Origin: Echinicola strongylocentroti
GTDB lineage: Bacteria > Bacteroidota > Bacteroidia > Cytophagales > Cyclobacteriaceae
NCBI RefSeq assembly: GCF_003260975.1
Contig: NZ_CP030041.1
Span: 62,001 to 126,000, forward strand
Reading direction: 5' to 3'
Length of the DNA stretch: 64,000 nucleotides
Positions 1-64,000 of this stretch are shown in pieces. Position 1 is the stretch's first letter, and each line of letters begins with the position of its first letter. The notes beneath the pieces are model-generated. The model had not been told where the DNA came from, did not search any database, and saw only the letters and a list, made by a program, of their open reading frames with translations. The position numbers and the translations under genes are program-made.

Positions 1-10
1 TTGAAATATT

Positions 11-30
11 TTTTTAGTATTACCTAAAAA
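11..30 (+). promoter_or_regulatory. candidate metalloregulator operator
   Basis: An inverted repeat with arms TTTTTAG and CTAAAAA around a 6-nt spacer lies just upstream of the -7 box of the DtxR-family gene. DtxR/MntR-type repressors bind A/T-rich palindromes of the TTTAGG-N-CCTAAA kind and usually autoregulate, so this is a plausible operator for the metal-transport operon. Seen: the palindrome and its position. Inferred: regulator identity. Confidence 0.45.
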
Positions 31-33
31 CCA

Positions 34-41
34 TATATTTG
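34..41 (+). promoter_or_regulatory. Bacteroidota -7 box (TATATTTG)
   Basis: TATATTTG matches the Bacteroidota housekeeping -7 consensus TAnnTTTG exactly and ends 25 nt before the ATG of the DtxR-family gene. No clear TTG -33 box is visible; that region is a T-run overlapping the candidate operator. Confidence 0.5.
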
Positions 42-66
42 TATTTATAAACTTTAGAGAACAGAG

Positions 67-735
67 ATGCTATCATTGACATACGCAGAAGAGAATTATT
101 TAAAAGCCATCTACCATTTGTCAGAAGGCGGTCAACACAACGTATCCACCAATGACCTCTCCAAAGAGATGAAAACCAAACCTGCCTCGGTGAGCGACAT
201 GCTTAGAAGGTTGTCCGAAAAAGCAGTGATCAACTACCGGAAATACTACGGCGTCACCATCACAGAGGAAGGCAAAAAATCAGCACTTCAGATCATTCGT
301 AAGCACCGTCTCTGGGAGGTCTTTTTGGTAGAAAAATTGATGTTCAGCTGGGACGAGGTACACGAAGTAGCGGAGGAATTGGAGCATGTCAAATCCAACT
401 TGTTGATCCAGCGTTTGGATGACTTCCTTGGCAATCCCAAATATGACCCCCACGGCGACCCCATCCCTGATGAATACGGCGATGTAAAAGCCCGACCGAG
501 AATGCCCCTGAACGGACTTCATATCAATGATGGAGGACAGATCGTAGCAGTTAAAGACAGCAGCGCAGCATTTCTGCGTTACTTGGATAAAGTAGGTGCC
601 TATATTGGCGCACGGATCAAGATCCTCGATAAAGTGGAATTTGATGGATCATTGGAAATTTTGGTTGACAATAAAAAAAACTTGTTCATGTCCAAGGACG
701 TTGCAAGTAACATCTTAGTCATACAAACCTCATGA
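67..735 (+). CDS. DtxR/MntR-family metal-dependent transcriptional regulator
   Basis: A 222-residue cytoplasmic repressor that should sense Mn(II) or Fe(II) and control the transporter genes behind it. An N-terminal winged helix (about 5-65) is followed by the iron-dependent-repressor dimerisation domain with metal ligands in HRLWE (H80, E84), VHEVAEELEH (H99-H107) and DPHGDP (127-132). The C-terminal 70 residues resemble the FeoA/SH3-like third domain. Length is normal for three-domain members. It overlaps the binding-protein gene by 4 nt, so it heads a translationally coupled operon, and a TAnnTTTG promoter plus palindrome precede it. Whether manganese, iron or zinc is the signal cannot be told from sequence. 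Confidence 0.93.
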   Translation: MLSLTYAEENYLKAIYHLSEGGQHNVSTNDLSKEMKTKPASVSDMLRRLSEKAVINYRKYYGVTITEEGKKSALQIIRKHRLWEVFLVEKLMFSWDEVHEVAEELEHVKSNLLIQRLDDFLGNPKYDPHGDPIPDEYGDVKARPRMPLNGLHINDGGQIVAVKDSSAAFLRYLDKVGAYIGARIKILDKVEFDGSLEILVDNKKNLFMSKDVASNILVIQTS

Positions 736-1676
736 GAATACGGATCTTGGTGCTGATAGGCCTCGTCCAGCTCAGCGCATGTAAATTCGACAAAGACGGG
801 GAAAGGGAAAAATTCCATATTACGGCCACTACCAACATCATGGCCGATGGTGTGAAGGCGCTTGTAGGCGACAGCGCAGTAGTCACGCCCATCATGGCCG
901 TCGGCGTGGACCCACATCTATACAAAGCCTCCCAACGGGATTTGGATCTGCTCTTTGAAGCAGACCTGGTGGTGTACCATGGGCTGCACCTGGAAGGGAA
1001 AATGGTGGAAGTCCTTCATAAGTTTTCACGTACACACCCTGTCGTCAATGTAGGAGCTACACTCCCCCCTACTCTACTGATCTCAAGTCCGGATTATGCC
1101 AATACCGTGGATCCCCACATTTGGTTTGACGTGCATCTTTGGAGCATCGCCATGCGTAACCTCAAAGATAAAATCATCGAAAGGAAACCAACATGGGAGC
1201 CTTATGTCAATGCCAACTGGGAAAAGTATAAGGCCCAACTCGATGAGCTTGACCAGTATAGCGCCCAAAAGGTCAAATCCATCACCAACCAAGGCCAGGT
1301 GCTGATCACTGCCCATGACGCCTTTTCTTACTTTGGCAAAGCTTACCAAATAGAGGTAAAAGGGCTCCAAGGACTGTCCACACTTAGCGAACCGGGACTG
1401 AACGACGTGTCCAGTTTGGTCAACTTTATAATAGAAAAAGACATCAAAGCCATATTTATAGAACAATCCATTTCTCCTCGGGCCATTAAAGCGGTGGTAG
1501 AAGGGTGCAGGCGGAAAGGACATCAAGTAACACTTGCAGGTCCACTCTACACTGATAGCTTGGGAGACCCTGAAGGCCCTGCGGGGACTTATGTAGGCAT
1601 GGTAAAGACCAATGTGGATGAGATTGTAAATAACCTGAAACAGCATGATACAACAAATAGAGAACCCGGCAGTTGA
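732..1676 (+). CDS. metal ABC transporter substrate-binding lipoprotein (TroA/ZnuA/MntC type)
   Basis: A 314-residue binding protein that captures a divalent metal outside the inner membrane and delivers it to the two permeases. The start carries a lipoprotein signal with lipobox LSAC (Cys17). Cluster A-I ligands are visible as His in DPHLYK, His in DPHIWFD, His in ITAHDAF and an acidic residue near LYTDSLGD. There is no long His-rich loop of the kind in zinc-specific ZnuA, which leans slightly to manganese or iron (inference). It overlaps the regulator by 4 nt and the ATPase gene by 32 nt. Confidence 0.92.
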   Translation: MRIRILVLIGLVQLSACKFDKDGEREKFHITATTNIMADGVKALVGDSAVVTPIMAVGVDPHLYKASQRDLDLLFEADLVVYHGLHLEGKMVEVLHKFSRTHPVVNVGATLPPTLLISSPDYANTVDPHIWFDVHLWSIAMRNLKDKIIERKPTWEPYVNANWEKYKAQLDELDQYSAQKVKSITNQGQVLITAHDAFSYFGKAYQIEVKGLQGLSTLSEPGLNDVSSLVNFIIEKDIKAIFIEQSISPRAIKAVVEGCRRKGHQVTLAGPLYTDSLGDPEGPAGTYVGMVKTNVDEIVNNLKQHDTTNREPGS

Positions 1677-2433
1677 GGTCCATGACCTGATGGTCAGTTA
1701 TGGCCAAAACCCGGTACTATGGAATATCGACCTTACCTTGCCATCAGGAGCACTGATAGGTATCTTAGGGCCAAATGGCGCCGGCAAATCCACGCTCATC
1801 AAGGCCATCATGGGCTTGATAGAAGCCAACAGCGGTTATTCAAGGTTGTTTGACCAAGAGTTAAACCAAGTCAGAAACAGGGTGAGCTACGTCCCTCAGC
1901 GTGAGTCGGTCGACTGGGACTTCCCCGCTTCCGCATTGGACATTGTTATGATGGGGACCTACCATCACTTGGGACTGTTCAAAAGACCCGGAAAGAAGGA
2001 AAAGGAATTGGCCCTAGCGTGTTTGGAAAAAGTAAACATGAAAGCATTTGCCAAGAGGCAGATCAGTGAGCTCTCCGGAGGCCAACAGCAAAGGGTGTTT
2101 ATCGCAAGGGCTTTGGCACAGCAAGCAGACATCTATTTTATGGATGAGCCTTTTGCCGGGGTGGACATGAGCACCGAAAAAGCCCTCGTAGAGCTGTTCA
2201 GGGAAATGACTGCCAGTGGCAAAACAGTAATCGTCGTCCACCATGACATCTACTCTGCTGGCACCTACTTCGACTGGCTGATCATGCTCAATATGCACTT
2301 GGTGGCCTCTGGCCCGACCAAGGAGGTGCTTACCGAAGAGCTATTGACCAAAACCTATGGTGGCAAGTTATCCACACTCACCGATATTGGAGAAGTGATC
2401 AAGAAAAGTGACTTCAACCCATTAAAGAGCTGA
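1645..2433 (+). CDS. metal ABC transporter ATP-binding protein
   Basis: A 262-residue ATPase that powers the metal importer. Walker A GPNGAGKS is at 42-49, the signature ELSGGQQQR and Walker B YFMDEP follow, and the H-loop reads VHHD. It matches the TroB/ZnuC/MntB group. The start lies inside the 3' end of the binding-protein gene (32-nt overlap), and one nucleotide separates its stop from the next start, so expression is coupled. A later ATG would remove part of the first strand, so the early start is kept. Confidence 0.93.
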   Translation: MIQQIENPAVEVHDLMVSYGQNPVLWNIDLTLPSGALIGILGPNGAGKSTLIKAIMGLIEANSGYSRLFDQELNQVRNRVSYVPQRESVDWDFPASALDIVMMGTYHHLGLFKRPGKKEKELALACLEKVNMKAFAKRQISELSGGQQQRVFIARALAQQADIYFMDEPFAGVDMSTEKALVELFREMTASGKTVIVVHHDIYSAGTYFDWLIMLNMHLVASGPTKEVLTEELLTKTYGGKLSTLTDIGEVIKKSDFNPLKS

Positions 2434-2434
2434 T

Positions 2435-3727
2435 ATGGAAGAATTCATCTATTTCTTTTCCTTTCAGGATCCTAACGTCCTTATGGTCGTCACAGGCATC
2501 GTTTTGCTGTCCATTAGTACTGCCATGGTGGGGACATTCACCTTTCTGGACAAAAAGGCATTGGTGGGCGACGCCATTTCACATGCAGTTCTTCCCGGGG
2601 TCTGCTTGGCATTTATGCTTTCGGGTAGCAAAAATCCTTATTGGATCGTTTCCGGGGCTTTTGTTACGGGTGCCTTGTCCACCTATGCCATCACTTGGGT
2701 ATCCAATTACACCAAGCTCAAAGAAGACACGGTCATTGCTTCAGTATTGTCGATATTCTTTGGCGTAGGGATCGTGATGATGACCCAGCTGCAGCAAACC
2801 GGAAATGCCTCCCTTTCAGGCTTGGACCATTTTATTTTTGGCAATGCCATTTCCATTGTCGGTCAGGACTTATGGGTTTATGGCTTTTTGGCTTTGGCCA
2901 TCATCATAGTGATATTGCTTTTTTATAAGGAATTCCAACTTATGGTGTTCAATCGGTCTTTTGCAGAAAGTATTGGACTTCCGGTCAAGCGACTTGAATT
3001 TTTGTTTAATTCACTCATGGTGCTGGCAGTGGTGACTGGCATCCAGGCCATTGGTGTGGTGCTAATGGCGGCGCTATTGATCACCCCTGCTGCTGCCGCC
3101 AAATTTTGGACCAATCGTCTTAGCATAATGCTCTTGATCGCGGTCATCTTTTCGGTGATTTCCGGCATTGTCGGTGCCTATATTTCATTTGTGCTGCCCC
3201 ATATGCCCACCGGACCTTGGGTGGTCATCGTACTTTCTCTGATCGCCTTTTTATCGTTTTTCTTCTCCACCAAAAAAGGAATCCTTACCAAGTGGATTGC
3301 CAAAAGAAATTATCAACGCAAGATCCATCGCGATCATATTCTAAAAGCGCTGTTTGCCGCCAATGAAAAAGGTAAGGAAGGTCTGGCCACTCCAGATGTC
3401 CATGCCAACTTCCCCGGAAAAAGCTTTAGGACGCAGTCTGCCATCAACAAATTGGAAAAAAACAATTATATCACCGAAAGTCAATCAGTCATCTCACTAA
3501 CCCAACAAGGACTTAAAGAAGCCGGTAGAATCGTTCGGCTACACCGTTTGTGGGAGCTGTACATGACCGAATACATGAACATCGCTCCTGATCATGTTCA
3601 TGACAGTGCCGAGAAACTGGAGCACATCATCACTCCTGAGCTAGAAAAACAATTGGACAAAAACTTGAACTTTCCCCAAGAAGATCCACACCAATCCATT
3701 ATTCCACGAGACCAAGATAAATCATGA
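2435..3727 (+). CDS. metal ABC transporter permease with C-terminal DtxR-like domain
   Basis: A 430-residue fusion. Residues 1-285 form an ABC-3 family permease (about eight membrane segments, GDAISHAVLPG motif). From about 298 the protein is soluble and resembles a DtxR regulator: a winged helix, then RLHRLWELY (H370, E374), VHDSAEKLEH (H389-H397) and DPH (417-419), the same metal-ligand positions as in the stand-alone regulator of this operon. The FeoA/SH3-like third domain is absent. The tail may be a cytoplasmic metal sensor gating transport (inference). Such fusions occur in other Bacteroidota. It overlaps the next permease by 4 nt. Confidence 0.9.
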   Translation: MEEFIYFFSFQDPNVLMVVTGIVLLSISTAMVGTFTFLDKKALVGDAISHAVLPGVCLAFMLSGSKNPYWIVSGAFVTGALSTYAITWVSNYTKLKEDTVIASVLSIFFGVGIVMMTQLQQTGNASLSGLDHFIFGNAISIVGQDLWVYGFLALAIIIVILLFYKEFQLMVFNRSFAESIGLPVKRLEFLFNSLMVLAVVTGIQAIGVVLMAALLITPAAAAKFWTNRLSIMLLIAVIFSVISGIVGAYISFVLPHMPTGPWVVIVLSLIAFLSFFFSTKKGILTKWIAKRNYQRKIHRDHILKALFAANEKGKEGLATPDVHANFPGKSFRTQSAINKLEKNNYITESQSVISLTQQGLKEAGRIVRLHRLWELYMTEYMNIAPDHVHDSAEKLEHIITPELEKQLDKNLNFPQEDPHQSIIPRDQDKS

Positions 3728-4620
3728 GTTTTGACCCAAATGCATTTCTGATCATCACCACTGGATCCATGATTGCCATTTCATGTGGGTTGTTGGGGGT
3801 TTTTCTGATGCTCCGCAAAATGGCCATGACTGGAGACGCCATTTCCCATGCTGTATTGCCTGGAATTGTCATTGCTTTTTTGGTATCGGGAAGCCGTCAT
3901 GGACTGACCATGGTCATTGGTGCAGGACTGGTGGGGATCATCGCCACGGTATTTATCGAATACCTGAGCAATAAAGCAAAACTACAATCTGATGCTTCCA
4001 TCGGGATTACATTTACTTCACTCTTTGCGATCGGTATCATCATGATCACCTTTTTGGCCAATGAAATCGACCTTGATCAGGACTGTGTGCTGTACGGTGA
4101 GATAGCTTATGTGCCCATTGACTTGTGGATCACTGGGACAGGAAAGATCATGGGGCCAAGGGTAACCTATCTTTCCCTGATCAATATGGTGTTGGTAATT
4201 GGCTTTGTCACCGTGTTTTTCAAAGAGTTAAAGATAAGCACCTTCGATAAGGAATTTGCCGCTACTATAGGCTTAAGTACTGTCGGGGTGAATTATGCCT
4301 TGATGGGCATGGTGTCCTATACGACTGTCAGTTCTTTTGAAGCGGTGGGAGCTATTTTGGTGGTAGCGCTGATGGTCGTGCCACCCGCCACCGCTTATCT
4401 CTGGACAAAGAACCTTTACAAACTGATCCGATTGACCGTAATCTTAGGAGTTGTTATTTCGTTTTTGGGTTATTACTTAGCGTACTTTCTCAACAGCTCC
4501 ATAGCTGGAGCCATGGCTACGGTAGCAGGTTTTTTCTTTTTTACGACTGTCATCCTGCAACACAAGCAAATTCCCCGAATTAAGAAAAAGCTGGCCAAGG
4601 CCAAACCATCTATTAAATAA
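3724..4620 (+). CDS. metal ABC transporter permease (second subunit)
   Basis: A 298-residue ABC-3 family permease with about eight hydrophobic segments and the family motif GDAISHAVLPGI near residue 38. With the preceding fused permease it should form a heterodimeric channel, as TroC/TroD do. It starts 4 nt inside the previous gene and is the last gene of the operon. Its short basic C-terminus (KKLAKAKPS) lacks the regulator-like extension, so only one half of the channel carries it. Confidence 0.92.
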   Translation: MSFDPNAFLIITTGSMIAISCGLLGVFLMLRKMAMTGDAISHAVLPGIVIAFLVSGSRHGLTMVIGAGLVGIIATVFIEYLSNKAKLQSDASIGITFTSLFAIGIIMITFLANEIDLDQDCVLYGEIAYVPIDLWITGTGKIMGPRVTYLSLINMVLVIGFVTVFFKELKISTFDKEFAATIGLSTVGVNYALMGMVSYTTVSSFEAVGAILVVALMVVPPATAYLWTKNLYKLIRLTVILGVVISFLGYYLAYFLNSSIAGAMATVAGFFFFTTVILQHKQIPRIKKKLAKAKPSIK

Positions 4621-4633
4621 AAACCAATATTAT

Positions 4634-4799
4634 CCCGGAATATGCATTAGCCTATCTATTGCGGTCTGAAACTGCTTCAAAATCAGTTGCTTCGCTGCTG
4701 TTTTCGATTTCACCATAGCGGTGCTATGCCTCAATCTCCAAACAGTCTGATTTTCTTGCAGTTTCAAACCTCATGACGATTCCTAATGCATAAACCGGG
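4634..4799 (-). mobile_element. 166-bp palindromic MITE-like element, copy A1
   Basis: This copy starts CCCGGAATATGCATTAG and ends CTAATGCATAAACCGGG, giving near-perfect terminal inverted repeats. It is flanked by a perfect 5-bp duplication ATTAT (4629-4633 and 4800-4804). The interior is a long imperfect palindrome around GTAG/CTAC-like half-sites. It lies between convergent genes, in opposite orientation to the other copies and the most diverged of them. Confidence 0.75.
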
Positions 4800-4962
4800 A
4801 TTATTGACCTTTGTTCAATAAATAAAGTTCTACTTTGTTGACTTCGAGTAAGTGGCTTATAATCAGCATAGTAAATACTGTCAAGTTAATTAGTTATTCA
4901 GACCATATACTCCGCAGTACCAAGGCAAACTCATCTAGTGTATACCTCGGGTTTAGCCCGGT

Positions 4963-5403
4963 TTACTCTGTTTGAGCAGTTGGGTATCCTTTGTCGATCC
5001 AGTCTGTCTTGATGTTGTTTAGAATGGCCAACAATTTATGCTGATTAAAGCCCAGGTCATTTAGTGCTTTAAATGCAGGCCTCACATTGGGGCATTTTTG
5101 TAACGGGCAGCAACCACAGTAAATGATAATTTCCTGATCTTTGTCCAGCTTCTCCACTCGTTGGATCAATTTATCAATATTCTTTCCATCTTGCCCAGGC
5201 CCAATATCCACAGATCCCTCGATCACCGCTTCCGGTCCCACACTGAGTAAAACAGGGATAGTTTTATCGTCTAAACGCATCTGCTTATTCAGCTCATATG
5301 GAGAGACCATTTGCTTGGCAGTCCAAGGTTCTTTTGTCTGGAAGCCAAAAACACCTATCAAAATTATTAAGGTAGCTAATGCTATTGTTTGCGTATTTTT
5401 CAT
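4963..5403 (-). CDS. rhodanese-like exported protein with Cys cluster
   Basis: A 146-residue protein with an N-terminal hydrophobic segment (about 7-21) acting as signal peptide or anchor. The rest looks rhodanese-like: a strand EIIIYC followed by an active-site-type loop CGCCPLQKCPNVRPAF, then helix KALNDLGF. The loop holds four cysteines (96, 98, 99, 104), more than the single catalytic Cys of classical rhodaneses, so it may bind metal or act as a thiol-redox protein. It stands alone, convergent with the metal-transport operon. Family call moderate; function unknown. Confidence 0.65.
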   Translation of the reverse strand: MKNTQTIALATLIILIGVFGFQTKEPWTAKQMVSPYELNKQMRLDDKTIPVLLSVGPEAVIEGSVDIGPGQDGKNIDKLIQRVEKLDKDQEIIIYCGCCPLQKCPNVRPAFKALNDLGFNQHKLLAILNNIKTDWIDKGYPTAQTE

Positions 5404-5724
5404 GATATAGGTCCGTTATCAGTTGTAAACATACAGTTTCCGTGTGAAAACTGCAAAATCCACTGTGTCTAGATGCCTAGTCCTCCATAACAGTTAATTT
5501 AACCCGAGGATTGGGCAAATAAGGATTGTTTTTTTGTTCTGCATGATTTACCATGTGTTGCTGTAAATACAGCTGCTTGAATTAAATTGATATTTACCAA
5601 TAAAAAATAGACTTAATATATGTTAAAAATATAAAAACATGATTAATACATACCTCATTGGAACAGTCATTGCGTTATATCACCTGAATTGATAAATAGA
5701 TTTGTAACCAAAACCACAGTAACC

Positions 5725-6285
5725 ATGAAAGATCTAAAGAACAAACGTGTCGCAATTCTAGCAACCGATGGGTTTGAAGAAAGCGAATTGACCAGTCCAA
5801 AATTTGCACTTGAAGAAAGTGGCGCCGAAGTAGACATCATATCGCTGGAAGAAGGCAGGATCAGAGGCTGGAAAGATGGCAACTGGAGTTTGGATATTGG
5901 AGTGGACAAGGCCATCACGGAAGCGTATGATGGTGATTATGATGCCTTGGTTTTGCCAGGCGGAGTGATCAACCCGGATAAACTAAGAAGAAACCAAAAG
6001 GCCATTGAATTTGTCCGTTCCTTTTTCAGGACCCATAAGCCTGTAGCGGCTATTTGCCACGGACCTCAGGTGTTGATTGACGCAGAAGCTGTTAGTGGCA
6101 GAAAACTCACTTCTTTCCATTCAATCAAGAAAGACCTGGAAAATGCAGGCGCAAAATGGTTTGATAAAGAAGTGGTAGTAGACCAAGGACTGGTGACCTC
6201 AAGAAGCCCTAGCGATTTGGAAGCTTTCAATAACAAGCTGGTCGAAGAAGTATATGAGGGATCTCATATGCAACAAACCTTATAA
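5725..6285 (+). CDS. PfpI/DJ-1 family type 1 glutamine amidotransferase-like protein
   Basis: A 186-residue cytoplasmic protein of the DJ-1/PfpI superfamily, related to general stress proteins YhbO/PfpI linked to protein and nucleotide deglycation or proteolysis. The nucleophile elbow AICHGPQ (Cys111) and the acidic partner in DGFEESE (18-20) are present. The ATG at 5725 is preferred over an in-frame TTG at 5689 because family homology begins at MKDLKNKRVAILATDGFEE. A terminator follows. It is monocistronic. Confidence 0.9.
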   Translation: MKDLKNKRVAILATDGFEESELTSPKFALEESGAEVDIISLEEGRIRGWKDGNWSLDIGVDKAITEAYDGDYDALVLPGGVINPDKLRRNQKAIEFVRSFFRTHKPVAAICHGPQVLIDAEAVSGRKLTSFHSIKKDLENAGAKWFDKEVVVDQGLVTSRSPSDLEAFNNKLVEEVYEGSHMQQTL

Positions 6286-6304
6286 GAACCACATGTGCAA
6301 CGGG

Positions 6305-6328
6305 AACCCGGAATATGCATCAACCGGG
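6305..6328. repeat. collapsed remnant of MITE family A
   Basis: AACCCGGAATATGCAT is followed at once by CAACCGGG, so left and right ends of the family-A element are joined with almost the whole interior missing. No flanking duplication is visible. It could also be a chance match, since only about 20 bp are involved. Confidence 0.4.
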
Positions 6329-6348
6329 ATAAAAATGTAACTCGTAAA

Positions 6349-6383
6349 GAAGCGTACTCTCCATAAAGGGTACGCTTCTTTTG
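6349..6383 (+). terminator. rho-independent terminator
   Basis: Stem GAAGCGTAC / GTACGCTTC with a 12-nt loop, followed by TTTTGG. It lies about 60 nt behind the PfpI/DJ-1 gene, which it should terminate. Confidence 0.7.
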
Positions 6384-6762
6384 GTTTAGGTGACATGGGC
6401 AAATGACGGATCAAGCGGAAAAGCTAGGTGCTGATAGAACGCTGATGACGCAGATGATTATGATTTGCACTGATTTTTTCTTTAAATGGAAAAGCCAAGT
6501 AGCATAAAAAAAGCCCTGAAAGGGCGTAACACCCTTAGCCATGGGCAACGCCCATGGTGAACATCAAAATAATCTTCTGGTTTTAGCAGCAACCATCTTC
6601 CTAGCGCTTATAAATTCACGCTAAAACCCAATACACACCAATAGCACTTTTTTCAATGATCAGTAGGGAAAGAAACTCAAGTAAGTGTGTCGAAAATTAT
6701 TCCCCAGAAATATTGCTTGGTCCCAGATTGCCATGAAGTATAAGGCATCATTAAACCCGGAG

Positions 6763-7842
6763 TTATTCCAGTTTATTCTTGGTAAAAATGTTGTTTTTTT
6801 CTTCAGCCAAAAGAAAAGCAAAGGGCTTGGTACTTTCGCTTAGCTCAAATATCCTCCTCAAAATCGCCAAACTCGGTATAATGACTATCATACCGGAAAT
6901 CCCCCAAATAGCTCCGCCCAACAACAGTCCAAGCAAGGTGATAAAGGCATTTAAATTGACATTTGCCCCTACGATTTTAGGAGTGAGAAAATTACTCTCG
7001 ACCAACTGGATGATGGTAAATAGAATGACAATGATAAATGGTGAAAACATCGAATCAGAAGTCAACATGGCATAGAAAAAAGGCAAAATAGCCCCCAGAA
7101 AAGGCCCTAAATAAGGAATAATATTCAAAATAGCCGCAAAAAGCCCAAAAAACAAGGCATGCTTGATCCCTAGAATATATAGTGCCCCGGTATTCAATAC
7201 AGCTAAAATGGCCATCACCTTCAATACGCCAATAATATAGCCCTGTACCATTTTTCTAATGTTAAAAATCTCTCCTTTTACTTCATCTTGTTTCTGGTCT
7301 TTAAAAAGCTGTACCAAAAAATAAGTTAAATGACGACGGTAAATCAGCATAAAAAAAACAAACACCGGCGTCAAAACCAGTCCCGTGAGCGAACCAATGG
7401 CGTTGAGCAAAACCGCTTGAATGCTTTGGTCTCCAGTTTGTAAAAAACTCACTATCTGTCCTTTATTGATTCCATTTTCCAGGCCAAGATTCACTCCCAA
7501 TTTATTGGTGAAAAAACCATTCATACTGGCAAAAAACTCATCGGCCCGCTGCCCTACATCACCAAGGTCTTGACTTACCCCTTTGATCTGTAGTACAACG
7601 AGGGTAACAATAGCACCAACAATGATAAGTCCACTGAGCAAAGAAAAAAGTGCACTTAAGGTTTCTGGAACCTTCCATTTTTCAAGTTGCTCACAAAGTG
7701 GTGTCAGCAAGATCGAAAGCAAACCGGCTACCATCAATGGCACAAGTAACTTTTTACCTAAAATCATTATAAAAACGATGGTAATGATCAATAGTAAAAC
7801 AAAAAGTACTCTTAGAAACGTAGGTATATGTAATTTTTGCAT
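6763..7842 (-). CDS. AI-2E family transporter (PerM/YhhT-like permease)
   Basis: A 359-residue inner-membrane protein with about eight hydrophobic segments and the typical central amphipathic region (QIKGVSQDLGDVGQRADEFF) and C-terminal motif PYLGPFLGAILPFFYAML. The family has been linked to autoinducer-2 export and to sodium/proton transport; the substrate is not predictable here. The ATG at 7842 (MQKLHIPTFLRVLF) is chosen. The frame is open further upstream to 8115, but that part is encoded by repeat DNA and has no family match. Confidence 0.88.
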   Translation of the reverse strand: MQKLHIPTFLRVLFVLLLIITIVFIMILGKKLLVPLMVAGLLSILLTPLCEQLEKWKVPETLSALFSLLSGLIIVGAIVTLVVLQIKGVSQDLGDVGQRADEFFASMNGFFTNKLGVNLGLENGINKGQIVSFLQTGDQSIQAVLLNAIGSLTGLVLTPVFVFFMLIYRRHLTYFLVQLFKDQKQDEVKGEIFNIRKMVQGYIIGVLKVMAILAVLNTGALYILGIKHALFFGLFAAILNIIPYLGPFLGAILPFFYAMLTSDSMFSPFIIVILFTIIQLVESNFLTPKIVGANVNLNAFITLLGLLLGGAIWGISGMIVIIPSLAILRRIFELSESTKPFAFLLAEEKNNIFTKNKLE

Positions 7843-7933
7843 AGAATAAATGTATAACTTTAAAAACTTAAAAGTACAATAACAGTGCCTATACCTATTA
7901 TATTTATTTTTTACGTAATTAAAGTCAAAGGTT

Positions 7934-8415
7934 TTATGGTTAACAACATAGGCACATAGAGCACAGCAGTAACCTGTTGTTCCTGCAGCTGTGCTGCGGA
8001 ACCACGAAAATTGAGTTTTTAACTCACCACCACTTATGATAGCTGCTTTTGGGGAGATGCCAAATGTAGTTGAACAACATAGACACATAGGGCACAGTAG
8101 AAAAGGCTGCCACAATTGGCTGCTAGTTGTAAAACCTAAAAAAAATCAGTGAAAATCAGCCTGATCAGCGTTATCGGCGTTCCATCATTAGTCAAAAAAT
8201 CTATGTTTTCTATCTTCCTATGTGGTTAAATACAATACCATCTCCAAGTAATTATTGGTTAACAACATAGACACATAGGGCACAGTAGAAAAGGCTGCCA
8301 CAATTGGCCGCTAGTTGTAAAACCTAAAAAAATCAGTGAAAATCTGCCTGATCAGCGTTATCAGCGTTCCATCATTAGTCAAAAAAACCTATGTTTTCTA
8401 TCTTCCTATGTGGTT
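7934..8415 (+). repeat. family-B repeat cluster (three units)
   Basis: Two nearly full units (8073-8230 and 8259-8415) begin ACAACATAGACACATAGGG and end CCTATGTGGTTA, the ends forming roughly 20-bp imperfect inverted repeats. They share an interior with CTGATCAGCGTTATC. A third, left-end-only copy (7934-8072) has another interior with TGAGTTTTTAACTCA. The same composite order is found at 44.7 kb. ORFs here are repeat-borne and not credible. Confidence 0.75.
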
Positions 8416-8635
8416 ATCAAATAAGTTAGCTGTTTTATGTTACTTTTTCGATGCCTTAGAATCTGGGTTTAATATATGTAGGCGGCCACCAATCCTTCTA
8501 TTGAAGAATAATGGGTAAAAGCTCCATTAATAGTCATCCTCCAATAGGAAATTTATGTAAAAATCATAAAAACGTAACATTATTTAGAACCAAGCTAAGT
8601 TTTGATTAAAATTCTGAAAAACCAGAAATTTGGAT

Positions 8636-8643
8636 TAGTTTTG
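8636..8643 (+). promoter_or_regulatory. -7 box (TAGTTTTG) of the ammonium transporter gene
   Basis: An exact TAnnTTTG match 21 nt before the ATG of the ammonium transporter. A weak TTCTG sits 19 nt upstream as the only -33 candidate. Confidence 0.45.
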
Positions 8644-8664
8644 TAGCCAAATTTTAAAAACACA

Positions 8665-9993
8665 ATGAAGAAAAAGTGGAAAGTCGCCTTCGGGACAATT
8701 ATTTCAGCATCTTTAGCAGGGTTATTTTGGCAAGTAGAAGCTCCAGCAGCAGAAAATTTCGCTTCTGAAGACCAACTGGTTTTTTCGGACATTGCATGGT
8801 TACTGACAGCCTCTTGCCTGGTCCTTCTTATGACCCCAGGGCTGTCGTTATTTTATGGAGGAATGGTCGGCAAAAAGAACCTTATTTCTACCATGCTCCA
8901 AAGTTTTATCTCACTGGGCGTGGTGACCATGGTCTGGACGGTAGTGGGTTTTAGCTTGGCGTTTGGTGATCCCATTGGTATAGAGATCGATGGACAGTTA
9001 TATGGTCTCATCGGGAATCCTTTCCAATACATGTTTTTTGACCAAGTGGGTAAATTGCCCCATTTGACCATTGCCAGCAGTATCCCATTTGTTTTGTTTG
9101 CACTTTTTCAAATGAAATTTGCCGTCATTACCCCAGCGATCATAACAGGATCATTTGCTGAGCGGGTTCGATTTATTGGGTATGTGTTTTTTATAGGGCT
9201 TTTCTGTGTGTTGGTTTATGCACCACTTTGTCACATGGTTTGGCATCCAGATGGATTGATCGGTGCCTATTTTGGTGTATTGGATTTTGCAGGAGGTACG
9301 GTGGTGCACATCAGTGCAGGTTTCGCCTCATTGGCTGGTGCCATGTTCATTGGTAAGCGTCGCAATCAACACCATGCCCCTTCTAATATCACCTACATCA
9401 TGCTGGGAACAGGTATGCTTTGGTTTGGCTGGTTTGGCTTTAACGCTGGCTCTTCCCTAGCGGCCAACGGGACGGCAGCTGTAGCCTTTGCCACCACCAC
9501 TATAAGCTCTGCCACGGCCATGATGACCTGGGTCTTCTTTGACAGGATCCAAGGTCGTAAGATTACCGCCATGGGCGCCTGCATCGGTGCGGTGGTAGGA
9601 CTTGTCGTCATCACCCCTGCGGCTGGCTTCATCACGGTTCCCCAAAGCATGTTCTTCGGGTTTATCGGTGCTATTGTGTCTAATCTGGCCCTATCTGCAA
9701 AGTCATTGAAGAAAATGGACGACACCCTTGATGTATTTGCCTGTCATGGTGTAGGAGGTATTATGGGGATGATTTTGACGGCCATCTTTGCCAGTCCAGA
9801 AGGCTCCAGTTTATTGCATGGCGGTTGGGCAATCTTTGGCTCCCATATGGTGGTACTGGTAGGTGTTTCGGTATTTTCTTTTGTGGTTTCCTACGCCATC
9901 TTCTTTGTGTTGAACAAATTTGTGACCCTAAGGGTCCGTGACGAATACGAGGAAGTCGGATTGGATATCTCCCAACATGGAGAGTCCGCATAA
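8665..9993 (+). CDS. amt: ammonium transporter (Amt family)
   Basis: A 442-residue inner-membrane channel for NH4+/NH3. After an N-terminal signal-like segment (1-30) come eleven membrane spans with hallmark motifs: MTPGLSLFYGGMV, SFAERVRF, FDFAGG-type VLDFAGGTVVHISAG, WFGWFGFNAGS and DVFACHGVGG. The two pore histidines are in TVVHIS and ACHGVGG. Length fits the family. Unlike many amt loci there is no adjacent P-II (glnK) gene, so it is a single-gene unit closed by a terminator. A TAnnTTTG box precedes it. Confidence 0.95.
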   Translation: MKKKWKVAFGTIISASLAGLFWQVEAPAAENFASEDQLVFSDIAWLLTASCLVLLMTPGLSLFYGGMVGKKNLISTMLQSFISLGVVTMVWTVVGFSLAFGDPIGIEIDGQLYGLIGNPFQYMFFDQVGKLPHLTIASSIPFVLFALFQMKFAVITPAIITGSFAERVRFIGYVFFIGLFCVLVYAPLCHMVWHPDGLIGAYFGVLDFAGGTVVHISAGFASLAGAMFIGKRRNQHHAPSNITYIMLGTGMLWFGWFGFNAGSSLAANGTAAVAFATTTISSATAMMTWVFFDRIQGRKITAMGACIGAVVGLVVITPAAGFITVPQSMFFGFIGAIVSNLALSAKSLKKMDDTLDVFACHGVGGIMGMILTAIFASPEGSSLLHGGWAIFGSHMVVLVGVSVFSFVVSYAIFFVLNKFVTLRVRDEYEEVGLDISQHGESA

Positions 9994-10024
9994 GGGCATT
10001 TTAACTTGGTAATAAAGCATTTAA

Positions 10025-10190
10025 CCCGGATTATGCGTTAGGAATCGTAGTGAGAGCTGAAATTGCAAGAAAATCAGTTAGTTTGGAGGCATTAGCGTAG
10101 CACCGCTACGGTTATGCCGAAAACTAAAGTGAAACGGCTGATTTTGAAGCAGTTTAAGGTCGCAGCAGATAGGCTAATGCATATTCCGGG
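10025..10190 (+). mobile_element. 166-bp palindromic MITE-like element, copy A2
   Basis: It runs from CCCGGATTATGCGTTAGG to CCTAATGCATATTCCGGG-type ends and is flanked by the perfect 5-bp duplication TTTAA (10020-10024, 10191-10195). Inside, GAAATTGCAAGAAAATCAG pairs with CTGATTTTGAAGCAGTTT, and CGTAGCACCGCTACG forms the central hairpin. Confidence 0.82.
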
Positions 10191-10193
10191 TTT

Positions 10194-10226
10194 AAAGGTC
10201 ACCTGGCAAGAAGGGTGACCTTTTTT
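10194..10226 (+). terminator. rho-independent terminator behind amt
   Basis: Stem AAAGGTCACC / GGTGACCTTT with a 10-nt loop and a T-run. Copy A2 of the MITE sits between the amt stop codon and this terminator. Confidence 0.75.
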
Positions 10227-10316
10227 AATGGAAAAGCACACCAAAACAATTTGTTTATAAAACTTGGCTACGTGCACGATTCAGGAGACTCATTTTAATG
10301 GAATAAAAAAAACAAC

Positions 10317-11729
10317 TTATTTCACTTCCAATATAATCCTCCTGTAACTCGTCAGCTGCGGCTCTCCGACATCAGTGACTTCACAGATCAAATGAATAGA
10401 CGCACCTGTCGCTTCTAATGGAACATGGATCTTGGCAATTGGTGACGTTGCATTCTCTACCTTTACCGTTCCTTGATAACCACTGATTTCTGAAAGTACC
10501 CACCATTTAAAATTCAACTTGTCTCCATCTGGATCACTTGATCCGGAAGCATCCATCGTCAGTATTTCGCCTGTTTTGGCGTTTAAATTGATCATGGAAA
10601 TTCCTTCGTGTTCGTTTACCGTTACTATTGGGTTCTTATTGCCCTTTCCTGTGTTTGCCCAGTCCATCCGAGCCACAAAATTATTGAAGGTAGCTGGGTA
10701 AAAATAATCCTCATACTTTAAGCAGATTTCCTTTGCCTTACCTCTCCAATTGGTAAAGGCCTTGGTGTAGTCATCCGGCCCTATCCCAAATTCAAAATAA
10801 CCTCCCCAGCCTACATGACCTGGCTTGGTAGGATCATTAAGGCCATTGGGCATCAAATGCAAAAAAGCCGGGGTATCCCCTTCAACGCCATATTTGTATT
10901 TCGGATAGACCTTGCCTAGATTGCCGTGAGTTTGGATATGCTGGGCATATTCTTCCCAATTGGCTTTTCCTGTTCCGTTTTGGTATTTCCAAGCACATTC
11001 ATCCCATATAAACATTAGATCCGCTGAAAATTCCCTACGTAACCATTGATGCGAACTAATATCAAAGGGCGTTCCTGATTTGTAAGAACGATCTTGATCA
11101 GTAATGGCATAGGTGGGGATTTTTTTCAAGAATGCTTTCAGTTCTTCTTCACTCCTCTCCTGCTGCACGTCCCATATCGCCTGTGCCAAGGTATTGCCTC
11201 CGCCCCAAACAGTAATCCACAGGGGACGCTCGTCCTCTTGATCGGCCAAGTCAATGATCCAGTCACTGCCAGGTGATTGGTTTCCCTCCCCAATATGTTC
11301 CATGCCTCTTTTCTTGCTACCAAACATCGTGATACTCCTCAGGTATTCAGGACTCGGCCAATAGCCCATGTTTTGGGTAGATTCATCTTCCTTAAAGCCT
11401 TTTTGACCGCTTCTCTTCATCAAATTGGGAAGGTCTTTCTCATAAGCATCTATGGCATCATGGATCAATTGAATAAAGTCCTCCTCAGTCTCCTCCAAGC
11501 TCCAGCCAGTGGTGTAGATCAATCCTTCAATTTCGTAAAGATCAGCATGTACCAAAAGTCTCACCAGCGATTCACTATCATCTGTTTCCCAAGTGGAGAC
11601 ATCCGTTAAGACCACTAACCGTGGCTTTGGGGAATCTATTGACTCACGGTCAATGGATTGTTGCTGGGCAGCGCTTTCTCCAAAACTAATTAACAAAGCA
11701 AAGGCGGAAATGATGAAGAAACGTTTCAT
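10317..11729 (-). CDS. Sde182/DUF1593 nucleoside-hydrolase-like secreted protein
   Basis: A 470-residue exported protein (signal peptide about 1-21, ...ESAAQ). Residues 35-330 match the DUF1593/Sde182 nucleoside-hydrolase-like fold, with LTDVSTWETDDSESLVRLL and an acidic N-terminal loop like that of nucleoside hydrolases; the C-terminal 90 residues (DASGSSDPDGDKLNFKWW onward) resemble the Sde182 cellulose-binding C-terminal module. Relatives occur in polysaccharide-degrading bacteria, but the substrate is unknown. It stands alone between two MITE copies (A2 and A3). Confidence 0.82.
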   Translation of the reverse strand: MKRFFIISAFALLISFGESAAQQQSIDRESIDSPKPRLVVLTDVSTWETDDSESLVRLLVHADLYEIEGLIYTTGWSLEETEEDFIQLIHDAIDAYEKDLPNLMKRSGQKGFKEDESTQNMGYWPSPEYLRSITMFGSKKRGMEHIGEGNQSPGSDWIIDLADQEDERPLWITVWGGGNTLAQAIWDVQQERSEEELKAFLKKIPTYAITDQDRSYKSGTPFDISSHQWLRREFSADLMFIWDECAWKYQNGTGKANWEEYAQHIQTHGNLGKVYPKYKYGVEGDTPAFLHLMPNGLNDPTKPGHVGWGGYFEFGIGPDDYTKAFTNWRGKAKEICLKYEDYFYPATFNNFVARMDWANTGKGNKNPIVTVNEHEGISMINLNAKTGEILTMDASGSSDPDGDKLNFKWWVLSEISGYQGTVKVENATSPIAKIHVPLEATGASIHLICEVTDVGEPQLTSYRRIILEVK

Positions 11730-11773
11730 AGGGTTATTATAGGTGGTTACATGCTACTCTAGCAATAATTTAT

Positions 11774-11939
11774 CCCGGATTATGCGTTAGGAATCGTAGT
11801 GAGAGCTGAAATTGCAAGAAAATCAGTTAGTTTGGAGGCATTAACGTAGCATCGCTACGGTTATGCCGAAAACTAAAGTGAAACGGCTGATTTTGAAGCA
11901 GTTTCAGGTCGCAACAGATAGGCTAATGCATATTCCGGG
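11774..11939 (+). mobile_element. 166-bp palindromic MITE-like element, copy A3
   Basis: Nearly identical to copy A2 and flanked by the perfect 5-bp duplication TTTAT (11769-11773 and 11940-11944). One point difference changes the central half-site to GTAGCATCGCTAC, which keeps the hairpin arms. Confidence 0.82.
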
Positions 11940-11982
11940 TTTATACAATATTCTATCATTCATGATGGTCCAGCATGGATAA

Positions 11983-12363
11983 TCAACCTAAAACATGCCG
12001 TGCTAGTACTTTCTGCACATCATAAACATTGACCGATTTATTGAACTTCTTCACCATTGATGGCTGCTGCTCACCAGAGATCCAGATTTTGAGTTCTGCA
12101 TCCAGGTCAAAGGTCCCGGCAGTCTCGATGCTAAACCTTGTGATGCTTTTATAGGTGATGGATTTGTATTCCACTTTTTTACCCGTCAAGCCCTGTTTGT
12201 CCACCAGAATCAATCGTTTACTGGTAAAAATAAAGGTATCACGTATCAACTTAAACCCAATCTCTAGCTCTTCCCCATCAATCAACAACTGACCGTAATC
12301 GGCTCGAAGTTTCTCAGGTTCTACGGCTCCAGCATTGCCGAGCAGCGATGAAAATATTCCCAT
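11983..12363 (-). CDS. bacterial PH-domain protein
   Basis: A 126-residue cytoplasmic protein resembling the bacterial pleckstrin-homology group (YvbH/YokE-like, PF08000). It shows the run of alternating strands LRDTFIFTSKRLILVDKQG and KKVEYKSITYKSITRFSIETAG, followed by a C-terminal helix (DVQKVLARHVLG). No signal peptide or membrane segment. The family has no defined role; some members are stress-induced. No operon partner. Confidence 0.82.
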   Translation of the reverse strand: MGIFSSLLGNAGAVEPEKLRADYGQLLIDGEELEIGFKLIRDTFIFTSKRLILVDKQGLTGKKVEYKSITYKSITRFSIETAGTFDLDAELKIWISGEQQPSMVKKFNKSVNVYDVQKVLARHVLG

Positions 12364-12603
12364 AACGTATGATTTTTATTTCTTTCTAAATTACTGCCGT
12401 CCGAGTAAATTACGAAGATGAATATTATGCCCTCCAATTTTGATTTGGAAGGCTTTTTTATTGTGAGTCAAAAAGTACCCCTATCCGGAAAGGAACAATT
12501 CAGTTTGTATATTTTGAAGGTCCTTTTGAAATATACTTTTAAAGTAAGCTTCCGAATGAAGCAGAAACCTTTCCAGACTAATATAAGAAGATAAATTTTT
12601 TAC
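12364..12603. other. gene-free interval
   Basis: A plus-strand hairpin GCCCTCCAA/TTGGAAGGC with a T-run near 12430-12462 looks like a terminator, but no plus-strand gene precedes it. Nothing else recognisable. Confidence 0.3.
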
Positions 12604-12723
12604 ACCACCATCACCACAGTAGAAAAATCCTCGGCTTCTTTTATCCTTTTATGGAGAACTGTAAACAGCAGGTTGAGAATCAAAGCTGTCCAGATCTGGA
12701 TTTTTATCCCGTTCTCGCTGTCC
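12604..12723 (-). pseudogene. C-terminal remnant of an IS4-type transposase
   Basis: Read on the minus strand, an open frame gives TDSENGIKIQIWTALILNLL followed by FTVLHKRIKEAEDFSTVV and a stop. This resembles the C-terminal helix region of IS4-family transposases of Bacteroidota (usually ENxIKxQIWxALI). No catalytic DDE residues, start codon or terminal repeat remain. It abuts the broken GIY-YIG fragment at about 12723, so the insertion sequence probably truncated that gene. Confidence 0.55.
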
Positions 12724-12826
12724 GTATGGTGGTTATGTTGCCCCACCTTTTGGTCAAATTCTCGGTATAAACGATATAAAACCTATCTATTTTTTGTGAA
12801 TGTATAATATAAATCCAGAACATCAT
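12724..12826 (-). pseudogene. 5' remnant of a third GIY-YIG gene
   Basis: This matches the first third of the two GIY-YIG genes that follow (MMFW.YII.SQKIDRFYI), with substitutions including GIY-YIG loop changes, and stops abruptly where transposase-like sequence begins. The same tRNA-terminator segment lies upstream of it as in the intact units. Confidence 0.7.
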
Positions 12827-12831
12827 CCAAT

Positions 12832-12858
12832 AAAAAAGGCAACCGATTTACGGTTGCC
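12832..12858 (-). terminator. tRNA-Thr-type terminator, copy 1
   Basis: Stem GGCAACCG / CGGTTGCC with a 5-nt loop; on the minus strand it is followed by TTTTTTATTGG. It directly follows the 3' end of the broken tRNA copy. Confidence 0.7.
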
Positions 12859-12861
12859 AAG

Positions 12862-12945
<84 letters not shown>

Positions 12946-12946
12946 T

Positions 12947-13240
12947 TTAGCTCCCGCTATAACGCATTTTTAACTTATTTGAAATTTCCGGATATTTTCG
13001 GAGATTATCTAAATACGTTCTTGATTTACATTTTTTGAGATGCCCTTCTATCCCGATAGCTTGCTTTTCGCCGGAACATTCAATGGTATAAAAGAATTGC
13101 CAATCCGCTGCTCTATTGGTAAACGCGTCCTTAAAAGTATGGTGGTTATGTTGCTCCAACCTTTTGGTCAAATTCTCGGTATAACCGATATAAAACCTGT
13201 CTATTTTTTGTGAATATATAATATAAACCCAGAACATCAT
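12947..13240 (-). CDS. GIY-YIG domain protein (copy 1)
   Basis: A 97-residue single-domain protein of the UPF0213/YhbQ-like GIY-YIG nuclease group. The two signature halves read VYIIYS and FYIGYTENL, followed by the conserved Arg (KRLEQH), a Glu-containing helix (ECSGEKQAIGIEGHLKK) and NLRKYPEI. Such stand-alone domains are often annotated as endonucleases, but their role is unclear. The stop codon lies 1 nt before the 5' end of a broken tRNA-Thr copy. It differs from copy 2 by a single residue (Ile/Thr), so the duplication is recent. Confidence 0.82.
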   Translation of the reverse strand: MMFWVYIIYSQKIDRFYIGYTENLTKRLEQHNHHTFKDAFTNRAADWQFFYTIECSGEKQAIGIEGHLKKCKSRTYLDNLRKYPEISNKLKMRYSGS

Positions 13241-13245
13241 CCAAT

Positions 13246-13272
13246 AAAAAAGGCAACCGATTTACGGTTGCC
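13246..13272 (-). terminator. tRNA-Thr-type terminator, copy 2
   Basis: Same GGCAACCG/CGGTTGCC hairpin and U-tract as copy 1, exactly 414 bp further on. Confidence 0.7.
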
Positions 13273-13275
13273 AAG

Positions 13276-13359
<84 letters not shown>

Positions 13360-13360
13360 T

Positions 13361-13654
13361 TTAGCTCCCGCTATAACGCATTTTTAACTTATTTGAAATT
13401 TCCGGATATTTTCGGAGATTATCTAAATACGTTCTTGATTTACATTTTTTGAGATGCCCTTCTATCCCGGTAGCTTGCTTCTCACCAGAACATTCAATGG
13501 TATAAAAGAATTGCCAATCCGCTGCTCTATTGGTAAACGCGTCCTTAAAAGTATGGTGGTTATGTTGCTCCAACCTTTTGGTTAAATTCTCGGTATAACC
13601 GATATAAAACCTGTCTATTTTTTGTGAATATATAATATAAACCCAGAACATCAT
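13361..13654 (-). CDS. GIY-YIG domain protein (copy 2)
   Basis: A 97-residue near-duplicate of copy 1 (only Ile to Thr in GEKQATGIEG), 414 bp away. The same GIY-YIG halves, Arg and Glu residues are present. It lies between an intact tRNA-Thr (13690-13762, upstream in transcription) and a disrupted one (13276-13359, downstream); the terminator after the intact tRNA separates it from that transcript, so it probably needs its own promoter, for which no clear TAnnTTTG box was found. Confidence 0.82.
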   Translation of the reverse strand: MMFWVYIIYSQKIDRFYIGYTENLTKRLEQHNHHTFKDAFTNRAADWQFFYTIECSGEKQATGIEGHLKKCKSRTYLDNLRKYPEISNKLKMRYSGS

Positions 13655-13659
13655 CCAAT

Positions 13660-13686
13660 AAAAAAGGCAACCGATTTACGGTTGCC
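13660..13686 (-). terminator. terminator of intact tRNA-Thr
   Basis: GGCAACCG/CGGTTGCC hairpin with U-tract, 3 nt beyond the 3' end of the tRNA at 13690-13762. Confidence 0.75.
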
Positions 13687-13689
13687 AAG

Positions 13690-14140
<451 letters not shown>

Positions 14141-14478
14141 AAATTGCTCTACGGTTCCGATGGATAATGGAATGTAAAACGTTGCTTACACTAAGCCTAT
14201 CCCTCAGGGATATTACCTAAAAGGACATTTTGTGTAATTTATTATCACTACATTTTTTCAGATAAATAAGCTATGGAATAATAATTAAATAACTTATGCG
14301 CTGTCGTGATAACTAAGGATCAAAATCTGTCAATTAACATAATAAGATATGGAATGAGTTACTTTCTCATTCTCTTTTCCCTTATTGCGAGTGCAAATAT
14401 ATATGGATAGGTATATGATCCCAAATGATTTGGTGAAAAAATTAGGGAGATTAATATATCTCCCTAATTGCTAGTTAA
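14141..14478. other. gene-free interval
   Basis: AT-rich sequence between the tRNA locus and the DUF349 gene. No hairpin with U-tract, promoter box or coding frame was recognised. Confidence 0.3.
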
Positions 14479-16359
14479 TTAAAATTCCCTTAAAATGGAT
14501 AGTTTTTTCTTAAGCTTTTCTATTTCTTCTTCAGCTTTTTCAATTTTCTCATCAAATTGATTTTTCAATTTGTCAGCCGTTTTTGAAGATGCAAAAAACT
14601 CAAGGTTATTTTTCCATAAAGTAATATTGTTTTCCAGATCTGATATTTGTTTCCTGATGCCATGTTCTTTTTTATTGAACACTCGATCACTATTAGGATC
14701 ACCTTGAATCTTGTTCAAATTCAGCCTGAATAGGAACTCTTCCCTATTTTCACCATCCGTATCAAGCTTTTCAACGCATGATTCTACCGCCTCATTGAAT
14801 TTGCTTGCTATTTCTTTGATGTTTTTTCTTGGAACAAAGCCAATGGCATTGTACTCTGCCACTAACTTTTCGAGATTTTCTACTGTAAATTCACCTCCCT
14901 CTGGCAGGGATTTAATTTTTTCGCAGACTTCCTCTTTTAGCGTTAAGTTTTTATCAAACTCCTCATTGATTTCCTTGTTGGCCTGTCTCCTATTGTCAAA
15001 AAAAGTATCGCACGCTGTCTTAAACCTTTTATAGAGATCATCACGTACCTTTTCTGGAGTTGGCCCTAGCTTTTTCCAATCCTGTTGGAGCTTAATAAGG
15101 GAATTTGAGGTGTTTTGCCAGTCTGTACTGTCTTGGTATGATTCTGCTACTTTGATGAGCTCTTCAGCCTTTTCTTTGTTGATTCTTCGGATTTCATCCA
15201 ATTCCTTAAAGAAAAGGTTCTTGTTATGGAAGAAATGTTTAAATGCTCCCCAGAAAGACCGGTTGATTTCTCGCCCAGATTCTCTCGGAACAGGTCCGAT
15301 GGCTTCCCACTGCTTTTGGATCTCAAGAATTTCTTTTGTCTTCGCATTCCACTCCTTGATACGGTTGGCTTTGAAGTCCTTAAAACCATTGAGTGTTTGG
15401 ATAAGCTCTTCCTTTTTTGTTTGGTTATCTTTAAAAACTTCTTTTTGGCTTTCATAGTAAGCCTTGCGTTTTGCATAGATCGCATCAGATGCAGCCTTGA
15501 ACCGTTGCCATACTGCTTCCTGCTCATCCCTCGGGACTGGGCCGATATGCTTGAACTCCTCATGAAGTTCATTAAGGGTTTTTATGGCTGTCCGGAGGTC
15601 TTCTTCCTTATCTAGGGCTTCGGCTTTGGAACAAAGCTCCAGTTTACTTTCTAGGTTTTTCTTTCTGTCCAGCTCTTTCAGCTCAAAATAAATGCTCCTA
15701 TTATCATAGAAACGATCCATAAGGGCATTATAAGATGCCCAAAGGTTCTTGTTTTGCGAACCAGGGACCGGACCGATCTCTTTCCATTCTTTTTGGATAT
15801 CTTTTATGGTACTGATACTATGGGTAGTTTCCTCACCATCAACAAGTTCACGCAGTTGTTCCAGAATTTGGTTTTTAGCGTAAAGGTTTTTTTCTTTTGA
15901 CTCTTCCAGTTCCTTAATTTGGGAACTTCTCCTGTTCTTGAATTCTCCATATAAGGCAAAAAACAGTTTGTCATCTTCACTTTGCCTATAGAAAAAATCA
16001 TCTTCAGCACCTCCTTCTTGAACAAAACTTTTTAACGCTTCCTCCTTTTCTTTATTGAAGTGATCTTCCTCAAAATGAGTCTTAATATCGTTGACTACAG
16101 GGTCATATTTGACATAATTGCCCTTTTCCATCAGTCCTTTAAGGGCTGATAGCAATTGTTTTTTGCTGAAATTCCCGTAATCTACATGATGCTCTTCCTC
16201 ATGGTGGTCATCATGATCGTGGTCATGTTGGTTCTCCTCGGGATTTGCATCTTCTTGACTTACCTCGTCCTTAGATTCATGCTGATTACCCAAATCGGTC
16301 TTTTCTACCTGTTGTTGGGTCACCTTGTTTTCTTCTGATATTTCCTTATCGTTCTCCAT
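14479..16359 (-). CDS. DUF349 repeat protein
   Basis: A 626-residue cytoplasmic protein. The first 60 residues are low-complexity and acidic with a His/Asp-rich stretch (HDHDHDDHHEEEHH). The rest has several DUF349 repeats of about 70 residues, each with the hallmark W..IGPVP...N..W..F....D.F (for example KEWKEIGPVPGSQNKNLW and KHIGPVPRDEQEAVWQRF), and a C-terminal coiled coil. DUF349 proteins are helical and of unknown function; distant relatives have been linked to the ribosome and cell envelope. A TACTTTTG box at 16398-16405 (minus) could be the promoter. Confidence 0.85.
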   Translation of the reverse strand: MENDKEISEENKVTQQQVEKTDLGNQHESKDEVSQEDANPEENQHDHDHDDHHEEEHHVDYGNFSKKQLLSALKGLMEKGNYVKYDPVVNDIKTHFEEDHFNKEKEEALKSFVQEGGAEDDFFYRQSEDDKLFFALYGEFKNRRSSQIKELEESKEKNLYAKNQILEQLRELVDGEETTHSISTIKDIQKEWKEIGPVPGSQNKNLWASYNALMDRFYDNRSIYFELKELDRKKNLESKLELCSKAEALDKEEDLRTAIKTLNELHEEFKHIGPVPRDEQEAVWQRFKAASDAIYAKRKAYYESQKEVFKDNQTKKEELIQTLNGFKDFKANRIKEWNAKTKEILEIQKQWEAIGPVPRESGREINRSFWGAFKHFFHNKNLFFKELDEIRRINKEKAEELIKVAESYQDSTDWQNTSNSLIKLQQDWKKLGPTPEKVRDDLYKRFKTACDTFFDNRRQANKEINEEFDKNLTLKEEVCEKIKSLPEGGEFTVENLEKLVAEYNAIGFVPRKNIKEIASKFNEAVESCVEKLDTDGENREEFLFRLNLNKIQGDPNSDRVFNKKEHGIRKQISDLENNITLWKNNLEFFASSKTADKLKNQFDEKIEKAEEEIEKLKKKLSILREF

Positions 16360-16414
16360 AATATGCTATGAGTACTTCTTTCCAAATATGCTATAAACAA
16401 AAGTAATAAATAAT

Positions 16415-16987
16415 TTAATTTAATCTTGGGTCAATAGGATAATTTGCCAGTACCTGAAAATCTCCTCCCATATTTCTTAAAGCAACCCTCCAAAGGTCAT
16501 CCGGTGAGGAAGTGAAAATAGATTCAGCATCGATATCATCACATATTATCCAGGTTTTCTCAGCAAGTTCACTTTCAAGTTGCCCACTTGACCACCCTGA
16601 ATATCCAATAAAAAAACGGAAGTTTTCCAAATCGATATGGCCTGCTTTATATTTAGCGACAAATTCTTCGAAATTACCTCCCCAATATAAGTCCTTGGCA
16701 AGCTCGATGCTTCCTTCCACTACAGGTTCTCCCCAATAGATAAAATGAAGCGTATTTTGCTCTACTGGCCCGCCCACATAGACTTCCATGTCTAGAAAAT
16801 CGAGTTCATCCAACAAGTCCTTTATCCTTAATATCGATAATTTGTTCAAGACAAGACCAAAAGATCCTTTTTCATTGCTCTCACACAGTAAAATAACAGA
16901 CCTTACAAAATTCTCATCCTGTAAAAAGGGCTCTGAAATCAACAATTGCCCAGATCGGGGTGGTATGTGCTTGTTTTCCTCCATCAA
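16415..16987 (-). CDS. YqgE/AlgH family protein (DUF179)
   Basis: A 190-residue cytoplasmic protein of the AlgH/YqgE family, begun by the typical GQLLISEPFL..ENF.RSVILLCE pattern and containing GSFGLVLNKL, VYVGGPVEQNTLHFIY and GYSGWSSGQLESEL. The biochemical role is unknown, though AlgH was named for an effect on alginate genes. Two adjacent Met codons start it; either could be used. It lies about 55 nt upstream of the DUF349 gene on the same strand. Confidence 0.92.
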   Translation of the reverse strand: MMEENKHIPPRSGQLLISEPFLQDENFVRSVILLCESNEKGSFGLVLNKLSILRIKDLLDELDFLDMEVYVGGPVEQNTLHFIYWGEPVVEGSIELAKDLYWGGNFEEFVAKYKAGHIDLENFRFFIGYSGWSSGQLESELAEKTWIICDDIDAESIFTSSPDDLWRVALRNMGGDFQVLANYPIDPRLN

Positions 16988-17080
16988 AATATTCTCGATA
17001 TCCGACTTTTAATATAGGTCAAAATTTCATAAATGCAATTACTAATAGTACTTTTATGATTATAATATTTTGATTTTATT

Positions 17081-17716
17081 ATGGATTTAGCTTCGATTAG
17101 AACCGAATATTCACTTAAGTCTTTAGATGTCAACAAGCTGGATGCATCTCCCCTAAGCCAATTTCAAATCTGGTTGGATGAAGCTATCCTGTCAAAGGTA
17201 AATGAACCCAATGCCATGAACCTGGCCACTGTAGGGCCGGATTATAGGCCAAGCGCCAGAATAGTGCTACTAAAAGGTATCGATACTGGTTTTATTTTTT
17301 ACACCAATTATGCGAGTAAAAAGGGAGAAGAAATTGCGCAGCACCAAAGTGTGGCATTGACATTTTTTTGGCCTGAGCTACAACGTCAAGTCCGGATAGA
17401 AGGCAATGCGGAAAAAGTTAGTCGTGAAATGTCTGATGAATACTTCTTGTCCCGCCCAAAAGGAAGTCAGGTTGGAGCCTGGGCATCTCCACAGAGTCAA
17501 GAAATTCCAGATCGTAGTTTCTTGGAGCTAAGGGAGAAGAAAATGCAAGCGAGATTTGTATCCGAACAGCTCAGCCGCCCTCCTCACTGGGGTGGTTATC
17601 GGGTAGTGCCTGACCGTATCGAGTTTTGGCAGGGAAGACAATCACGTTTGCATGATAGAATTGCATACCAGTTCCAAGATGGCGGGAATTGGATTAAAAA
17701 AAGACTGGCACCATAA
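17081..17716 (+). CDS. pdxH: pyridoxamine 5'-phosphate oxidase
   Basis: A 211-residue FMN enzyme oxidising pyridoxamine/pyridoxine phosphate to pyridoxal phosphate. Family marks: PNAMNLATVG..YRPSARIVLLKGID, FYTNYASKKGEEI, FFWPELQRQVRIEG, SRPKGSQVGAWASPQSQ and the C-terminal WQGRQSRLHDRI...W...RLAP. Length is standard. It diverges from YqgE and shares a bidirectional terminator with bshB1. Confidence 0.97.
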   Translation: MDLASIRTEYSLKSLDVNKLDASPLSQFQIWLDEAILSKVNEPNAMNLATVGPDYRPSARIVLLKGIDTGFIFYTNYASKKGEEIAQHQSVALTFFWPELQRQVRIEGNAEKVSREMSDEYFLSRPKGSQVGAWASPQSQEIPDRSFLELREKKMQARFVSEQLSRPPHWGGYRVVPDRIEFWQGRQSRLHDRIAYQFQDGGNWIKKRLAP

Positions 17717-17745
17717 AACAAGGAAGGACTCGCCTTCCTTGTTTT
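17715..17745. terminator. bidirectional terminator (pdxH / bshB1)
   Basis: A perfect 13-bp stem AAAACAAGGAAGG / CCTTCCTTGTTTT with a 5-nt loop; A- and T-rich flanks allow use from both sides. It overlaps both stop codons. Confidence 0.8.
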
Positions 17746-18460
17746 ATTTCAGATCAAATAAATTTTTGACGCCTATTGTTTTTTCTACCGTATATCCTTC
17801 GCCATATTTTTTGTTGATCATATGACCAAACTCCCTGGCCCTCGCTTCCACAAAATCAAAATACTCTTTGCTACTAATGAAGCTTTCTGGTTCCTTATTA
17901 TTGGGGTCGAAAAATTGTGACTTGAAGGCTTTGATACTGTTCAATTTATCTTCCCAAAATTCAGAAATATCAAAGACAAAATCAGGTTTGATATAATTAT
18001 TTTGTATGTAATGATAGACATACGTTGGTCGCCAGGCTTCTTGTTGTTTTCCTTCCAGTTCAGTAGTTACCTTTCTCAGTCCGCTGATAAAACATGCTTT
18101 TGAGGCTAGAGCACCTCCCCTTCCATGGTCAGGATGTCTATCCGTAACGGCATTGGCCAAGACTATTTCAGGCCGGTATTTTCTGATGATTTTGACTACT
18201 TCAAGGTGATGGGCTTCATCATCTGTGAAAAATGCGTCCCTAAAACCTAGGTTACCCCTAGCAGAAAGCTGAAGTATCTTAGCAGCTTCTGCTGACTCCT
18301 CCAAGCGGATTTCCGGTGTCCCACGAGTGCCCATTTCGCCTTGGGTAAGGTCCAATACTCCGACTTTGTACCCCTCCTTGACATGAGCTGCGATGGTTCC
18401 AGAACACGATAATTCAGCATCATCTGGGTGAGCGGCTATAGCCAGTATATCTAATTTCAT
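17744..18460 (-). CDS. bshB1: bacillithiol biosynthesis deacetylase BshB1
   Basis: A 238-residue zinc-dependent LmbE/PIG-L-fold enzyme that deacetylates GlcNAc-malate in bacillithiol synthesis. The metal-binding AHPDDAEL motif is at 14-21, the third ligand His in DRHPDHGRGG, and the BshB1-typical GEMGTRGTPEIRLEES and C-terminal ARAREFGHMI..KYGEGY are present. bshA and bshC are not in the window. It is distinct from the secreted PIG-L-type protein at 33-35.5 kb. Confidence 0.95.
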   Translation of the reverse strand: MKLDILAIAAHPDDAELSCSGTIAAHVKEGYKVGVLDLTQGEMGTRGTPEIRLEESAEAAKILQLSARGNLGFRDAFFTDDEAHHLEVVKIIRKYRPEIVLANAVTDRHPDHGRGGALASKACFISGLRKVTTELEGKQQEAWRPTYVYHYIQNNYIKPDFVFDISEFWEDKLNSIKAFKSQFFDPNNKEPESFISSKEYFDFVEARAREFGHMINKKYGEGYTVEKTIGVKNLFDLK

Positions 18461-18523
18461 AACGACTTAATAATGTTTAGATTGATAAAGTTGTAGTAAA
18501 ACACCAAAGCTTACCCAAAAAGT

Positions 18524-19552
18524 TTATCGGATCCTTAATCTTTGTCCTACGCGGAGAATAGATTTTGAGGAAATGTGGTTTAAACGGGTGATACTCCTCA
18601 CAGAAGTACGATACCTGTTGGCTATGACGCTGAGGTTTTCACCGCTTCTTACCCTGTGGTACACCGCTTGTCTCATTTTAATGATATGTTCAAAGCTACT
18701 AGCTGTCACGGTATACACAGAGCTTTTGAGCCTTCCAACAGAAAAATCAAACAGTTCGGTAGGGTTGATGGATAATCCTTGATACCGCACCTCAAAATGC
18801 AAATGAGGCCCCGTACTCCTACCAGTGCTGCCTCCATAAGCAATCAATTCACCGGCTTCTACTTCTTGGCCTACTTCTACATTGTATTTTGAGAGATGGC
18901 CATATAGCGTTTCCAAGCCATTCTTATGCCTTACCACCAGATAATAACCATAACCATACCGATCATATGACCTCATCCGGACGATCCCGTCAAATGCACT
19001 GTAAACGGGATCTCCCCTATTCAGGTCCAAATCAGTGCCATGGTGCCACCTATATCTCCTAAATCCAAACTCCGAGTTGATTTTGGTGTGATCTAAGGGA
19101 CTACTCCAATTGGTTCCGAAAAAAGGATCATATAGCTTGATATAAACTGTATCCTTAAACTCTTTCGGCTCAAAACCATAACTATCTATCCGTTGGCTGT
19201 CCCAAGAGGAATAATATTCATAGGCTGTGATCCAGATACTGTCAATTAGAATTCTTTCTGAAACTTGGGCCAGCTGATGGGTAGGTGCCCAAATCAGGGA
19301 CAACGTATCTTCACTCACGGTGCTGAGCCGCCTACGGAGGTCCACTTTATCCTTGTAAATAAGGGAATCAGTGCCCCTTTGAAGATTATAAAGGTACTCT
19401 TGGACATCAAAGGTCTCTAATTTACGGGCATCAGGCACCTGTACAGGCTGCGTTTTATCCTTTTTTATAATTTTAGGAAAAATCTGTGCATGGGCTTGGG
19501 ACAAGCTCATGCACAGACCAATTATTAATAAAATGACTATTCTAATGCCCAT
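18524..19552 (-). CDS. M23 family peptidoglycan peptidase with LysM domain
   Basis: A 342-residue exported protein (signal peptide 1-22, ...AHAQ). The LytM/M23 domain (about 150-270) keeps the zinc and catalytic residues: HHGTDLDLN, GHLSKY and HLHFEVRY. The C-terminal about 48 residues are a LysM module (VYHRVRSGENLSVIANRYRT...). This domain order suggests a cell-wall hydrolase or an EnvC/NlpD-like division factor. It lies 6 nt from trxB on the same strand. Confidence 0.93.
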   Translation of the reverse strand: MGIRIVILLIIGLCMSLSQAHAQIFPKIIKKDKTQPVQVPDARKLETFDVQEYLYNLQRGTDSLIYKDKVDLRRRLSTVSEDTLSLIWAPTHQLAQVSERILIDSIWITAYEYYSSWDSQRIDSYGFEPKEFKDTVYIKLYDPFFGTNWSSPLDHTKINSEFGFRRYRWHHGTDLDLNRGDPVYSAFDGIVRMRSYDRYGYGYYLVVRHKNGLETLYGHLSKYNVEVGQEVEAGELIAYGGSTGRSTGPHLHFEVRYQGLSINPTELFDFSVGRLKSSVYTVTASSFEHIIKMRQAVYHRVRSGENLSVIANRYRTSVRSITRLNHISSKSILRVGQRLRIR

Positions 19553-19558
19553 TCGTAT

Positions 19559-20503
19559 TTATGCCAACTCTTTTTCTGCGAGAAAACGCTCCGCGTCCAG
19601 CGCTGACATACACCCTGTACCTGCTGCTGTCACAGCTTGTCTGTACACATGGTCTTGGGCGTCGCCACAAGCAAATACCCCATCTATATTGGTTCTAGTA
19701 CTGCCTGGCTGGGTAATGATGTAACCTGCCGCATTCATGTCCAAATAATCCTTAAATATATCTGTATTTGGTTTATGGCCAATGGCCACAAAAAAGCCTG
19801 TTACTTCGAGTTCTTTTTCTTCACCAGTATTATTGTTCTTTACCCTGACACCACTTACTTCCTCTTCTCCAATAATTTCTTCTGTTTCTGTATTCCACAA
19901 AATCTCTATCTTGGGATTGGACATTACGCGTTTTTGCATGATTTGAGAAGCCCTCATCTCATCCCTGCGTATAAGCATATAAACTTTTTCACATATATTG
20001 GCCAAATATGAAGCCTCTTCACAAGCTGTGTCACCTGCTCCCACGATAGCTACTTTTTGGTTTCTAAAGAAAAAGCCATCACACACTGCACAAGCAGAAA
20101 CTCCCTTTCCGTTCAACCTGGTTTCGCTTTCCAGACCTAGCCATTTGGCTGAGGCACCTGTAGATATGATCACGGTATCAGCAAGGATTTCATCTTTATC
20201 ATCCACCGTTACTTTATGCGGGCGTTGTGTGAAGTCCACTGCTGTCACCATACCATAGCGCACATCAGTGCCAAACCGCTCAGCTTGCTTTTTGAAGTCT
20301 TCCATCATCTGTGGTCCCATGACGCCGTCTGGATAGCCAGGATAATTCTCCACGTCATTGGTGATCGTCAACTGCCCGCCTGGTTGGCCGCCAGTGTAAA
20401 GGATCGGGCTGAGACCAGCTCTGGATGCATAAATGGCTGCTGTATAGCCTGCAGGCCCAGAACCAACAATTAAAACCTTGATTTTTTCTGCTTCTTTATT
20501 CAT
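19559..20503 (-). CDS. trxB: thioredoxin-disulfide reductase
   Basis: A 314-residue flavoenzyme transferring electrons from NADPH to thioredoxin. FAD motif GSGPAGYTAAIYA near the start, redox pair CAVC in GVSACAVCDGFF, NADPH motif GAGDTACEEA, and C-terminal CGDAQDHVYRQAVTAAGTGC. The ATG at 20503 (MNKEAEKIKVLIVGSG) is preferred to a TTG eight codons earlier. With the M23 gene 6 nt downstream it may form a two-gene unit. Confidence 0.97.
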   Translation of the reverse strand: MNKEAEKIKVLIVGSGPAGYTAAIYASRAGLSPILYTGGQPGGQLTITNDVENYPGYPDGVMGPQMMEDFKKQAERFGTDVRYGMVTAVDFTQRPHKVTVDDKDEILADTVIISTGASAKWLGLESETRLNGKGVSACAVCDGFFFRNQKVAIVGAGDTACEEASYLANICEKVYMLIRRDEMRASQIMQKRVMSNPKIEILWNTETEEIIGEEEVSGVRVKNNNTGEEKELEVTGFFVAIGHKPNTDIFKDYLDMNAAGYIITQPGSTRTNIDGVFACGDAQDHVYRQAVTAAGTGCMSALDAERFLAEKELA

Positions 20504-20650
20504 TGACCAGTGTTTTTTGGTTGGCAAATTTTAGAATTTTAATCTTTTTAACAAAGCTTACCAACGTTAAAATTCCCTAAAAGGAAAATTAAATTCTTTA
20601 TAGTAAATAGGTTTGGTAACTCTAATAAAATGTGTCAGGTGATTATATAC

Positions 20651-20677
20651 AAAAAAAGGGGCTATAGCCCCTTTTTT
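20651..20677 (-). terminator. terminator of rpoD
   Basis: Stem AGGGGC / GCCCCT with A-run and T-run on both sides, 18 nt beyond the rpoD stop on the minus strand. Symmetrical, so it could also stop plus-strand transcription. Confidence 0.8.
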
Positions 20678-20694
20678 CTTCAATATATTGGTCT

Positions 20695-21558
20695 TTATCC
20701 CAAATAAGGTTTCAACGTTTTACTTCTTGAAGTATGTCGTAATCTCCTGATGGCTTTTTCTTTGATCTGCCGTACCCGTTCTCTGGTGAGGTTAAATTTT
20801 TCACCTATCTCTTCCAATGTCATGGCATGTTCACCATTAAGGCCGAAATAAAGCGTGATAACATCGGCTTCCCGCTGTGTCAGCGTCGAAAGAGCACGTT
20901 GTACTTCTTTTCTCAAAGAATCATTCATCAACCCGTCATCTGGCTTCTCTTCGCCATCGTTCTCCAATACATCCAAAAGGCTATTTTCTTCGCCTTGTAC
21001 AAAAGGAGCATCCATGGACACGTGACGACCAGAGATCTTCATCGTATCCACGACTTCTCCAGCGGTGACTTCCAGTACTTCAGCAAGTTCTTCCGGAGAT
21101 GGCTCACGCTCAAAACGCTGTTCCAGCTCACTGAAAGTCTTACTGATCTTGTTCAGGGAGCCTACTCTATTGAGCGGCAACCTCACAATTCTGGATTGCT
21201 CCGCCAATGCTTGCAGAATGGATTGACGGATCCACCAAACTGCATAAGAGATAAATTTAAAGCCCCTGGTCTCATCAAAGCGTTGTGCAGCCTTGATAAG
21301 GCCCAAGTTTCCTTCATTGATTAGATCACCCAATGACAAACCTTGATTTTGGTATTGTTTGGCCACAGACACCACAAACCTCAAGTTTGCTTTTGTTAAT
21401 TTTTCAAGAGCAAGTTGATCACCTTCTCGGATTCTCTTGGCAAGTACCACCTCTTCATCTGCTGTAAGTAGGTCTACTTTACCAATCTCTTGTAAATATT
21501 TATCGAGCGATTGACTCTCTCGATTTGTGATCTGTTTGCTAATTTTAAGCTGCCTCAT
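20695..21558 (-). CDS. rpoD: primary RNA polymerase sigma factor (sigma-70)
   Basis: A 287-residue housekeeping sigma factor. Regions 1.2 to 4.2 are visible: [19 protein letters not shown] (1.2), [55 protein letters not shown] split over 2.1-2.4, SMDAPF (3), and [15 protein letters not shown] / [28 protein letters not shown] (4). Region 1.1 is absent, as is normal for Bacteroidota, whose RpoD recognises TTG/TAnnTTTG promoters. Its own terminator follows. Confidence 0.96.
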
Positions 21559-21641
21559 TCAGGAATTTCTTTTTTTGTTAGGACTTACTTATAACAGATT
21601 TTTATCTTAAATAAGTTCAATTTAGTAATTGACTTGATAAT

Positions 21642-23782
21642 TTAATCTTTATTTCCAGATTTTTCTGGTTTTGGCAAAAGTGCCTTTCTTGACAATTTGA
21701 ATTTGCCCGTCTTTTTATCAACATCGATAAGCTTCACCATTATTTCTTCTCCCGGCTCTAGCACTCCATCCATGTTTTCCAATCTCTCCCACTTGATCTC
21801 AGAGATATGAAGTAAACCATCCTTACCTGGCATAAATTCTACAAACGCACCAAACGGCATAATGTTTTTCACTTTACCAGTATAAGTTTCTCCGATTTCG
21901 GGTTGTGCCACGATTGCCTTTATTCGGCTGATGGCACTGTCCATCGATTCTTGGTTATTGGAGAAGATGTTGATCTTACCAGAGTTATCCACTTCTTCTA
22001 TGACTATGGTAGCTCCAGTATCTTTTTGGATTTCCTGGATTACTTTACCTCCTGGCCCGATCACCGCACCGATCAATTCCTTAGGAATGGTCATGTTATA
22101 AGACCTCGGGGTATGTGGCTTCAGATCCGGTTTCGGAGCAGCAAGTGTCTTGTTGATCTCCTCTAGGATGTGTAGCCTTCCGTCCTTGGCTTGGAAGAGT
22201 GCTTCTTTTAGCACGTTATAATCAAGACCTTCTACTTTGAGGTCCATTTGGCAAGCGGTAATTCCTTTTTCGGTTCCAGTCACCTTAAAATCCATATCTC
22301 CAAGGTGATCTTCGTCACCTAAGATATCAGACAGAATAGCATATTTGCCCGTCTCGGCATCTGAAATCATTCCCATCGCTATACCCGTAACAGGAGCTTT
22401 GATCGGAATACCGGCATCCATCAATGCCAATGACCCTGCACATACAGTAGCCATGGAAGAAGAACCGTTAGACTCTAATATATCTGATACGACTCGAATG
22501 GTATATGGGTTTTGATCCACTCCAGGAAGCACCTTTTTCAATGCTCTCATGGCCAAATTGCCATGTCCTACTTCTCTTCTACCAGGTCCCCTATTTGGAC
22601 GAACCTCACCAGTAGAAAATGCTGGAAAATTGTAGTGAAGGAAAAACTTATTGTATCCGGAGATGACAGCACCATCGACCATTTGTTCATCAAGCTTCGT
22701 GCCAAGTGTACAAGTCGTTACCGATTGTGTTTCCCCACGTGTAAATACCGCGGATCCATGAGCAGAAGGTAAATAATCCACCACAGACCAAATCGGTCTA
22801 ACTTCATCAAGCTTTCTTCCATCCAAACGCTTCTTCTCGTCAAGCGTTAGGTTTCTGGCTGCCTCTTTATGGATTTTCTTGAAATATGGGCCGATTAGGT
22901 CCTCTTCGTATTCATGCTCTTCTCCCAAGCTTTCGACAAAAGCTTCTTTGATCGCATCGATCGCCTCACTTCTTTCTGTTTTGTTGGGAACTTGCTTACT
23001 GACTGCTTCGTAGCATTTGTCGTACAGCTCTGTTCTCATTTTCTCAAAAAGAGCCTTATCTTCTTTTTCGTGACAATATTCACGCTTTTGTTCTTTACCT
23101 ACTAGCTTGGTAAGTTCATTTTGTACCTGGCAGTGCTTCTTGATTTCCTCGTGGGCAAATTGCATCGCCTCTACCATCTCATCTTCGGAGATTTCATCAG
23201 CTTCACCTTCTACCATAAGAATATAGTCTAAGGATCCTGCTACGATAAACTCAAGACTTGCTTTCTCCAATTCCATTGGAGATGGGTTGAGAATCAATTC
23301 ACCGTCAATCTTTGCTACCCGTACCTCAGATATGGGGCCATTGAACGGAATGTCAGAAACGGCCAATGCTGCAGAAGCAGCCAAGCCGGCCAAGCAGTCA
23401 GGGAGCACCTCAGCATCTGATGACATCAAGGTGATCATGATCTGGGTGTCTGCATGATAGTCATCAGGGAATATCGGTCTGATGGCCCTGTCCACAATTC
23501 GGCTGATCAGGATTTCGTAATCGGATAACCTTCCTTCTCGCTTCAAAAATCCCCCGGAATTTTTCCCGATGCCGCGAATTTTTCTTGGTAGTCAACTGAC
23601 ATAGGGAGAAAGTCTACCCCTTCTCCAGCTTCTTTTTTAGAAACAACGGTTGCCAGAAGCATTGCACTGCCCATTTTTACAACGACGGCTCCGTCTGCTT
23701 GCTTGGCCAATGCACCGGTTTCAATAATGATTTCTCTACCATCCTCTAGGGTGATAGTTTTTGAAATTACGTTTGGTAACAT
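21642..23782 (-). CDS. pnp: polyribonucleotide nucleotidyltransferase (apparent -1 frameshift)
   Basis: PNPase, a 3'-5' phosphorolytic exoribonuclease. The frame from 23782 covers the first 79 residues and stops after SGKIPGDF; the rest ([26 protein letters not shown] onward) is in the next frame to 21642. At the joint the minus strand reads ATTCCGGGGGATTTTTGAAG; one extra G restores the family sequence [11 protein letters not shown]. The second part has both RNase PH-like cores, the KH domain ([15 protein letters not shown]) and the S1 domain ([15 protein letters not shown]). About 713 residues when joined, normal length. Sequence error or true mutation cannot be told apart. Upstream neighbour is rpsO, the usual rpsO-pnp order. 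Confidence 0.93.
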
Positions 23783-23848
23783 ACGTTCTTTTTAAGAATA
23801 AATCTTCGGATAAGTTTTAAAAGTAAGGTTTAAATAAAGGGGGAAATC

Positions 23849-23882
23849 AAAAAAAAAGTAAGGTTCCCCAATCAGGGAACCT
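23849..23882 (-). terminator. terminator of rpsO
   Basis: Stem AGGTTCCC / GGGAACCT with a 6-nt loop; on the minus strand followed by TACTTTTTTTTTG. It lies between rpsO and pnp, so pnp may rely on read-through or its own promoter. Confidence 0.75.
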
Positions 23883-23892
23883 CACGTTAAGC

Positions 23893-24168
23893 TTATTTAC
23901 GTAATCCTAAGTCAGCGATGATCGCCCTGTATCTTTCAATATCATTCTTCAAAAGATAGTTTAACAAGGCTCTGCGCTTACCTACCAATTTCAATAGACC
24001 CAATCTTGTAGAGTGATCTTTTTTGTTGTTTTTCAAGTGATCGGTCAAGTGCTTGATTCTGTAAGTGAATAGCGCAATCTGAGACTCAGGAGATCCTGTG
24101 TCTTTATCAGATTTTAACCGACCATGATTCTTAAACAGCTCTTCTTTTTTCTCTGTAGTTAAATACAT
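23893..24168 (-). CDS. rpsO: 30S ribosomal protein S15
   Basis: A 91-residue ribosomal protein, binding 16S rRNA in the platform. It shows the S15 core: [48 protein letters not shown] with the conserved HSTR and GKRR segments (given here in pieces). Typical length. It lies upstream of pnp, from which it is separated by a terminator-like hairpin. Confidence 0.97.
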
Positions 24169-24247
24169 GCTTAGCTAAAATTAGTTTTATGAATATTTAA
24201 AGCAGGTACAAAGATAGAAGGATTATTTTTAATAGGAAAGTGGAAGA

Positions 24248-26068
24248 TCACTTTTTGCTCGATTTTATATTCAAGCGCTGTTTGATCCGCTCCAAAAATG
24301 CATAATAAATATCTGGATCAAAGATACGTGCATCTTTCCGAGCTTGTCTCAAAAAGAAAAAACCGATCGGGAGTAAAGCCAAGTTCGAAAACCACGTCCC
24401 GAACAGTGGATTGGCCATGCCTTCCTTGGCCCATTTTTCACCAGTAATGGTAAGCATATAGAAAATGATAAAAAAGATAATGGACACCAGCACCGGCATA
24501 CCCAAGCCTCCTTTTTTGATGATGGCTCCCAGTGGCGCCCCTATCATAAACATCACGATGCAGGCAAATGCTTGGGTGTATTTTTGGTACCAAGAAATCT
24601 GAAACCGGCGCTTTTCCCGTGATAGATTGGATAGATTACCCATGTTACTACTGAAGTTGTTCTTTAGCGTTCGGGCACTTTGAAGTCCTATGGTGGCCGC
24701 CCTGTTCATATAGTTCCCTCCCTTCAGTACAGAGTCGATTTTTGCGATCTGTACATCAGAGAAGCTAAGGTAAGCTTGTTTTATGGCTTCTTCTCGTTGT
24801 TGCTTTTCAGCAAGAAGCTTTTTGGCCTTGTTTTGAGCTGTGCTATCACCTTCAGGAGGCGCTGGTCCTGCTGGTAAAGTGTCTTCGTTATTCTTTTCCT
24901 TTTCCACTATGGCTCCAAGGTCATTGACTTCATTTTGGGAAGCTTTCCTGCTGACGGTAACCGGGCGTTCGTTGGGATTCCTGCTTACTTCAGCACTATC
25001 CTCTGTGGCTTCCTCATCTTCATCTTCGGCCGGCATAGTTGAGGATGTCCCCCCTTTTAATCCAGGTGATCGGTCTTGTCTGTTTTTTTCTTTCCACTGA
25101 ATGTTTTTCAGTGAGTCTACAAGGGCTTTTTTCCGTTGCAGGTCTGAGGGGATTTCTATTTCCCTTTGCTTCGTAAAAAACGAATAGGCAGATTTTAACT
25201 GGGCATAATTATAATATTGGTAATTCACCAATTGATTGGACATGCTGTCTACATCGGCCTTGATCTCATTGATATTTTTTATAGATCGATTTGATGACCA
25301 CAGGTTTTCGGGGGTCCTGTTCATCTCGAAAGCATCAAGACTAAAGACGATTTTATTGACATCAAATTTTGTTCTGGTAAAAGGCGCCGGTTTTCCTCTA
25401 ATGCCTCTTTTGGGATTCTCTTCGTTATAGTTGTACCCATTATAGAGGGTGAGCATCATATAGCGATCGTTAAAAAAAGGTTCCATTCTTCCTGAATCGG
25501 CAAGAATTATGGCATTATTACCATTGTTTCCAGTGTGGTCATAGATTATTACATCCCTAAGGCGAACGTCATCGACCTTCCGGTTTACCTTAATGCTATA
25601 TCCTGGTATGCCATTATAAAAGACACCTTCTTTAATGTCCAAGGCTGGCGATTTCATCCTTATGTCGTATAGTAAACTAAAAGTTTTTAAGTTCACTTTT
25701 GGCACGAGGTAATTATTGGAATAAAACGCAGCAAAAGAAAGTCCCAAAACAAAGATACCAATAGGCAATAACGCCCGCAGCAGGGATATACCACTACTCT
25801 TGATCGCCGTCAACTCAAAATGCTCTCCCAGATTACCAAAGGTCATCAATGCTGAAAGCAAAACCGCTAATGGCAGTGCCATTGGGGATATGGAAATCAC
25901 AAAATAGCTGATCAGTTCCATGTACACTCCAAATCCCAACCCCTTTCCAAAGATCTCATCGAAGTATTTGAGCATGTTGACTGTCAGCAGAATGAAATCT
26001 ACTACAATAAATGTCAATAAAAATGGGCCAATAAAAGACCCTAAAATTAATTTATCTAATTTTTTCAT
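24248..26068 (-). CDS. LptF/LptG family permease (YjgP/YjgQ)
   Basis: A 606-residue inner-membrane component of the lipopolysaccharide export machine, pairing with another permease and LptB. Three N-terminal spans (about 10-35, 50-75, 95-120), a large periplasmic beta-jellyroll region, then three C-terminal spans (about 495-585). LptF/G proteins are usually 350-400 residues in proteobacteria; here the periplasmic part carries an extra acidic, low-complexity, Pro-rich stretch (about 325-425) with coiled-coil neighbours. It sits upstream of rpsO on the same strand. Which of F or G it is cannot be decided. Confidence 0.9.
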   Translation of the reverse strand: MKKLDKLILGSFIGPFLLTFIVVDFILLTVNMLKYFDEIFGKGLGFGVYMELISYFVISISPMALPLAVLLSALMTFGNLGEHFELTAIKSSGISLLRALLPIGIFVLGLSFAAFYSNNYLVPKVNLKTFSLLYDIRMKSPALDIKEGVFYNGIPGYSIKVNRKVDDVRLRDVIIYDHTGNNGNNAIILADSGRMEPFFNDRYMMLTLYNGYNYNEENPKRGIRGKPAPFTRTKFDVNKIVFSLDAFEMNRTPENLWSSNRSIKNINEIKADVDSMSNQLVNYQYYNYAQLKSAYSFFTKQREIEIPSDLQRKKALVDSLKNIQWKEKNRQDRSPGLKGGTSSTMPAEDEDEEATEDSAEVSRNPNERPVTVSRKASQNEVNDLGAIVEKEKNNEDTLPAGPAPPEGDSTAQNKAKKLLAEKQQREEAIKQAYLSFSDVQIAKIDSVLKGGNYMNRAATIGLQSARTLKNNFSSNMGNLSNLSREKRRFQISWYQKYTQAFACIVMFMIGAPLGAIIKKGGLGMPVLVSIIFFIIFYMLTITGEKWAKEGMANPLFGTWFSNLALLPIGFFFLRQARKDARIFDPDIYYAFLERIKQRLNIKSSKK

Positions 26069-26152
26069 GAGGCGTAACTACCACCGGTTTTCACGTAATA
26101 TGAAGCCACTAAGTTCATCATATTAAATGAAAAATGATAACGATCACCTTAA

Positions 26153-26548
26153 TTATCCACCTATAATTTCTTTAAGGTTCATGATAAGACCTTCCCAGAT
26201 TTTTTCTTGTTCATCCTCATCATAACTATCGCTGTAATCGATCACTTTCAAGAACAGTGTCTGGGTAAGCTCGTTTTCTTCCAACCTTAACTCGACGAAC
26301 GAATGGTCATCTTCTTCTGGGATATTGGGATCGAAGAATTCAAATTTAATTGAATGATTCGTCCTTATGGCCACTACCTTTGCATAATGATCCACACCGT
26401 CATATTCTATGTGGAAATTTTTATCTTGATCAATACTGACATCATCAGCAAACCACTCCGAAAGACCGCTGGCGGTACTTATATAAGGGAAAATTATTTT
26501 TTTTGAAGCATTTATCTGATAGTCAGCAACAAACTTATTCTTAACCAT
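26153..26548 (-). CDS. START-like domain protein
   Basis: A 131-residue cytoplasmic protein of the AHSA1/START-like (Bet v1-type) fold common in Bacteroidota: N-terminal strand and helix KIIFPYISTASGLSEWFADDV, central strands around FEFFDPN, and a C-terminal helix EKIWEGLIMNLKEIIG. No catalytic residues are known for this group; members may bind hydrophobic ligands. It is followed by the LptF/G permease on the same strand, 85 nt apart. Confidence 0.8.
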   Translation of the reverse strand: MVKNKFVADYQINASKKIIFPYISTASGLSEWFADDVSIDQDKNFHIEYDGVDHYAKVVAIRTNHSIKFEFFDPNIPEEDDHSFVELRLEENELTQTLFLKVIDYSDSYDEDEQEKIWEGLIMNLKEIIGG

Positions 26549-26706
26549 AACTTTAAAATTTAATTCTGTAAAAAGTTAACTTTTTTCATCCGTAAGACTT
26601 GCATTTAACCTTATTACCCTACATATTTGCATTCCCATTCAGCAAGGAGATAGCATTTACCAGCGCTATCGTTTACTTGTTAGGGAAAACTCTTAAGAGT
26701 TTTTAC

Positions 26707-26780
26707 GGCGAGGTAGCTCAGTTGGTTAGAGCGCAGGATTCATAACCCTGAGGTCACGGGTTCAACTCCCGTCCTCGCTA
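26707..26780 (+). tRNA. tRNA-Met (CAT), elongator type
   Basis: A 74-nt cloverleaf with acceptor GGCGAGG/CCTCGCT, D-stem GCTC/GAGC, anticodon loop TTCATAA and T-arm CGGG-TTCAACT-CCCG. The closing pair of the anticodon stem is A-C rather than Watson-Crick. It lacks the features of an initiator and of tRNA-Ile(CAT). Confidence 0.92.
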
Positions 26781-26784
26781 CAAA

Positions 26785-26840
26785 GAGCACAGGATTCATA
26801 TCCGCCGCGGTGGACACAGGTTTTACTGCCGTCCTCGCTA
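26785..26840 (+). pseudogene. degenerate 3' duplicate of tRNA-Met
   Basis: Immediately after the tRNA, GAGCACAGGATTCATATCC and GCCGTCCTCGCTAC repeat its D-stem side, anticodon and 3' acceptor with several mismatches. The 5' acceptor and D-arm are missing, so no functional tRNA is encoded. Confidence 0.7.
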
Positions 26841-26845
26841 CATTC

Positions 26846-26875
26846 AAGGCTTCCTTTTGGGGAGCCTTTTTTGTT
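26846..26875 (+). terminator. terminator of tRNA-Met
   Basis: Stem AAGGCT / AGCCTT with TTTTTTG tail, right behind the degenerate tRNA duplicate. Confidence 0.7.
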
Positions 26876-27431
26876 TTATACACCTTTTTTATCTTTTCTC
26901 TCATGACTTCTCCTTTTTCCATTTTGTATTATACTCTGCCCACTCTGGGGAAATCTATACAGGAATGACTTAACTTCATTTTCAAAAGATTTCAAGGACT
27001 GACCTGTTACCAAATCTAATCGTATACCTCCTGCTTTTGCTTCCGCTGTAGACATCCCTACCTGACTGTTTTAATGTACGTGTTCCTGTATGGACGTGAT
27101 TTATCAGGGGATACCTCATTGAGTTAAACCTTCCTGTGTCGTTGGCTAAGTAAAATCTCCAGTTTAGTATACTGGGTTTTATTAAAGAAAATTCTACAGA
27201 ACAATAAGCTTTATTTAACAGTATTGGCTAGCTACTGGTGATTAAAATTATGCTTACCCTTTACCATCCCTTTTTTTCTGGAGGGGTGTACCTAAAGCTT
27301 TAGCTTTCTAGTCTTTAGCTATTTAAAAGCCGCCTTTTGCTTGATATTGGCGATCATTTTGCTTTCTGCTTGGTGTAATATAGTGAAATTTAGCATATGA
27401 CCATGCTTCTGTAAAAAAAATATTGGACAAC
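26876..27431. other. gene-free interval
   Basis: No recognised gene. A 59-codon minus-strand frame (26876-27055) is open from an ATG but has no known family and overlaps the terminator region. The remainder is AT-rich without clear hairpins. Confidence 0.3.
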
Positions 27432-27458
27432 AAAAAAGCCCCTCGATCGAGGGGCTTT
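27432..27458 (-). terminator. terminator of the thrS-infC-rpmI-rplT operon
   Basis: Perfect palindrome AAAGCCCCTCGATCGAGGGGCTTT with A/T flanks, 23 nt beyond the rplT stop. Confidence 0.85.
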
Positions 27459-27480
27459 CGGTATCGTAAGTTAGTGCACC

Positions 27481-27825
27481 TTACTTTACTTTTTCAACTA
27501 CAGCTTTAAATGCCTCTGGATGATTCATAGCAAGGTCGGCCAAAACTTTTCTGTTCAGCTCAACTTCTGCTTTCTTGAGCAGACCCATGAATTGTGAATA
27601 AGAAATGCCCTGTTCTCTGGCACCGGCATTGATACGCTGGATCCAAAGCTTTCTGAACTCTCTCTTCTTAGCTTTTCTATCCCTATAAGCGTACTGTAAA
27701 CCTTTTTCGTATTTGTTCTTGGCTACTGTCCATACGTTGCTACCTCTTCCGAAATAACCTCTAGTAGCTTTAAGTACTTTTTTTCTTCTTGCTCTTGACG
27801 CGACTGCGTTTACTGATCTTGGCAT
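27481..27825 (-). CDS. rplT: 50S ribosomal protein L20
   Basis: A 114-residue 23S rRNA-binding assembly protein. It starts [20 protein letters not shown] and contains [36 protein letters not shown] and [14 protein letters not shown], all diagnostic. It is the last gene of the thrS-infC-rpmI-rplT group, with a strong terminator after it. L20 autoregulates this operon in other bacteria; no leader structure was identified here. Confidence 0.98.
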
Positions 27826-27934
27826 AATTTGATGATTTTTTGACTCTTGGTGGCATCATGACCATGTCACTTCGCTCTTTTTACATACCAAGCATCTGGT
27901 GAATAAATAAACCTTAATTTTGATTTGTTGACAA

Positions 27935-28129
27935 TCAGATTCTCAACATGTCTTTTACTCGGCTCACATCTGACTCATGAACTTCGCCCATTTTTGTAAG
28001 ATTTCTCTTTCTTTTGGTCTCTTTCTTAGTCAGGATGTGGCTTTTATAAGCATGTTTCCTTCTGATTTTTCCCGATCCAGATAATTTGAATCGTTTTTTT
28101 GCACTTGATTTAGTTTTTACTTTAGGCAT
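27935..28129 (-). CDS. rpmI: 50S ribosomal protein L35
   Basis: A 64-residue highly basic ribosomal protein: [31 protein letters not shown] and KRKRNLTK. Normal length, with infC 22 nt upstream and rplT about 109 nt downstream on the same strand. Confidence 0.97.
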
Positions 28130-28151
28130 AACACTGTATTATTTGTTGAAA

Positions 28152-28703
28152 TTATTTCTTACTTGCTTTTGGAGCAATAAACATATTCATCCGCTTACCT
28201 TCCATTCTGGGAAGCTGTTCTACCTGTCCATACTCCTCAAGTGATTGTGCGAATTTCAACAACAACATCTCTCCCCTTTCCTTGAAGACAATCGATCGAC
28301 CTACAAAGTGTACGTAAGCCTTCACTTTTGCCCCATCCTTAAGGAAGTTCATGGCGTGCTTTAATTTAAAGTCAAAATCATGGTCGTCCGTATTCGGACC
28401 AAACCTGATTTCTTTAAGAACAGTTTTGGCAGCATTGGCTTTGATTTCTTTCTGCTTCTTCTTCTGTTCATATTTAAATTTCGCGTAATCAATCACCTTA
28501 CAGACAGGTGGATTAGCGTTTGGAGAAATTTCGACGAGATCAAGATCTTGCTGCTGGGCAATTTTGATGGCTTCATCTGTAGACATGACCACATTGCCTC
28601 CTTCTACAAAATCACCTACTACCCTTACCTCTCTGGCGCGGATCTTTTGGTTTACTTTATATGGTTCTTCTCGTCTCGGTTTAAACGGTTTTCTTCCTCT
28701 CAA
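28152..28703 (-). CDS. infC: translation initiation factor IF-3
   Basis: A 183-residue factor that keeps 30S subunits free and checks start-codon pairing. N-domain ([14 protein letters not shown]...[19 protein letters not shown]) and C-domain ([33 protein letters not shown]) are complete. No ATG fits: the frame opens at TTG (28703) directly preceded by ATT (28706). IF-3 genes use rare start codons in E. coli (AUU), where they allow autoregulation, so either codon may be the true start. No Met occurs in frame before residue 40. Confidence 0.95.
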
Positions 28704-28792
28704 AATAGTTATGGTTGATTGAATGAATTTGACTGCAAATATCGGATATTTTTTTAATTATTAAAATACCCCTTCTTTTTTAGCTTTTATTT

Positions 28793-30742
28793 TTATTTAC
28801 TTAAGGATTCCGAAATAATATTTTTGAAGTATTTCACGAACTCCTCTGGTGTAAAACTCCCTTGGTCACCCTCACCGTGCTTACGCACAGATACTTTGCC
28901 TTCTTCCTGCTCTTTTTCGCCGACTATAAGCATATAAGGCACTTTTTTTACTTCCGCGTCCCTTATCTTTCTCCCTATTTTTTCATCACGATTATCTATT
29001 GAACCTGCTATATCATGTTCATCTAGTAGTTGGTTAATGGTTTGGGCGTACTCAATAAATTTTTCGGAAATAGGCAAAATATTTATTTGCTCAGGTGATA
29101 GCCATAGTGGGAAGTTACCTGCACAATGCTCTATCAAAACGGCTACAAACCGCTCCAACGACCCAAATGGTGCTCGGTGGATCATCACTGGCCGGTGCTT
29201 TTGGTTATCAGAACCTACGTACTCCAGCTGGAAACGATCCGGTAATTGATAATCGACCTGAATGGTGCCTAATTGCCAGCTCCTTCCTAATGCATCCTTG
29301 ACCATAAAGTCCAGCTTTGGCCCATAGAAAGCGGCCTCTCCCAATTCAGTGATGGTTTGCAGACCTTTTTCCTGAGCTGCTTCAACAATAGCGGACTCTG
29401 CTTTGTTCCATTGCTCGTCACCGCCTATGTATTTTTGCTTGTTTTCTGGATCCCTTAGGGAGATTTGTGCCGTGTAGTCATCAAAACCCAATGCCTTAAA
29501 CACATAAAGCACCAAGTCGATTACTTTGATAAACTCCTCTTTCACCTGATCTGGTCTACAGAAAATGTGCGCATCATCCTGTGTAAACCCTCTCACCCTG
29601 GTCAGGCCATGTAGCTCCCCGCTCTGTTCGTAGCGATAAACCGTACCAAATTCAGCATAGCGAATTGGGAGGTCTTTGTATGACCTGGGCTTATGTTTAT
29701 ATATCTCACAGTGGTGAGGACAGTTCATTGGTTTTAGCAAAAACTCTTCGCCTTCATGGGGCGTGGCAATCGGCTGAAATGAATCTTTTCCGTATTTTTC
29801 ATAGTGGCCAGAAGTCTCATAAAGAGCTTTATGACCAATATGTGGGGTCACCACTTGTTGATAACCTGACTTGTCCTGTGCCTTCTTCAAAAAGCCTACC
29901 AATCTTTCTCTCAGCAGGGTTCCTTTTGGCAACCATAACGGCAAGCCCATTCCGACTTTTTCGGAAAAGGTAAACAACTCTAGTTCACGGCCAAGTTTCC
30001 GATGGTCACGTTTCTTGGCTTCTTCTACCATGGCCAAATATTCCTTAAGCTCCTTGGCCTTGGGAAAGGAAACACCGTATATACGGGTAAGCATTTTGTT
30101 GTTTTCATCACCACGCCAATAGGCTCCGGCAATGTTCATCAATTTTACGGCTTTTATAAACCCTGTATTTGGAACGTGTGGTCCACGGCAAAGATCCACG
30201 AAATTTCCTTGTTCATAAAAGGTGATCGTTCCATCTTCCAGACCATCTAACAGGTCGAGTTTGTACTCGTCACCCTTATCTTTAAAGTAGCTTACAGCTT
30301 CTTTCTTTGAAATGTCTTTTCTGATGTACTCGTTTTTCTCCTTAGCGAGTTCGATCATCTTTTTTTCTATCGCTTCCAGCTCATGACCATCGATCTGCTT
30401 ATCGCCAAAGTCCACATCATAGTAAAAGCCGGTTTCAATGGATGGCCCTATCCCAAACTTTACGCCTGGATAGAGTGACTCCAATGCTTCTGCCAGCAAG
30501 TGGGCAGACGAATGCCAAAAAGTGGATTTTCCATCCTTATCATTCCATGTTAATAATTGCACCTCAGCATCTTGGGATATAGGACGTGTAGAATCCCATA
30601 CTTCTCCATCCACTTTGGCGGCCAGGACATTCCGTGCTAATCCCTCACTGATACTAAGCGCAATTTGTAAGCCGGAAGTGCCTTTTTCGTACTGCCTTAC
30701 TGACCCATCTGGCAGTGTAATGTTAATTAAGTTGTCAGACAT
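28793..30742 (-). CDS. thrS: threonyl-tRNA synthetase
   Basis: A 649-residue class II synthetase: TGS domain (2-64), editing domain with [12 protein letters not shown] and the C..GPH..([12 protein letters not shown]) zinc-type motif, catalytic core with motif 1, motif 2 ([15 protein letters not shown]) and motif 3 ([15 protein letters not shown]), and C-terminal anticodon-binding domain. Length is typical. It heads the thrS-infC-rpmI-rplT group. The last product of translation regulation in E. coli, operator mimicry of tRNA-Thr, was not visible upstream. Confidence 0.97.
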
Positions 30743-31251
30743 TTAAAATTGTTATACTAAATATGAAACAAAGCACCTTTACAAACAGGTGCATTAAGAA
30801 TGCAAATATGCAAATTCACTGACGTAATTGAAAAAAAACGAGGCTACTTTTATTATAGGCATTGTAAGGAAAATTCTACCCGGTTTCATTTGGCACGCAT
30901 ATGTATATCCGCAATGATCCCAGTAATCACAGAGATATGAAATAGGTCCTCACAGAAACCACGGAAATCTCAGAAAAGCGTTGTTTTATTCTGGGTTTTC
31001 TGTGCGTTCCCCGAGAAATAAAAACTACTGGAATGAAAGCGTGTCATCAAATGGTACAATAAAGTGCGCTGTCTTTTAATAAATCCTATCAAAAATTAAT
31101 GTTCAAAATATTATCATTGATTACGAATTAGCCAGTTTTGCTTGAAAACACTTTAAGTAATAATCATAACAAACTGAATGTCTGACAGTAATAATCGATT
31201 AATTCTGATTCTTAGTATAATGTGTCTTTCCTGTATCCGCCATATCGACTA
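30743..31251. other. gene-free interval
   Basis: Contains degenerate phrases such as CACAGAAACCACGGAAATCTCAG and TTTTCTGTGCGTTCC, which look like decayed dispersed repeats and are roughly inverted to each other (30938-31010). No gene or T-box-like leader was recognised upstream of thrS. Confidence 0.3.
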
Positions 31252-32961
31252 TCAAGCCTTCCTTCCCTTCATCAGCTGAATCACTGCCGAGAGGGCCATC
31301 ACCAGTAGACAGCCGATGGCATTGTACCAAAGGTAGCCTATATCAATGTGGATCCCGAACAGCTCACTACCATTTTTCCAGTGGATCAAAAGAATCATTG
31401 CCTCCGCTACCAGTGCGGCAATAAACACGGCATTTCCCCTTACCCATTTCATATAAAAACCTACCAAAAATATCCCCAAGATGGTTCCATAAAACAACGA
31501 ACCCAGCAGGTTCACGGCTTGGATCAAGTTTTCAAATAGCGTCGCATAGGTAGCAAACAAGATAGCAAAAACACCCCATAGTGCGGTCAGTAGCTTTGAG
31601 GACAGTGTATAGTGTTGTTCTGATTTACCTTTGTTGATGGAGCGTTTGTAGATGTCCACAGAAGAGGTCGCCCCCAGTGCATTAAGCTCTGATGCCGTGC
31701 TGGACATCGCCGCACTGAAGATCACCGCAAATAACAATCCCACTACGCCTTTTGGCAGGTAGTCCATCACAAAGCGCATAAACACATAATCCGTATCGCG
31801 CGTCTCTGCATTGGGGTCATTCTTGGTAATCAAGTCTTTGACGCCTGTGCGGATGTCTTCCTGTTCCTGCTGTTTTGCCGAAATTTCTCGCTGAAGGTCA
31901 TCCACTTCTGTTGCCTTCCCTTCCTTTTGGGCAGCAATCAGTGATTTGATGGCCGTGTTTTTTTCTTCAAACACTTCGTCATACGCACCTTGTAGTTGCT
32001 GGAATTCATCATTGTAGTCACTTTCAACCAGCTTTTCGGTTTGTACCTTGTTGAAGAAAATAGGTGGCTGATAAAATTGGTAAAAGACAAACACCAATAC
32101 CCCGATAAACAGGATGACAAACTGCATGGGCACCTTCAAAAAGCCATTCATGATCAATCCCATGCGACTTTCCCGCAGCGATCGACCGTTCAAGTAGCGC
32201 TGGACCTGGGACTGATCCGTTCCGAAATACGACAAAAACAAAAACAACGCCCCCGTAATCCCAGACCAGAAATTATATCGGTCGCCAAGATCAAAGTCAA
32301 AACTGACGATATTCAGTTTGCCCATTTTTCCAGCCACATGCATGGCATCATTTAAGGAAACTGGCAGCATATTATAGACCAAAATCCCTGCAAGGATCAT
32401 CCCTCCCATCATGACGGTCATCTGTTGCTTTTGGGTAATGGAAACAGCCTTGGTACCACCAGTAACGGTATAGATGATCACGATCAGACCAATGAAGATA
32501 TTGGTGAAGGTAAGGTTCCAATTGAGCAACGTGCTCAGAATGATTGCCGGACCATAAATGGTAATGCCCGCTGCCAAGCCACGCTGGATCAAAAACAGAA
32601 AAGCTGCCAATGTCCTCGTTTTCAGATCAAACCGCGATTCAAGGAATTCGTATGCAGTGTAAATCTTCAGCTTATAATAAATAGGAATAAAGGTCACCGA
32701 AAGGATAATCATGGCTATGGGCAACCCAAAATAAAATTGGATAAAGCGCATACCGTCTTGATAGGCCTGGCCGGGTGTGCTCAGAAAAGTGATAGCGGAA
32801 GCCTGTGTGGCCATAATGGACAATCCTATCGTCCACCAGCCCATTTCACTGCCTCCCTTGAGATAGCTATCCATGTCTTTGGGACCATACGTCTTATAAA
32901 TCCCATAGCCTATAATCGCTATCAATGTACCAAAAAGTACTATCCAATCAATATAACTCAT
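31252..32961 (-). CDS. sodium:solute symporter family protein
   Basis: A 569-residue SSS-family transporter with about 13 membrane spans. Family marks include ITFLSTPGQAYQDGMRF, VTGGTKAVSITQKQQ and FGTDQSQVQRYL, plus AAMSSTASELNALGATSSVDIYK carrying the sodium-site Ser residues. Between two spans lies an 85-residue charged, coiled-coil-like insertion (about 304-388) that ordinary SSS proteins lack. The substrate is unknown; the operon with a PIG-L-type hydrolase suggests an amino sugar, sialic-acid-like or other released glycan component (inference). Its ATG overlaps the stop of the 34-residue gene by 4 nt. Confidence 0.92.
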   Translation of the reverse strand: MSYIDWIVLFGTLIAIIGYGIYKTYGPKDMDSYLKGGSEMGWWTIGLSIMATQASAITFLSTPGQAYQDGMRFIQFYFGLPIAMIILSVTFIPIYYKLKIYTAYEFLESRFDLKTRTLAAFLFLIQRGLAAGITIYGPAIILSTLLNWNLTFTNIFIGLIVIIYTVTGGTKAVSITQKQQMTVMMGGMILAGILVYNMLPVSLNDAMHVAGKMGKLNIVSFDFDLGDRYNFWSGITGALFLFLSYFGTDQSQVQRYLNGRSLRESRMGLIMNGFLKVPMQFVILFIGVLVFVFYQFYQPPIFFNKVQTEKLVESDYNDEFQQLQGAYDEVFEEKNTAIKSLIAAQKEGKATEVDDLQREISAKQQEQEDIRTGVKDLITKNDPNAETRDTDYVFMRFVMDYLPKGVVGLLFAVIFSAAMSSTASELNALGATSSVDIYKRSINKGKSEQHYTLSSKLLTALWGVFAILFATYATLFENLIQAVNLLGSLFYGTILGIFLVGFYMKWVRGNAVFIAALVAEAMILLIHWKNGSELFGIHIDIGYLWYNAIGCLLVMALSAVIQLMKGRKA

Positions 32962-33062
32962 GAGTAATAGCGTGTAATGGCATAAAACAATCCGATTAAT
33001 CCCGCCAGCACCAAAATCAGCAAGAAATACAGTCTATTCCAGTTCACGGACGGTTCACTCAT
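32958..33062 (-). CDS. 34-residue single-span membrane protein
   Basis: A small frame from ATG at 33062 to TGA at 32958 reads MSEPSVNWNRLYFLLILVLA and then GLIGLFYAITRYYS. It has a polar N-terminus and one hydrophobic span (about 12-30). Its start lies 8 nt inside the 3' end of the PIG-L-type gene and its stop overlaps the symporter's ATG (ATGA), an arrangement that strongly suggests real, coupled translation. It may be an accessory subunit of the symporter; small partners of SSS transporters are known. No homologue was recognised by eye. Confidence 0.75.
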   Translation of the reverse strand: MSEPSVNWNRLYFLLILVLAGLIGLFYAITRYYS

Positions 33063-35532
33063 GGTTTTGTTCGATTAAGTTTACAAATAATTTAATAGCC
33101 CCCGGCACTCCTGCAGGCAGTAACCTGAACCAAGATATCCCTGAATAGGTGTACGTCCCTTTGCCGTAATTGGCCAGTAGCAAGCTTCCTTCACTGGCTG
33201 ACTCTCCGGGATCGTGCATAGACAGTGGTGTGACGTAATGCTCATCCCAGTTGTCAGTAAAATAAAGCCCCCTTTCTTGGATCCATCCATCAAAATCTTC
33301 CATGGTAATGGCATTGGGGCCTTGCAATGCAGGGTGTGCATCAAAGTCTACCTCAACAGGAGCACGCTCTACCGCTACCCGCTTCCGGGTAATGTCAAAG
33401 GGATATGGCCCCAACCTATCCGTCTTAAGGGAAGCTGTCGTATTGTATTGGAGAATGAGGTTGCCTCCATTTTCTACATATTTCATCAATTGATCAAATT
33501 GATCCACTACCTGCTGGTTCACATTAAATGCCCTGATACCGACAATGACAGTGGAAAACTGCCCTAAACGACCTGCATCCAAACTCCCGGTTTCCAATTC
33601 CGTCACCGCATACCCTAAGTTACGCAGGACCTCAGGTACATCATCGCCTGCTCCCGGAATATAGCCAATATTTTGGGCAGTAGTCTTTAGGTTCAGCTTG
33701 ATCAAGTCGAAGTTGGCCTTGGGAAAATACGTTAATGCTGGAATGTGCTTGTAATCGATATGCTTTACCCCCTCTTCATAGACATTGCCATCAGCAGTAA
33801 TATACTGGGCAGTTACCACCGTTTTGCCTATTTTGGTGTCTCCATTGACACTAAGCCGGTAAGTTTTCTCCTTTTTGGCTTCATTGACAGTGCTTTCCAG
33901 TACCTTATAGGCACTTTCCTTGAGCCCTTGCAGCTGTAAATCTCCGGGGAGAATTTCAGTTCCAAAAGACACTTTTACCGAAAACTCAGCAGCTTTGTCC
34001 GACAGGACATACACCTGATCATGATCGATCGACACCTGCACAGGCGGTAACAACACGAAGGGCTGATTTACTTCCCCGTCCACAGGGTCATTATATTTGT
34101 ACTTCAAAGGAACTTCAATATTAAATTCCTCACCTTCGATCTGAAACTTTAACCGTCCATTGAAAGTAGGATCATTAAAGGGTTTTCCGATCTTTTCTTG
34201 GTCTTTTACTTGATAGAGGTTGTTTTGGGGAGGGTTTTCGATCCAGTATGGCTGGGAAACCATCATGGTAGGCGCAAACTCCAATGCCATCCCATCCCTT
34301 AGCACCGCATTATCGTTGACAGCCTTGTCAAAAGAATGACTAGTGCCCATTACCGTAAACTCCTGGACTTTTACATTTATTGACGAAGGATTATTCACCA
34401 CCAATGTCCCTTCTATCTCCTCTCCAAGATATGCTTCTTGCTGAGCTGCAGTAAAATCAACCTTTAAGCCCAACAATTCGATGATCAAGTCATCAATCTG
34501 TTGCTGTTTTTCCTTAAGCCACTTTTCAGAAGGAGCTAGTTTGCCAAGGAGTTGCTTTACCACTAAAAAGCGGGGCAAATTATTCTCAAGGTGGACAAAA
34601 TCAAACTGGCTTACCGCCTCATCCAACGCATCCTGTATCGCTTGGCCGTTATTGACTTCATCCCACCTGTTTGGAATACCTTCAAAAGGTGACTCCTCAA
34701 AGCGGGCGCCATCTACCAATTCAATAAAATCCACTGCCCCTCCGTACGGCGCCGTGGATCCGAAGCCTTGGGATTTGTGCATGGTCCTGCTGTCTGCAGC
34801 AATCTGTGCGTAGGTAACCCCCAGTAGATCATCGTATGCGCCTGTTTCGAAGGCATGATATAGCTTTCCTTCCTCTGGCTGGTACGGCGCTCTCCAATTA
34901 TAAGCATTCCAAAACACCCGCTTGGCCTGCCATGGCTCTACCATGTCCAGTTGATCCGGAAATACCGTGGGATCAGCGGCGGCCTTAAAGGCTTCCAGAG
35001 AAAGGATAGCTGAAGTAGTATGATGGCCATGGGTAACACCCGGAGTGGTATTGAACCTGTTGATGATGATATCCGGCTGGAAATTCCTGATCATCCACAC
35101 CACATCGGCCAAGAGCTTTTCCTTATCCCAATTATTGAGCGTCTCGTCCGGGTTTTTGCTATAACCGAAGTCAATGGCCCTGGAAAAAAACTGCTGCCCA
35201 CCATCAGTCTCTCTGGCCCTTAGCAATTCTTGTGTCCTGATCATACCCAATTCGACACCAAGCTCTTTCCCAATGAGGTTTTGTCCTCCATCACCACGGG
35301 TGAGCGACAGGTAACCTACCTCGGCATGTACATGATTGCCCAAATACGCAATCAACCGTGTATTCTCATCATCAGGATGAGCGGCGATGTACAGCACCCT
35401 TTTGGTCTCCCTTAGCTTCAGGAGCTGGTGGTAGATCGTGGAAGACGGATATCGGGGCTGTTCATAGCTCCAAGTGGGAACATTTAGCAGCAGAAAAAAT
35501 ACAATAAAAAGAGACAGGTATTTAAGCTTCAT
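33055..35532 (-). CDS. secreted PIG-L/LmbE family deacetylase, large multidomain
   Basis: An 825-residue exported protein (signal peptide 1-22). The PIG-L/LmbE domain (about 40-300) holds the zinc motif AAHPDDENTR, the phrase SLTRGDGGQN and the third ligand region THGHHTTSA. The remaining about 500 residues contain beta-sandwich stretches and a ThuA/GATase-like C-terminal segment (VIVGIRAFNVNQQVVDQFDQLMKYVENGGNLILQYN). PIG-L enzymes remove N-acetyl groups from sugars; here the likely substrate is an extracellular amino sugar or glycan. First gene of the operon with the small membrane protein and symporter. Confidence 0.9.
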   Translation of the reverse strand: MKLKYLSLFIVFFLLLNVPTWSYEQPRYPSSTIYHQLLKLRETKRVLYIAAHPDDENTRLIAYLGNHVHAEVGYLSLTRGDGGQNLIGKELGVELGMIRTQELLRARETDGGQQFFSRAIDFGYSKNPDETLNNWDKEKLLADVVWMIRNFQPDIIINRFNTTPGVTHGHHTTSAILSLEAFKAAADPTVFPDQLDMVEPWQAKRVFWNAYNWRAPYQPEEGKLYHAFETGAYDDLLGVTYAQIAADSRTMHKSQGFGSTAPYGGAVDFIELVDGARFEESPFEGIPNRWDEVNNGQAIQDALDEAVSQFDFVHLENNLPRFLVVKQLLGKLAPSEKWLKEKQQQIDDLIIELLGLKVDFTAAQQEAYLGEEIEGTLVVNNPSSINVKVQEFTVMGTSHSFDKAVNDNAVLRDGMALEFAPTMMVSQPYWIENPPQNNLYQVKDQEKIGKPFNDPTFNGRLKFQIEGEEFNIEVPLKYKYNDPVDGEVNQPFVLLPPVQVSIDHDQVYVLSDKAAEFSVKVSFGTEILPGDLQLQGLKESAYKVLESTVNEAKKEKTYRLSVNGDTKIGKTVVTAQYITADGNVYEEGVKHIDYKHIPALTYFPKANFDLIKLNLKTTAQNIGYIPGAGDDVPEVLRNLGYAVTELETGSLDAGRLGQFSTVIVGIRAFNVNQQVVDQFDQLMKYVENGGNLILQYNTTASLKTDRLGPYPFDITRKRVAVERAPVEVDFDAHPALQGPNAITMEDFDGWIQERGLYFTDNWDEHYVTPLSMHDPGESASEGSLLLANYGKGTYTYSGISWFRLLPAGVPGAIKLFVNLIEQNHE

Positions 35533-35799
35533 AGACGTGAGGTTAACTGGCGAAAACTAAGGGAATCAATCTAAACTTCAAATCATTTTTATATTAATGG
35601 TAGGTCAACGGATTTATTCCAAAAGGGTTTACGAAAGTACTGCAATAAGCTTGCTTATGGAGCAACAGACTGATTTTTGATAAATATAAATTGGTAATAT
35701 TTATAAATCTTATCAAGCATTTAAGATTTAGTTTTACCTATTCCTACATTATTTGATTACTTGTACCAACAAAAAATTTAAAGTTCACAATTTAAGCTA

Positions 35800-36459
35800 A
35801 TGATGCAATTTAAATCACTACTCTTTTTCGGTAGTTTACTTATCATTTCCGCTTGTACGCCTCAGGGTGCGGATTATGTAGAAGATCTTGATATCGCCCT
35901 TACGTTTCAGGATCCTGAAGTAAATTATGATAGCTACGGCAGTTATCACCTTCCAGACACCGTAGTACTTATTTCCAATGATGATAATACTGAACTCACT
36001 TCAGAAATGGAAGACTACATTCTATCTGAAGTAAACCAGCAATTCCTCAGTATGGGTTGGGACAGAAACACTGATCCTGTCAGCGACGGGTCAGATGTGG
36101 TATTAATGGTCTCAGTAGTCAATCTATTGGATGTCCAATATGTGTCTTGGTGGGATTACTGGGGCTGGTGGCCAGGATGGGGCTATTACCCATACCCTGG
36201 TGATGGCTGGTATCCTTATTACCCAGGAGGCTGCTGCTATTTCGGAGGAGTATACAGCTACAGGGAAGGGACCGTAATCATCGAAATGGTAGATCCCAAT
36301 AGCATCGAAGCGGTAGATGATGGAGAACCCGACAGACTTCCTGTCATGTGGGCTGGTGGCCTGAACGGCATTCTTCAGGGGGACGAAACCAATATCAAAA
36401 ACCGAATTGATCGCGGAATGGATCAGATTTTTACCGATTCACCATATCTTAACAAGTAA
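35800..36459 (+). CDS. DUF4136 lipoprotein with Tyr/Trp/Gly-rich loop
   Basis: A 219-residue lipoprotein (lipobox ISAC, Cys19). The DUF4136-like fold frames (YDSYGSYHLPDTV at the front, NRIDRGMDQIF at the end) surround a loop of about 35 residues rich in aromatic residues and Gly (WWDYWGWWPGWGYYPYPG). Function unknown; likely at the periplasmic side of the outer membrane. First gene of a four-gene plus-strand cluster, 2 nt before the beta-barrel gene. Two consecutive ATGs start it. Confidence 0.78.
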   Translation: MMQFKSLLFFGSLLIISACTPQGADYVEDLDIALTFQDPEVNYDSYGSYHLPDTVVLISNDDNTELTSEMEDYILSEVNQQFLSMGWDRNTDPVSDGSDVVLMVSVVNLLDVQYVSWWDYWGWWPGWGYYPYPGDGWYPYYPGGCCYFGGVYSYREGTVIIEMVDPNSIEAVDDGEPDRLPVMWAGGLNGILQGDETNIKNRIDRGMDQIFTDSPYLNK

Positions 36460-36461
36460 CC

Positions 36462-37067
36462 ATGAGATTTATCAAAACCTTATTTATACTATTTGCACTG
36501 CTGCTAAACGTACAACTCCTAAAAGCACAAGGAACTAGCCAGTTCCAAGTGAATTATACTCCAAGTCTCCCACTCGGGGATGTGGCTGATTACACGGGAG
36601 ACTTCAGCTTTAGGGGTATCAACATCGCCTATGAGTACCATGTATCAGAGTATCTTGGGCTCGGGATCACCACTGGCATCAACACCTATTATGAAGATAT
36701 CCAAGGTGTGGAAAATGTCAAAGTCAACATAGATGGAAAAATAGTCACCCTTTCTGGTAAACGGTACAATTACACGAACTCCGTTCCGATCTTGGCTACG
36801 GCCAATTATTACCTCTCCCCAGAAGGCCAGTTAAGACCCTATGTAGGACTGGGAATAGGAGGATACTATGTAATGAAATGGACAGAAATAGGCCAATACC
36901 AAGTCAGGGACAATGGATTCCAGTTTGGTCTGGCGCCTCGAGTAGGTGTTTTACAGCCGCTGGCTTATGGACTGGATCTCCACTTGGCAGCACAGTACAA
37001 TGCCGGATTTGGAGAAGATCCCTTCAGCAGCGTCGACTTTATGGTTGGCTTTGCTTGGAAATTTTAG
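36462..37067 (+). CDS. outer membrane beta-barrel protein
   Basis: A 201-residue protein with a signal peptide (1-22, ...LKAQ) and an alternating amphipathic strand pattern ending in the aromatic residue of FAWKF, as in small eight-stranded barrels (OmpA/OmpX-like, PF13505 type). Strand-like pieces include YLGLGITTGINTYY and RPYVGLGIGGYYV. It is sandwiched between two DUF4136-type lipoprotein genes, so the barrel and lipoproteins may act together in the outer membrane. Confidence 0.82.
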   Translation: MRFIKTLFILFALLLNVQLLKAQGTSQFQVNYTPSLPLGDVADYTGDFSFRGINIAYEYHVSEYLGLGITTGINTYYEDIQGVENVKVNIDGKIVTLSGKRYNYTNSVPILATANYYLSPEGQLRPYVGLGIGGYYVMKWTEIGQYQVRDNGFQFGLAPRVGVLQPLAYGLDLHLAAQYNAGFGEDPFSSVDFMVGFAWKF

Positions 37068-37083
37068 CACTTAAACCGTAATA

Positions 37084-37632
37084 ATGATGCGCAATAAAAT
37101 CTATGCTTTCTCAGCCCTTTTATCGCTCTTGGCCGTTGTATCCGCTTGTACGGCGGGAAAGGTAATCGACACCAATCAGGCGGAAAACTTCAAACTGGAA
37201 AATTATAAGAGCTTTGACTTTTATAAGACCGATTTGGAGATTGACAAAATGCCCACATATGCCCAACGGGTGGACTGGATAAAAGAGGCCATCAAAGAAA
37301 ACCTCGAGTCCCGGGGTGTCCAAAAGGACACTGAAAACCCGGAAATGCTGGTCAATATAGGGGTATTCATAGAAGAAAAGGTGCAAACCCGCGAAACCGA
37401 CCTAAGAAGTGATCCCCCCATGTATATGGGACAGCGAAACTATCACTGGGAAGTACAGGAAATCCCCGTCGGCACGTATAATGAAGGCACTTTCACGTTG
37501 GACTTTGTGGATAAAGTCTCTCAGGAAATGGTCTGGCAAGGGGTAGGTAAGAGTATCATTACGAAAAAAGACGATGCTGCCAAAAAGAACATAGAACAAG
37601 CCACCCAAAAGCTATTTGCTGAAATAGAATAA
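37084..37632 (+). CDS. DUF4136 lipoprotein
   Basis: A 182-residue lipoprotein (lipobox VSAC, Cys22). The DUF4136 pattern is clear: NFKLENYKSFDFYKTD, then a helix IKEAIKENLESRGVQ, PEMLVNIGVFIEEKVQTRET, and QEMVWQGVGKSIITKKD..A...IEQATQKLF. Function unknown. It follows the barrel gene by 16 nt. Confidence 0.85.
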   Translation: MMRNKIYAFSALLSLLAVVSACTAGKVIDTNQAENFKLENYKSFDFYKTDLEIDKMPTYAQRVDWIKEAIKENLESRGVQKDTENPEMLVNIGVFIEEKVQTRETDLRSDPPMYMGQRNYHWEVQEIPVGTYNEGTFTLDFVDKVSQEMVWQGVGKSIITKKDDAAKKNIEQATQKLFAEIE

Positions 37633-37687
37633 CACCCATCAGGAATAGCAAACCTGAAAACTAATACACACTAAACTTAACAAAACG

Positions 37688-38302
37688 ATGATTAAACGAT
37701 TAATGATTTTTGTTATTGCCATTGCTTGTGGATGTTCTAGCTCCACATCAATAGTAAGTTCTTGGAAAAGTCCGGATGCTAATCCCCAGGATGTACAGCT
37801 ATCCAAGGTTATGATAGCAGTATTGGGCAACTCAGAAGCCAGCAGAAGGATCGCTGAGGATAAGGTATCGAGCCTCAATGCCAAGGTTCACCCCTCCTAC
37901 CAAGTTCTCATGAACGCATCGGCGGCTACAGACACCACCAGAAGTAGCAATATCCTAAGAGAACAGGGTTTTGATGGCATTATTGTCATGAAACTAGTGG
38001 ACAAGGATAAATCCACCGATTGGGTACCGGGTTCTTATAACAGTTATTGGTCCATGCACCCTTATTATTGGGGAGGCTTTGGATATGGTGGCTATTATGA
38101 TCCTGGCTATTATACCGAAGATATCACTTATGTCGTAGAGACTAGCCTCTATTCGCTCAAAGGCGATACCAGACTGCTTTGGTCAGGCATTTCCTCTACG
38201 GTGAACCCTTCATCTGTAGAAAAAACCGTACAGGATATCGCCATGAAATCCTACGACCAAATGAAAACGGATGGGTTATTGCCCGCAGAAAGTGGCAAAT
38301 AG
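37688..38302 (+). CDS. lipoprotein of unknown function, DUF4136-like context
   Basis: A 204-residue lipoprotein (lipobox ACGC, first Cys about 15). It starts SSSTSIVSSWKSPDA, then a Rossmann-like VMIAVLGNSEASRRIAEDKV, IIVMKLVDKDKS, a Tyr/Gly-rich loop (YYWGGFGYGGYYDPGYY) and strand-helix pairs resembling the lipoprotein three genes upstream. I do not recognise a named family. It lies 55 nt after the DUF4136 gene and ends the cluster with a terminator. Confidence 0.75.
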   Translation: MIKRLMIFVIAIACGCSSSTSIVSSWKSPDANPQDVQLSKVMIAVLGNSEASRRIAEDKVSSLNAKVHPSYQVLMNASAATDTTRSSNILREQGFDGIIVMKLVDKDKSTDWVPGSYNSYWSMHPYYWGGFGYGGYYDPGYYTEDITYVVETSLYSLKGDTRLLWSGISSTVNPSSVEKTVQDIAMKSYDQMKTDGLLPAESGK

Positions 38303-38329
38303 AAAATTACTGGTACTTTAAACGCAATC

Positions 38330-38363
38330 AAGGCTGTCCCAAATCAATTGGGGCAGCCTTTTT
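38330..38363 (+). terminator. terminator of the lipoprotein cluster
   Basis: Stem AAGGCTGTCCC / GGGGCAGCCTT with a 9-nt loop and TTTTTATT tail. Confidence 0.75.
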
Positions 38364-38376
38364 ATTATCCCGGATT

Positions 38377-38849
38377 CAATGCCGTTTAGTTAAGGGCATT
38401 TCCTTCTTTTCATATACCTAAAAGTCCTTTTTTTGATTGACTTTGGCTGGGGAAACCTGATCATCTTGGTGGATTTTATCCTTTTCCTTTTTTCCATTGA
38501 TGAAAAAAGAAAGAAAAAAATCTAGGCCGGTGGTATGCCCTTTAAAATGGGACATGGATTTACCCTGCGACCGAGATCCGTCACCCATTTTAATTTCCAC
38601 CCGATGGCTACGGCCTAAAAGAATGTTGGCTGCTAAAAAGGAGGAGTTTGCCTGCATGAGGGGAGGTTTTAATTTTAGGCCAATAGATGCACAGCGGCGG
38701 GGTTTTTTGGTTACTTTTTTGACCTGAAGCAAAAAAGTAACAAAGGTAAAGGGATGAAAAACACCTAGGAATTTAGCTAGAAAAATAACTGCCCAAGGAA
38801 AAAATATAGAACCCATATTTTCCAGATACACACTAACTAAACGGCATTG
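38377..38849. mobile_element. 473-bp MITE-like element with 10-bp target duplication
   Basis: It has perfect 16-bp terminal inverted repeats (CAATGCCGTTTAGTTA) and is flanked by the 10-bp direct repeat ATCCCGGATT (38367-38376 and 38850-38859). The target is the left end of family-A copy A4. Inside is a perfect 12-bp hairpin GTTACTTTTTTG / CAAAAAAGTAAC (38710-38741) and no credible gene. A 10-bp duplication suits mobilisation by an IS4-type transposase (inference). Confidence 0.75.
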
Positions 38850-38851
38850 AT

Positions 38852-39016
38852 CCCGGATTATGCGTTAGGAATCGTAGTGAGAGCTGAAATTGCAAGAAAA
38901 TCAGTTAGTTTGGAGGCATTAGCGTAGCACCGCTACGGTTATGCCGAAAACTAAAGTGAAACGGCTTATTTTGAAGCAGTTAAGGTCGCAACAGATAGGC
39001 TAATGCATATTCCGGG
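38852..39016 (+). mobile_element. palindromic MITE-like element, copy A4
   Basis: Nearly identical to A2 and A3, one base shorter. Its left end carries the 473-bp element. The outer flanks (ATTAT on the left of that insertion, TTTAA on the right) do not match, unlike the other copies, so this copy may be recombined. Confidence 0.75.
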
Positions 39017-39250
39017 TTTAATCAAATATGACGAAGCAACGCCTATGCGTCACTGCGAAGAGGAACGACGCGACAGTCCCATATTCCGGAAAGGAGATTA
39101 CTCATTATATCCTCCCCCCGTCCCCCTTTGTCCCCTGAGCGGAGCCGAAGGGAACGAAGGGGAACGGAGCCTACGGGAGCCGAAGGGATATCCCAAAATG
39201 CTATTGATCTCATGATCGAACTTAGGTGAGGAGAATCTTCCTATTCCCTC
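39017..39250. other. intergenic repeat debris
   Basis: Contains CGTCACTGCGAAGAGGAACGACG and a GC-rich stretch CCCCTGAGCGGAGCCGAAGGG with internal GGAGCCGAAGGG repeats, both of the type dispersed in Bacteroidota intergenic regions. Confidence 0.4.
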
Positions 39251-42200
39251 CTACTTCACCACCTTACTGATCGCAAACAAGCCACCCAGCCTCACCAAAA
39301 GGGTCATCGCCGCTCCTGCAGAAGCGACAATGGTATTGATTTCGTTGAGCACATGGATTCTACCAAAGGAAATAAACACTAGCAAGCTGATCACTACTAG
39401 GATCAACACCGCAAATGTGATGTTCCAAGTTCCTTTTTGCTTGGATTCAAGTTCCCGTGCCAGTGCCTCGTCACTGCTCACCTTGGACAGTACAAAGTTC
39501 CCAAAGCTCTCATTCATCAGTCTCAGGGAATGATCAAAAATCAAAATCCCCTTATGCAGCAGGTCAATGATGCCGTCCACATTATTGGTATTGACAAATT
39601 TATCCCTGGCGATGTCATAGACAATGTAGCGCTCCTCTTTTGAGAGGTTGTTCCAAATAGAAAAGTAGTACGTATAAGAGGTCTCCTGGACATGTAGGAT
39701 GACATCTTCCTCATTATCACATCCCTTATACAGTTTCCTGTTAAAGAATAGCTGATTGAGGTACTTACCATGTTCAAACTCCCCTTTCATCACGTCATAT
39801 TGAGCGGATTGTTGATCTCCACTTGACCAATCAATCTGGGTGGTGTCAAAAGGAACATTGATCCGATAGAAGCCTCCCAGGACATTCAGCCAATTCTTAT
39901 AGTCCATCTTAAGTGACATCATTTTTTCGTATGCCTCATCTGTCTTGGCACCGGGATCGGTAGCAAAGTGATTGATTTGATCCTCATAGTGCTCGTAAAT
40001 TTTTATGGGGCTTATATTACTTGAAATGACCACTCGGATAAGTGGATTGTGTACTATTTGCTGAAGGACATGGAGTTTGACTCGGTTAAGCTCCATATCA
40101 TCATACGAAAATTCGAAGTGCTCGATATAGATCAAAAGTGGAAGTTTAGGTAGGTTTTTATCCTTTTTAGACACTTCTTCTTCATTCAGCCCTTGGCCGC
40201 CAATAGAATTTCTGAGTACCATTTCCAAGGCTGTGTACGTAGATACAGGAGATTTGATAATTTGGTCCAATGCCACATCCAGCCCCAATTGATCATTCTT
40301 AAAGCGGTACATGGTGCCGGCAGGACTTTCGACTGCCTCATCATCGCCCTTTTGGTTTTTAAATCCTTGTGGCAAGTCTATCATGTCCATGGTGTAAAGG
40401 GTCGTTGGAAATTCACGCTTCAGCTGATGGTAAACTTTCCTTACACTGGAAGCATTTACTCCTACCAAAAAGCTATTGTTAAAACTGTCCTTGCCAACCC
40501 CCTTGTCATACTTTAATCGCCATTTATCGGCTTCTTTGTAGATGCTGACCAAGTCATGTTTACGGTTTTTAGTAGACTCGCTAAATTTGGGAATAAGATG
40601 ATCCACATATCCCTTAAACGCCAGTCCGCAGATTTTACGCGAAGTTCCCGATAGCAAAAAGAAGATCACTGCCATCAGCAGTGGAATAAGTACCAACACC
40701 AACATGGCCATATTATCTAAAAAGAATTCAGAAAATGCCTTAGGAGATCCCGCCACGATATACTTTTCGGAGGGACCATAGTAAGTAAAGGTGTCCGTTT
40801 TATACTTCCATCCTCGGTTCCTGTCGTCATTTGTCAAATACCCCTCTGAAGCCATTCCGTAAGGATTAAAAGGAATCCTTATGTCTCCATATACTCCTCC
40901 AATCAAAAAGTAAAACATAAAGTCCTGCGACAAACTATCTATACGCTGCTCATCTGCGGTATCATATGCCACTGTTTCGATGGCTATATCCTCAAAAGTC
41001 AAGTGGCGCAAATCGTCATTTTTCATGCTCGCTACAAAATCTTCCAAGTCTGGAACCCTACTCGATTTTTTAGGGGCTGATACATTATAATATTGCTTGG
41101 CTTTATTGGACGTCCAACTGGCATGTTGGGCGGTCAGGTCATGGTTATAATATTTATGAAGGATCTCCCTTTCCTTATTATAGCTGATCGAATAAAAAAT
41201 AAAACTGGGTATCACCGTAATCAAGCAAATCAGCGAAAAGGTAAATAACTTATACGCCTCCAGCATCGGGCGTTGCTGATACTTCTCTAATAGAAGTGCT
41301 CCTTGATCCAACACATTACTAATTGATATGGGCCTTGTACCGCTTTTCTGTGCCAGTGGTATCAGGCTCACCATTTTATAAATCCCCATCGCCAAAATCC
41401 CCAGTAATACCAAACTCCAAAAGGCTTTTAGGTCCTTTGCATACCCCATCAGGATAAATTTACCCATCATCAGCACACCCAAAATCACCCAAAAGCTAGT
41501 TTTTAAAAACCTGTTATGGCTTGCCTTACCAAAACGCGTATACATTTTTTTGCTGGGTGGCAATAAATTGGACAGGACGTAATAGTTAATACCGACCACA
41601 CAGACTCCAACCAATATCAAGTCATGTATGACAAAATCCTCAAAATCAGCATGTAATATACTTTCCGTTAAACAATATATTCCGGCCAGAGCATTCATCA
41701 TAAACAGACATAAATAGGCGCGATTATACTGATGATCATCAGAACTGTAAGGCCTTAGCCAATTAAAAGCAAAAACCTTCTGCTTCAGTTTACTCGGTTT
41801 GGTCGATAGCAAGGATAAAGATATGCCCTGTAGAAAAAGTAGCGCCAAAAAAGCCAATTGCATCTCTATGGTGAGCATAATGGTCATGGAATTGGCAGTA
41901 TTAATGTATTCCTTGTCCAGGAAAGTGGCCAAATAATAGCCATCAATACAGTCTACCTTTCTGAGATAGACGTAGTGGGGCTTGCCAAGATAGTCCACCG
42001 ACGCAAACTGGGGGCGATCGCTCGTGACAAAAGAAGTGAAATCCCCCCCGGTTTCTTCAAGAAAATTCTCATTGAGGTTCCGCTCTTTTTCAGAATGGAA
42101 AAGTGTTTTGCCGGATTTATCAATCAAGCAATACCCATAACCGCTCTTTACCAAGGGGTCAATTAAGCTGGCAGATGAAAAGCTGACCGCCAGTACCGGT

Positions 42201-43648
42201 AGTGGGTCGATTCCTGATGGAATACCAATCCCGATTTCATAATTACCATCACTGACCGACCGGATAGACTCCATAAAAAGTGGCTGCTGCCGCTTAAACA
42301 GCCTTGTTTCATTGTTGGCCACTTTCATGATGTACTTTCGGTGAGAAAGATCGGTGACCTTTTCAGGATTTCCTTCACTGGAAATATAAATACGTATTTT
42401 CCCATCTGGGCTACACCAAAAAATAGAATTGAAATAGTTGAAGTGATGCGTGCCATTCAAATTAAGGTCATCGTACTGTAGCCCTCCAAATGACCAGTAT
42501 TTACCATTTTCTGTATCACGATAGTCTGTGGTATCATCATCATCTTTGGTTGGAAATGAATCACGCCCATCGTTTTGGTATAAACTGTGGAAAAAAGCTG
42601 AATTTTCTGGTTGGTTAAAACCTTTGATCCAATTGAAAACATTTCCTGAAGTATCATCCCTGTTTTTCCATTCCAAGGTAGTGACTGAATCAATGTCATT
42701 CAGTAAGCCCATGATACTGGTGACCTCTGCTTCGAAGTTTTCATCTACCCGATCATTTAATGTCGCCAGGTTTTCCCTGGCCTCATTTTTATCATCCTTT
42801 AGCTGTGTGGTCAGGTACATAAACAGCAAAATAATGCCCATGGGAATCACTGTAACAGAGGCTCCGGTAAATAGCACGTCCTTCGTGTATAACCGCTCCA
42901 TATTACTCATGACAAAGAGCTTAAGAATAGGCAGCGCCAGCAAAATGATAATCGTAAGGATCACAGCTATGGATATCGTGTGCGCAGAGACTTCACGCTT
43001 TTTGTCCTCAAACTTATCCATATTCACCAATCCCGTAAGGTAAACAGCACCATCCTCTGATTTGCACAAGAGCGTATTATAGGCTTTATACTCGGCCAAT
43101 CCCAGATCCAGTTGGAAGATTTTTTTACTCTCAAAGACATTTATCACGCTGTCTCTCGTATAATAAAGCTCCCCAAAAGTCGGGTTATTCGTAAAGAGTG
43201 TATTGAGCTCCTTTTTGGAATCCACGATAGACACACAGTTGATGCTGATAAAATCAAACATGTCCTTTCGTACGATCAGCGGATTATTAAATAGCTCTTC
43301 ATAATTTTCTTTGGCTTTTATTATGGAGACTATACTGTCTTTTGTCGAATTTTCGCCGTTCCTTGTGGTATCTTCAGCGTCATCCATTAGTTTAAAGACC
43401 ACATGATCTTGATCAAATCGGTACTCATAATCCCCTGGATGCTGAATACTCAGATCGGTAGTGATTATTTTTTTTTGGCCTTCTATCAGGTTTTCGATAT
43501 TGGTCTTGACATTGCCCAGTACGCGCATATTATCTGCGTTCATGGTTTTCTCATTACCCGCTACGTGCACAAAAAAGTAGTAAACAAAGGCCAAGGAAAT
43601 AATGACCAAAGTAGAAAGCACAACAACGCCTTTTTTGGAAACCCGCAT
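39251..43648 (-). CDS. giant membrane protein: two sensor-like ectodomains and degenerate ATPase-like C-terminus
   Basis: A 1465-residue protein of no family I can name. One span (about 9-28) and an ectodomain (30-222); spans at 224-247 and 258-282; a second ectodomain (285-585) resembling a double-Cache sensor (IFWCSPDGKIRIYIS, YGYCLIDKSGKTLFHSE); then six spans (590-820), a short ectodomain, a span (980-1000) and a cytoplasmic region (1010-1400). That region resembles a STAND/AAA-type NTPase: a Walker-B-like LPLLIYIEHFEF (1169-1180), a sensor-1-like VVISSNIS (1206-1213) and a winged-helix-like end (1325-1390), but at the P-loop position it reads FLVGVNASSVRK, without the GK[ST]. Two final spans (1408-1428, 1438-1460). 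Probably a non-hydrolysing membrane sensor (inference). Confidence 0.72.
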   Translation of the reverse strand: MRVSKKGVVVLSTLVIISLAFVYYFFVHVAGNEKTMNADNMRVLGNVKTNIENLIEGQKKIITTDLSIQHPGDYEYRFDQDHVVFKLMDDAEDTTRNGENSTKDSIVSIIKAKENYEELFNNPLIVRKDMFDFISINCVSIVDSKKELNTLFTNNPTFGELYYTRDSVINVFESKKIFQLDLGLAEYKAYNTLLCKSEDGAVYLTGLVNMDKFEDKKREVSAHTISIAVILTIIILLALPILKLFVMSNMERLYTKDVLFTGASVTVIPMGIILLFMYLTTQLKDDKNEARENLATLNDRVDENFEAEVTSIMGLLNDIDSVTTLEWKNRDDTSGNVFNWIKGFNQPENSAFFHSLYQNDGRDSFPTKDDDDTTDYRDTENGKYWSFGGLQYDDLNLNGTHHFNYFNSIFWCSPDGKIRIYISSEGNPEKVTDLSHRKYIMKVANNETRLFKRQQPLFMESIRSVSDGNYEIGIGIPSGIDPLPVLAVSFSSASLIDPLVKSGYGYCLIDKSGKTLFHSEKERNLNENFLEETGGDFTSFVTSDRPQFASVDYLGKPHYVYLRKVDCIDGYYLATFLDKEYINTANSMTIMLTIEMQLAFLALLFLQGISLSLLSTKPSKLKQKVFAFNWLRPYSSDDHQYNRAYLCLFMMNALAGIYCLTESILHADFEDFVIHDLILVGVCVVGINYYVLSNLLPPSKKMYTRFGKASHNRFLKTSFWVILGVLMMGKFILMGYAKDLKAFWSLVLLGILAMGIYKMVSLIPLAQKSGTRPISISNVLDQGALLLEKYQQRPMLEAYKLFTFSLICLITVIPSFIFYSISYNKEREILHKYYNHDLTAQHASWTSNKAKQYYNVSAPKKSSRVPDLEDFVASMKNDDLRHLTFEDIAIETVAYDTADEQRIDSLSQDFMFYFLIGGVYGDIRIPFNPYGMASEGYLTNDDRNRGWKYKTDTFTYYGPSEKYIVAGSPKAFSEFFLDNMAMLVLVLIPLLMAVIFFLLSGTSRKICGLAFKGYVDHLIPKFSESTKNRKHDLVSIYKEADKWRLKYDKGVGKDSFNNSFLVGVNASSVRKVYHQLKREFPTTLYTMDMIDLPQGFKNQKGDDEAVESPAGTMYRFKNDQLGLDVALDQIIKSPVSTYTALEMVLRNSIGGQGLNEEEVSKKDKNLPKLPLLIYIEHFEFSYDDMELNRVKLHVLQQIVHNPLIRVVISSNISPIKIYEHYEDQINHFATDPGAKTDEAYEKMMSLKMDYKNWLNVLGGFYRINVPFDTTQIDWSSGDQQSAQYDVMKGEFEHGKYLNQLFFNRKLYKGCDNEEDVILHVQETSYTYYFSIWNNLSKEERYIVYDIARDKFVNTNNVDGIIDLLHKGILIFDHSLRLMNESFGNFVLSKVSSDEALARELESKQKGTWNITFAVLILVVISLLVFISFGRIHVLNEINTIVASAGAAMTLLVRLGGLFAISKVVK

Positions 43649-43942
43649 AACAAATTCAGTTGTAAATGATGAAGATGGCCAGCAAGGAGATTATGCTGGC
43701 GGTAGTGATAAAATATCAAGCAAAACAGCTTGGTGAAGGCCGCTTGGCTTACCGGAAGGAGCGTAGTTCGTGGTAGTAAAAATTACCAATAGTGACTTTA
43801 AAAACTATCGGTACTAAATGGTACTTATTTCAGATCTCAATCCCCTCCTATCAAGGGTAAAACGCATTATATAATCAATAACTTCACGCTCATTCTAGTG
43901 TACTGTTTTAAAGGTAGTACCTTTTTTAATAGAACTCAATAC
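43649..43942. other. intergenic region
   Basis: About 290 bp between two minus-strand genes. No TAnnTTTG box or terminator hairpin was recognised. Confidence 0.3.
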
Positions 43943-44449
43943 CTATTTTACGGTATTTTGAACCTTTTTTGAATGAGATTCAAGTTCTTCGACAAGGGGT
44001 TGATAGTCGAATTGTAGGTCTGGGTGAAGGGTCGAAATAAGTTTCTGGATTTTGGAAACCTGTAGTTCATACAGGTTAATGATCACTTGGTGGTTAAAAT
44101 CAAGGTACTTATATGAAACCAAGGCCTTGCAAAAATAAGCGACCAGCTCCAATTGAATGGTTTTGTCCTTGGTGAATTTCAGGTATTTGTTCAATTTACG
44201 CCTAATGGCCTGAGCTGATTTTTTGGCAAAATAGGCATGATCCATATTGGCAGATTCGAAGGATTCCGCTAATTCCTCCTCCACCATCTGTTGAAAAAAT
44301 TCAGGATTTTCCCTGCCATATAACTTAAAAAAAACAAACTGTTTATTGTCTTTTGTGAACTTGGCAGTCTCTAAAAGTAAATTGATCAACTCCTCTTCGT
44401 TGAGTTGATTAAGCTCTTTTTTGATATGGGAAAGGCTTGGTAATTTCAT
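43943..44449 (-). CDS. hypothetical helical protein
   Basis: A 168-residue cytoplasmic protein not assigned to a family. It is almost entirely predicted helix: SHIKKELNQLNEEELINLLLE, a basic segment KSAQAIRRKLNKYLKF and a C-terminal amphipathic end. No signal peptide or Cys pairs. It is on the same strand as, and upstream of, the giant membrane protein, but a 290-bp gap makes co-transcription uncertain. Normal base composition and good length support a real gene. Confidence 0.6.
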   Translation of the reverse strand: MKLPSLSHIKKELNQLNEEELINLLLETAKFTKDNKQFVFFKLYGRENPEFFQQMVEEELAESFESANMDHAYFAKKSAQAIRRKLNKYLKFTKDKTIQLELVAYFCKALVSYKYLDFNHQVIINLYELQVSKIQKLISTLHPDLQFDYQPLVEELESHSKKVQNTVK

Positions 44450-44666
44450 ATAGTAAAGTTAAGACAGACTGTGAAAGACAAACCAATAAAGCTGACTTTT
44501 TTCTAATTCCTACTTTTTTTCTCCCAATTCTACGGTACCAACTCCATGAAAAAACAATGGATCCGAAGTAAGTTATTAAAACAACACAAATTAAATAAAT
44601 CAGCGTAAATTGATGATGAAATGATTGTTTTTGACAACAAACTGTAATTTTAGATTATAAATTATA
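44450..44666. other. intergenic region upstream of the repeat array
   Basis: AT-rich, with no recognised feature. Confidence 0.25.
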
Positions 44667-45900
44667 GTTAACAACATAGGCACATAGGGCACAATAGGAA
44701 CCTGTTGTTCTCCTGTTGTTCCAGCAGCTGTGCTGCGGAACCACGAAAAGTGAGTTTTTAACTCACCTCCACTTTCAGAGCTGCTCTTGGGAAGATGGTT
44801 TGGGGTTAGCCAAATTTATTTGAACAACATAGACACATAGGGCACAGTAGGAATGACTTCCACGATTGGCTGTTTGTTGTAAAACTAAAAAAATCAGTGA
44901 CCATCTGCCTGATCAGCGTTATCAGCGTTCCATCAGTAGTCAAAAAAACTATGTTTTCTATCTGCCTATGTGGTTAAATACTATTCTTTAGAGCATGATG
45001 TAGTTGAACAACATAGACACATAGGGCACAGTAGAAAAGGCTGCCGCAATTGGCTGCTAGTTGTAAAACCTAAAAAAATCAATGACCATCTGCCTGATCA
45101 GCGTTATCGGCGTTCCATCATTAATCAAAAAACCTATGTTTTCTATCTGCCTATGTGGTTAAATACTATTCTTTAGAGCATGATGTTGTTGAACAACATA
45201 GGCACATAGGGCACAGTAGGAATGACTTCCACGATTGCCTTTTTGTTGTGAAACTAAAAAAATCAGTAATCATCTGCCTGATCAGCGTTATCGGCGTTCC
45301 ATCATTAGTCAAAAAACCTATGTTTTCTATCTGCCTATGTGGTTAAATACTATTCTTTAGAGCATGATGTAGTTGAACAACATAGACACATAGGGCACAG
45401 TAGAATTGACTTCCACAATTGCCTGTTTGTTGTGAAACTAAAAAAAATCAGCGTCCATCTGCCTGATCAGCGTTATCGGCGTTCCATCAGTAGTCAAAAA
45501 AACTATGTTTTCTATCTGCCTATGTGGTTAAATACTATTCTTTAGAGCATGATGTTGTTGAACAACATAGACACATAGGGCACAGTAGAAAAGGCTGCCG
45601 CAATTGCCTGCTAGTTGTAAAACCTAAAAAAATCAGTGACCATCTGCCTGATCAGCGTTATCAGCGTTCCATCATTAATCAAAAAACCTATGTTTTCTAT
45701 CTGCCTATGTGGTTAAATACTATTCTTTAGAGCATGATGTTGTTGAACAACATAGACACATAGGGCACAGTAGAATTGACTTCCACAATTGCCTATTTGT
45801 TGTGAAACTAAAAAAAAATCAGCGTCCATCTGCCTGATCAGCGTTATCGGCGTTCCATCAGTAGTCAAAAAACCTATGTTTTCTATCTGCCTATGTGGTT
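44667..45900 (+). repeat. family-B tandem array, six units plus a composite leader
   Basis: Six units start at about 44821, 45005, 45190, 45374, 45559 and 45744 (period 184-185 bp). Each begins TGAACAACATAGACACATAG, holds CTGATCAGCGTTATC, and ends CTATCTGCCTATGTGGTT; a 27-bp spacer TACTATTCTTTAGAGCATGATG joins units 1 to 6. The leader (44667-44820) matches that at 7934-8072. Small ORFs in it (HDVVEQHRHIGHSR) recur with the period and are not genes. Confidence 0.88.
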
Positions 45901-46008
45901 ATCAAATAAGTTAGTTGTTTTACGTTACTTTTTCTATGGTTTGGAATCAGGGAAAAATCATTATTTCACTTTGTTTTTGGTTTTACCGCAAATCACTAAC
46001 TTTCCTGT
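45901..46008. other. shared right flank of family-B clusters
   Basis: ATCAAATAAGTTAGTTGTTTTACGTTACTTTTTC resembles the flank after 8415 and the sequence after 63850, so the repeat's right boundary includes this tail. Confidence 0.5.
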
Positions 46009-46362
46009 ATGCAACACACTTGGAAATTCAATTTATCCTCAAAGAAAGACGAAGATGTAACGAAGTGGGTCAGTGAATGCCTCGTTGACCAGCAAAAGGA
46101 ACTGGAGATATTCCTTTCCTTTTACACCAAATCAGAGGGAGCAGTAGCAGAAAACACCACCATCGAAAAAGTCATTTTCCAAGACACCAATGTGGACGGA
46201 AAAATAACAGTGGCCTTTCACAAGGTATTTTACAATGCCTGTCTGAACATCCATGAAACCGATAAAGATCACATGCAATTGACCTTCAAAATAGATCAAG
46301 ACAATGAAACCTTACAAGTAAGCGGGCCTATCGTCGAAGAGCGTGGTATGGACGAGATATGA
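46009..46362 (+). CDS. hypothetical protein
   Basis: A 117-residue soluble protein of unknown family. The pattern alternates strands (KITVAFHKVFYNACLNIHE, MQLTFKIDQDNETLQVSG) after an N-terminal amphipathic helix (VTKWVSECLVDQQKELEIFLSFY). No signal peptide. It is monocistronic with its own terminator and lies just after the tandem array. Codon use and length make it likely real. Confidence 0.55.
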   Translation: MQHTWKFNLSSKKDEDVTKWVSECLVDQQKELEIFLSFYTKSEGAVAENTTIEKVIFQDTNVDGKITVAFHKVFYNACLNIHETDKDHMQLTFKIDQDNETLQVSGPIVEERGMDEI

Positions 46363-46403
46363 GTAATTGCCCTTTGGTAGGCTCACTTAGGTGAATAAAG
46401 AGA

Positions 46404-46437
46404 GGCATTCATCTTTTCCTTATGAATGCCCCTTTTC
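46404..46437 (+). terminator. rho-independent terminator
   Basis: Stem GGCATTCAT / ATGAATGCC with a 9-nt loop and CCTTTTC tail, 42 nt after the preceding hypothetical gene. Confidence 0.65.
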
Positions 46438-46488
46438 TAGCTACCAAGATAGCGACAAGAACTAAACCGGAAGCTTGGTTCTTTACTG

Positions 46489-47805
<1,317 letters not shown>

Positions 47806-47980
47806 TTATGGTTATTTTAGAAGATTAAACTCGTATAAATCATGTTCATCACGAACATATTCAAAAATAACAATAACCATCATATTTTAGAGGGTATTGC
47901 TAGGTATATATGCCCGGAAACAATACCGTTATAATAGAGCGTTTTTTGAGATAATTTACCATCACTATTCCACTTCACTT

Positions 47981-50026
47981 TTATCGGTACCAGACTTTCG
48001 TAGGGATTTCCTGATAGTTTCCTTCTGGATCATTCCAAAATAGGCTTAAGGTAGGGTGATTAGTATCCCGTAGATAATAAATTCTCACTGGATGAAAGCC
48101 CTCTTCAAGATAAAGGGCTCCTTCAGGAGTATTTTCAAGTGAATAATTACCGTCCATGACAGCTATATCATGTATTCTCATAAAAAAATGATGGCTTCCC
48201 CGCTCAGCAGAAAAGGTAAATTTGCCACTTTTAGGAACCTTGATGTATCCTTTCCACAGCACTAAATTACCTTTGTCGGTGATATCATCAAAAGTCACCC
48301 CGTCTACTTTCGTTTTTGACTGGGCTTTAGTGGTTGGTTGAGGGATCCATGGACTGTTGGTAAGGTAAGTCTCAGCAATTAATCCCGCTTTTGGCTTTTT
48401 AAGGCTTATAGCAGGCACCAACGCTTCATCATAGGGCCTTGGCGCTTCTTCATCAGCAATTCGCTTTCGCAAAACGCTCGTTTTGAAGATGCCTTGTAAT
48501 TCTTCGTTGCTTGCCGATACATCATTTCCTTGCTGGGGATCCTTGGTCACATCATAAATCTCAAAATCATCCTCCTGATCTTGTACATTGTACCGAACCC
48601 CTACCATATCTCCTTTCCTGATCATCTGCATTTGTCCCCGTTTTTTACCTTGATGGGACTCCAAAAACTCTGCATAATTGGGGACTTTGCCACCTTGGGC
48701 ATATTCTACATAAATTTGGCTTGGAGCCTGTTTTCCTTTACCACTTAAGGAAGGCAATAGGGAAACACCATCTGTTCGTACAGGCACAGGAGCTCCTGCT
48801 GCATCAGCAAAAGTAGCCATCCAATCATAAGAAATACTGGGCTGGGACACCACTGTGCCGCCGTCTATAGTTGCTGGCCAATGCGCTATCGTAGCAGTAC
48901 GTAGCCCTCCTTCATAAACATCCCGCTTGATGCCATCAAAATCGCCGAAGTTATTAAAAAACTCTGGCGTATAATCGGCATACTCCTTTGGAAGATAGGA
49001 TTCCCTGGAAGGGCCATTGTCAGATGTAAATACCACTAAGGTATTATCCCCTATTTCCAGATCCTTGAGCAACTGCATCAGGTCTCCCACCTGGTCATCA
49101 ATCCGTCTATTGACAGTGGCATAGCGCTTGTAAGTATCCGGCCAAGGGACCTCTGGAGTATTTATATCCTTATCATGGTCATAAGTAGCCTTGTCAAATT
49201 CTGGATAAATAAAAGAATCGACTTCTCCTGAAGCTGTATTGATCATCTTACCTTGGGTTCCCAGCCATTGCAATCCTCCATTAAGACCACCGCCAGATGG
49301 ATAATCTTGCGTAGGCAGTTCGATTACCGCATGTGGGGTGTCAAAAGCCAAATACATAAAGAACGGCTGATGTGGTTTTTCTTCTTGGTGATGCAGGATA
49401 TAGTCCTTTGCTTTTGCAGTAAACAGGTCTCCTGTATAACATTTATCCAGTCCTTTAACTACTTCATACCCCTCGTACACTTCCTTGCTTCCTCTATATA
49501 TGCCTTCCACGGGATAGTGCTCATGGCCGTCTCCGTGACGGATATATCCGAAATAGTGATCAAAACCTACTTTCATTGGATGGGTTGGCCAATTGGGCCC
49601 TTTACCATCTCCCTGCAAACCCCATTTCCCTATCGCAACAGTTTCGTACCCTGCGTTTTTGAGTACTTGGGCCATGGTATGGTTATCCCCTATTTCTTTA
49701 TCGAACTGATTATCTCGTACGTGAGCATGGCCTTGGTTTACCCCCATGAGAATGGAAGCCCTAGAGGGAGCGCAGACAGGTGCTGCTGTATAATGGTTGG
49801 TTAGCATTGCTCCTTCTTTGGCCATTTTGTCAAGGCTTGGCGTCATGATCCATGGTTCGCTTCTATCATTCTTAGACTTACGCTCATTCTGAAAGAACAC
49901 GCCTATATCTCCATAGCCCAAATCGTCTACCAATACAAAAATAATATTGGGTTGCTGAGGTGATTGTCCCATAGAAGGAAGGCTCAAGCAGGTCAATGCA
50001 GTAAATAACAAAAATAGGTCTCTCAT
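47981..50026 (-). CDS. sulfatase with C-terminal PA14-like domain
   Basis: A 681-residue exported arylsulfatase-like hydrolase (signal peptide 1-20). The sulfatase motif CAPSR has Cys85 for formylglycine and Arg89; the calcium ligands are in VLVDDLGYGD, with GKWGLQG and VVFTSDNGPSRE further on. The last 140 residues (LIAETYLTNSPW... VPKSGKFTFSAERGSHHFFMRI) form a PA14-type carbohydrate-binding domain. The target is likely a sulfated polysaccharide, plausible for a marine Bacteroidota (inference). A maturase gene is not in the window. Confidence 0.92.
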   Translation of the reverse strand: MRDLFLLFTALTCLSLPSMGQSPQQPNIIFVLVDDLGYGDIGVFFQNERKSKNDRSEPWIMTPSLDKMAKEGAMLTNHYTAAPVCAPSRASILMGVNQGHAHVRDNQFDKEIGDNHTMAQVLKNAGYETVAIGKWGLQGDGKGPNWPTHPMKVGFDHYFGYIRHGDGHEHYPVEGIYRGSKEVYEGYEVVKGLDKCYTGDLFTAKAKDYILHHQEEKPHQPFFMYLAFDTPHAVIELPTQDYPSGGGLNGGLQWLGTQGKMINTASGEVDSFIYPEFDKATYDHDKDINTPEVPWPDTYKRYATVNRRIDDQVGDLMQLLKDLEIGDNTLVVFTSDNGPSRESYLPKEYADYTPEFFNNFGDFDGIKRDVYEGGLRTATIAHWPATIDGGTVVSQPSISYDWMATFADAAGAPVPVRTDGVSLLPSLSGKGKQAPSQIYVEYAQGGKVPNYAEFLESHQGKKRGQMQMIRKGDMVGVRYNVQDQEDDFEIYDVTKDPQQGNDVSASNEELQGIFKTSVLRKRIADEEAPRPYDEALVPAISLKKPKAGLIAETYLTNSPWIPQPTTKAQSKTKVDGVTFDDITDKGNLVLWKGYIKVPKSGKFTFSAERGSHHFFMRIHDIAVMDGNYSLENTPEGALYLEEGFHPVRIYYLRDTNHPTLSLFWNDPEGNYQEIPTKVWYR

Positions 50027-50479
50027 ATTAATTTTTGGTTCATTTAATTTTCTACAAATAAACGTAGGCGGTATTCACCTTGGATACAAACAAGCGTTTC
50101 GTCAAATAACGAAGGTACATAATTTTCAAATACTAACCATTTTTTATAACTAGTTACAATTGCCCTTTCATTAAAAAACCTTCCTATTTTACTGGTTTAC
50201 AGCATTTGTCAATTATTAATGGTGATTTTTACTGATGAAGAAAAAACCTGAACTGACCCAATTTAAGTTTCTATTGTCATTTTAAATTAACTTCTAAAAA
50301 AAAGCATGAATGATATGGCAAAACGAATATTTTATAACATATTAGGTAGAGGTAATAGTTTAGTGTGTACAATAGGGATATAAAAACCTTCTTTTCACCA
50401 TGTAGCTTTAATTCCTCAGATCACTTAAAACCATTCAAAAGATTCTTCCAAGGGATTGTTTGTATAACGTAAGATTTGA
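50027..50479. other. divergent intergenic region
   Basis: Between the sulfatase and the histidine kinase. AT-rich. A 25-codon frame (MNDMAKRIF...) was seen but has no support. No clear TAnnTTTG box within range of either start. Confidence 0.3.
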
Positions 50480-51619
50480 ATGCAGGAAAACAACTTTAAT
50501 AACTATTCCAATTCGGATAAATTGAAACTCTTATCGCTAGTTAGTCATGAGATACGAACGCCTCTACATGGTATCATCGGACTAACTGAGCAACTTCAGG
50601 ATACCACACTTAATGAAGAACAGACAGGTCTGGTCGAGCACCTCATTCATACTGAAAGAATCCTTATGAACCTGATCAATGATGTACTCGATTATTCCAA
50701 ACTCAAAAATTCAGCATTTGACATCAGACTTAAGCCTGCTAGTCTTGTGGGGATCTTAGAAGAGATAAGAACATTATTTGCTCCCTTGGCTGCACAAAAA
50801 GGATTAGCCCTGAATACAAAAATAAATATCATTTCAGAATACGTTTTGGTGGATATCCTACGGGTAAAACAAGTCCTTTCCAACCTGATCAATAATGCCC
50901 TGAAATTCACCGACAAAGGATCCATTACCCTACTCTGTAACCAACTCACCCCTATCGATGATAGCTCCGCACATTCTTACCGGTTTGCTGTCGAAGACAC
51001 TGGGACGGGGATACCAAAAGGCAAAGAGAACAGTATCTTCGAAGCTTACGGACAGGCCACCGCAGCCAATGACCGAAATGGAACAGGCTTAGGATTGACA
51101 ATTTCCAATATGATCCTAAACAATATGAACAGTCATTTGCAACTGGCGAATCCTTCTGATGGAACCAAAGGTGCCATTTTTTATTTTGAGCTGACATTGG
51201 ATCAGACCTCAGCCCCACCAAAAACAAAGAAGAAACAGTTAACTCATGAGTTTGCGGGAAAACATGCGCTATTGGTAGACGATGACCCACTGGTCCAACA
51301 GATTACTGCCTCGATGCTATGTAAAGAGGAAATTGATGTAGCCACGGTATCGTCCATCGACGAAGCATTGATAAGAGTGAAACAGACCAACCCCGAACTC
51401 ATCTTTATTGACTTGGAATTGGGAGATCAAAATGGGGCAGATTTACTGTCGGATATAAAAAACAACATTGCTGATCCCGGACATCTCATTTGTATGACGG
51501 CTTCAGAAAACAGCAAATCTGAAATCCTACACCTGGGTTTTGAGGCTGTTTTGCGGAAGCCATTTAACCGAAGGGCCTTGGCCAGAGTGCTCTCAAACTT
51601 GTCACAACCCCCCCAGTAA
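50480..51619 (+). CDS. soluble hybrid histidine kinase (HisKA-HATPase-receiver)
   Basis: A 379-residue cytoplasmic hybrid kinase without any input domain or membrane span. HisKA holds the phospho-His in VSHEIRTPLHG (H23); the HATPase has N-box LINNALKFT, G1 DTGTGIP and G2 GTGLGLTIS. The receiver (about 260-375) has acidic cluster VDDDP, phosphoacceptor D311 in IFIDLELGD and conserved Lys in RKPF. With no sensor or output of its own, signal and partner must come from elsewhere; no response regulator or kinase gene is next to it. Confidence 0.92.
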   Translation: MQENNFNNYSNSDKLKLLSLVSHEIRTPLHGIIGLTEQLQDTTLNEEQTGLVEHLIHTERILMNLINDVLDYSKLKNSAFDIRLKPASLVGILEEIRTLFAPLAAQKGLALNTKINIISEYVLVDILRVKQVLSNLINNALKFTDKGSITLLCNQLTPIDDSSAHSYRFAVEDTGTGIPKGKENSIFEAYGQATAANDRNGTGLGLTISNMILNNMNSHLQLANPSDGTKGAIFYFELTLDQTSAPPKTKKKQLTHEFAGKHALLVDDDPLVQQITASMLCKEEIDVATVSSIDEALIRVKQTNPELIFIDLELGDQNGADLLSDIKNNIADPGHLICMTASENSKSEILHLGFEAVLRKPFNRRALARVLSNLSQPPQ

Positions 51620-51681
51620 ATAACGAATCCTAATTAATGAATTGGCAAAGGCCTCATTTGCTTGTACTTTTGTGGCATTGA

Positions 51682-51725
51682 CAAAAAAATCCCCGCCAGA
51701 TTACTCTTTTAGTAAGCTAGCGGGG
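51682..51725 (-). terminator. terminator of the DUF4198 gene
   Basis: Minus-strand stem CCCCGC / GCGGGG enclosing an inner TTACT/AGTAA hairpin, followed by ATTTTTTT. It ends the TonB receptor - DUF6686-like - DUF4198 run. Confidence 0.65.
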
Positions 51726-51760
51726 TTGCTATTAGTCAGTCAGATAAAAAAATTACAAAC

Positions 51761-52474
51761 CTATTTTTGAATACTTTGTGTGGCACAGCGCCAGATAAAT
51801 TTATAGGGAGCCCCAAAATGCTCACCGGAAGTTTCTTCCGTATCCACAGCCTCTACAATGTATTGGCCTTCCCAAGGTGTTTCCACAGTGATTTCTCCAT
51901 TGACATCTGTGGTGTATTCCTTTGACCAGCCCGTAGGGCCATCCACTGCCACGGTTACGCCTTCTTTTGCTTCTCCCTTGAACAAGACTTTGTAATGAAG
52001 AGGTTTTTTGAGTCCTCCTTTATCAGGAGAAGTCATCACCAATGCCAGATCGGTTTTGGGACCTTCTACTGAAGTTTCTTTCACTTTCCCCACCCATACT
52101 TGAGATGCGGTATTGAACTGGTAAACATATTCTCCACCAAGGTCTTTGGCAGAATGGCCAATTTGAAGACGATAAACACCGTCCATGCTTGGTGTAAAGC
52201 TAGCGGTAAAATGATCTGAAGAAGGTGACGTCTCCAAAAGCGTCTTCTCTCCTTGTGGGTCGATCAGCCATAGCTCAAATTCTTTTACGTCAGAGTACCA
52301 ATCATCCACTTCTTCGATGACTCCTTCGCCATATTCACCATAATAGATTTTCACTTGTTGTTCCTTGCCTTTTTTACCGGCCACTGCTGTTTCGATCCAC
52401 AGGGCATGCGCCATGGCCATTCCAAGATTGGCAAACAATGCCAAGGCAACTAATACACTAAATTTCGTTTTCAT
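51761..52474 (-). CDS. DUF4198 domain exported protein
   Basis: A 237-residue periplasmic protein (signal peptide 1-22, ending AMAHA). The mature start HALWIET is typical of DUF4198, a family related to periplasmic nickel/cobalt-transport components (CbiK/NikK-like), with a FELWLIDPQGEKTLL repeat and an Ig-like C-terminal domain (VTVAVDGPTGW... DVNGEITVETPWEG). The N-terminal His of the mature protein may be a metal ligand. Downstream of the TonB receptor on the same strand; likely metal-uptake related. Confidence 0.85.
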   Translation of the reverse strand: MKTKFSVLVALALFANLGMAMAHALWIETAVAGKKGKEQQVKIYYGEYGEGVIEEVDDWYSDVKEFELWLIDPQGEKTLLETSPSSDHFTASFTPSMDGVYRLQIGHSAKDLGGEYVYQFNTASQVWVGKVKETSVEGPKTDLALVMTSPDKGGLKKPLHYKVLFKGEAKEGVTVAVDGPTGWSKEYTTDVNGEITVETPWEGQYIVEAVDTEETSGEHFGAPYKFIWRCATQSIQK

Positions 52475-52491
52475 CGTTTTGATTGTCTTAA

Positions 52492-52845
52492 TTAGTTATT
52501 TAATAAATCATCAATCTGAAGCTGCATCTGAGCTTCTCCCAAACAGCTTTTGAGTCTATAAAACTCCTCCTCCATCAGGGTAAACTGGATATCCATGTGG
52601 TATGTCTCAATGACGACCCTGTCCACTCCATCATAAAATGGACTGTGGTCTCCCTCAAAAGACAAGTCATCAATGTATCTACAAAAACCACTAAAGTCCA
52701 CTTTGCTAAAACTCAGCATGCACTGACAGTACATCATGCCTATCCGGCCGCAATGTTCGCACCTGGTCAGGATAAAATCATCTTTCATCATGATGACCTC
52801 CGGATTACAATAGTTCATGCCATTTTCAGTTTGATAAAAATCCAA
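52492..52845 (-). CDS. DUF6686-like small Cys-containing protein
   Basis: A 117-residue cytoplasmic protein resembling the DUF6686 group of Bacteroidota. The motif CEHCGRIGMMYCQCML holds four Cys (C..C and C.C pairs) like a metal-binding knuckle, followed by a strand/helix part YHMDIQFTLMEEEFYRLKSCL. It lies 17 nt before the DUF4198 gene and downstream of the TonB receptor, so a role in metal homeostasis is suggested, not shown. Two other in-frame Met codons (residues 9, 19) could be starts. Confidence 0.65.
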   Translation of the reverse strand: MDFYQTENGMNYCNPEVIMMKDDFILTRCEHCGRIGMMYCQCMLSFSKVDFSGFCRYIDDLSFEGDHSPFYDGVDRVVIETYHMDIQFTLMEEEFYRLKSCLGEAQMQLQIDDLLNN

Positions 52846-52962
52846 TTGGTGCCTGTTATGGAGACGTTCACAAGTTACTTAGCTGTCACCCGATTGCGCA
52901 GAACATAACCACACAGGACTTAATTTCTTTTACAATATCTATATATAAACCATGGCATTTGT

Positions 52963-52997
52963 CTGTCCTTTCAGGCATTCGCTGCCTGAAAGGACAG
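52963..52997. other. perfect 15-bp stem-loop without U-tract
   Basis: CTGTCCTTTCAGGCA and its exact complement flank a 5-nt loop, 12 nt beyond the TonB receptor stop. Neither strand has a U-run, so it is more likely an mRNA-stabilising or processing hairpin than a classic terminator. Confidence 0.5.
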
Positions 52998-53008
52998 GTA
53001 CCATAAAT

Positions 53009-55372
53009 CTAGAATTTAAAGCCAACACTCAAACGGGCATTCCTTGGTGCTTCTGCCTGATAGTAATAATAGGCGGCATAAGCAGATCCTGAATAGAGGT
53101 ACTCGTTCAAGAGATTAAATACATTGGCGCGAATGGTCAGGTTGTCATTTTCCCATGATACCCCACCGTCTAGCTTAAAGTAATTGGGAAGAGCCAATTG
53201 ATTATCACCCGGCCAGTTCCAAGTGCTTCGGTCGCCCATAAAGGTAAATCCACCAGAGATGCCAAAACCTTTTAACGTCCCATTTTGGACAGAGTAGGTT
53301 AGCCAAGCATTGGCCACATGCTTGGAAAAGCCAGGTACTAAATCACCAATTCGGTCTTCGTCTATATCCTCTGTGATCTCAGAGTCCGTATAGGCGTAAT
53401 TTGCAGTAAGTATCAGTCCTTGGGTAATTTCCCCACGAGCATCAAACTCAACACCTTGCGTTCTAGTTTGTCCAAGCTGCAAGGAATATTGGCCAACATC
53501 AGTGGGATCTGATGGATCCTGTGGATCTTGAACCAACTGATTGTTCTTAAGAATTCTATACAACGAGATACCGGTACTCCATTTTCCATCGAATAGATTC
53601 CTCTTTACGCCAAACTCAATATTATTCCCAGTAATTGGCTTCACGTCGCCTCCATTTCTCAGCTGACCCGTCTGAGGTACAAATGATTGGTCAAAAAGCC
53701 CATAAGCAGAAGTATTTTCATCAAAGGAATAGCTAAGCCCTACCCGAGGGGTAACTTGGCTTTCTTCCATTTTACTTCCCGTATTGTCCTGGGTCACAAA
53801 AGTATACCTCCCAGCCAAAGTCAATCGAAGGTCATTATCAAAAAATCCAAGCTCATCTTGAATATAGACACCAGAATATGATTGGTTATAATAGGTAGTA
53901 TTTAACCTTTCTTTTAAGGGTTTACTTCGATCAAAATTTGGCAATCCATTCGGGGGATTTCCATAAGATGGATTTTCCATATCGAACAGATCATCAGGGG
54001 TGTCCAATTCATGCGATTGGCTAAAGTCTGCTAAGTACTCTTTGGACCCCATATCAAGACCCGCTAGTATTTTATGATTGATAAATCCTGTTTCAATTTC
54101 CCCATTTACATAAAACTGGCCATAAACACTTTCCATGGCTGCATCCCAAATACCTGCATAACGAAGCAATTCGGAACCTTCAATCGCATTGATCCAAAGT
54201 GAACTCCCTTCCTGATTGAAGTTGAAATAAGAAATTTGACCTGTTAGCTTCCAATTGTCGTTTATCTTGTGTTGCAAGTTTGCAGTAATGTTATGGTCAT
54301 CTATTTTGGTTGGCTCCAATCTAGGATCTCCCACGGTGAAGCTTTGGTCATAAATACCATAACCTTCTGTAGAAAACACATAGGCAGACCCCACATTGGA
54401 CATATTCACATGCTGATAAATATATTCAAGAGTAAGCGTGGTTTTTTCATCCAGTTGGTAGCTCAATACTGGAGCTACACTATACCTGTCCGTGTAGGTA
54501 TATTCTTGAAAGGAATTTTGGCTCTGCCCCATCACATTCAGACGATAAAGGAGTTTACCATCCTTGCTCAATTTACCGTCCAGGTCAAGTGTTCCTCTGT
54601 ACAAGTCATAGCTCCCCATGGTTAAGTTTACTTCCCCGTGAGACACTCCAGTCGGTTTTTTGGTCACGACATTGTAAATACCACTAGGCTCGCCATTGGA
54701 CATCATAAATCCGGCTGGCCCTTTTACGAACTCGATAGTCTCTACGAAACTCATATCTTCATTCAAGGGACCCCATCTAGACGTAACATTCATGCCATTT
54801 CTGAAAGCTCCAGCACGAGATCCGCGCATATTTACACGGGCATATAGATTTCCCCAGTGCTCCAAACGGGTAGCACCACTTACATTTCTCAATACTCCAT
54901 CGCTCATATCGATTACCTGCTGATCTTTTAGTGCCTGCGATGTGATCACCTGAATGTTTTGCGGTACTTCGATCAATTCCTCATTTAAGCGAAGACTTAC
55001 TGAAGGCTCATCCACCTTATATTCACTCCTTTCACCTGTAACGGTAACTTCTCCCAGTTCGGATTCTGTTTCTTTTAGCGTAATGGTGCCAAGTGCGGTG
55101 GACTGTCCATTGCGCACAGTGAGGCGCTTATGCACTGTGCTGTGGCCTACAGCAGAAATGTCCAAGGTATAGCTTCCAGCAGGAGCCGAAAATTCAAAGT
55201 GTCCATCATCACCGGAAGCTGCTCCATAGGAGGTTCCTTTCAGAATTACGGATGCGTAAGGCAGGCCATTGCCTGAATCATCTTTTACATATCCATTGAT
55301 AGTTCCTGTGGATTGGGCCATGACCAATTGGCCCATCCCGAATAAAATCAATACAAGTACAATTTGTTTCAT
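53009..55372 (-). CDS. TonB-dependent siderophore receptor
   Basis: A 787-residue outer-membrane receptor. Signal peptide (1-19), carboxypeptidase-regulatory-like domain (about 20-105; GTINGYVKDDSGNGLPYASV), plug (120-235; IEVPQNIQVITSQALKDQQV, VEFVKGPAGFM..GEPSGIYNVVTKKPTG) and a 22-strand barrel ending in ARLSVGFKF. The plug wording is of the siderophore-receptor type (TIGR01783-like). It is followed by DUF6686-like and DUF4198 genes. A TACTTTTG box and a 15-bp palindrome lie upstream, suggesting iron repression. Confidence 0.93.
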   Translation of the reverse strand: MKQIVLVLILFGMGQLVMAQSTGTINGYVKDDSGNGLPYASVILKGTSYGAASGDDGHFEFSAPAGSYTLDISAVGHSTVHKRLTVRNGQSTALGTITLKETESELGEVTVTGERSEYKVDEPSVSLRLNEELIEVPQNIQVITSQALKDQQVIDMSDGVLRNVSGATRLEHWGNLYARVNMRGSRAGAFRNGMNVTSRWGPLNEDMSFVETIEFVKGPAGFMMSNGEPSGIYNVVTKKPTGVSHGEVNLTMGSYDLYRGTLDLDGKLSKDGKLLYRLNVMGQSQNSFQEYTYTDRYSVAPVLSYQLDEKTTLTLEYIYQHVNMSNVGSAYVFSTEGYGIYDQSFTVGDPRLEPTKIDDHNITANLQHKINDNWKLTGQISYFNFNQEGSSLWINAIEGSELLRYAGIWDAAMESVYGQFYVNGEIETGFINHKILAGLDMGSKEYLADFSQSHELDTPDDLFDMENPSYGNPPNGLPNFDRSKPLKERLNTTYYNQSYSGVYIQDELGFFDNDLRLTLAGRYTFVTQDNTGSKMEESQVTPRVGLSYSFDENTSAYGLFDQSFVPQTGQLRNGGDVKPITGNNIEFGVKRNLFDGKWSTGISLYRILKNNQLVQDPQDPSDPTDVGQYSLQLGQTRTQGVEFDARGEITQGLILTANYAYTDSEITEDIDEDRIGDLVPGFSKHVANAWLTYSVQNGTLKGFGISGGFTFMGDRSTWNWPGDNQLALPNYFKLDGGVSWENDNLTIRANVFNLLNEYLYSGSAYAAYYYYQAEAPRNARLSVGFKF

Positions 55373-55402
55373 TTGTCTTATTTAGATTAAGTTTAATTAA
55401 GA

Positions 55403-55410
55403 CAAAAGTA
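55403..55410 (-). promoter_or_regulatory. -7 box (TACTTTTG) of the TonB receptor gene
   Basis: An exact TAnnTTTG match on the minus strand, 31 nt before the receptor ATG; a TTTAG -33 candidate lies about 19 nt upstream. Confidence 0.5.
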
Positions 55411-55428
55411 AGCCCGAAAATGATAACA

Positions 55429-55443
55429 TCTAAATTATTTAGA
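55429..55443 (-). promoter_or_regulatory. candidate Fur-type operator
   Basis: Palindrome TCTAAAT-T-ATTTAGA (7-bp arms) overlapping the -33 region of the receptor promoter. An A/T-rich palindrome placed there fits a repressor site such as Fur or a DtxR-type regulator (inference). Confidence 0.4.
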
Positions 55444-55809
55444 ATGATTTTAAATTTATTTTGTCTATCGTTTTTTAAATAAGATTGGTAAAACTTATAA
55501 TCCTTCTGGTGTTTTAAAACCTGATTTTTTTTTATGTGTACAAGTCCTGCGGATGAATCCGCAGGTTACTAAATTCATCGTGCCGCTGGCACTTTACCGC
55601 AGTATGTACATTAGGAATAGCAGCAGCCTGTCCTGAAAGCTTTCGGGGGCAAAAGTAGGAAAGTCCAATAAAGCATAGGAAATTAAATTCGATAGGAACA
55701 GCAGATATATTCAAACTGGGATACTTTTTTAAATGCGTTCGCCCGGGAGACACATCTATTTATTAAGCTTTAATTCCATTCATTATCAGTAAAAAAATTA
55801 TTTCTTAAA
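55444..55809. other. gene-free interval with short hairpins
   Basis: Contains the perfect inverted repeat CCTGCGGATGAATCCGCAGG (around 55546-55565) and GTGCCGCTGGCAC, of the kind common in dispersed intergenic repeats. The 73-codon minus frame here is not credible. Confidence 0.4.
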
Positions 55810-55993
55810 CCCGGATTATGCGTTAGGAATCGTAGTGAGAGCTGAAATTGCAAGAAAATCAGTTAGTTTGGAGGCATTAGCGTAGCACCGCTACGGTTAT
55901 GCCGAAAACTAAAGTGAAACGGCTGATTTTGAAGCAGTTTCAGGTCGCAACACCTGTGCGCCGTGGCGTAGATAGGCTAATGCATATTCCGGG
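55810..55993 (+). mobile_element. palindromic MITE-like element, copy A5 with 18-bp insertion
   Basis: 184 bp with the family-A ends, flanked by the perfect 5-bp duplication TTAAA (55805-55809, 55994-55998). It differs by an extra CCTGTGCGCCGTGGCGTA in its right arm, which accounts for the length difference. Confidence 0.82.
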
Positions 55994-56045
55994 TTAAAGA
56001 TTTATATCACCGTATTTTTTACGACATAGACCCATCTCATCATAC

Positions 56046-56079
56046 AAAAAAGCCAGCCTACTACTGTAGACTGGCTTTT
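56046..56079 (-). terminator. terminator of the pectate lyase gene
   Basis: Minus-strand stem AAAAGCCAG..CTAC / GTAG..CTGGCTTTT (one mismatched pair), followed by TTTTTTG, about 40 nt after the stop. Confidence 0.7.
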
Positions 56080-56118
56080 ACCCAATACACTAAACAATAA
56101 TCACTTTCACTATTTCTC

Positions 56119-59100
56119 CTACTCCTTCACCACCTTATGTACTGTCCGTAATCCGGACTGGTTGATATGTACCAAATAGATACCAGCTGCATAGCTGCTG
56201 ATGTCCCAGGTAGAGGTCGGTTCCTCTAAGGTCCTGGTGACCATCAACACGCCATCTGCATTATAAATACTCACTTCCACAGGCTTTTCTGCTGAGGCAG
56301 CTACCTCCAGTTGGAGTTTTCCTTGGGTAGGGTTCGGGAATACGTTTACCGTGGTAGGTTCTGCCGATTGGTCTTCCCTAATGGAGTTTTCTTCCTTGGC
56401 AATAGTCGTCCTTTGCGCAGCAGAAGCATCATTTACACTATCTGGGGCTACCCCAAACAACAGCCTTCCATAATAGTAAACTGCCATTTGCTCTTGAAGT
56501 ATCCACCCGCTTTCGGTATGATTCGAATAATCGTTTTCCTGATCAAAATCCGCCCAATCCGTCTTCGTGATCCTTACTTTTAGCTCCTCGGTTTCACTCA
56601 ATGGAGCTAATTGGCCAAGTGAGGCATCAAAGGTAATATCCACATAATGGTCTGCTGTGGCGGTAGGTGTTCCGAGTGCCATAAAAGTCCCCTGCATATT
56701 TTCCTTTCCTAGCGCTGCATAATCCTTCCAAAACTTCAGGTCTCCCCACCGTCTTTGGTCAACCAATAACGAATATGAAGGCCTTCGTAATCCAATGGTA
56801 CATTTCCGGTGTTGTAGAGATCGAATGCTTTCTTAATGGTATTGTCATTGGAAGCATTATTCTTGGCCATGACCACTGCGGCTTGTTCCATAGCAACAGG
56901 CTGCGGCTCTTCTCCCCAGATCAGCCTGTCGTCGGCGTAAAGGGTAATCTTATCATGCACAGTGTAGTTGGAAGCTGCTGACATGGAGTAATCATTAGCT
57001 TCATCAAAAGCAGACCAGTCTGCATCATGGATGGCTGATTGGAGCTCACCCGAATTACCATCACTTGCTATTACATTTCCTTCTGCAAAACCATATTCCA
57101 CATACCCAAAAGCATTTTCCCTAGGCTCATCGAGCATGACATATGCCATGGTTACTTCATCAGAGCCCATGCTTGCATAATCAACCCTCGTTTGGATATC
57201 GTTTCCTTGTTCTGCTGTCAGCCAATATCGGGCTGTAATATTACCCAAATCCACAGTCATCGTATCCTTATTCACCAATGTTAGATAAGGCTTTATTTGA
57301 TTATTGGAAGGAGCAGAAGCATCTCCATTTTTATAATGCACTTCGAGCTTCGGAAAGGCATGGTATAATGCGGCTATTTCAGTTTCGTCCAAGGCATAAT
57401 TATACAGCCTCACATCATCCATCAAGTCACGATAAGGTTTGTTTTCATCCGAATTTCCCAACCGTACTGGACTGGACTTCCCTATTTTACCGGTGGAATA
57501 ACCTGCTTCTGCTGTCTTCTCACCATTGAAATAAAACCTGATTTGGCTGTCATCTTTGTCCCGTATGGCCACCAAATGCACCCACTCATCGGTGAAGAGC
57601 GGATGGGAAGTGCTATTGCCCACAGAGGTACTGATGGTCGTCTTGGTGCGATCATCGTCAATACCAAAGGTCAACCGACCATCTCGAAGCTGTATACCGT
57701 ACCAATTATCGGCAAAGCTTCCTTTATGGATCAGATAACAGTCTTTTCCATCACCATACCGATACGTGTCTTCGGCTATTTTTACCCACATGGAAATGGT
57801 AAATGAGGTTTCGTCAAACAGGAGGTGATCATCATGTGCAATGTCAACAGAAGCCGTGGCAGACGGTTCATCAAATACATACGCTTGCCCAAATTTGCCC
57901 GCCACACGTGCTGTCGATTGGTAGCCTTGCGACTGCCCATCTTGACCATATTGGCTATAATCTTCTACTAAGGTACCAGCGGCTTCGTCCATTTTCCAAT
58001 AGGCTACCAATCCAGCTGGTGCTGCAGCATGGAAAGACCAGACGTCTCCTTGTGTGGTTCCTTTAGCACCAATGGCATCCACCCGCCAAAAATAGGTGGT
58101 TTGTGCTTGTAAATCCTCAAGTTCATACTGTGGGGTGGCTACCGGTAAAGTACCTAACAAAGCCAAACTATCTGGGTCTGTTCCCAAGTACACCTCGTAC
58201 GACGAAGTATTGACCCCTCCATTCCAAGAAACCTGTACTGTATCACCAAAACCTTCCAAGACGTCTTCTTCACCGAGTGAGGGAGCAAAAGCCTTCATCG
58301 GTGTAGGGAGTGTATGATAAAGCTCCAGGATTTCCTGCTGGGTCAAGCTTTTATTGAATAGCCGTACTTCGTCGATGTTTCCTCTAAAAGGTGTCCCAAA
58401 GCCATTGGAATTACCTATAATGATCGGCTCATCTTGACCAATGGTCAACTCAGTTCCGTCATTGACTTCCTTGATTTCTTCACCATTGATATACAACCTC
58501 AACACACCCTCTTCAATGTCTCTGATCGCCACTAGGTGCGTCCACTCACCTGTAAAAATAGGTGAAGCACTCGTGGATAACTGTGTCTTGTCATGATTGT
58601 CATCAATGGCAAACCGGAGGTCACCATCCTTGATTTCTATACCGTACCACTGCCCGGTTCCACCAGTTGCTTCGTCGGCAGAGAAGGTGCCTTTGTGGAT
58701 GAGGTAAGATTGGGATGAACCATCCGTGGACTTGAGCCACATAGAGATGGCAAAGGAATGGGTATCAAAATACAGCTGGTCAGCATGGGGAATGAACACA
58801 TGGGAAGGATTTTCGGCATTGGTCATGTCCAGGGCATTATCGACCTTTCCGGTTACCCATGAATAATCATTGAGTTCATTCACCTCACCATCATTACCGT
58901 AATCGGTGCTATCTCCTACCAACGTTCCTTCTGAAGCATCCATTAACCAAGCGCCTACTAGACCTCTGGGGATATAAGGCCTGGTCCTAAAACGCCACAC
59001 TTGCCCTTCGGTAAGCCCCAATTCATTGCCGGCATCCACTCTCCAATAATAATCGGTATCTGATTGCAATCCTTCCCATTCATAGGCAGTGGTTTCCAAA

Positions 59101-60851
59101 GAATCAAGGAACAGAAGGTTCTCTTGATCATCACCTGCATAGAGCACATAATAATCCGTGTTTTCACTTCCTGACCATGTCAGCTGTACAGAAGTGGTAT
59201 CTGCAAAACTACCCTCATGCTCAGGATGGCCATTGGCAGGTTCTGATGGCGCAGTGGGCACAGGAATGGTCTTGAAAGTCTCAGAAACTGCTGAAATGGC
59301 CTCCAGTTCGGATTGATAAGGTTGTAGTTTAAATTGATAGTTGGTATTGGGCACAAGATCGGCCAGTTCGTATTCCGTCACATTCCCTCCTAAGCTATCC
59401 AAAAAGATAAAATCATCTTCCTCTGAAGCTATTGACAAAACAATGCCTTCATAGCCGCTATCATTATTGGTCCAGTTTATAACCATGGATGAACTCGTAA
59501 TATCACTGGCGGCAATAGCTGTCACGGGCTTCAGAAAGGCTGGCGGTGCCTGATCGGGCAAGCCATTGATATAATGTTCGATATTGGCATAGCCGTCAGC
59601 AGCGATCTGCATGGCATCTGATGGGTCGCTCGGATCCAAGCCGTTGGCTGTCTCCCAGTCATCAGGAATGCCGTCCCTGTCGCCATCAGGTCGAGCAGGT
59701 GCTCCAAATAGTTGTCCAGGGCCTCCCATCGGCAGCTCCCTTTCATTGGAAATCAACTTCCCTTCCAGCCCGAGACTGGTCAATTCTGTCATCAGAAACT
59801 CATCCACTTGGTCCCTTCTCGGATAGTTTGCCCCTACTTGCTCCAATACAAAATCATAACTTTCCTGCGCAGTCATGACGTTGGCTGGAAAGGGATAATC
59901 ATAGGGCTCATCGGCAAAGGTCGTGATGCCCTCATAGGCAGAAAGCTGTACCAGCTCCCCATCCAAGGAACCGTTGAGGTTGCCATCATGGTAATTTCCG
60001 GAAACATATGGGATAAAACTTTCTGTACCTCGAGAAAAAGGCCTAATGGAAGTACTTGGACCATCGATATAGTAATTGTTCACGATGTTCACCCGGGATT
60101 CGGCCGTAGATCCACCCATGATGTATCCACCACCTCTTCCCCAATTATACACGACGTTATTGACGAATTGATTGCGGTTTTTCACCTTTGGGTTTCTCGT
60201 GTTATTATCGATATATAGATTCCTGAAAAGACTGATCAAGCCAGAAGGCTCCAACAGGCCACCACAAGAGTGTGTCTCCAGCCCTTGGGAGATGATGCTG
60301 TTCTGAATGGTAATGCTGTCCGCATGCCCCGTAATGGAAAAGGTCTCATCCCTTCCCCAACTCGCCGAAACATGGTCAAAAATCAGGTTTTTGGCATCAT
60401 CGGTCATGGTCATGGCGTCCGCACCACTGGTACCATAACGACCCATTCTCACCCGGAGATAGCGGACGATGGTATTACTCGCTTGGGTAAAGGTAATGCC
60501 GTCACCATAGATCACCACTCCGTCTCCTGGAGCCGTCTGACCGGCGATGGTCACATTCTTGGAAACAATAATCCGGGAATTGGTCTGAATGATACCTCCT
60601 ACTTCAAAGACGACAATCCTATTGGACTGGCTTACGGCATCTCGAAAAGAACCAGGACCGGAATCATTCAGGTTGGTCACAAGGTAGACTTCGCCATACC
60701 GGCCTCCTTCTGCCATCCTTCCGGCACCCTCAGCTCCCGGAAAGGCGATGGTCTGTGCTTTACTTGGTGAAATCAGTCCTCCTGAACATAGAAGAACCAT
60801 GAGACAGAGATATCCTGTCTTAATAATGAATTTGGTAAAAATTTGCTGCAT
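56119..60851 (-). CDS. modular pectate lyase with T9SS sorting tail (apparent -1 frameshift)
   Basis: A roughly 1577-residue exported enzyme in two overlapping frames (60851-56736 and 56766-56119). Signal peptide (1-33), PL1/PelA-like pectate lyase domain (to about 400; VTIAGQTAPGDGVVIYG, IFDHVSASWGRDETFS), a calcium-type linker DGDRDGIPDDWE, two FN3 domains, LamG, FN3, LamG, a CBM3-like domain (ITARYWLTAEQGND), and a second CBM3-like domain interrupted by the frameshift. The tail VNVFPNPTQGKLQLEV...AGIYLVHI is a type IX sorting domain. At the joint (about 56745-56755, minus strand GGTGGGGAGACCTG), one extra G restores YWLTKDGGGDLKFW. Likely a pectin degrader on the cell surface. Confidence 0.9.
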
Positions 60852-61264
60852 GTTAGTAAGGTTATTTTGGTTAGAATCTCTTCACTAACACCAGGGGTTT
60901 GAAAAATAAATCAATGGGATAAAGCTGCTAAAAATTCACCTGAAAACTATACTGGTGTATCCTGACATTTCCTTAGAAAAAATTAAATAGATAAATTACC
61001 TCGCTTTTAAAAACCTTATAATACTTTTAAAAATACGTTTTATTAAATTTTATACGGTCAACCATCGTATTTGAATATATAATTTGAGAAACCTTTATTT
61101 ATACACACCTTATAAACGGATGTTTATCTATATAATTACCTCATTAATACTCTTTGAGAACCAATCAATAGTAAAATACCCCAAACAGGGTATTTTTTTT
61201 ACGCTAATTGTAGGGTAATTTTGACTTATAAATTAACAACAACCTACAAATATAGCGAGATATA
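60852..61264. other. AT-rich divergent intergenic region
   Basis: Holds a hairpin AAAATACCC/GGGTATTTT with T-run at 61173-61200 and the -7 box listed separately. No clear promoter for the lyase gene was seen. Confidence 0.35.
61216..61223 (+). promoter_or_regulatory. -7 box (TAATTTTG)
   Basis: An exact TAnnTTTG match 42 nt before the start of the small membrane protein gene; no clear -33 element. Confidence 0.4.
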
Positions 61265-61648
61265 ATGCATTTTTACAACTACAACGACCAATTGAGGAAA
61301 ATCGATCGCGCAGGAAGGGGAGCCATAATTTCACGTGGTATTGCCACTGGCACTATTGGCCTTTTTCTTTTTGCCACAGCCTTTACCTTAGATCTTCGTT
61401 TGCTGCTTGGCTCAGTTTTGTGCTTATTGATTTGCTGGATGCTTGAATCCTATTTTAAATTAAATGAGGATAAGCACCAACAGATATTTGACCAAAATGG
61501 AAACCCCTTTCATCAGCCGAATCTCAAAGGGTTAATCAAAAACTGGATTGGAGAACTCTTCTTCTCTCTCAACGGAATTTTCTACTTTCTGGCCATTCTT
61601 TTGCACGGTGTTCTTTTCGTCCTTATACAGCAACAGGTAATGCTATAG
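61265..61648 (+). CDS. small hypothetical membrane protein
   Basis: A 127-residue inner-membrane protein with four hydrophobic segments (about 24-43, 44-62, 97-109 and 110-126), grouped in two hairpins around a charged loop (FKLNEDKHQQIFDQNGNPF). The N-terminus is basic and Tyr-rich. I do not recognise a family. It is monocistronic behind a TAnnTTTG box, and a family-B repeat follows it. Confidence 0.6.
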   Translation: MHFYNYNDQLRKIDRAGRGAIISRGIATGTIGLFLFATAFTLDLRLLLGSVLCLLICWMLESYFKLNEDKHQQIFDQNGNPFHQPNLKGLIKNWIGELFFSLNGIFYFLAILLHGVLFVLIQQQVML

Positions 61649-61696
61649 AATAAACCACACATCCCATAAAACCAATTTTTAGACTACGATTTATGG

Positions 61697-61853
61697 TTAA
61701 CAACATAGACACATAGGGCACAATAGGAAATACTGTCACAATTGCCTGCTACTTGTAAAACTAAAAAAATCAGTGAAAATCTGCCTGATCAGCGGTATCA
61801 GCGTTCCATCATTAGCCAAAAAACCTATGTCTTCTATCTGCCTATGTGGTTAA
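61697..61853 (+). repeat. single family-B element (157 bp)
   Basis: A solitary copy with the ends TTAACAACATAGACACATAG and, inverted, TTAACCACATAGGCAGATAG (17 of 20 positions match). No flanking duplication. It shows the unit length outside the tandem array. Confidence 0.75.
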
Positions 61854-61875
61854 ACACGAGTCAGTTAACTATGGT

Positions 61876-63042
61876 TTAACGGTCTTTTTTACCGCCACTG
61901 TAAAGCTCATATCTCAATAACCTACAGTCAATAGTCCCGTTATAGAAGGCTATTTTCCGACTCGGCCTCAGCCCTACACGCTTGCCTAGCTGGGGATTAC
62001 CTGTAAAAATAAAACCTGTATATCCTTGGCAATGTTGCTTCATGAAATCCCCCATACGCTGATAGGTAGTGACCAGCTCTTCTTCTTCGCCTAGCCTTTC
62101 CCCATATTCTGGGTTAAAGAAAACTACGCCTTGCTCTTGATCGGGCACTGTAGTCGCCGCAAAATCAACTTCCTCAAACGAAATATGATCTATCACATTG
62201 GCAACAGAAGCATTTTCCTTGGCTGCTTGAAGCGCCCTTTCACTAATATCAGAAGCAACAAACTTTGTGGAGATGTTGTCATTTACTTTAGATTGGAGTT
62301 GCTGCTGGAGTTGTTGGTAAATAGAAGGATTATAGCCTTTGATATGCATAAAAGAATAGTGCTCCCTGAACAGTCCAGGATAGCGGTTGGTAGCCATCAA
62401 TGCTGCTTCGATGACCAAAGTCCCCGCGCCACACATGGGATTGATAAAAGGCTCTTTGGTATCCCAATTGCTGGCCATAATGGTCGCCGCTGCCAAGTTC
62501 TCTACCATTGGAGCTTTCCAAGGCAGTTTTCTATATCCTCTTTTGGAGAGTGTATCACCGGAGGTATTGATAAACAGGGAGGCTTGCTTTTCTTTCCAAA
62601 ACAACTGGAAAACGGCTCCATCAAACTCAGCTCCAGAATCAGGCCGCTGGCCAGTATGATCCCTAAAGCGATCCACGATGGCATCTTTCACCTTAACATT
62701 GACGATGAGTGGGTTATTCACACTTTCGTTTTCTACATGGCTCACCACTGAAAAGTAAGTATCATTATCGATATAATCTTCCCAGGCAATATTCTTCACA
62801 CGTCGGTAGATATCACGGGCGTGATGGAGGTAAAAGGTCTTTATTTCAAAAAGGACATGGCTAGCCACCCTCAAGTGCATATTTAAAAAAATGCATTCAT
62901 TCATGGTCGCATGTAGCTCTATGCTGGTCCGATCTACATTTAACGGCTTGAAGCCAAGCGCAATAAGCTCTTGTTCCAGATAGGGTGCAAACCGATCCTT
63001 ACAGGTCACCACGACCTTCCCTTTTTGGTCAAAATTGTTCAT
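61876..63042 (-). CDS. THUMP-domain class I SAM-dependent RNA methyltransferase (RlmL/YcbY N-terminal type)
   Basis: A 388-residue enzyme predicted to methylate 23S rRNA guanosine. The N-terminal THUMP part (about 45-150; YRRVKNIAWEDY, VKVKDAIVDRFRDHTGQRP) is followed by SAM-binding motif INPMCGAGTLVIEAALMA, DISERALQAAKENA and the catalytic FFNPEYGERLGE (NPPYG-type, here NPEYG). It resembles the first half of RlmL and lacks the RlmK half. Monocistronic. The Tyr/Glu change in the usual NPPYG motif is common in Bacteroidota relatives. Confidence 0.9.
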   Translation of the reverse strand: MNNFDQKGKVVVTCKDRFAPYLEQELIALGFKPLNVDRTSIELHATMNECIFLNMHLRVASHVLFEIKTFYLHHARDIYRRVKNIAWEDYIDNDTYFSVVSHVENESVNNPLIVNVKVKDAIVDRFRDHTGQRPDSGAEFDGAVFQLFWKEKQASLFINTSGDTLSKRGYRKLPWKAPMVENLAAATIMASNWDTKEPFINPMCGAGTLVIEAALMATNRYPGLFREHYSFMHIKGYNPSIYQQLQQQLQSKVNDNISTKFVASDISERALQAAKENASVANVIDHISFEEVDFAATTVPDQEQGVVFFNPEYGERLGEEEELVTTYQRMGDFMKQHCQGYTGFIFTGNPQLGKRVGLRPSRKIAFYNGTIDCRLLRYELYSGGKKDR

Positions 63043-63256
63043 GGTGACAAAAGTAAGCTTTTTGAGGGAGTTTTTGGTTATCCATTATCGGGTTATTGAT
63101 ACCCGCCAGCGTTCAAGGTGCTGACTTAACTGTACGACCTATTATCCATGATCGAGCGACCATATCCCCAAAACACCGTCATTCCCTGAGCAAAGTCAGC
63201 TACCAGTTAGTGCCAAGTGGGCGTTTCTTCTCTGGCTTAGCATCTTGATGTTCAAT

Positions 63257-63673
63257 TCACCTTGGCTTGACTTCTTTGATCCATTTGGCCAAAGTCTGGT
63301 ATCCAACGTGATGTTCTTCGGCAAACTCCTCTGCATTGGCATTTTCATCATCCATCGTATAATCCATCCATTTGTCCAAAATTTCATCTTTGCTATAGAC
63401 TTTGGGAGAAAAATCTTTTTGTAAATGGTGGCCATTCACGTCCAGTAAATCCAACAGCTTATACAAGTCACTCCTTATGTCTGCTCGGCTAAGATCAAGT
63501 CCTTCCTCTTTGAGTTTTTCTACTGCTTTAGTTTTCACTAAAATGGGTTTGACAGCAGTTCCTTTTTTTGCGGCATCTTCCAAGTGGACCGTCTTTCCCT
63601 TAGAATCAATGTAGATAAACTTCTCTGGATGCTCCTGAATGGTCTTAATGGCTTCTTTGATCAAGCGTTTCAT
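63257..63673 (-). CDS. hypothetical protein
   Basis: A 138-residue soluble protein of unknown family, rich in Lys, Glu and Asp, with ordered pieces VEKLKEEGLDLSRADIRSDL and a C-terminal helix-turn-helix-like AEEFAEEHHVGYQTLAKWIK. The ATG at 63673 (MKRLIKEAIKTIQ) is preferred over one 16 codons earlier (MDIALIRVLY), which lies in AT-rich sequence. No operon partner within the window. Confidence 0.6.
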   Translation of the reverse strand: MKRLIKEAIKTIQEHPEKFIYIDSKGKTVHLEDAAKKGTAVKPILVKTKAVEKLKEEGLDLSRADIRSDLYKLLDLLDVNGHHLQKDFSPKVYSKDEILDKWMDYTMDDENANAEEFAEEHHVGYQTLAKWIKEVKPR

Positions 63674-64000
63674 GATGCGTCTTTTTTTGATGTAAAGTAC
63701 TCTTATCAGTGCAATGTCCACACCAAACTAGGTGAACTGGTACACTTATTCTACGGAATATCCACTGTTACCGTTGAGTAATTCATCCTATCGCAAAATT
63801 TTATCGTACTGGCATGGAGTTTTTAACTCAACATTGTGCCTTATGTGGTTGTCAAATAAGTTAGCTACTTTATCTTGATCCTTTTTGATGTCTTAACCTG
63901 AGCTCGACTTATTTTTAGCATTAAAAGCGTCATAGCGAACCCTTTTTAGGAGGATGTGGGTTCGAAAAGGGTGTGGCAACTCGCCGCGGCGAGCTGCCAC
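63674..64000. other. gene-free end of window
   Basis: Holds a degenerate family-B right end (around 63810-63875, with GAGTTTTTAACTC and CTTATGTGGTT) and an almost perfect 28-bp palindrome of the type GTGGCA(A/G)CTCGCCGCGGCG from 63973 to the window edge. Further sequence is needed to interpret it. Confidence 0.4.

Follow-up and report, generated by a model that had tools for sequence, protein, structure and literature searches.

A palindromic MITE family of Echinicola strongylocentroti and related bacteria with ends shared by IS1380-family insertion sequences and a hairpin kept by compensatory changes

The window analysed here, that is, the whole stretch of 64,000 nucleotides of Echinicola strongylocentroti DNA, contains five copies of a palindromic MITE with 5' CCCGG and 3' CCGGG ends, the first of them in opposite orientation to the other four (Table 1). 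All five were recovered with the coordinates and lengths claimed in a preliminary description of this DNA, as were the perfect direct repeats that it listed for four of them. The lack of an internal gene was likewise borne out, no ORF of at least 80 aa overlapping any of the five copies, and the inverted-repeat ends were found as CCCGGAWTATGC at one end and GCATAATCCGGG or GCATATTCCGGG at the other in 33 of the 35 copies listed, the other two being off by one base. The copy at 10025-10190 follows the stop codon of an ammonium-transporter gene (8665-9993) and precedes a hairpin that, by eye, is terminator-like. The domain content of the host DNA includes Por secretion tail and TonB-dependent receptor, which, like the named relatives of the IS described below, suggests Bacteroidota. 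Other repeats in the window are a sequence of about 320 bp (6408-6723) present at many other genomic sites with about 84-90% identity, several of them adjoining MITEs; a tandem array of 185-bp units (44812-45901) with further copies at 8064-8416 and 61678-61857; and a duplicated tRNA-Thr region (12742-14140) with 414-bp repeats, two intact genes and two degenerate tRNA-like copies.

Table 1. Positions of MITE copies, associated segments and the intact IS1380 element (coordinates refer to the window unless a locus handle, L, is given)
Feature	Location	Strand	Description
MITE copy 1	4634..4799	-	166 bp; target duplication ATTAT at 4629-4633 and 4800-4804
MITE remnant	6307..6328	.	22 bp; both MITE ends (CCCGGAATATGC..CCGGG); interior gone; no duplication
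MITE copy 2	10025..10190	+	166 bp; target duplication TTTAA at 10020-10024 and 10191-10195
MITE copy 3	11774..11939	+	166 bp; target duplication TTTAT
E2 segment	38377..38849	.	473 bp; inverted ends CAATGCCGTTTAGTTA; joined to MITE copy 4
MITE copy 4	38852..39016	+	165 bp; one composite end; no own duplication
MITE copy 5	55810..55993	+	184-bp subtype; 18-bp insert near 55952-55969; target duplication TTAAA
Composite MITE+E2 units	window 38369-39016; L003, L016, L237, L247, L255, L256, L275, L282		about 0.65-1.0 kb
Intact IS1380 element	L074 1376-2778 (congener G004)		seems to interrupt a heavy-metal-transporting ATPase gene (by eye, from flanking ORF text)

In the home genome (G000; 6.25 Mb, single contig) the first 23 bases of the element are matched exactly at 103 sites, 60 forward and 43 reverse, and a reversed control pattern had no match. 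Twenty stretches of 20 kb, sampled at even spacing and fixed before inspection, contained 10 full and 8 partial copies, from which about 156 full and 280 total copies can be extrapolated; the density in the window (5 in 64 kb) is above the genome average. The copies studied further were drawn from the window, 30 best-match loci, the even sample and 60 more exact-end sites, which gave 110 distinct hits including 103 full copies, a non-random set biased to young copies. Among these, 71 measure exactly 166 bp, 22 measure 184 bp and 10 fall elsewhere between 141 and 190 bp; three overlap an ORF called by a simple predictor by more than 20 bp. Their split between replication strands is about 51:52 by a hand count from bins with an approximate boundary, and their orientation to 3'-facing genes is evenly divided (sense:antisense 59:59). 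The claimed proximity of all copies to gene 3' ends is not a genome-wide preference: with the same simple predictor, the median distance from 3' ends is 126.5 bp (n=118) and that from 5' ends 138 bp (n=76). Remnants of 22, 39 and 60 bp that retain both MITE ends were also seen (window 6307-6328; L065, L066, L068), one of which (L066) still has its TTTAA duplication; these look like palindrome deletions.

The preliminary description had taken the element for a recently active, non-autonomous mobile element and had proposed a genome-wide examination of flanks for 5-bp duplications and of relatives for empty sites. Such duplications are abundant: with partial copies excluded (8 in the even sample; 7 of the 110 distinct hits), 79 of the 103 home copies have a perfect 5-bp duplication and 22 more match at four of five bases, so that 101 of 103 reach 4/5 or better, as compared to a mean of 33.3 and a maximum of 49 perfect pairs in 10,000 trials in which left and right flanks were randomly re-paired. 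The perfect repeats are mostly TTTAA (39), TTAAA (30) and TTGAA (5), followed by TTAAT (2) and three singles, indicating that the target is TTNAA-like. Perfect duplications also flank 21 of 24 copies in the congener G006 and 20 of 22 in genome G009; 24 copies from 19 other genomes of the same family comprise 13 with a perfect 5-bp duplication and 4 more with a perfect 4-bp repeat. An empty orthologous site was found for the copy at 10025: the congener G003 reads GCATATAAAGATCACC, with a single copy of the target, where the window reads GCATTTAA, the element and TTTAAAGGTCACC, and G004 and G006 likewise lack the element at this site. The flanks of the copies at 4634 and 11774 were not alignable in congeners, so these gave no empty-site reading. 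Taken together, the home-genome duplications, the empty site and the duplications in other species show that the element is mobile; judging from its flanks, the element is inserted with 5-bp duplication at TTNAA-like targets, and it has multiplied in bursts in several species.

The distribution of the element was surveyed with a covariance model made from 33 elements of 12 genomes. At E <= 0.001 and with strict filters, it was detected in 69 of 245 genomes of the same family, representing 35 of 84 genera, with match lengths mostly of 157-170 bp or 184-189 bp among the matches listed. A phylum-wide draw of 395 genomes gave 5 with a match; 2 of these belong to other families, with matches of 120 and 70 nt. 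This breadth within one family is unusual. All 24 full-length copies taken from the 19 other genomes measure 163-167 bp, although they were selected by a model that favours that length.

The near-complete fold-back described earlier is evident in the full-length copy at 11774, which forms one long imperfect hairpin well below shuffled sequences (RNA fold -76.1 kcal/mol, z = -10.8; DNA fold z = -9.4). In the alignment of the 33 sequences, both sides have changed in 26 of 47 pairs and 95.2% of cells pair, as compared to 84.3% after shuffling; covariation amounts to 0.376, a value that 0 of 500 shuffles reached (0.172) and that falls to 0.05-0.07 in slid alignments, these shuffles leaving relatedness in place. 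The 24 sequences from the 19 other genomes, which were outside model building and, having been found by the model, lean to its structure, gave concordant figures: double changes in 24 of 33 pairs, pairing of 92.0% vs 78.9% and covariation of 0.445 vs 0.193. Based on these alignments, compensatory changes preserve the hairpin. The preliminary description had regarded compensatory changes in a conserved RNA gene as an argument against a mobile element; the compensatory changes are indeed there and the mobility still stands, evidencing that a mobile element and a conserved fold are not mutually exclusive, and the MITE reading is retained. A curated Rfam RNA family was ruled out, since no Rfam covariance model matched the MITE copies.

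The strand concerned by this conservation was addressed with consensus folds and wobble pairs. RNAalifold gave -43.6 for the plus strand and -4.9 for the complement of the 33 sequences, and -19.2 and -7.8, respectively, for the 24 other sequences. A first count of changes (57:12), made on plus-strand RNAalifold pairs, was dropped due to a biased choice of pairs, and a strand-symmetric set was used instead, based on Watson-Crick agreement only, in which 57 of 58 pairs are the same from either strand. Between lineages, changes from Watson-Crick to G-U outnumber those from Watson-Crick to A-C by 62 to 17 in this set; 31 pair columns favour G-U vs 7 that favour A-C (sign p 0.0001), and internal branches give 20:4. 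The corresponding ratio among singletons of four recent bursts is 17:16, which differs from that between lineages (Fisher p 0.006; p 0.02 with a stricter pair set, 49:15). As the G-U excess is observed from GC (27:8) as well as AU (35:9) starting pairs, a C>T bias alone is insufficient to explain it. The 24 other sequences taken alone gave 43:27, which is not significant (binomial p 0.07; Fisher vs baseline p 0.39), and neither is the 25:9 obtained for pairs predicted from both strands of the 33 (p 0.08 vs baseline); the combined wobble count is 104:37 (p 0.02 vs baseline).

On these observations, selection at the RNA level is likely in the home genus and possible elsewhere; as a part of the general explanation, selection on the RNA fold of one strand has about an even chance of being correct. 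The balanced 59:59 orientation makes a fixed role in neighbouring mRNAs unlikely and speaks against the element simply working through mRNA wherever it is inserted; the constraint is probably exerted on the small number of copies from which new bursts arise. By extension, the success of this DNA-transposed MITE could hinge on the folding of its plus-strand transcript, with lineages ceasing to multiply once that fold is lost, so that a gene-less parasite would be selected as a structured RNA family-wide, a proposal that is advanced tentatively and that we consider somewhat doubtful. By setting recent mutations against persistent ones, it can be tested directly if MITE hairpins are RNA-selected or passive relics, and the sign of RNA-level selection in this family is testable.

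Arm-to-arm correction is a property of quasi-palindromes, and it would produce double changes as well. The element may be a plain decayed-transposon MITE, with a palindrome inherited from its origin and matching changes that reflect DNA-level correction between arms by template switching and not selection, an explanation of appreciable, if less than even, probability. The both-end remnants of 22, 39 and 60 bp, which suggest DNA-level deletion of the palindrome, and the weakness of the wobble bias in other genomes are in agreement with it. Yet arm correction is strand-blind, whereas the persistent changes favour G-U over A-C, both in total and by pair column, and the recent singletons do not; in addition, length is held within 163-167 bp in every one of the model-picked full-length copies from other genomes.

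For many prokaryotic MITEs the partner remains unidentified. The parent transposase of this element had been placed outside the window, and an insertion sequence with the same ends was sought by searching 12 genomes for the MITE-end pattern followed by non-MITE sequence. The match was an IS1380-family element in the congener G004, which was also reached by a Pfam search: it is 1403 bp long, encodes a 440-aa transposase (NF033539 transpos_IS1380, 259.7 bits; cut-off 180) and is flanked by TTCAA on both sides. Its right end, CCCGGATTATGCATTAG, matches the consensus of the 33 MITEs at that end without a difference over 17 nt, and the left end of the MITE agrees with the left or right end of the IS at 16-18 of 23 bases in every pairing. 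Relatives with the same type of end occur in Algoriphagus algorifonticola (95%) and other Bacteroidota records. Seven IS copies had both flanks (that of G004 and six from named records), with a perfect 5-bp duplication in 2, a 4/5 match in 4 and a 1/5 match in 1. On the evidence of these ends, IS1380 is the partner family of the MITE.

Within the home genome only fragments of IS1380 were encountered, revealed by a protein query and the NCBIfam profile. One is a relic consisting of a 36-residue transposase C-terminus (69% identity) with a CCCGAATTATGCATTAG end, which adjoins a MITE; the second (G000:C1:137005-137418) scored 53.6 bits with NF033539, below the cut-off, and matched the G004 transposase in tblastn over 17 residues only (E 0.87). 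A search of this genome with the PF13701 profile gave no match. The family cut-off was exceeded in 1 of the 11 genomes of the genus (G004) and by no transposase in G000, G006 or G009, each of them a single-contig, burst-carrying genome, meaning that the enzyme at work does not show up alongside the copies. Of 11 IS1380-positive genomes of the same family, 6 were MITE-positive, 3 negative and 2 not among the genomes listed, and there is no clear association between the presence of both elements.

These three genomes without IS1380 above the cut-off would fit mobilization by another resident transposase, the likeness to IS1380 ends being coincidental, and a multi-copy 411-aa transposase with weak similarity to the IS1380 profile does exist in G006, G004 and G003. 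The comparison covered IS1380 and this 411-aa element, which was set aside as mobiliser because CCCGG ends were lacking at the three loci examined (L084, L093, L094). Conversely, the IS1380 of G004 shares both the 17-nt end and the type of target, and a relic with such an end is present in the home genome, which renders a different transposase quite improbable. One copy of the 411-aa element in G006 is more than 99% identical to one in G004.

That the copies are instead a host family of structured non-coding RNA genes (regulatory RNA or 3' UTR element) spread by duplication and not by transposition, as strong covariation, a stable fold and wide presence in one family might suggest, is extremely unlikely given the copy-by-copy target duplications, the site at 10025 empty in G003, G004 and G006, the IS-like ends, the lack of orientation preference to neighbour genes and the absence of an Rfam match.

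Altogether, the evidence suggests that this MITE is very probably a gene-less element moved by the IS1380 transposase. According to the model proposed here, an IS1380 transposase acting in trans would recognise the shared CCCGGAWTATGCRTTAG-like ends, as suggested by ends and target in common, and the element would be inserted at 5-bp TTNAA-like targets with duplication of the target, the latter as read from the sequence. Since IS1380 is represented by fragments only at home, the copies there are probably stranded or reliant on an occasional incoming IS. In lineages still multiplying, compensatory mutation maintains the near full-length imperfect hairpin; selection may see the RNA of one strand, as the wobble pattern indicates, and the fold may keep read-through transcripts tolerable or stable.

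Ends of this kind also appear in larger units. The missing duplication of the copy at 38852 is explained by its junction, as one composite end, with a second segment, E2, of which 15 complete copies were found, with 391-840 bp between inverted ends CAATGCCGTTTAGTTA and a longest reading frame of 137 aa (three copies inspected). E2 directly abuts a MITE in 11 of the 15, and also at L264, where a single E2 end is in view; at L108 it adjoins the IS1380 relic in place of a MITE. Both outer ends were located for 10 joined units, 8 of which have perfect 5-bp duplications; of the other two, L027 has four matching bases of five and the unit in the window three (outer flanks ATTAT and TTTAA); the perfectly duplicated whole composites span 934-1012 bp. 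Among scored matches, nearly full-length E2 is present in G000 and G006 and pieces of it in the other nine congeners, and an Rfam search of the E2 composite gave no match. The composite unit is an example of such ends capturing and moving other DNA.

As a kind of element, the MITE is already known, and the family is new as far as the searches show. REP/BIME elements are not known to have a target duplication; with a length of mostly 166 bp and 5-bp duplications, the present element is not one of them, in keeping with the preliminary description. Tn3-type TIMEs have 38-bp ends that begin with GGGG, and a Tn3-derived TIME was ruled out, the MITE ends beginning with CCCGG. REP/BIME palindromes measure 20-40 bp, according to the available part of PMC3733652. 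Within the open-access literature, ISfinder and subscription journals being outside its scope, the portions of papers at hand held no MITE tied to IS1380; a review on MITEs (PMC10969869) makes no mention of IS1380, Bacteroidetes or Bacteroidota. In a non-exhaustive literature search, the Bacteroidota MITE papers among the matches listed, as far as their available text goes, concern Porphyromonas and Cardinium, and the accessible text of the matches listed held nothing relevant on a MITE or ERIC with compensatory changes.

Several known elements resemble this family in part. ERIC/IRU, NEMIS/Correia and YPAL/RU-2 are likewise multi-copy elements of 100-200 bp with long stem-loop transcripts, and the accessible section of a review describes cleavage of NEMIS by RNase III and, for ERIC, mRNA destabilisation that depends on orientation, a precedent for RNA effects of MITEs (PMC2229807). 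Correia and ERIC termini are TA in that section (PMC2229807), whereas this MITE differs from ERIC, NEMIS and YPAL in its sequence, CCCGG ends, IS1380 partner and 5-bp TTNAA-like duplications. MITECca01 of Cardinium, an endosymbiont of the Amoebophilaceae, is, in the excerpt available, also an IS-derived MITE with surviving parental elements, but it is related to the IS982 family and exclusive to one strain, as opposed to the many genera found here (PMC9769881). MITEPye1 shares the non-autonomous nature, TIRs, direct repeats and long stem-loop, and differs, in the text at hand, in being IS1182-related with 1-3 chromosomal copies (PMC11578231). TIMEs are non-autonomous as well and have TIRs and direct repeats, and mosaic transposons incorporate miniature elements; in the part of the source available, they are Tn3-related (PMC4133298). 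A likeness is also seen to the IS1380 insertion sequences of the Algoriphagus/Bacteroidota clade, with CCCGGATTATGC..TTAG-type ends and TTNAA-type targets, and the 5-bp duplication is shared by the MITE and the G004 IS1380 copy; unlike them, the MITE carries no transposase, and its imperfect-hairpin interior is not seen in the 1403-bp IS sequence. For this MITE family, a partner family has been found along with the target and one empty site, and members occur in 35 of the 84 genera searched.
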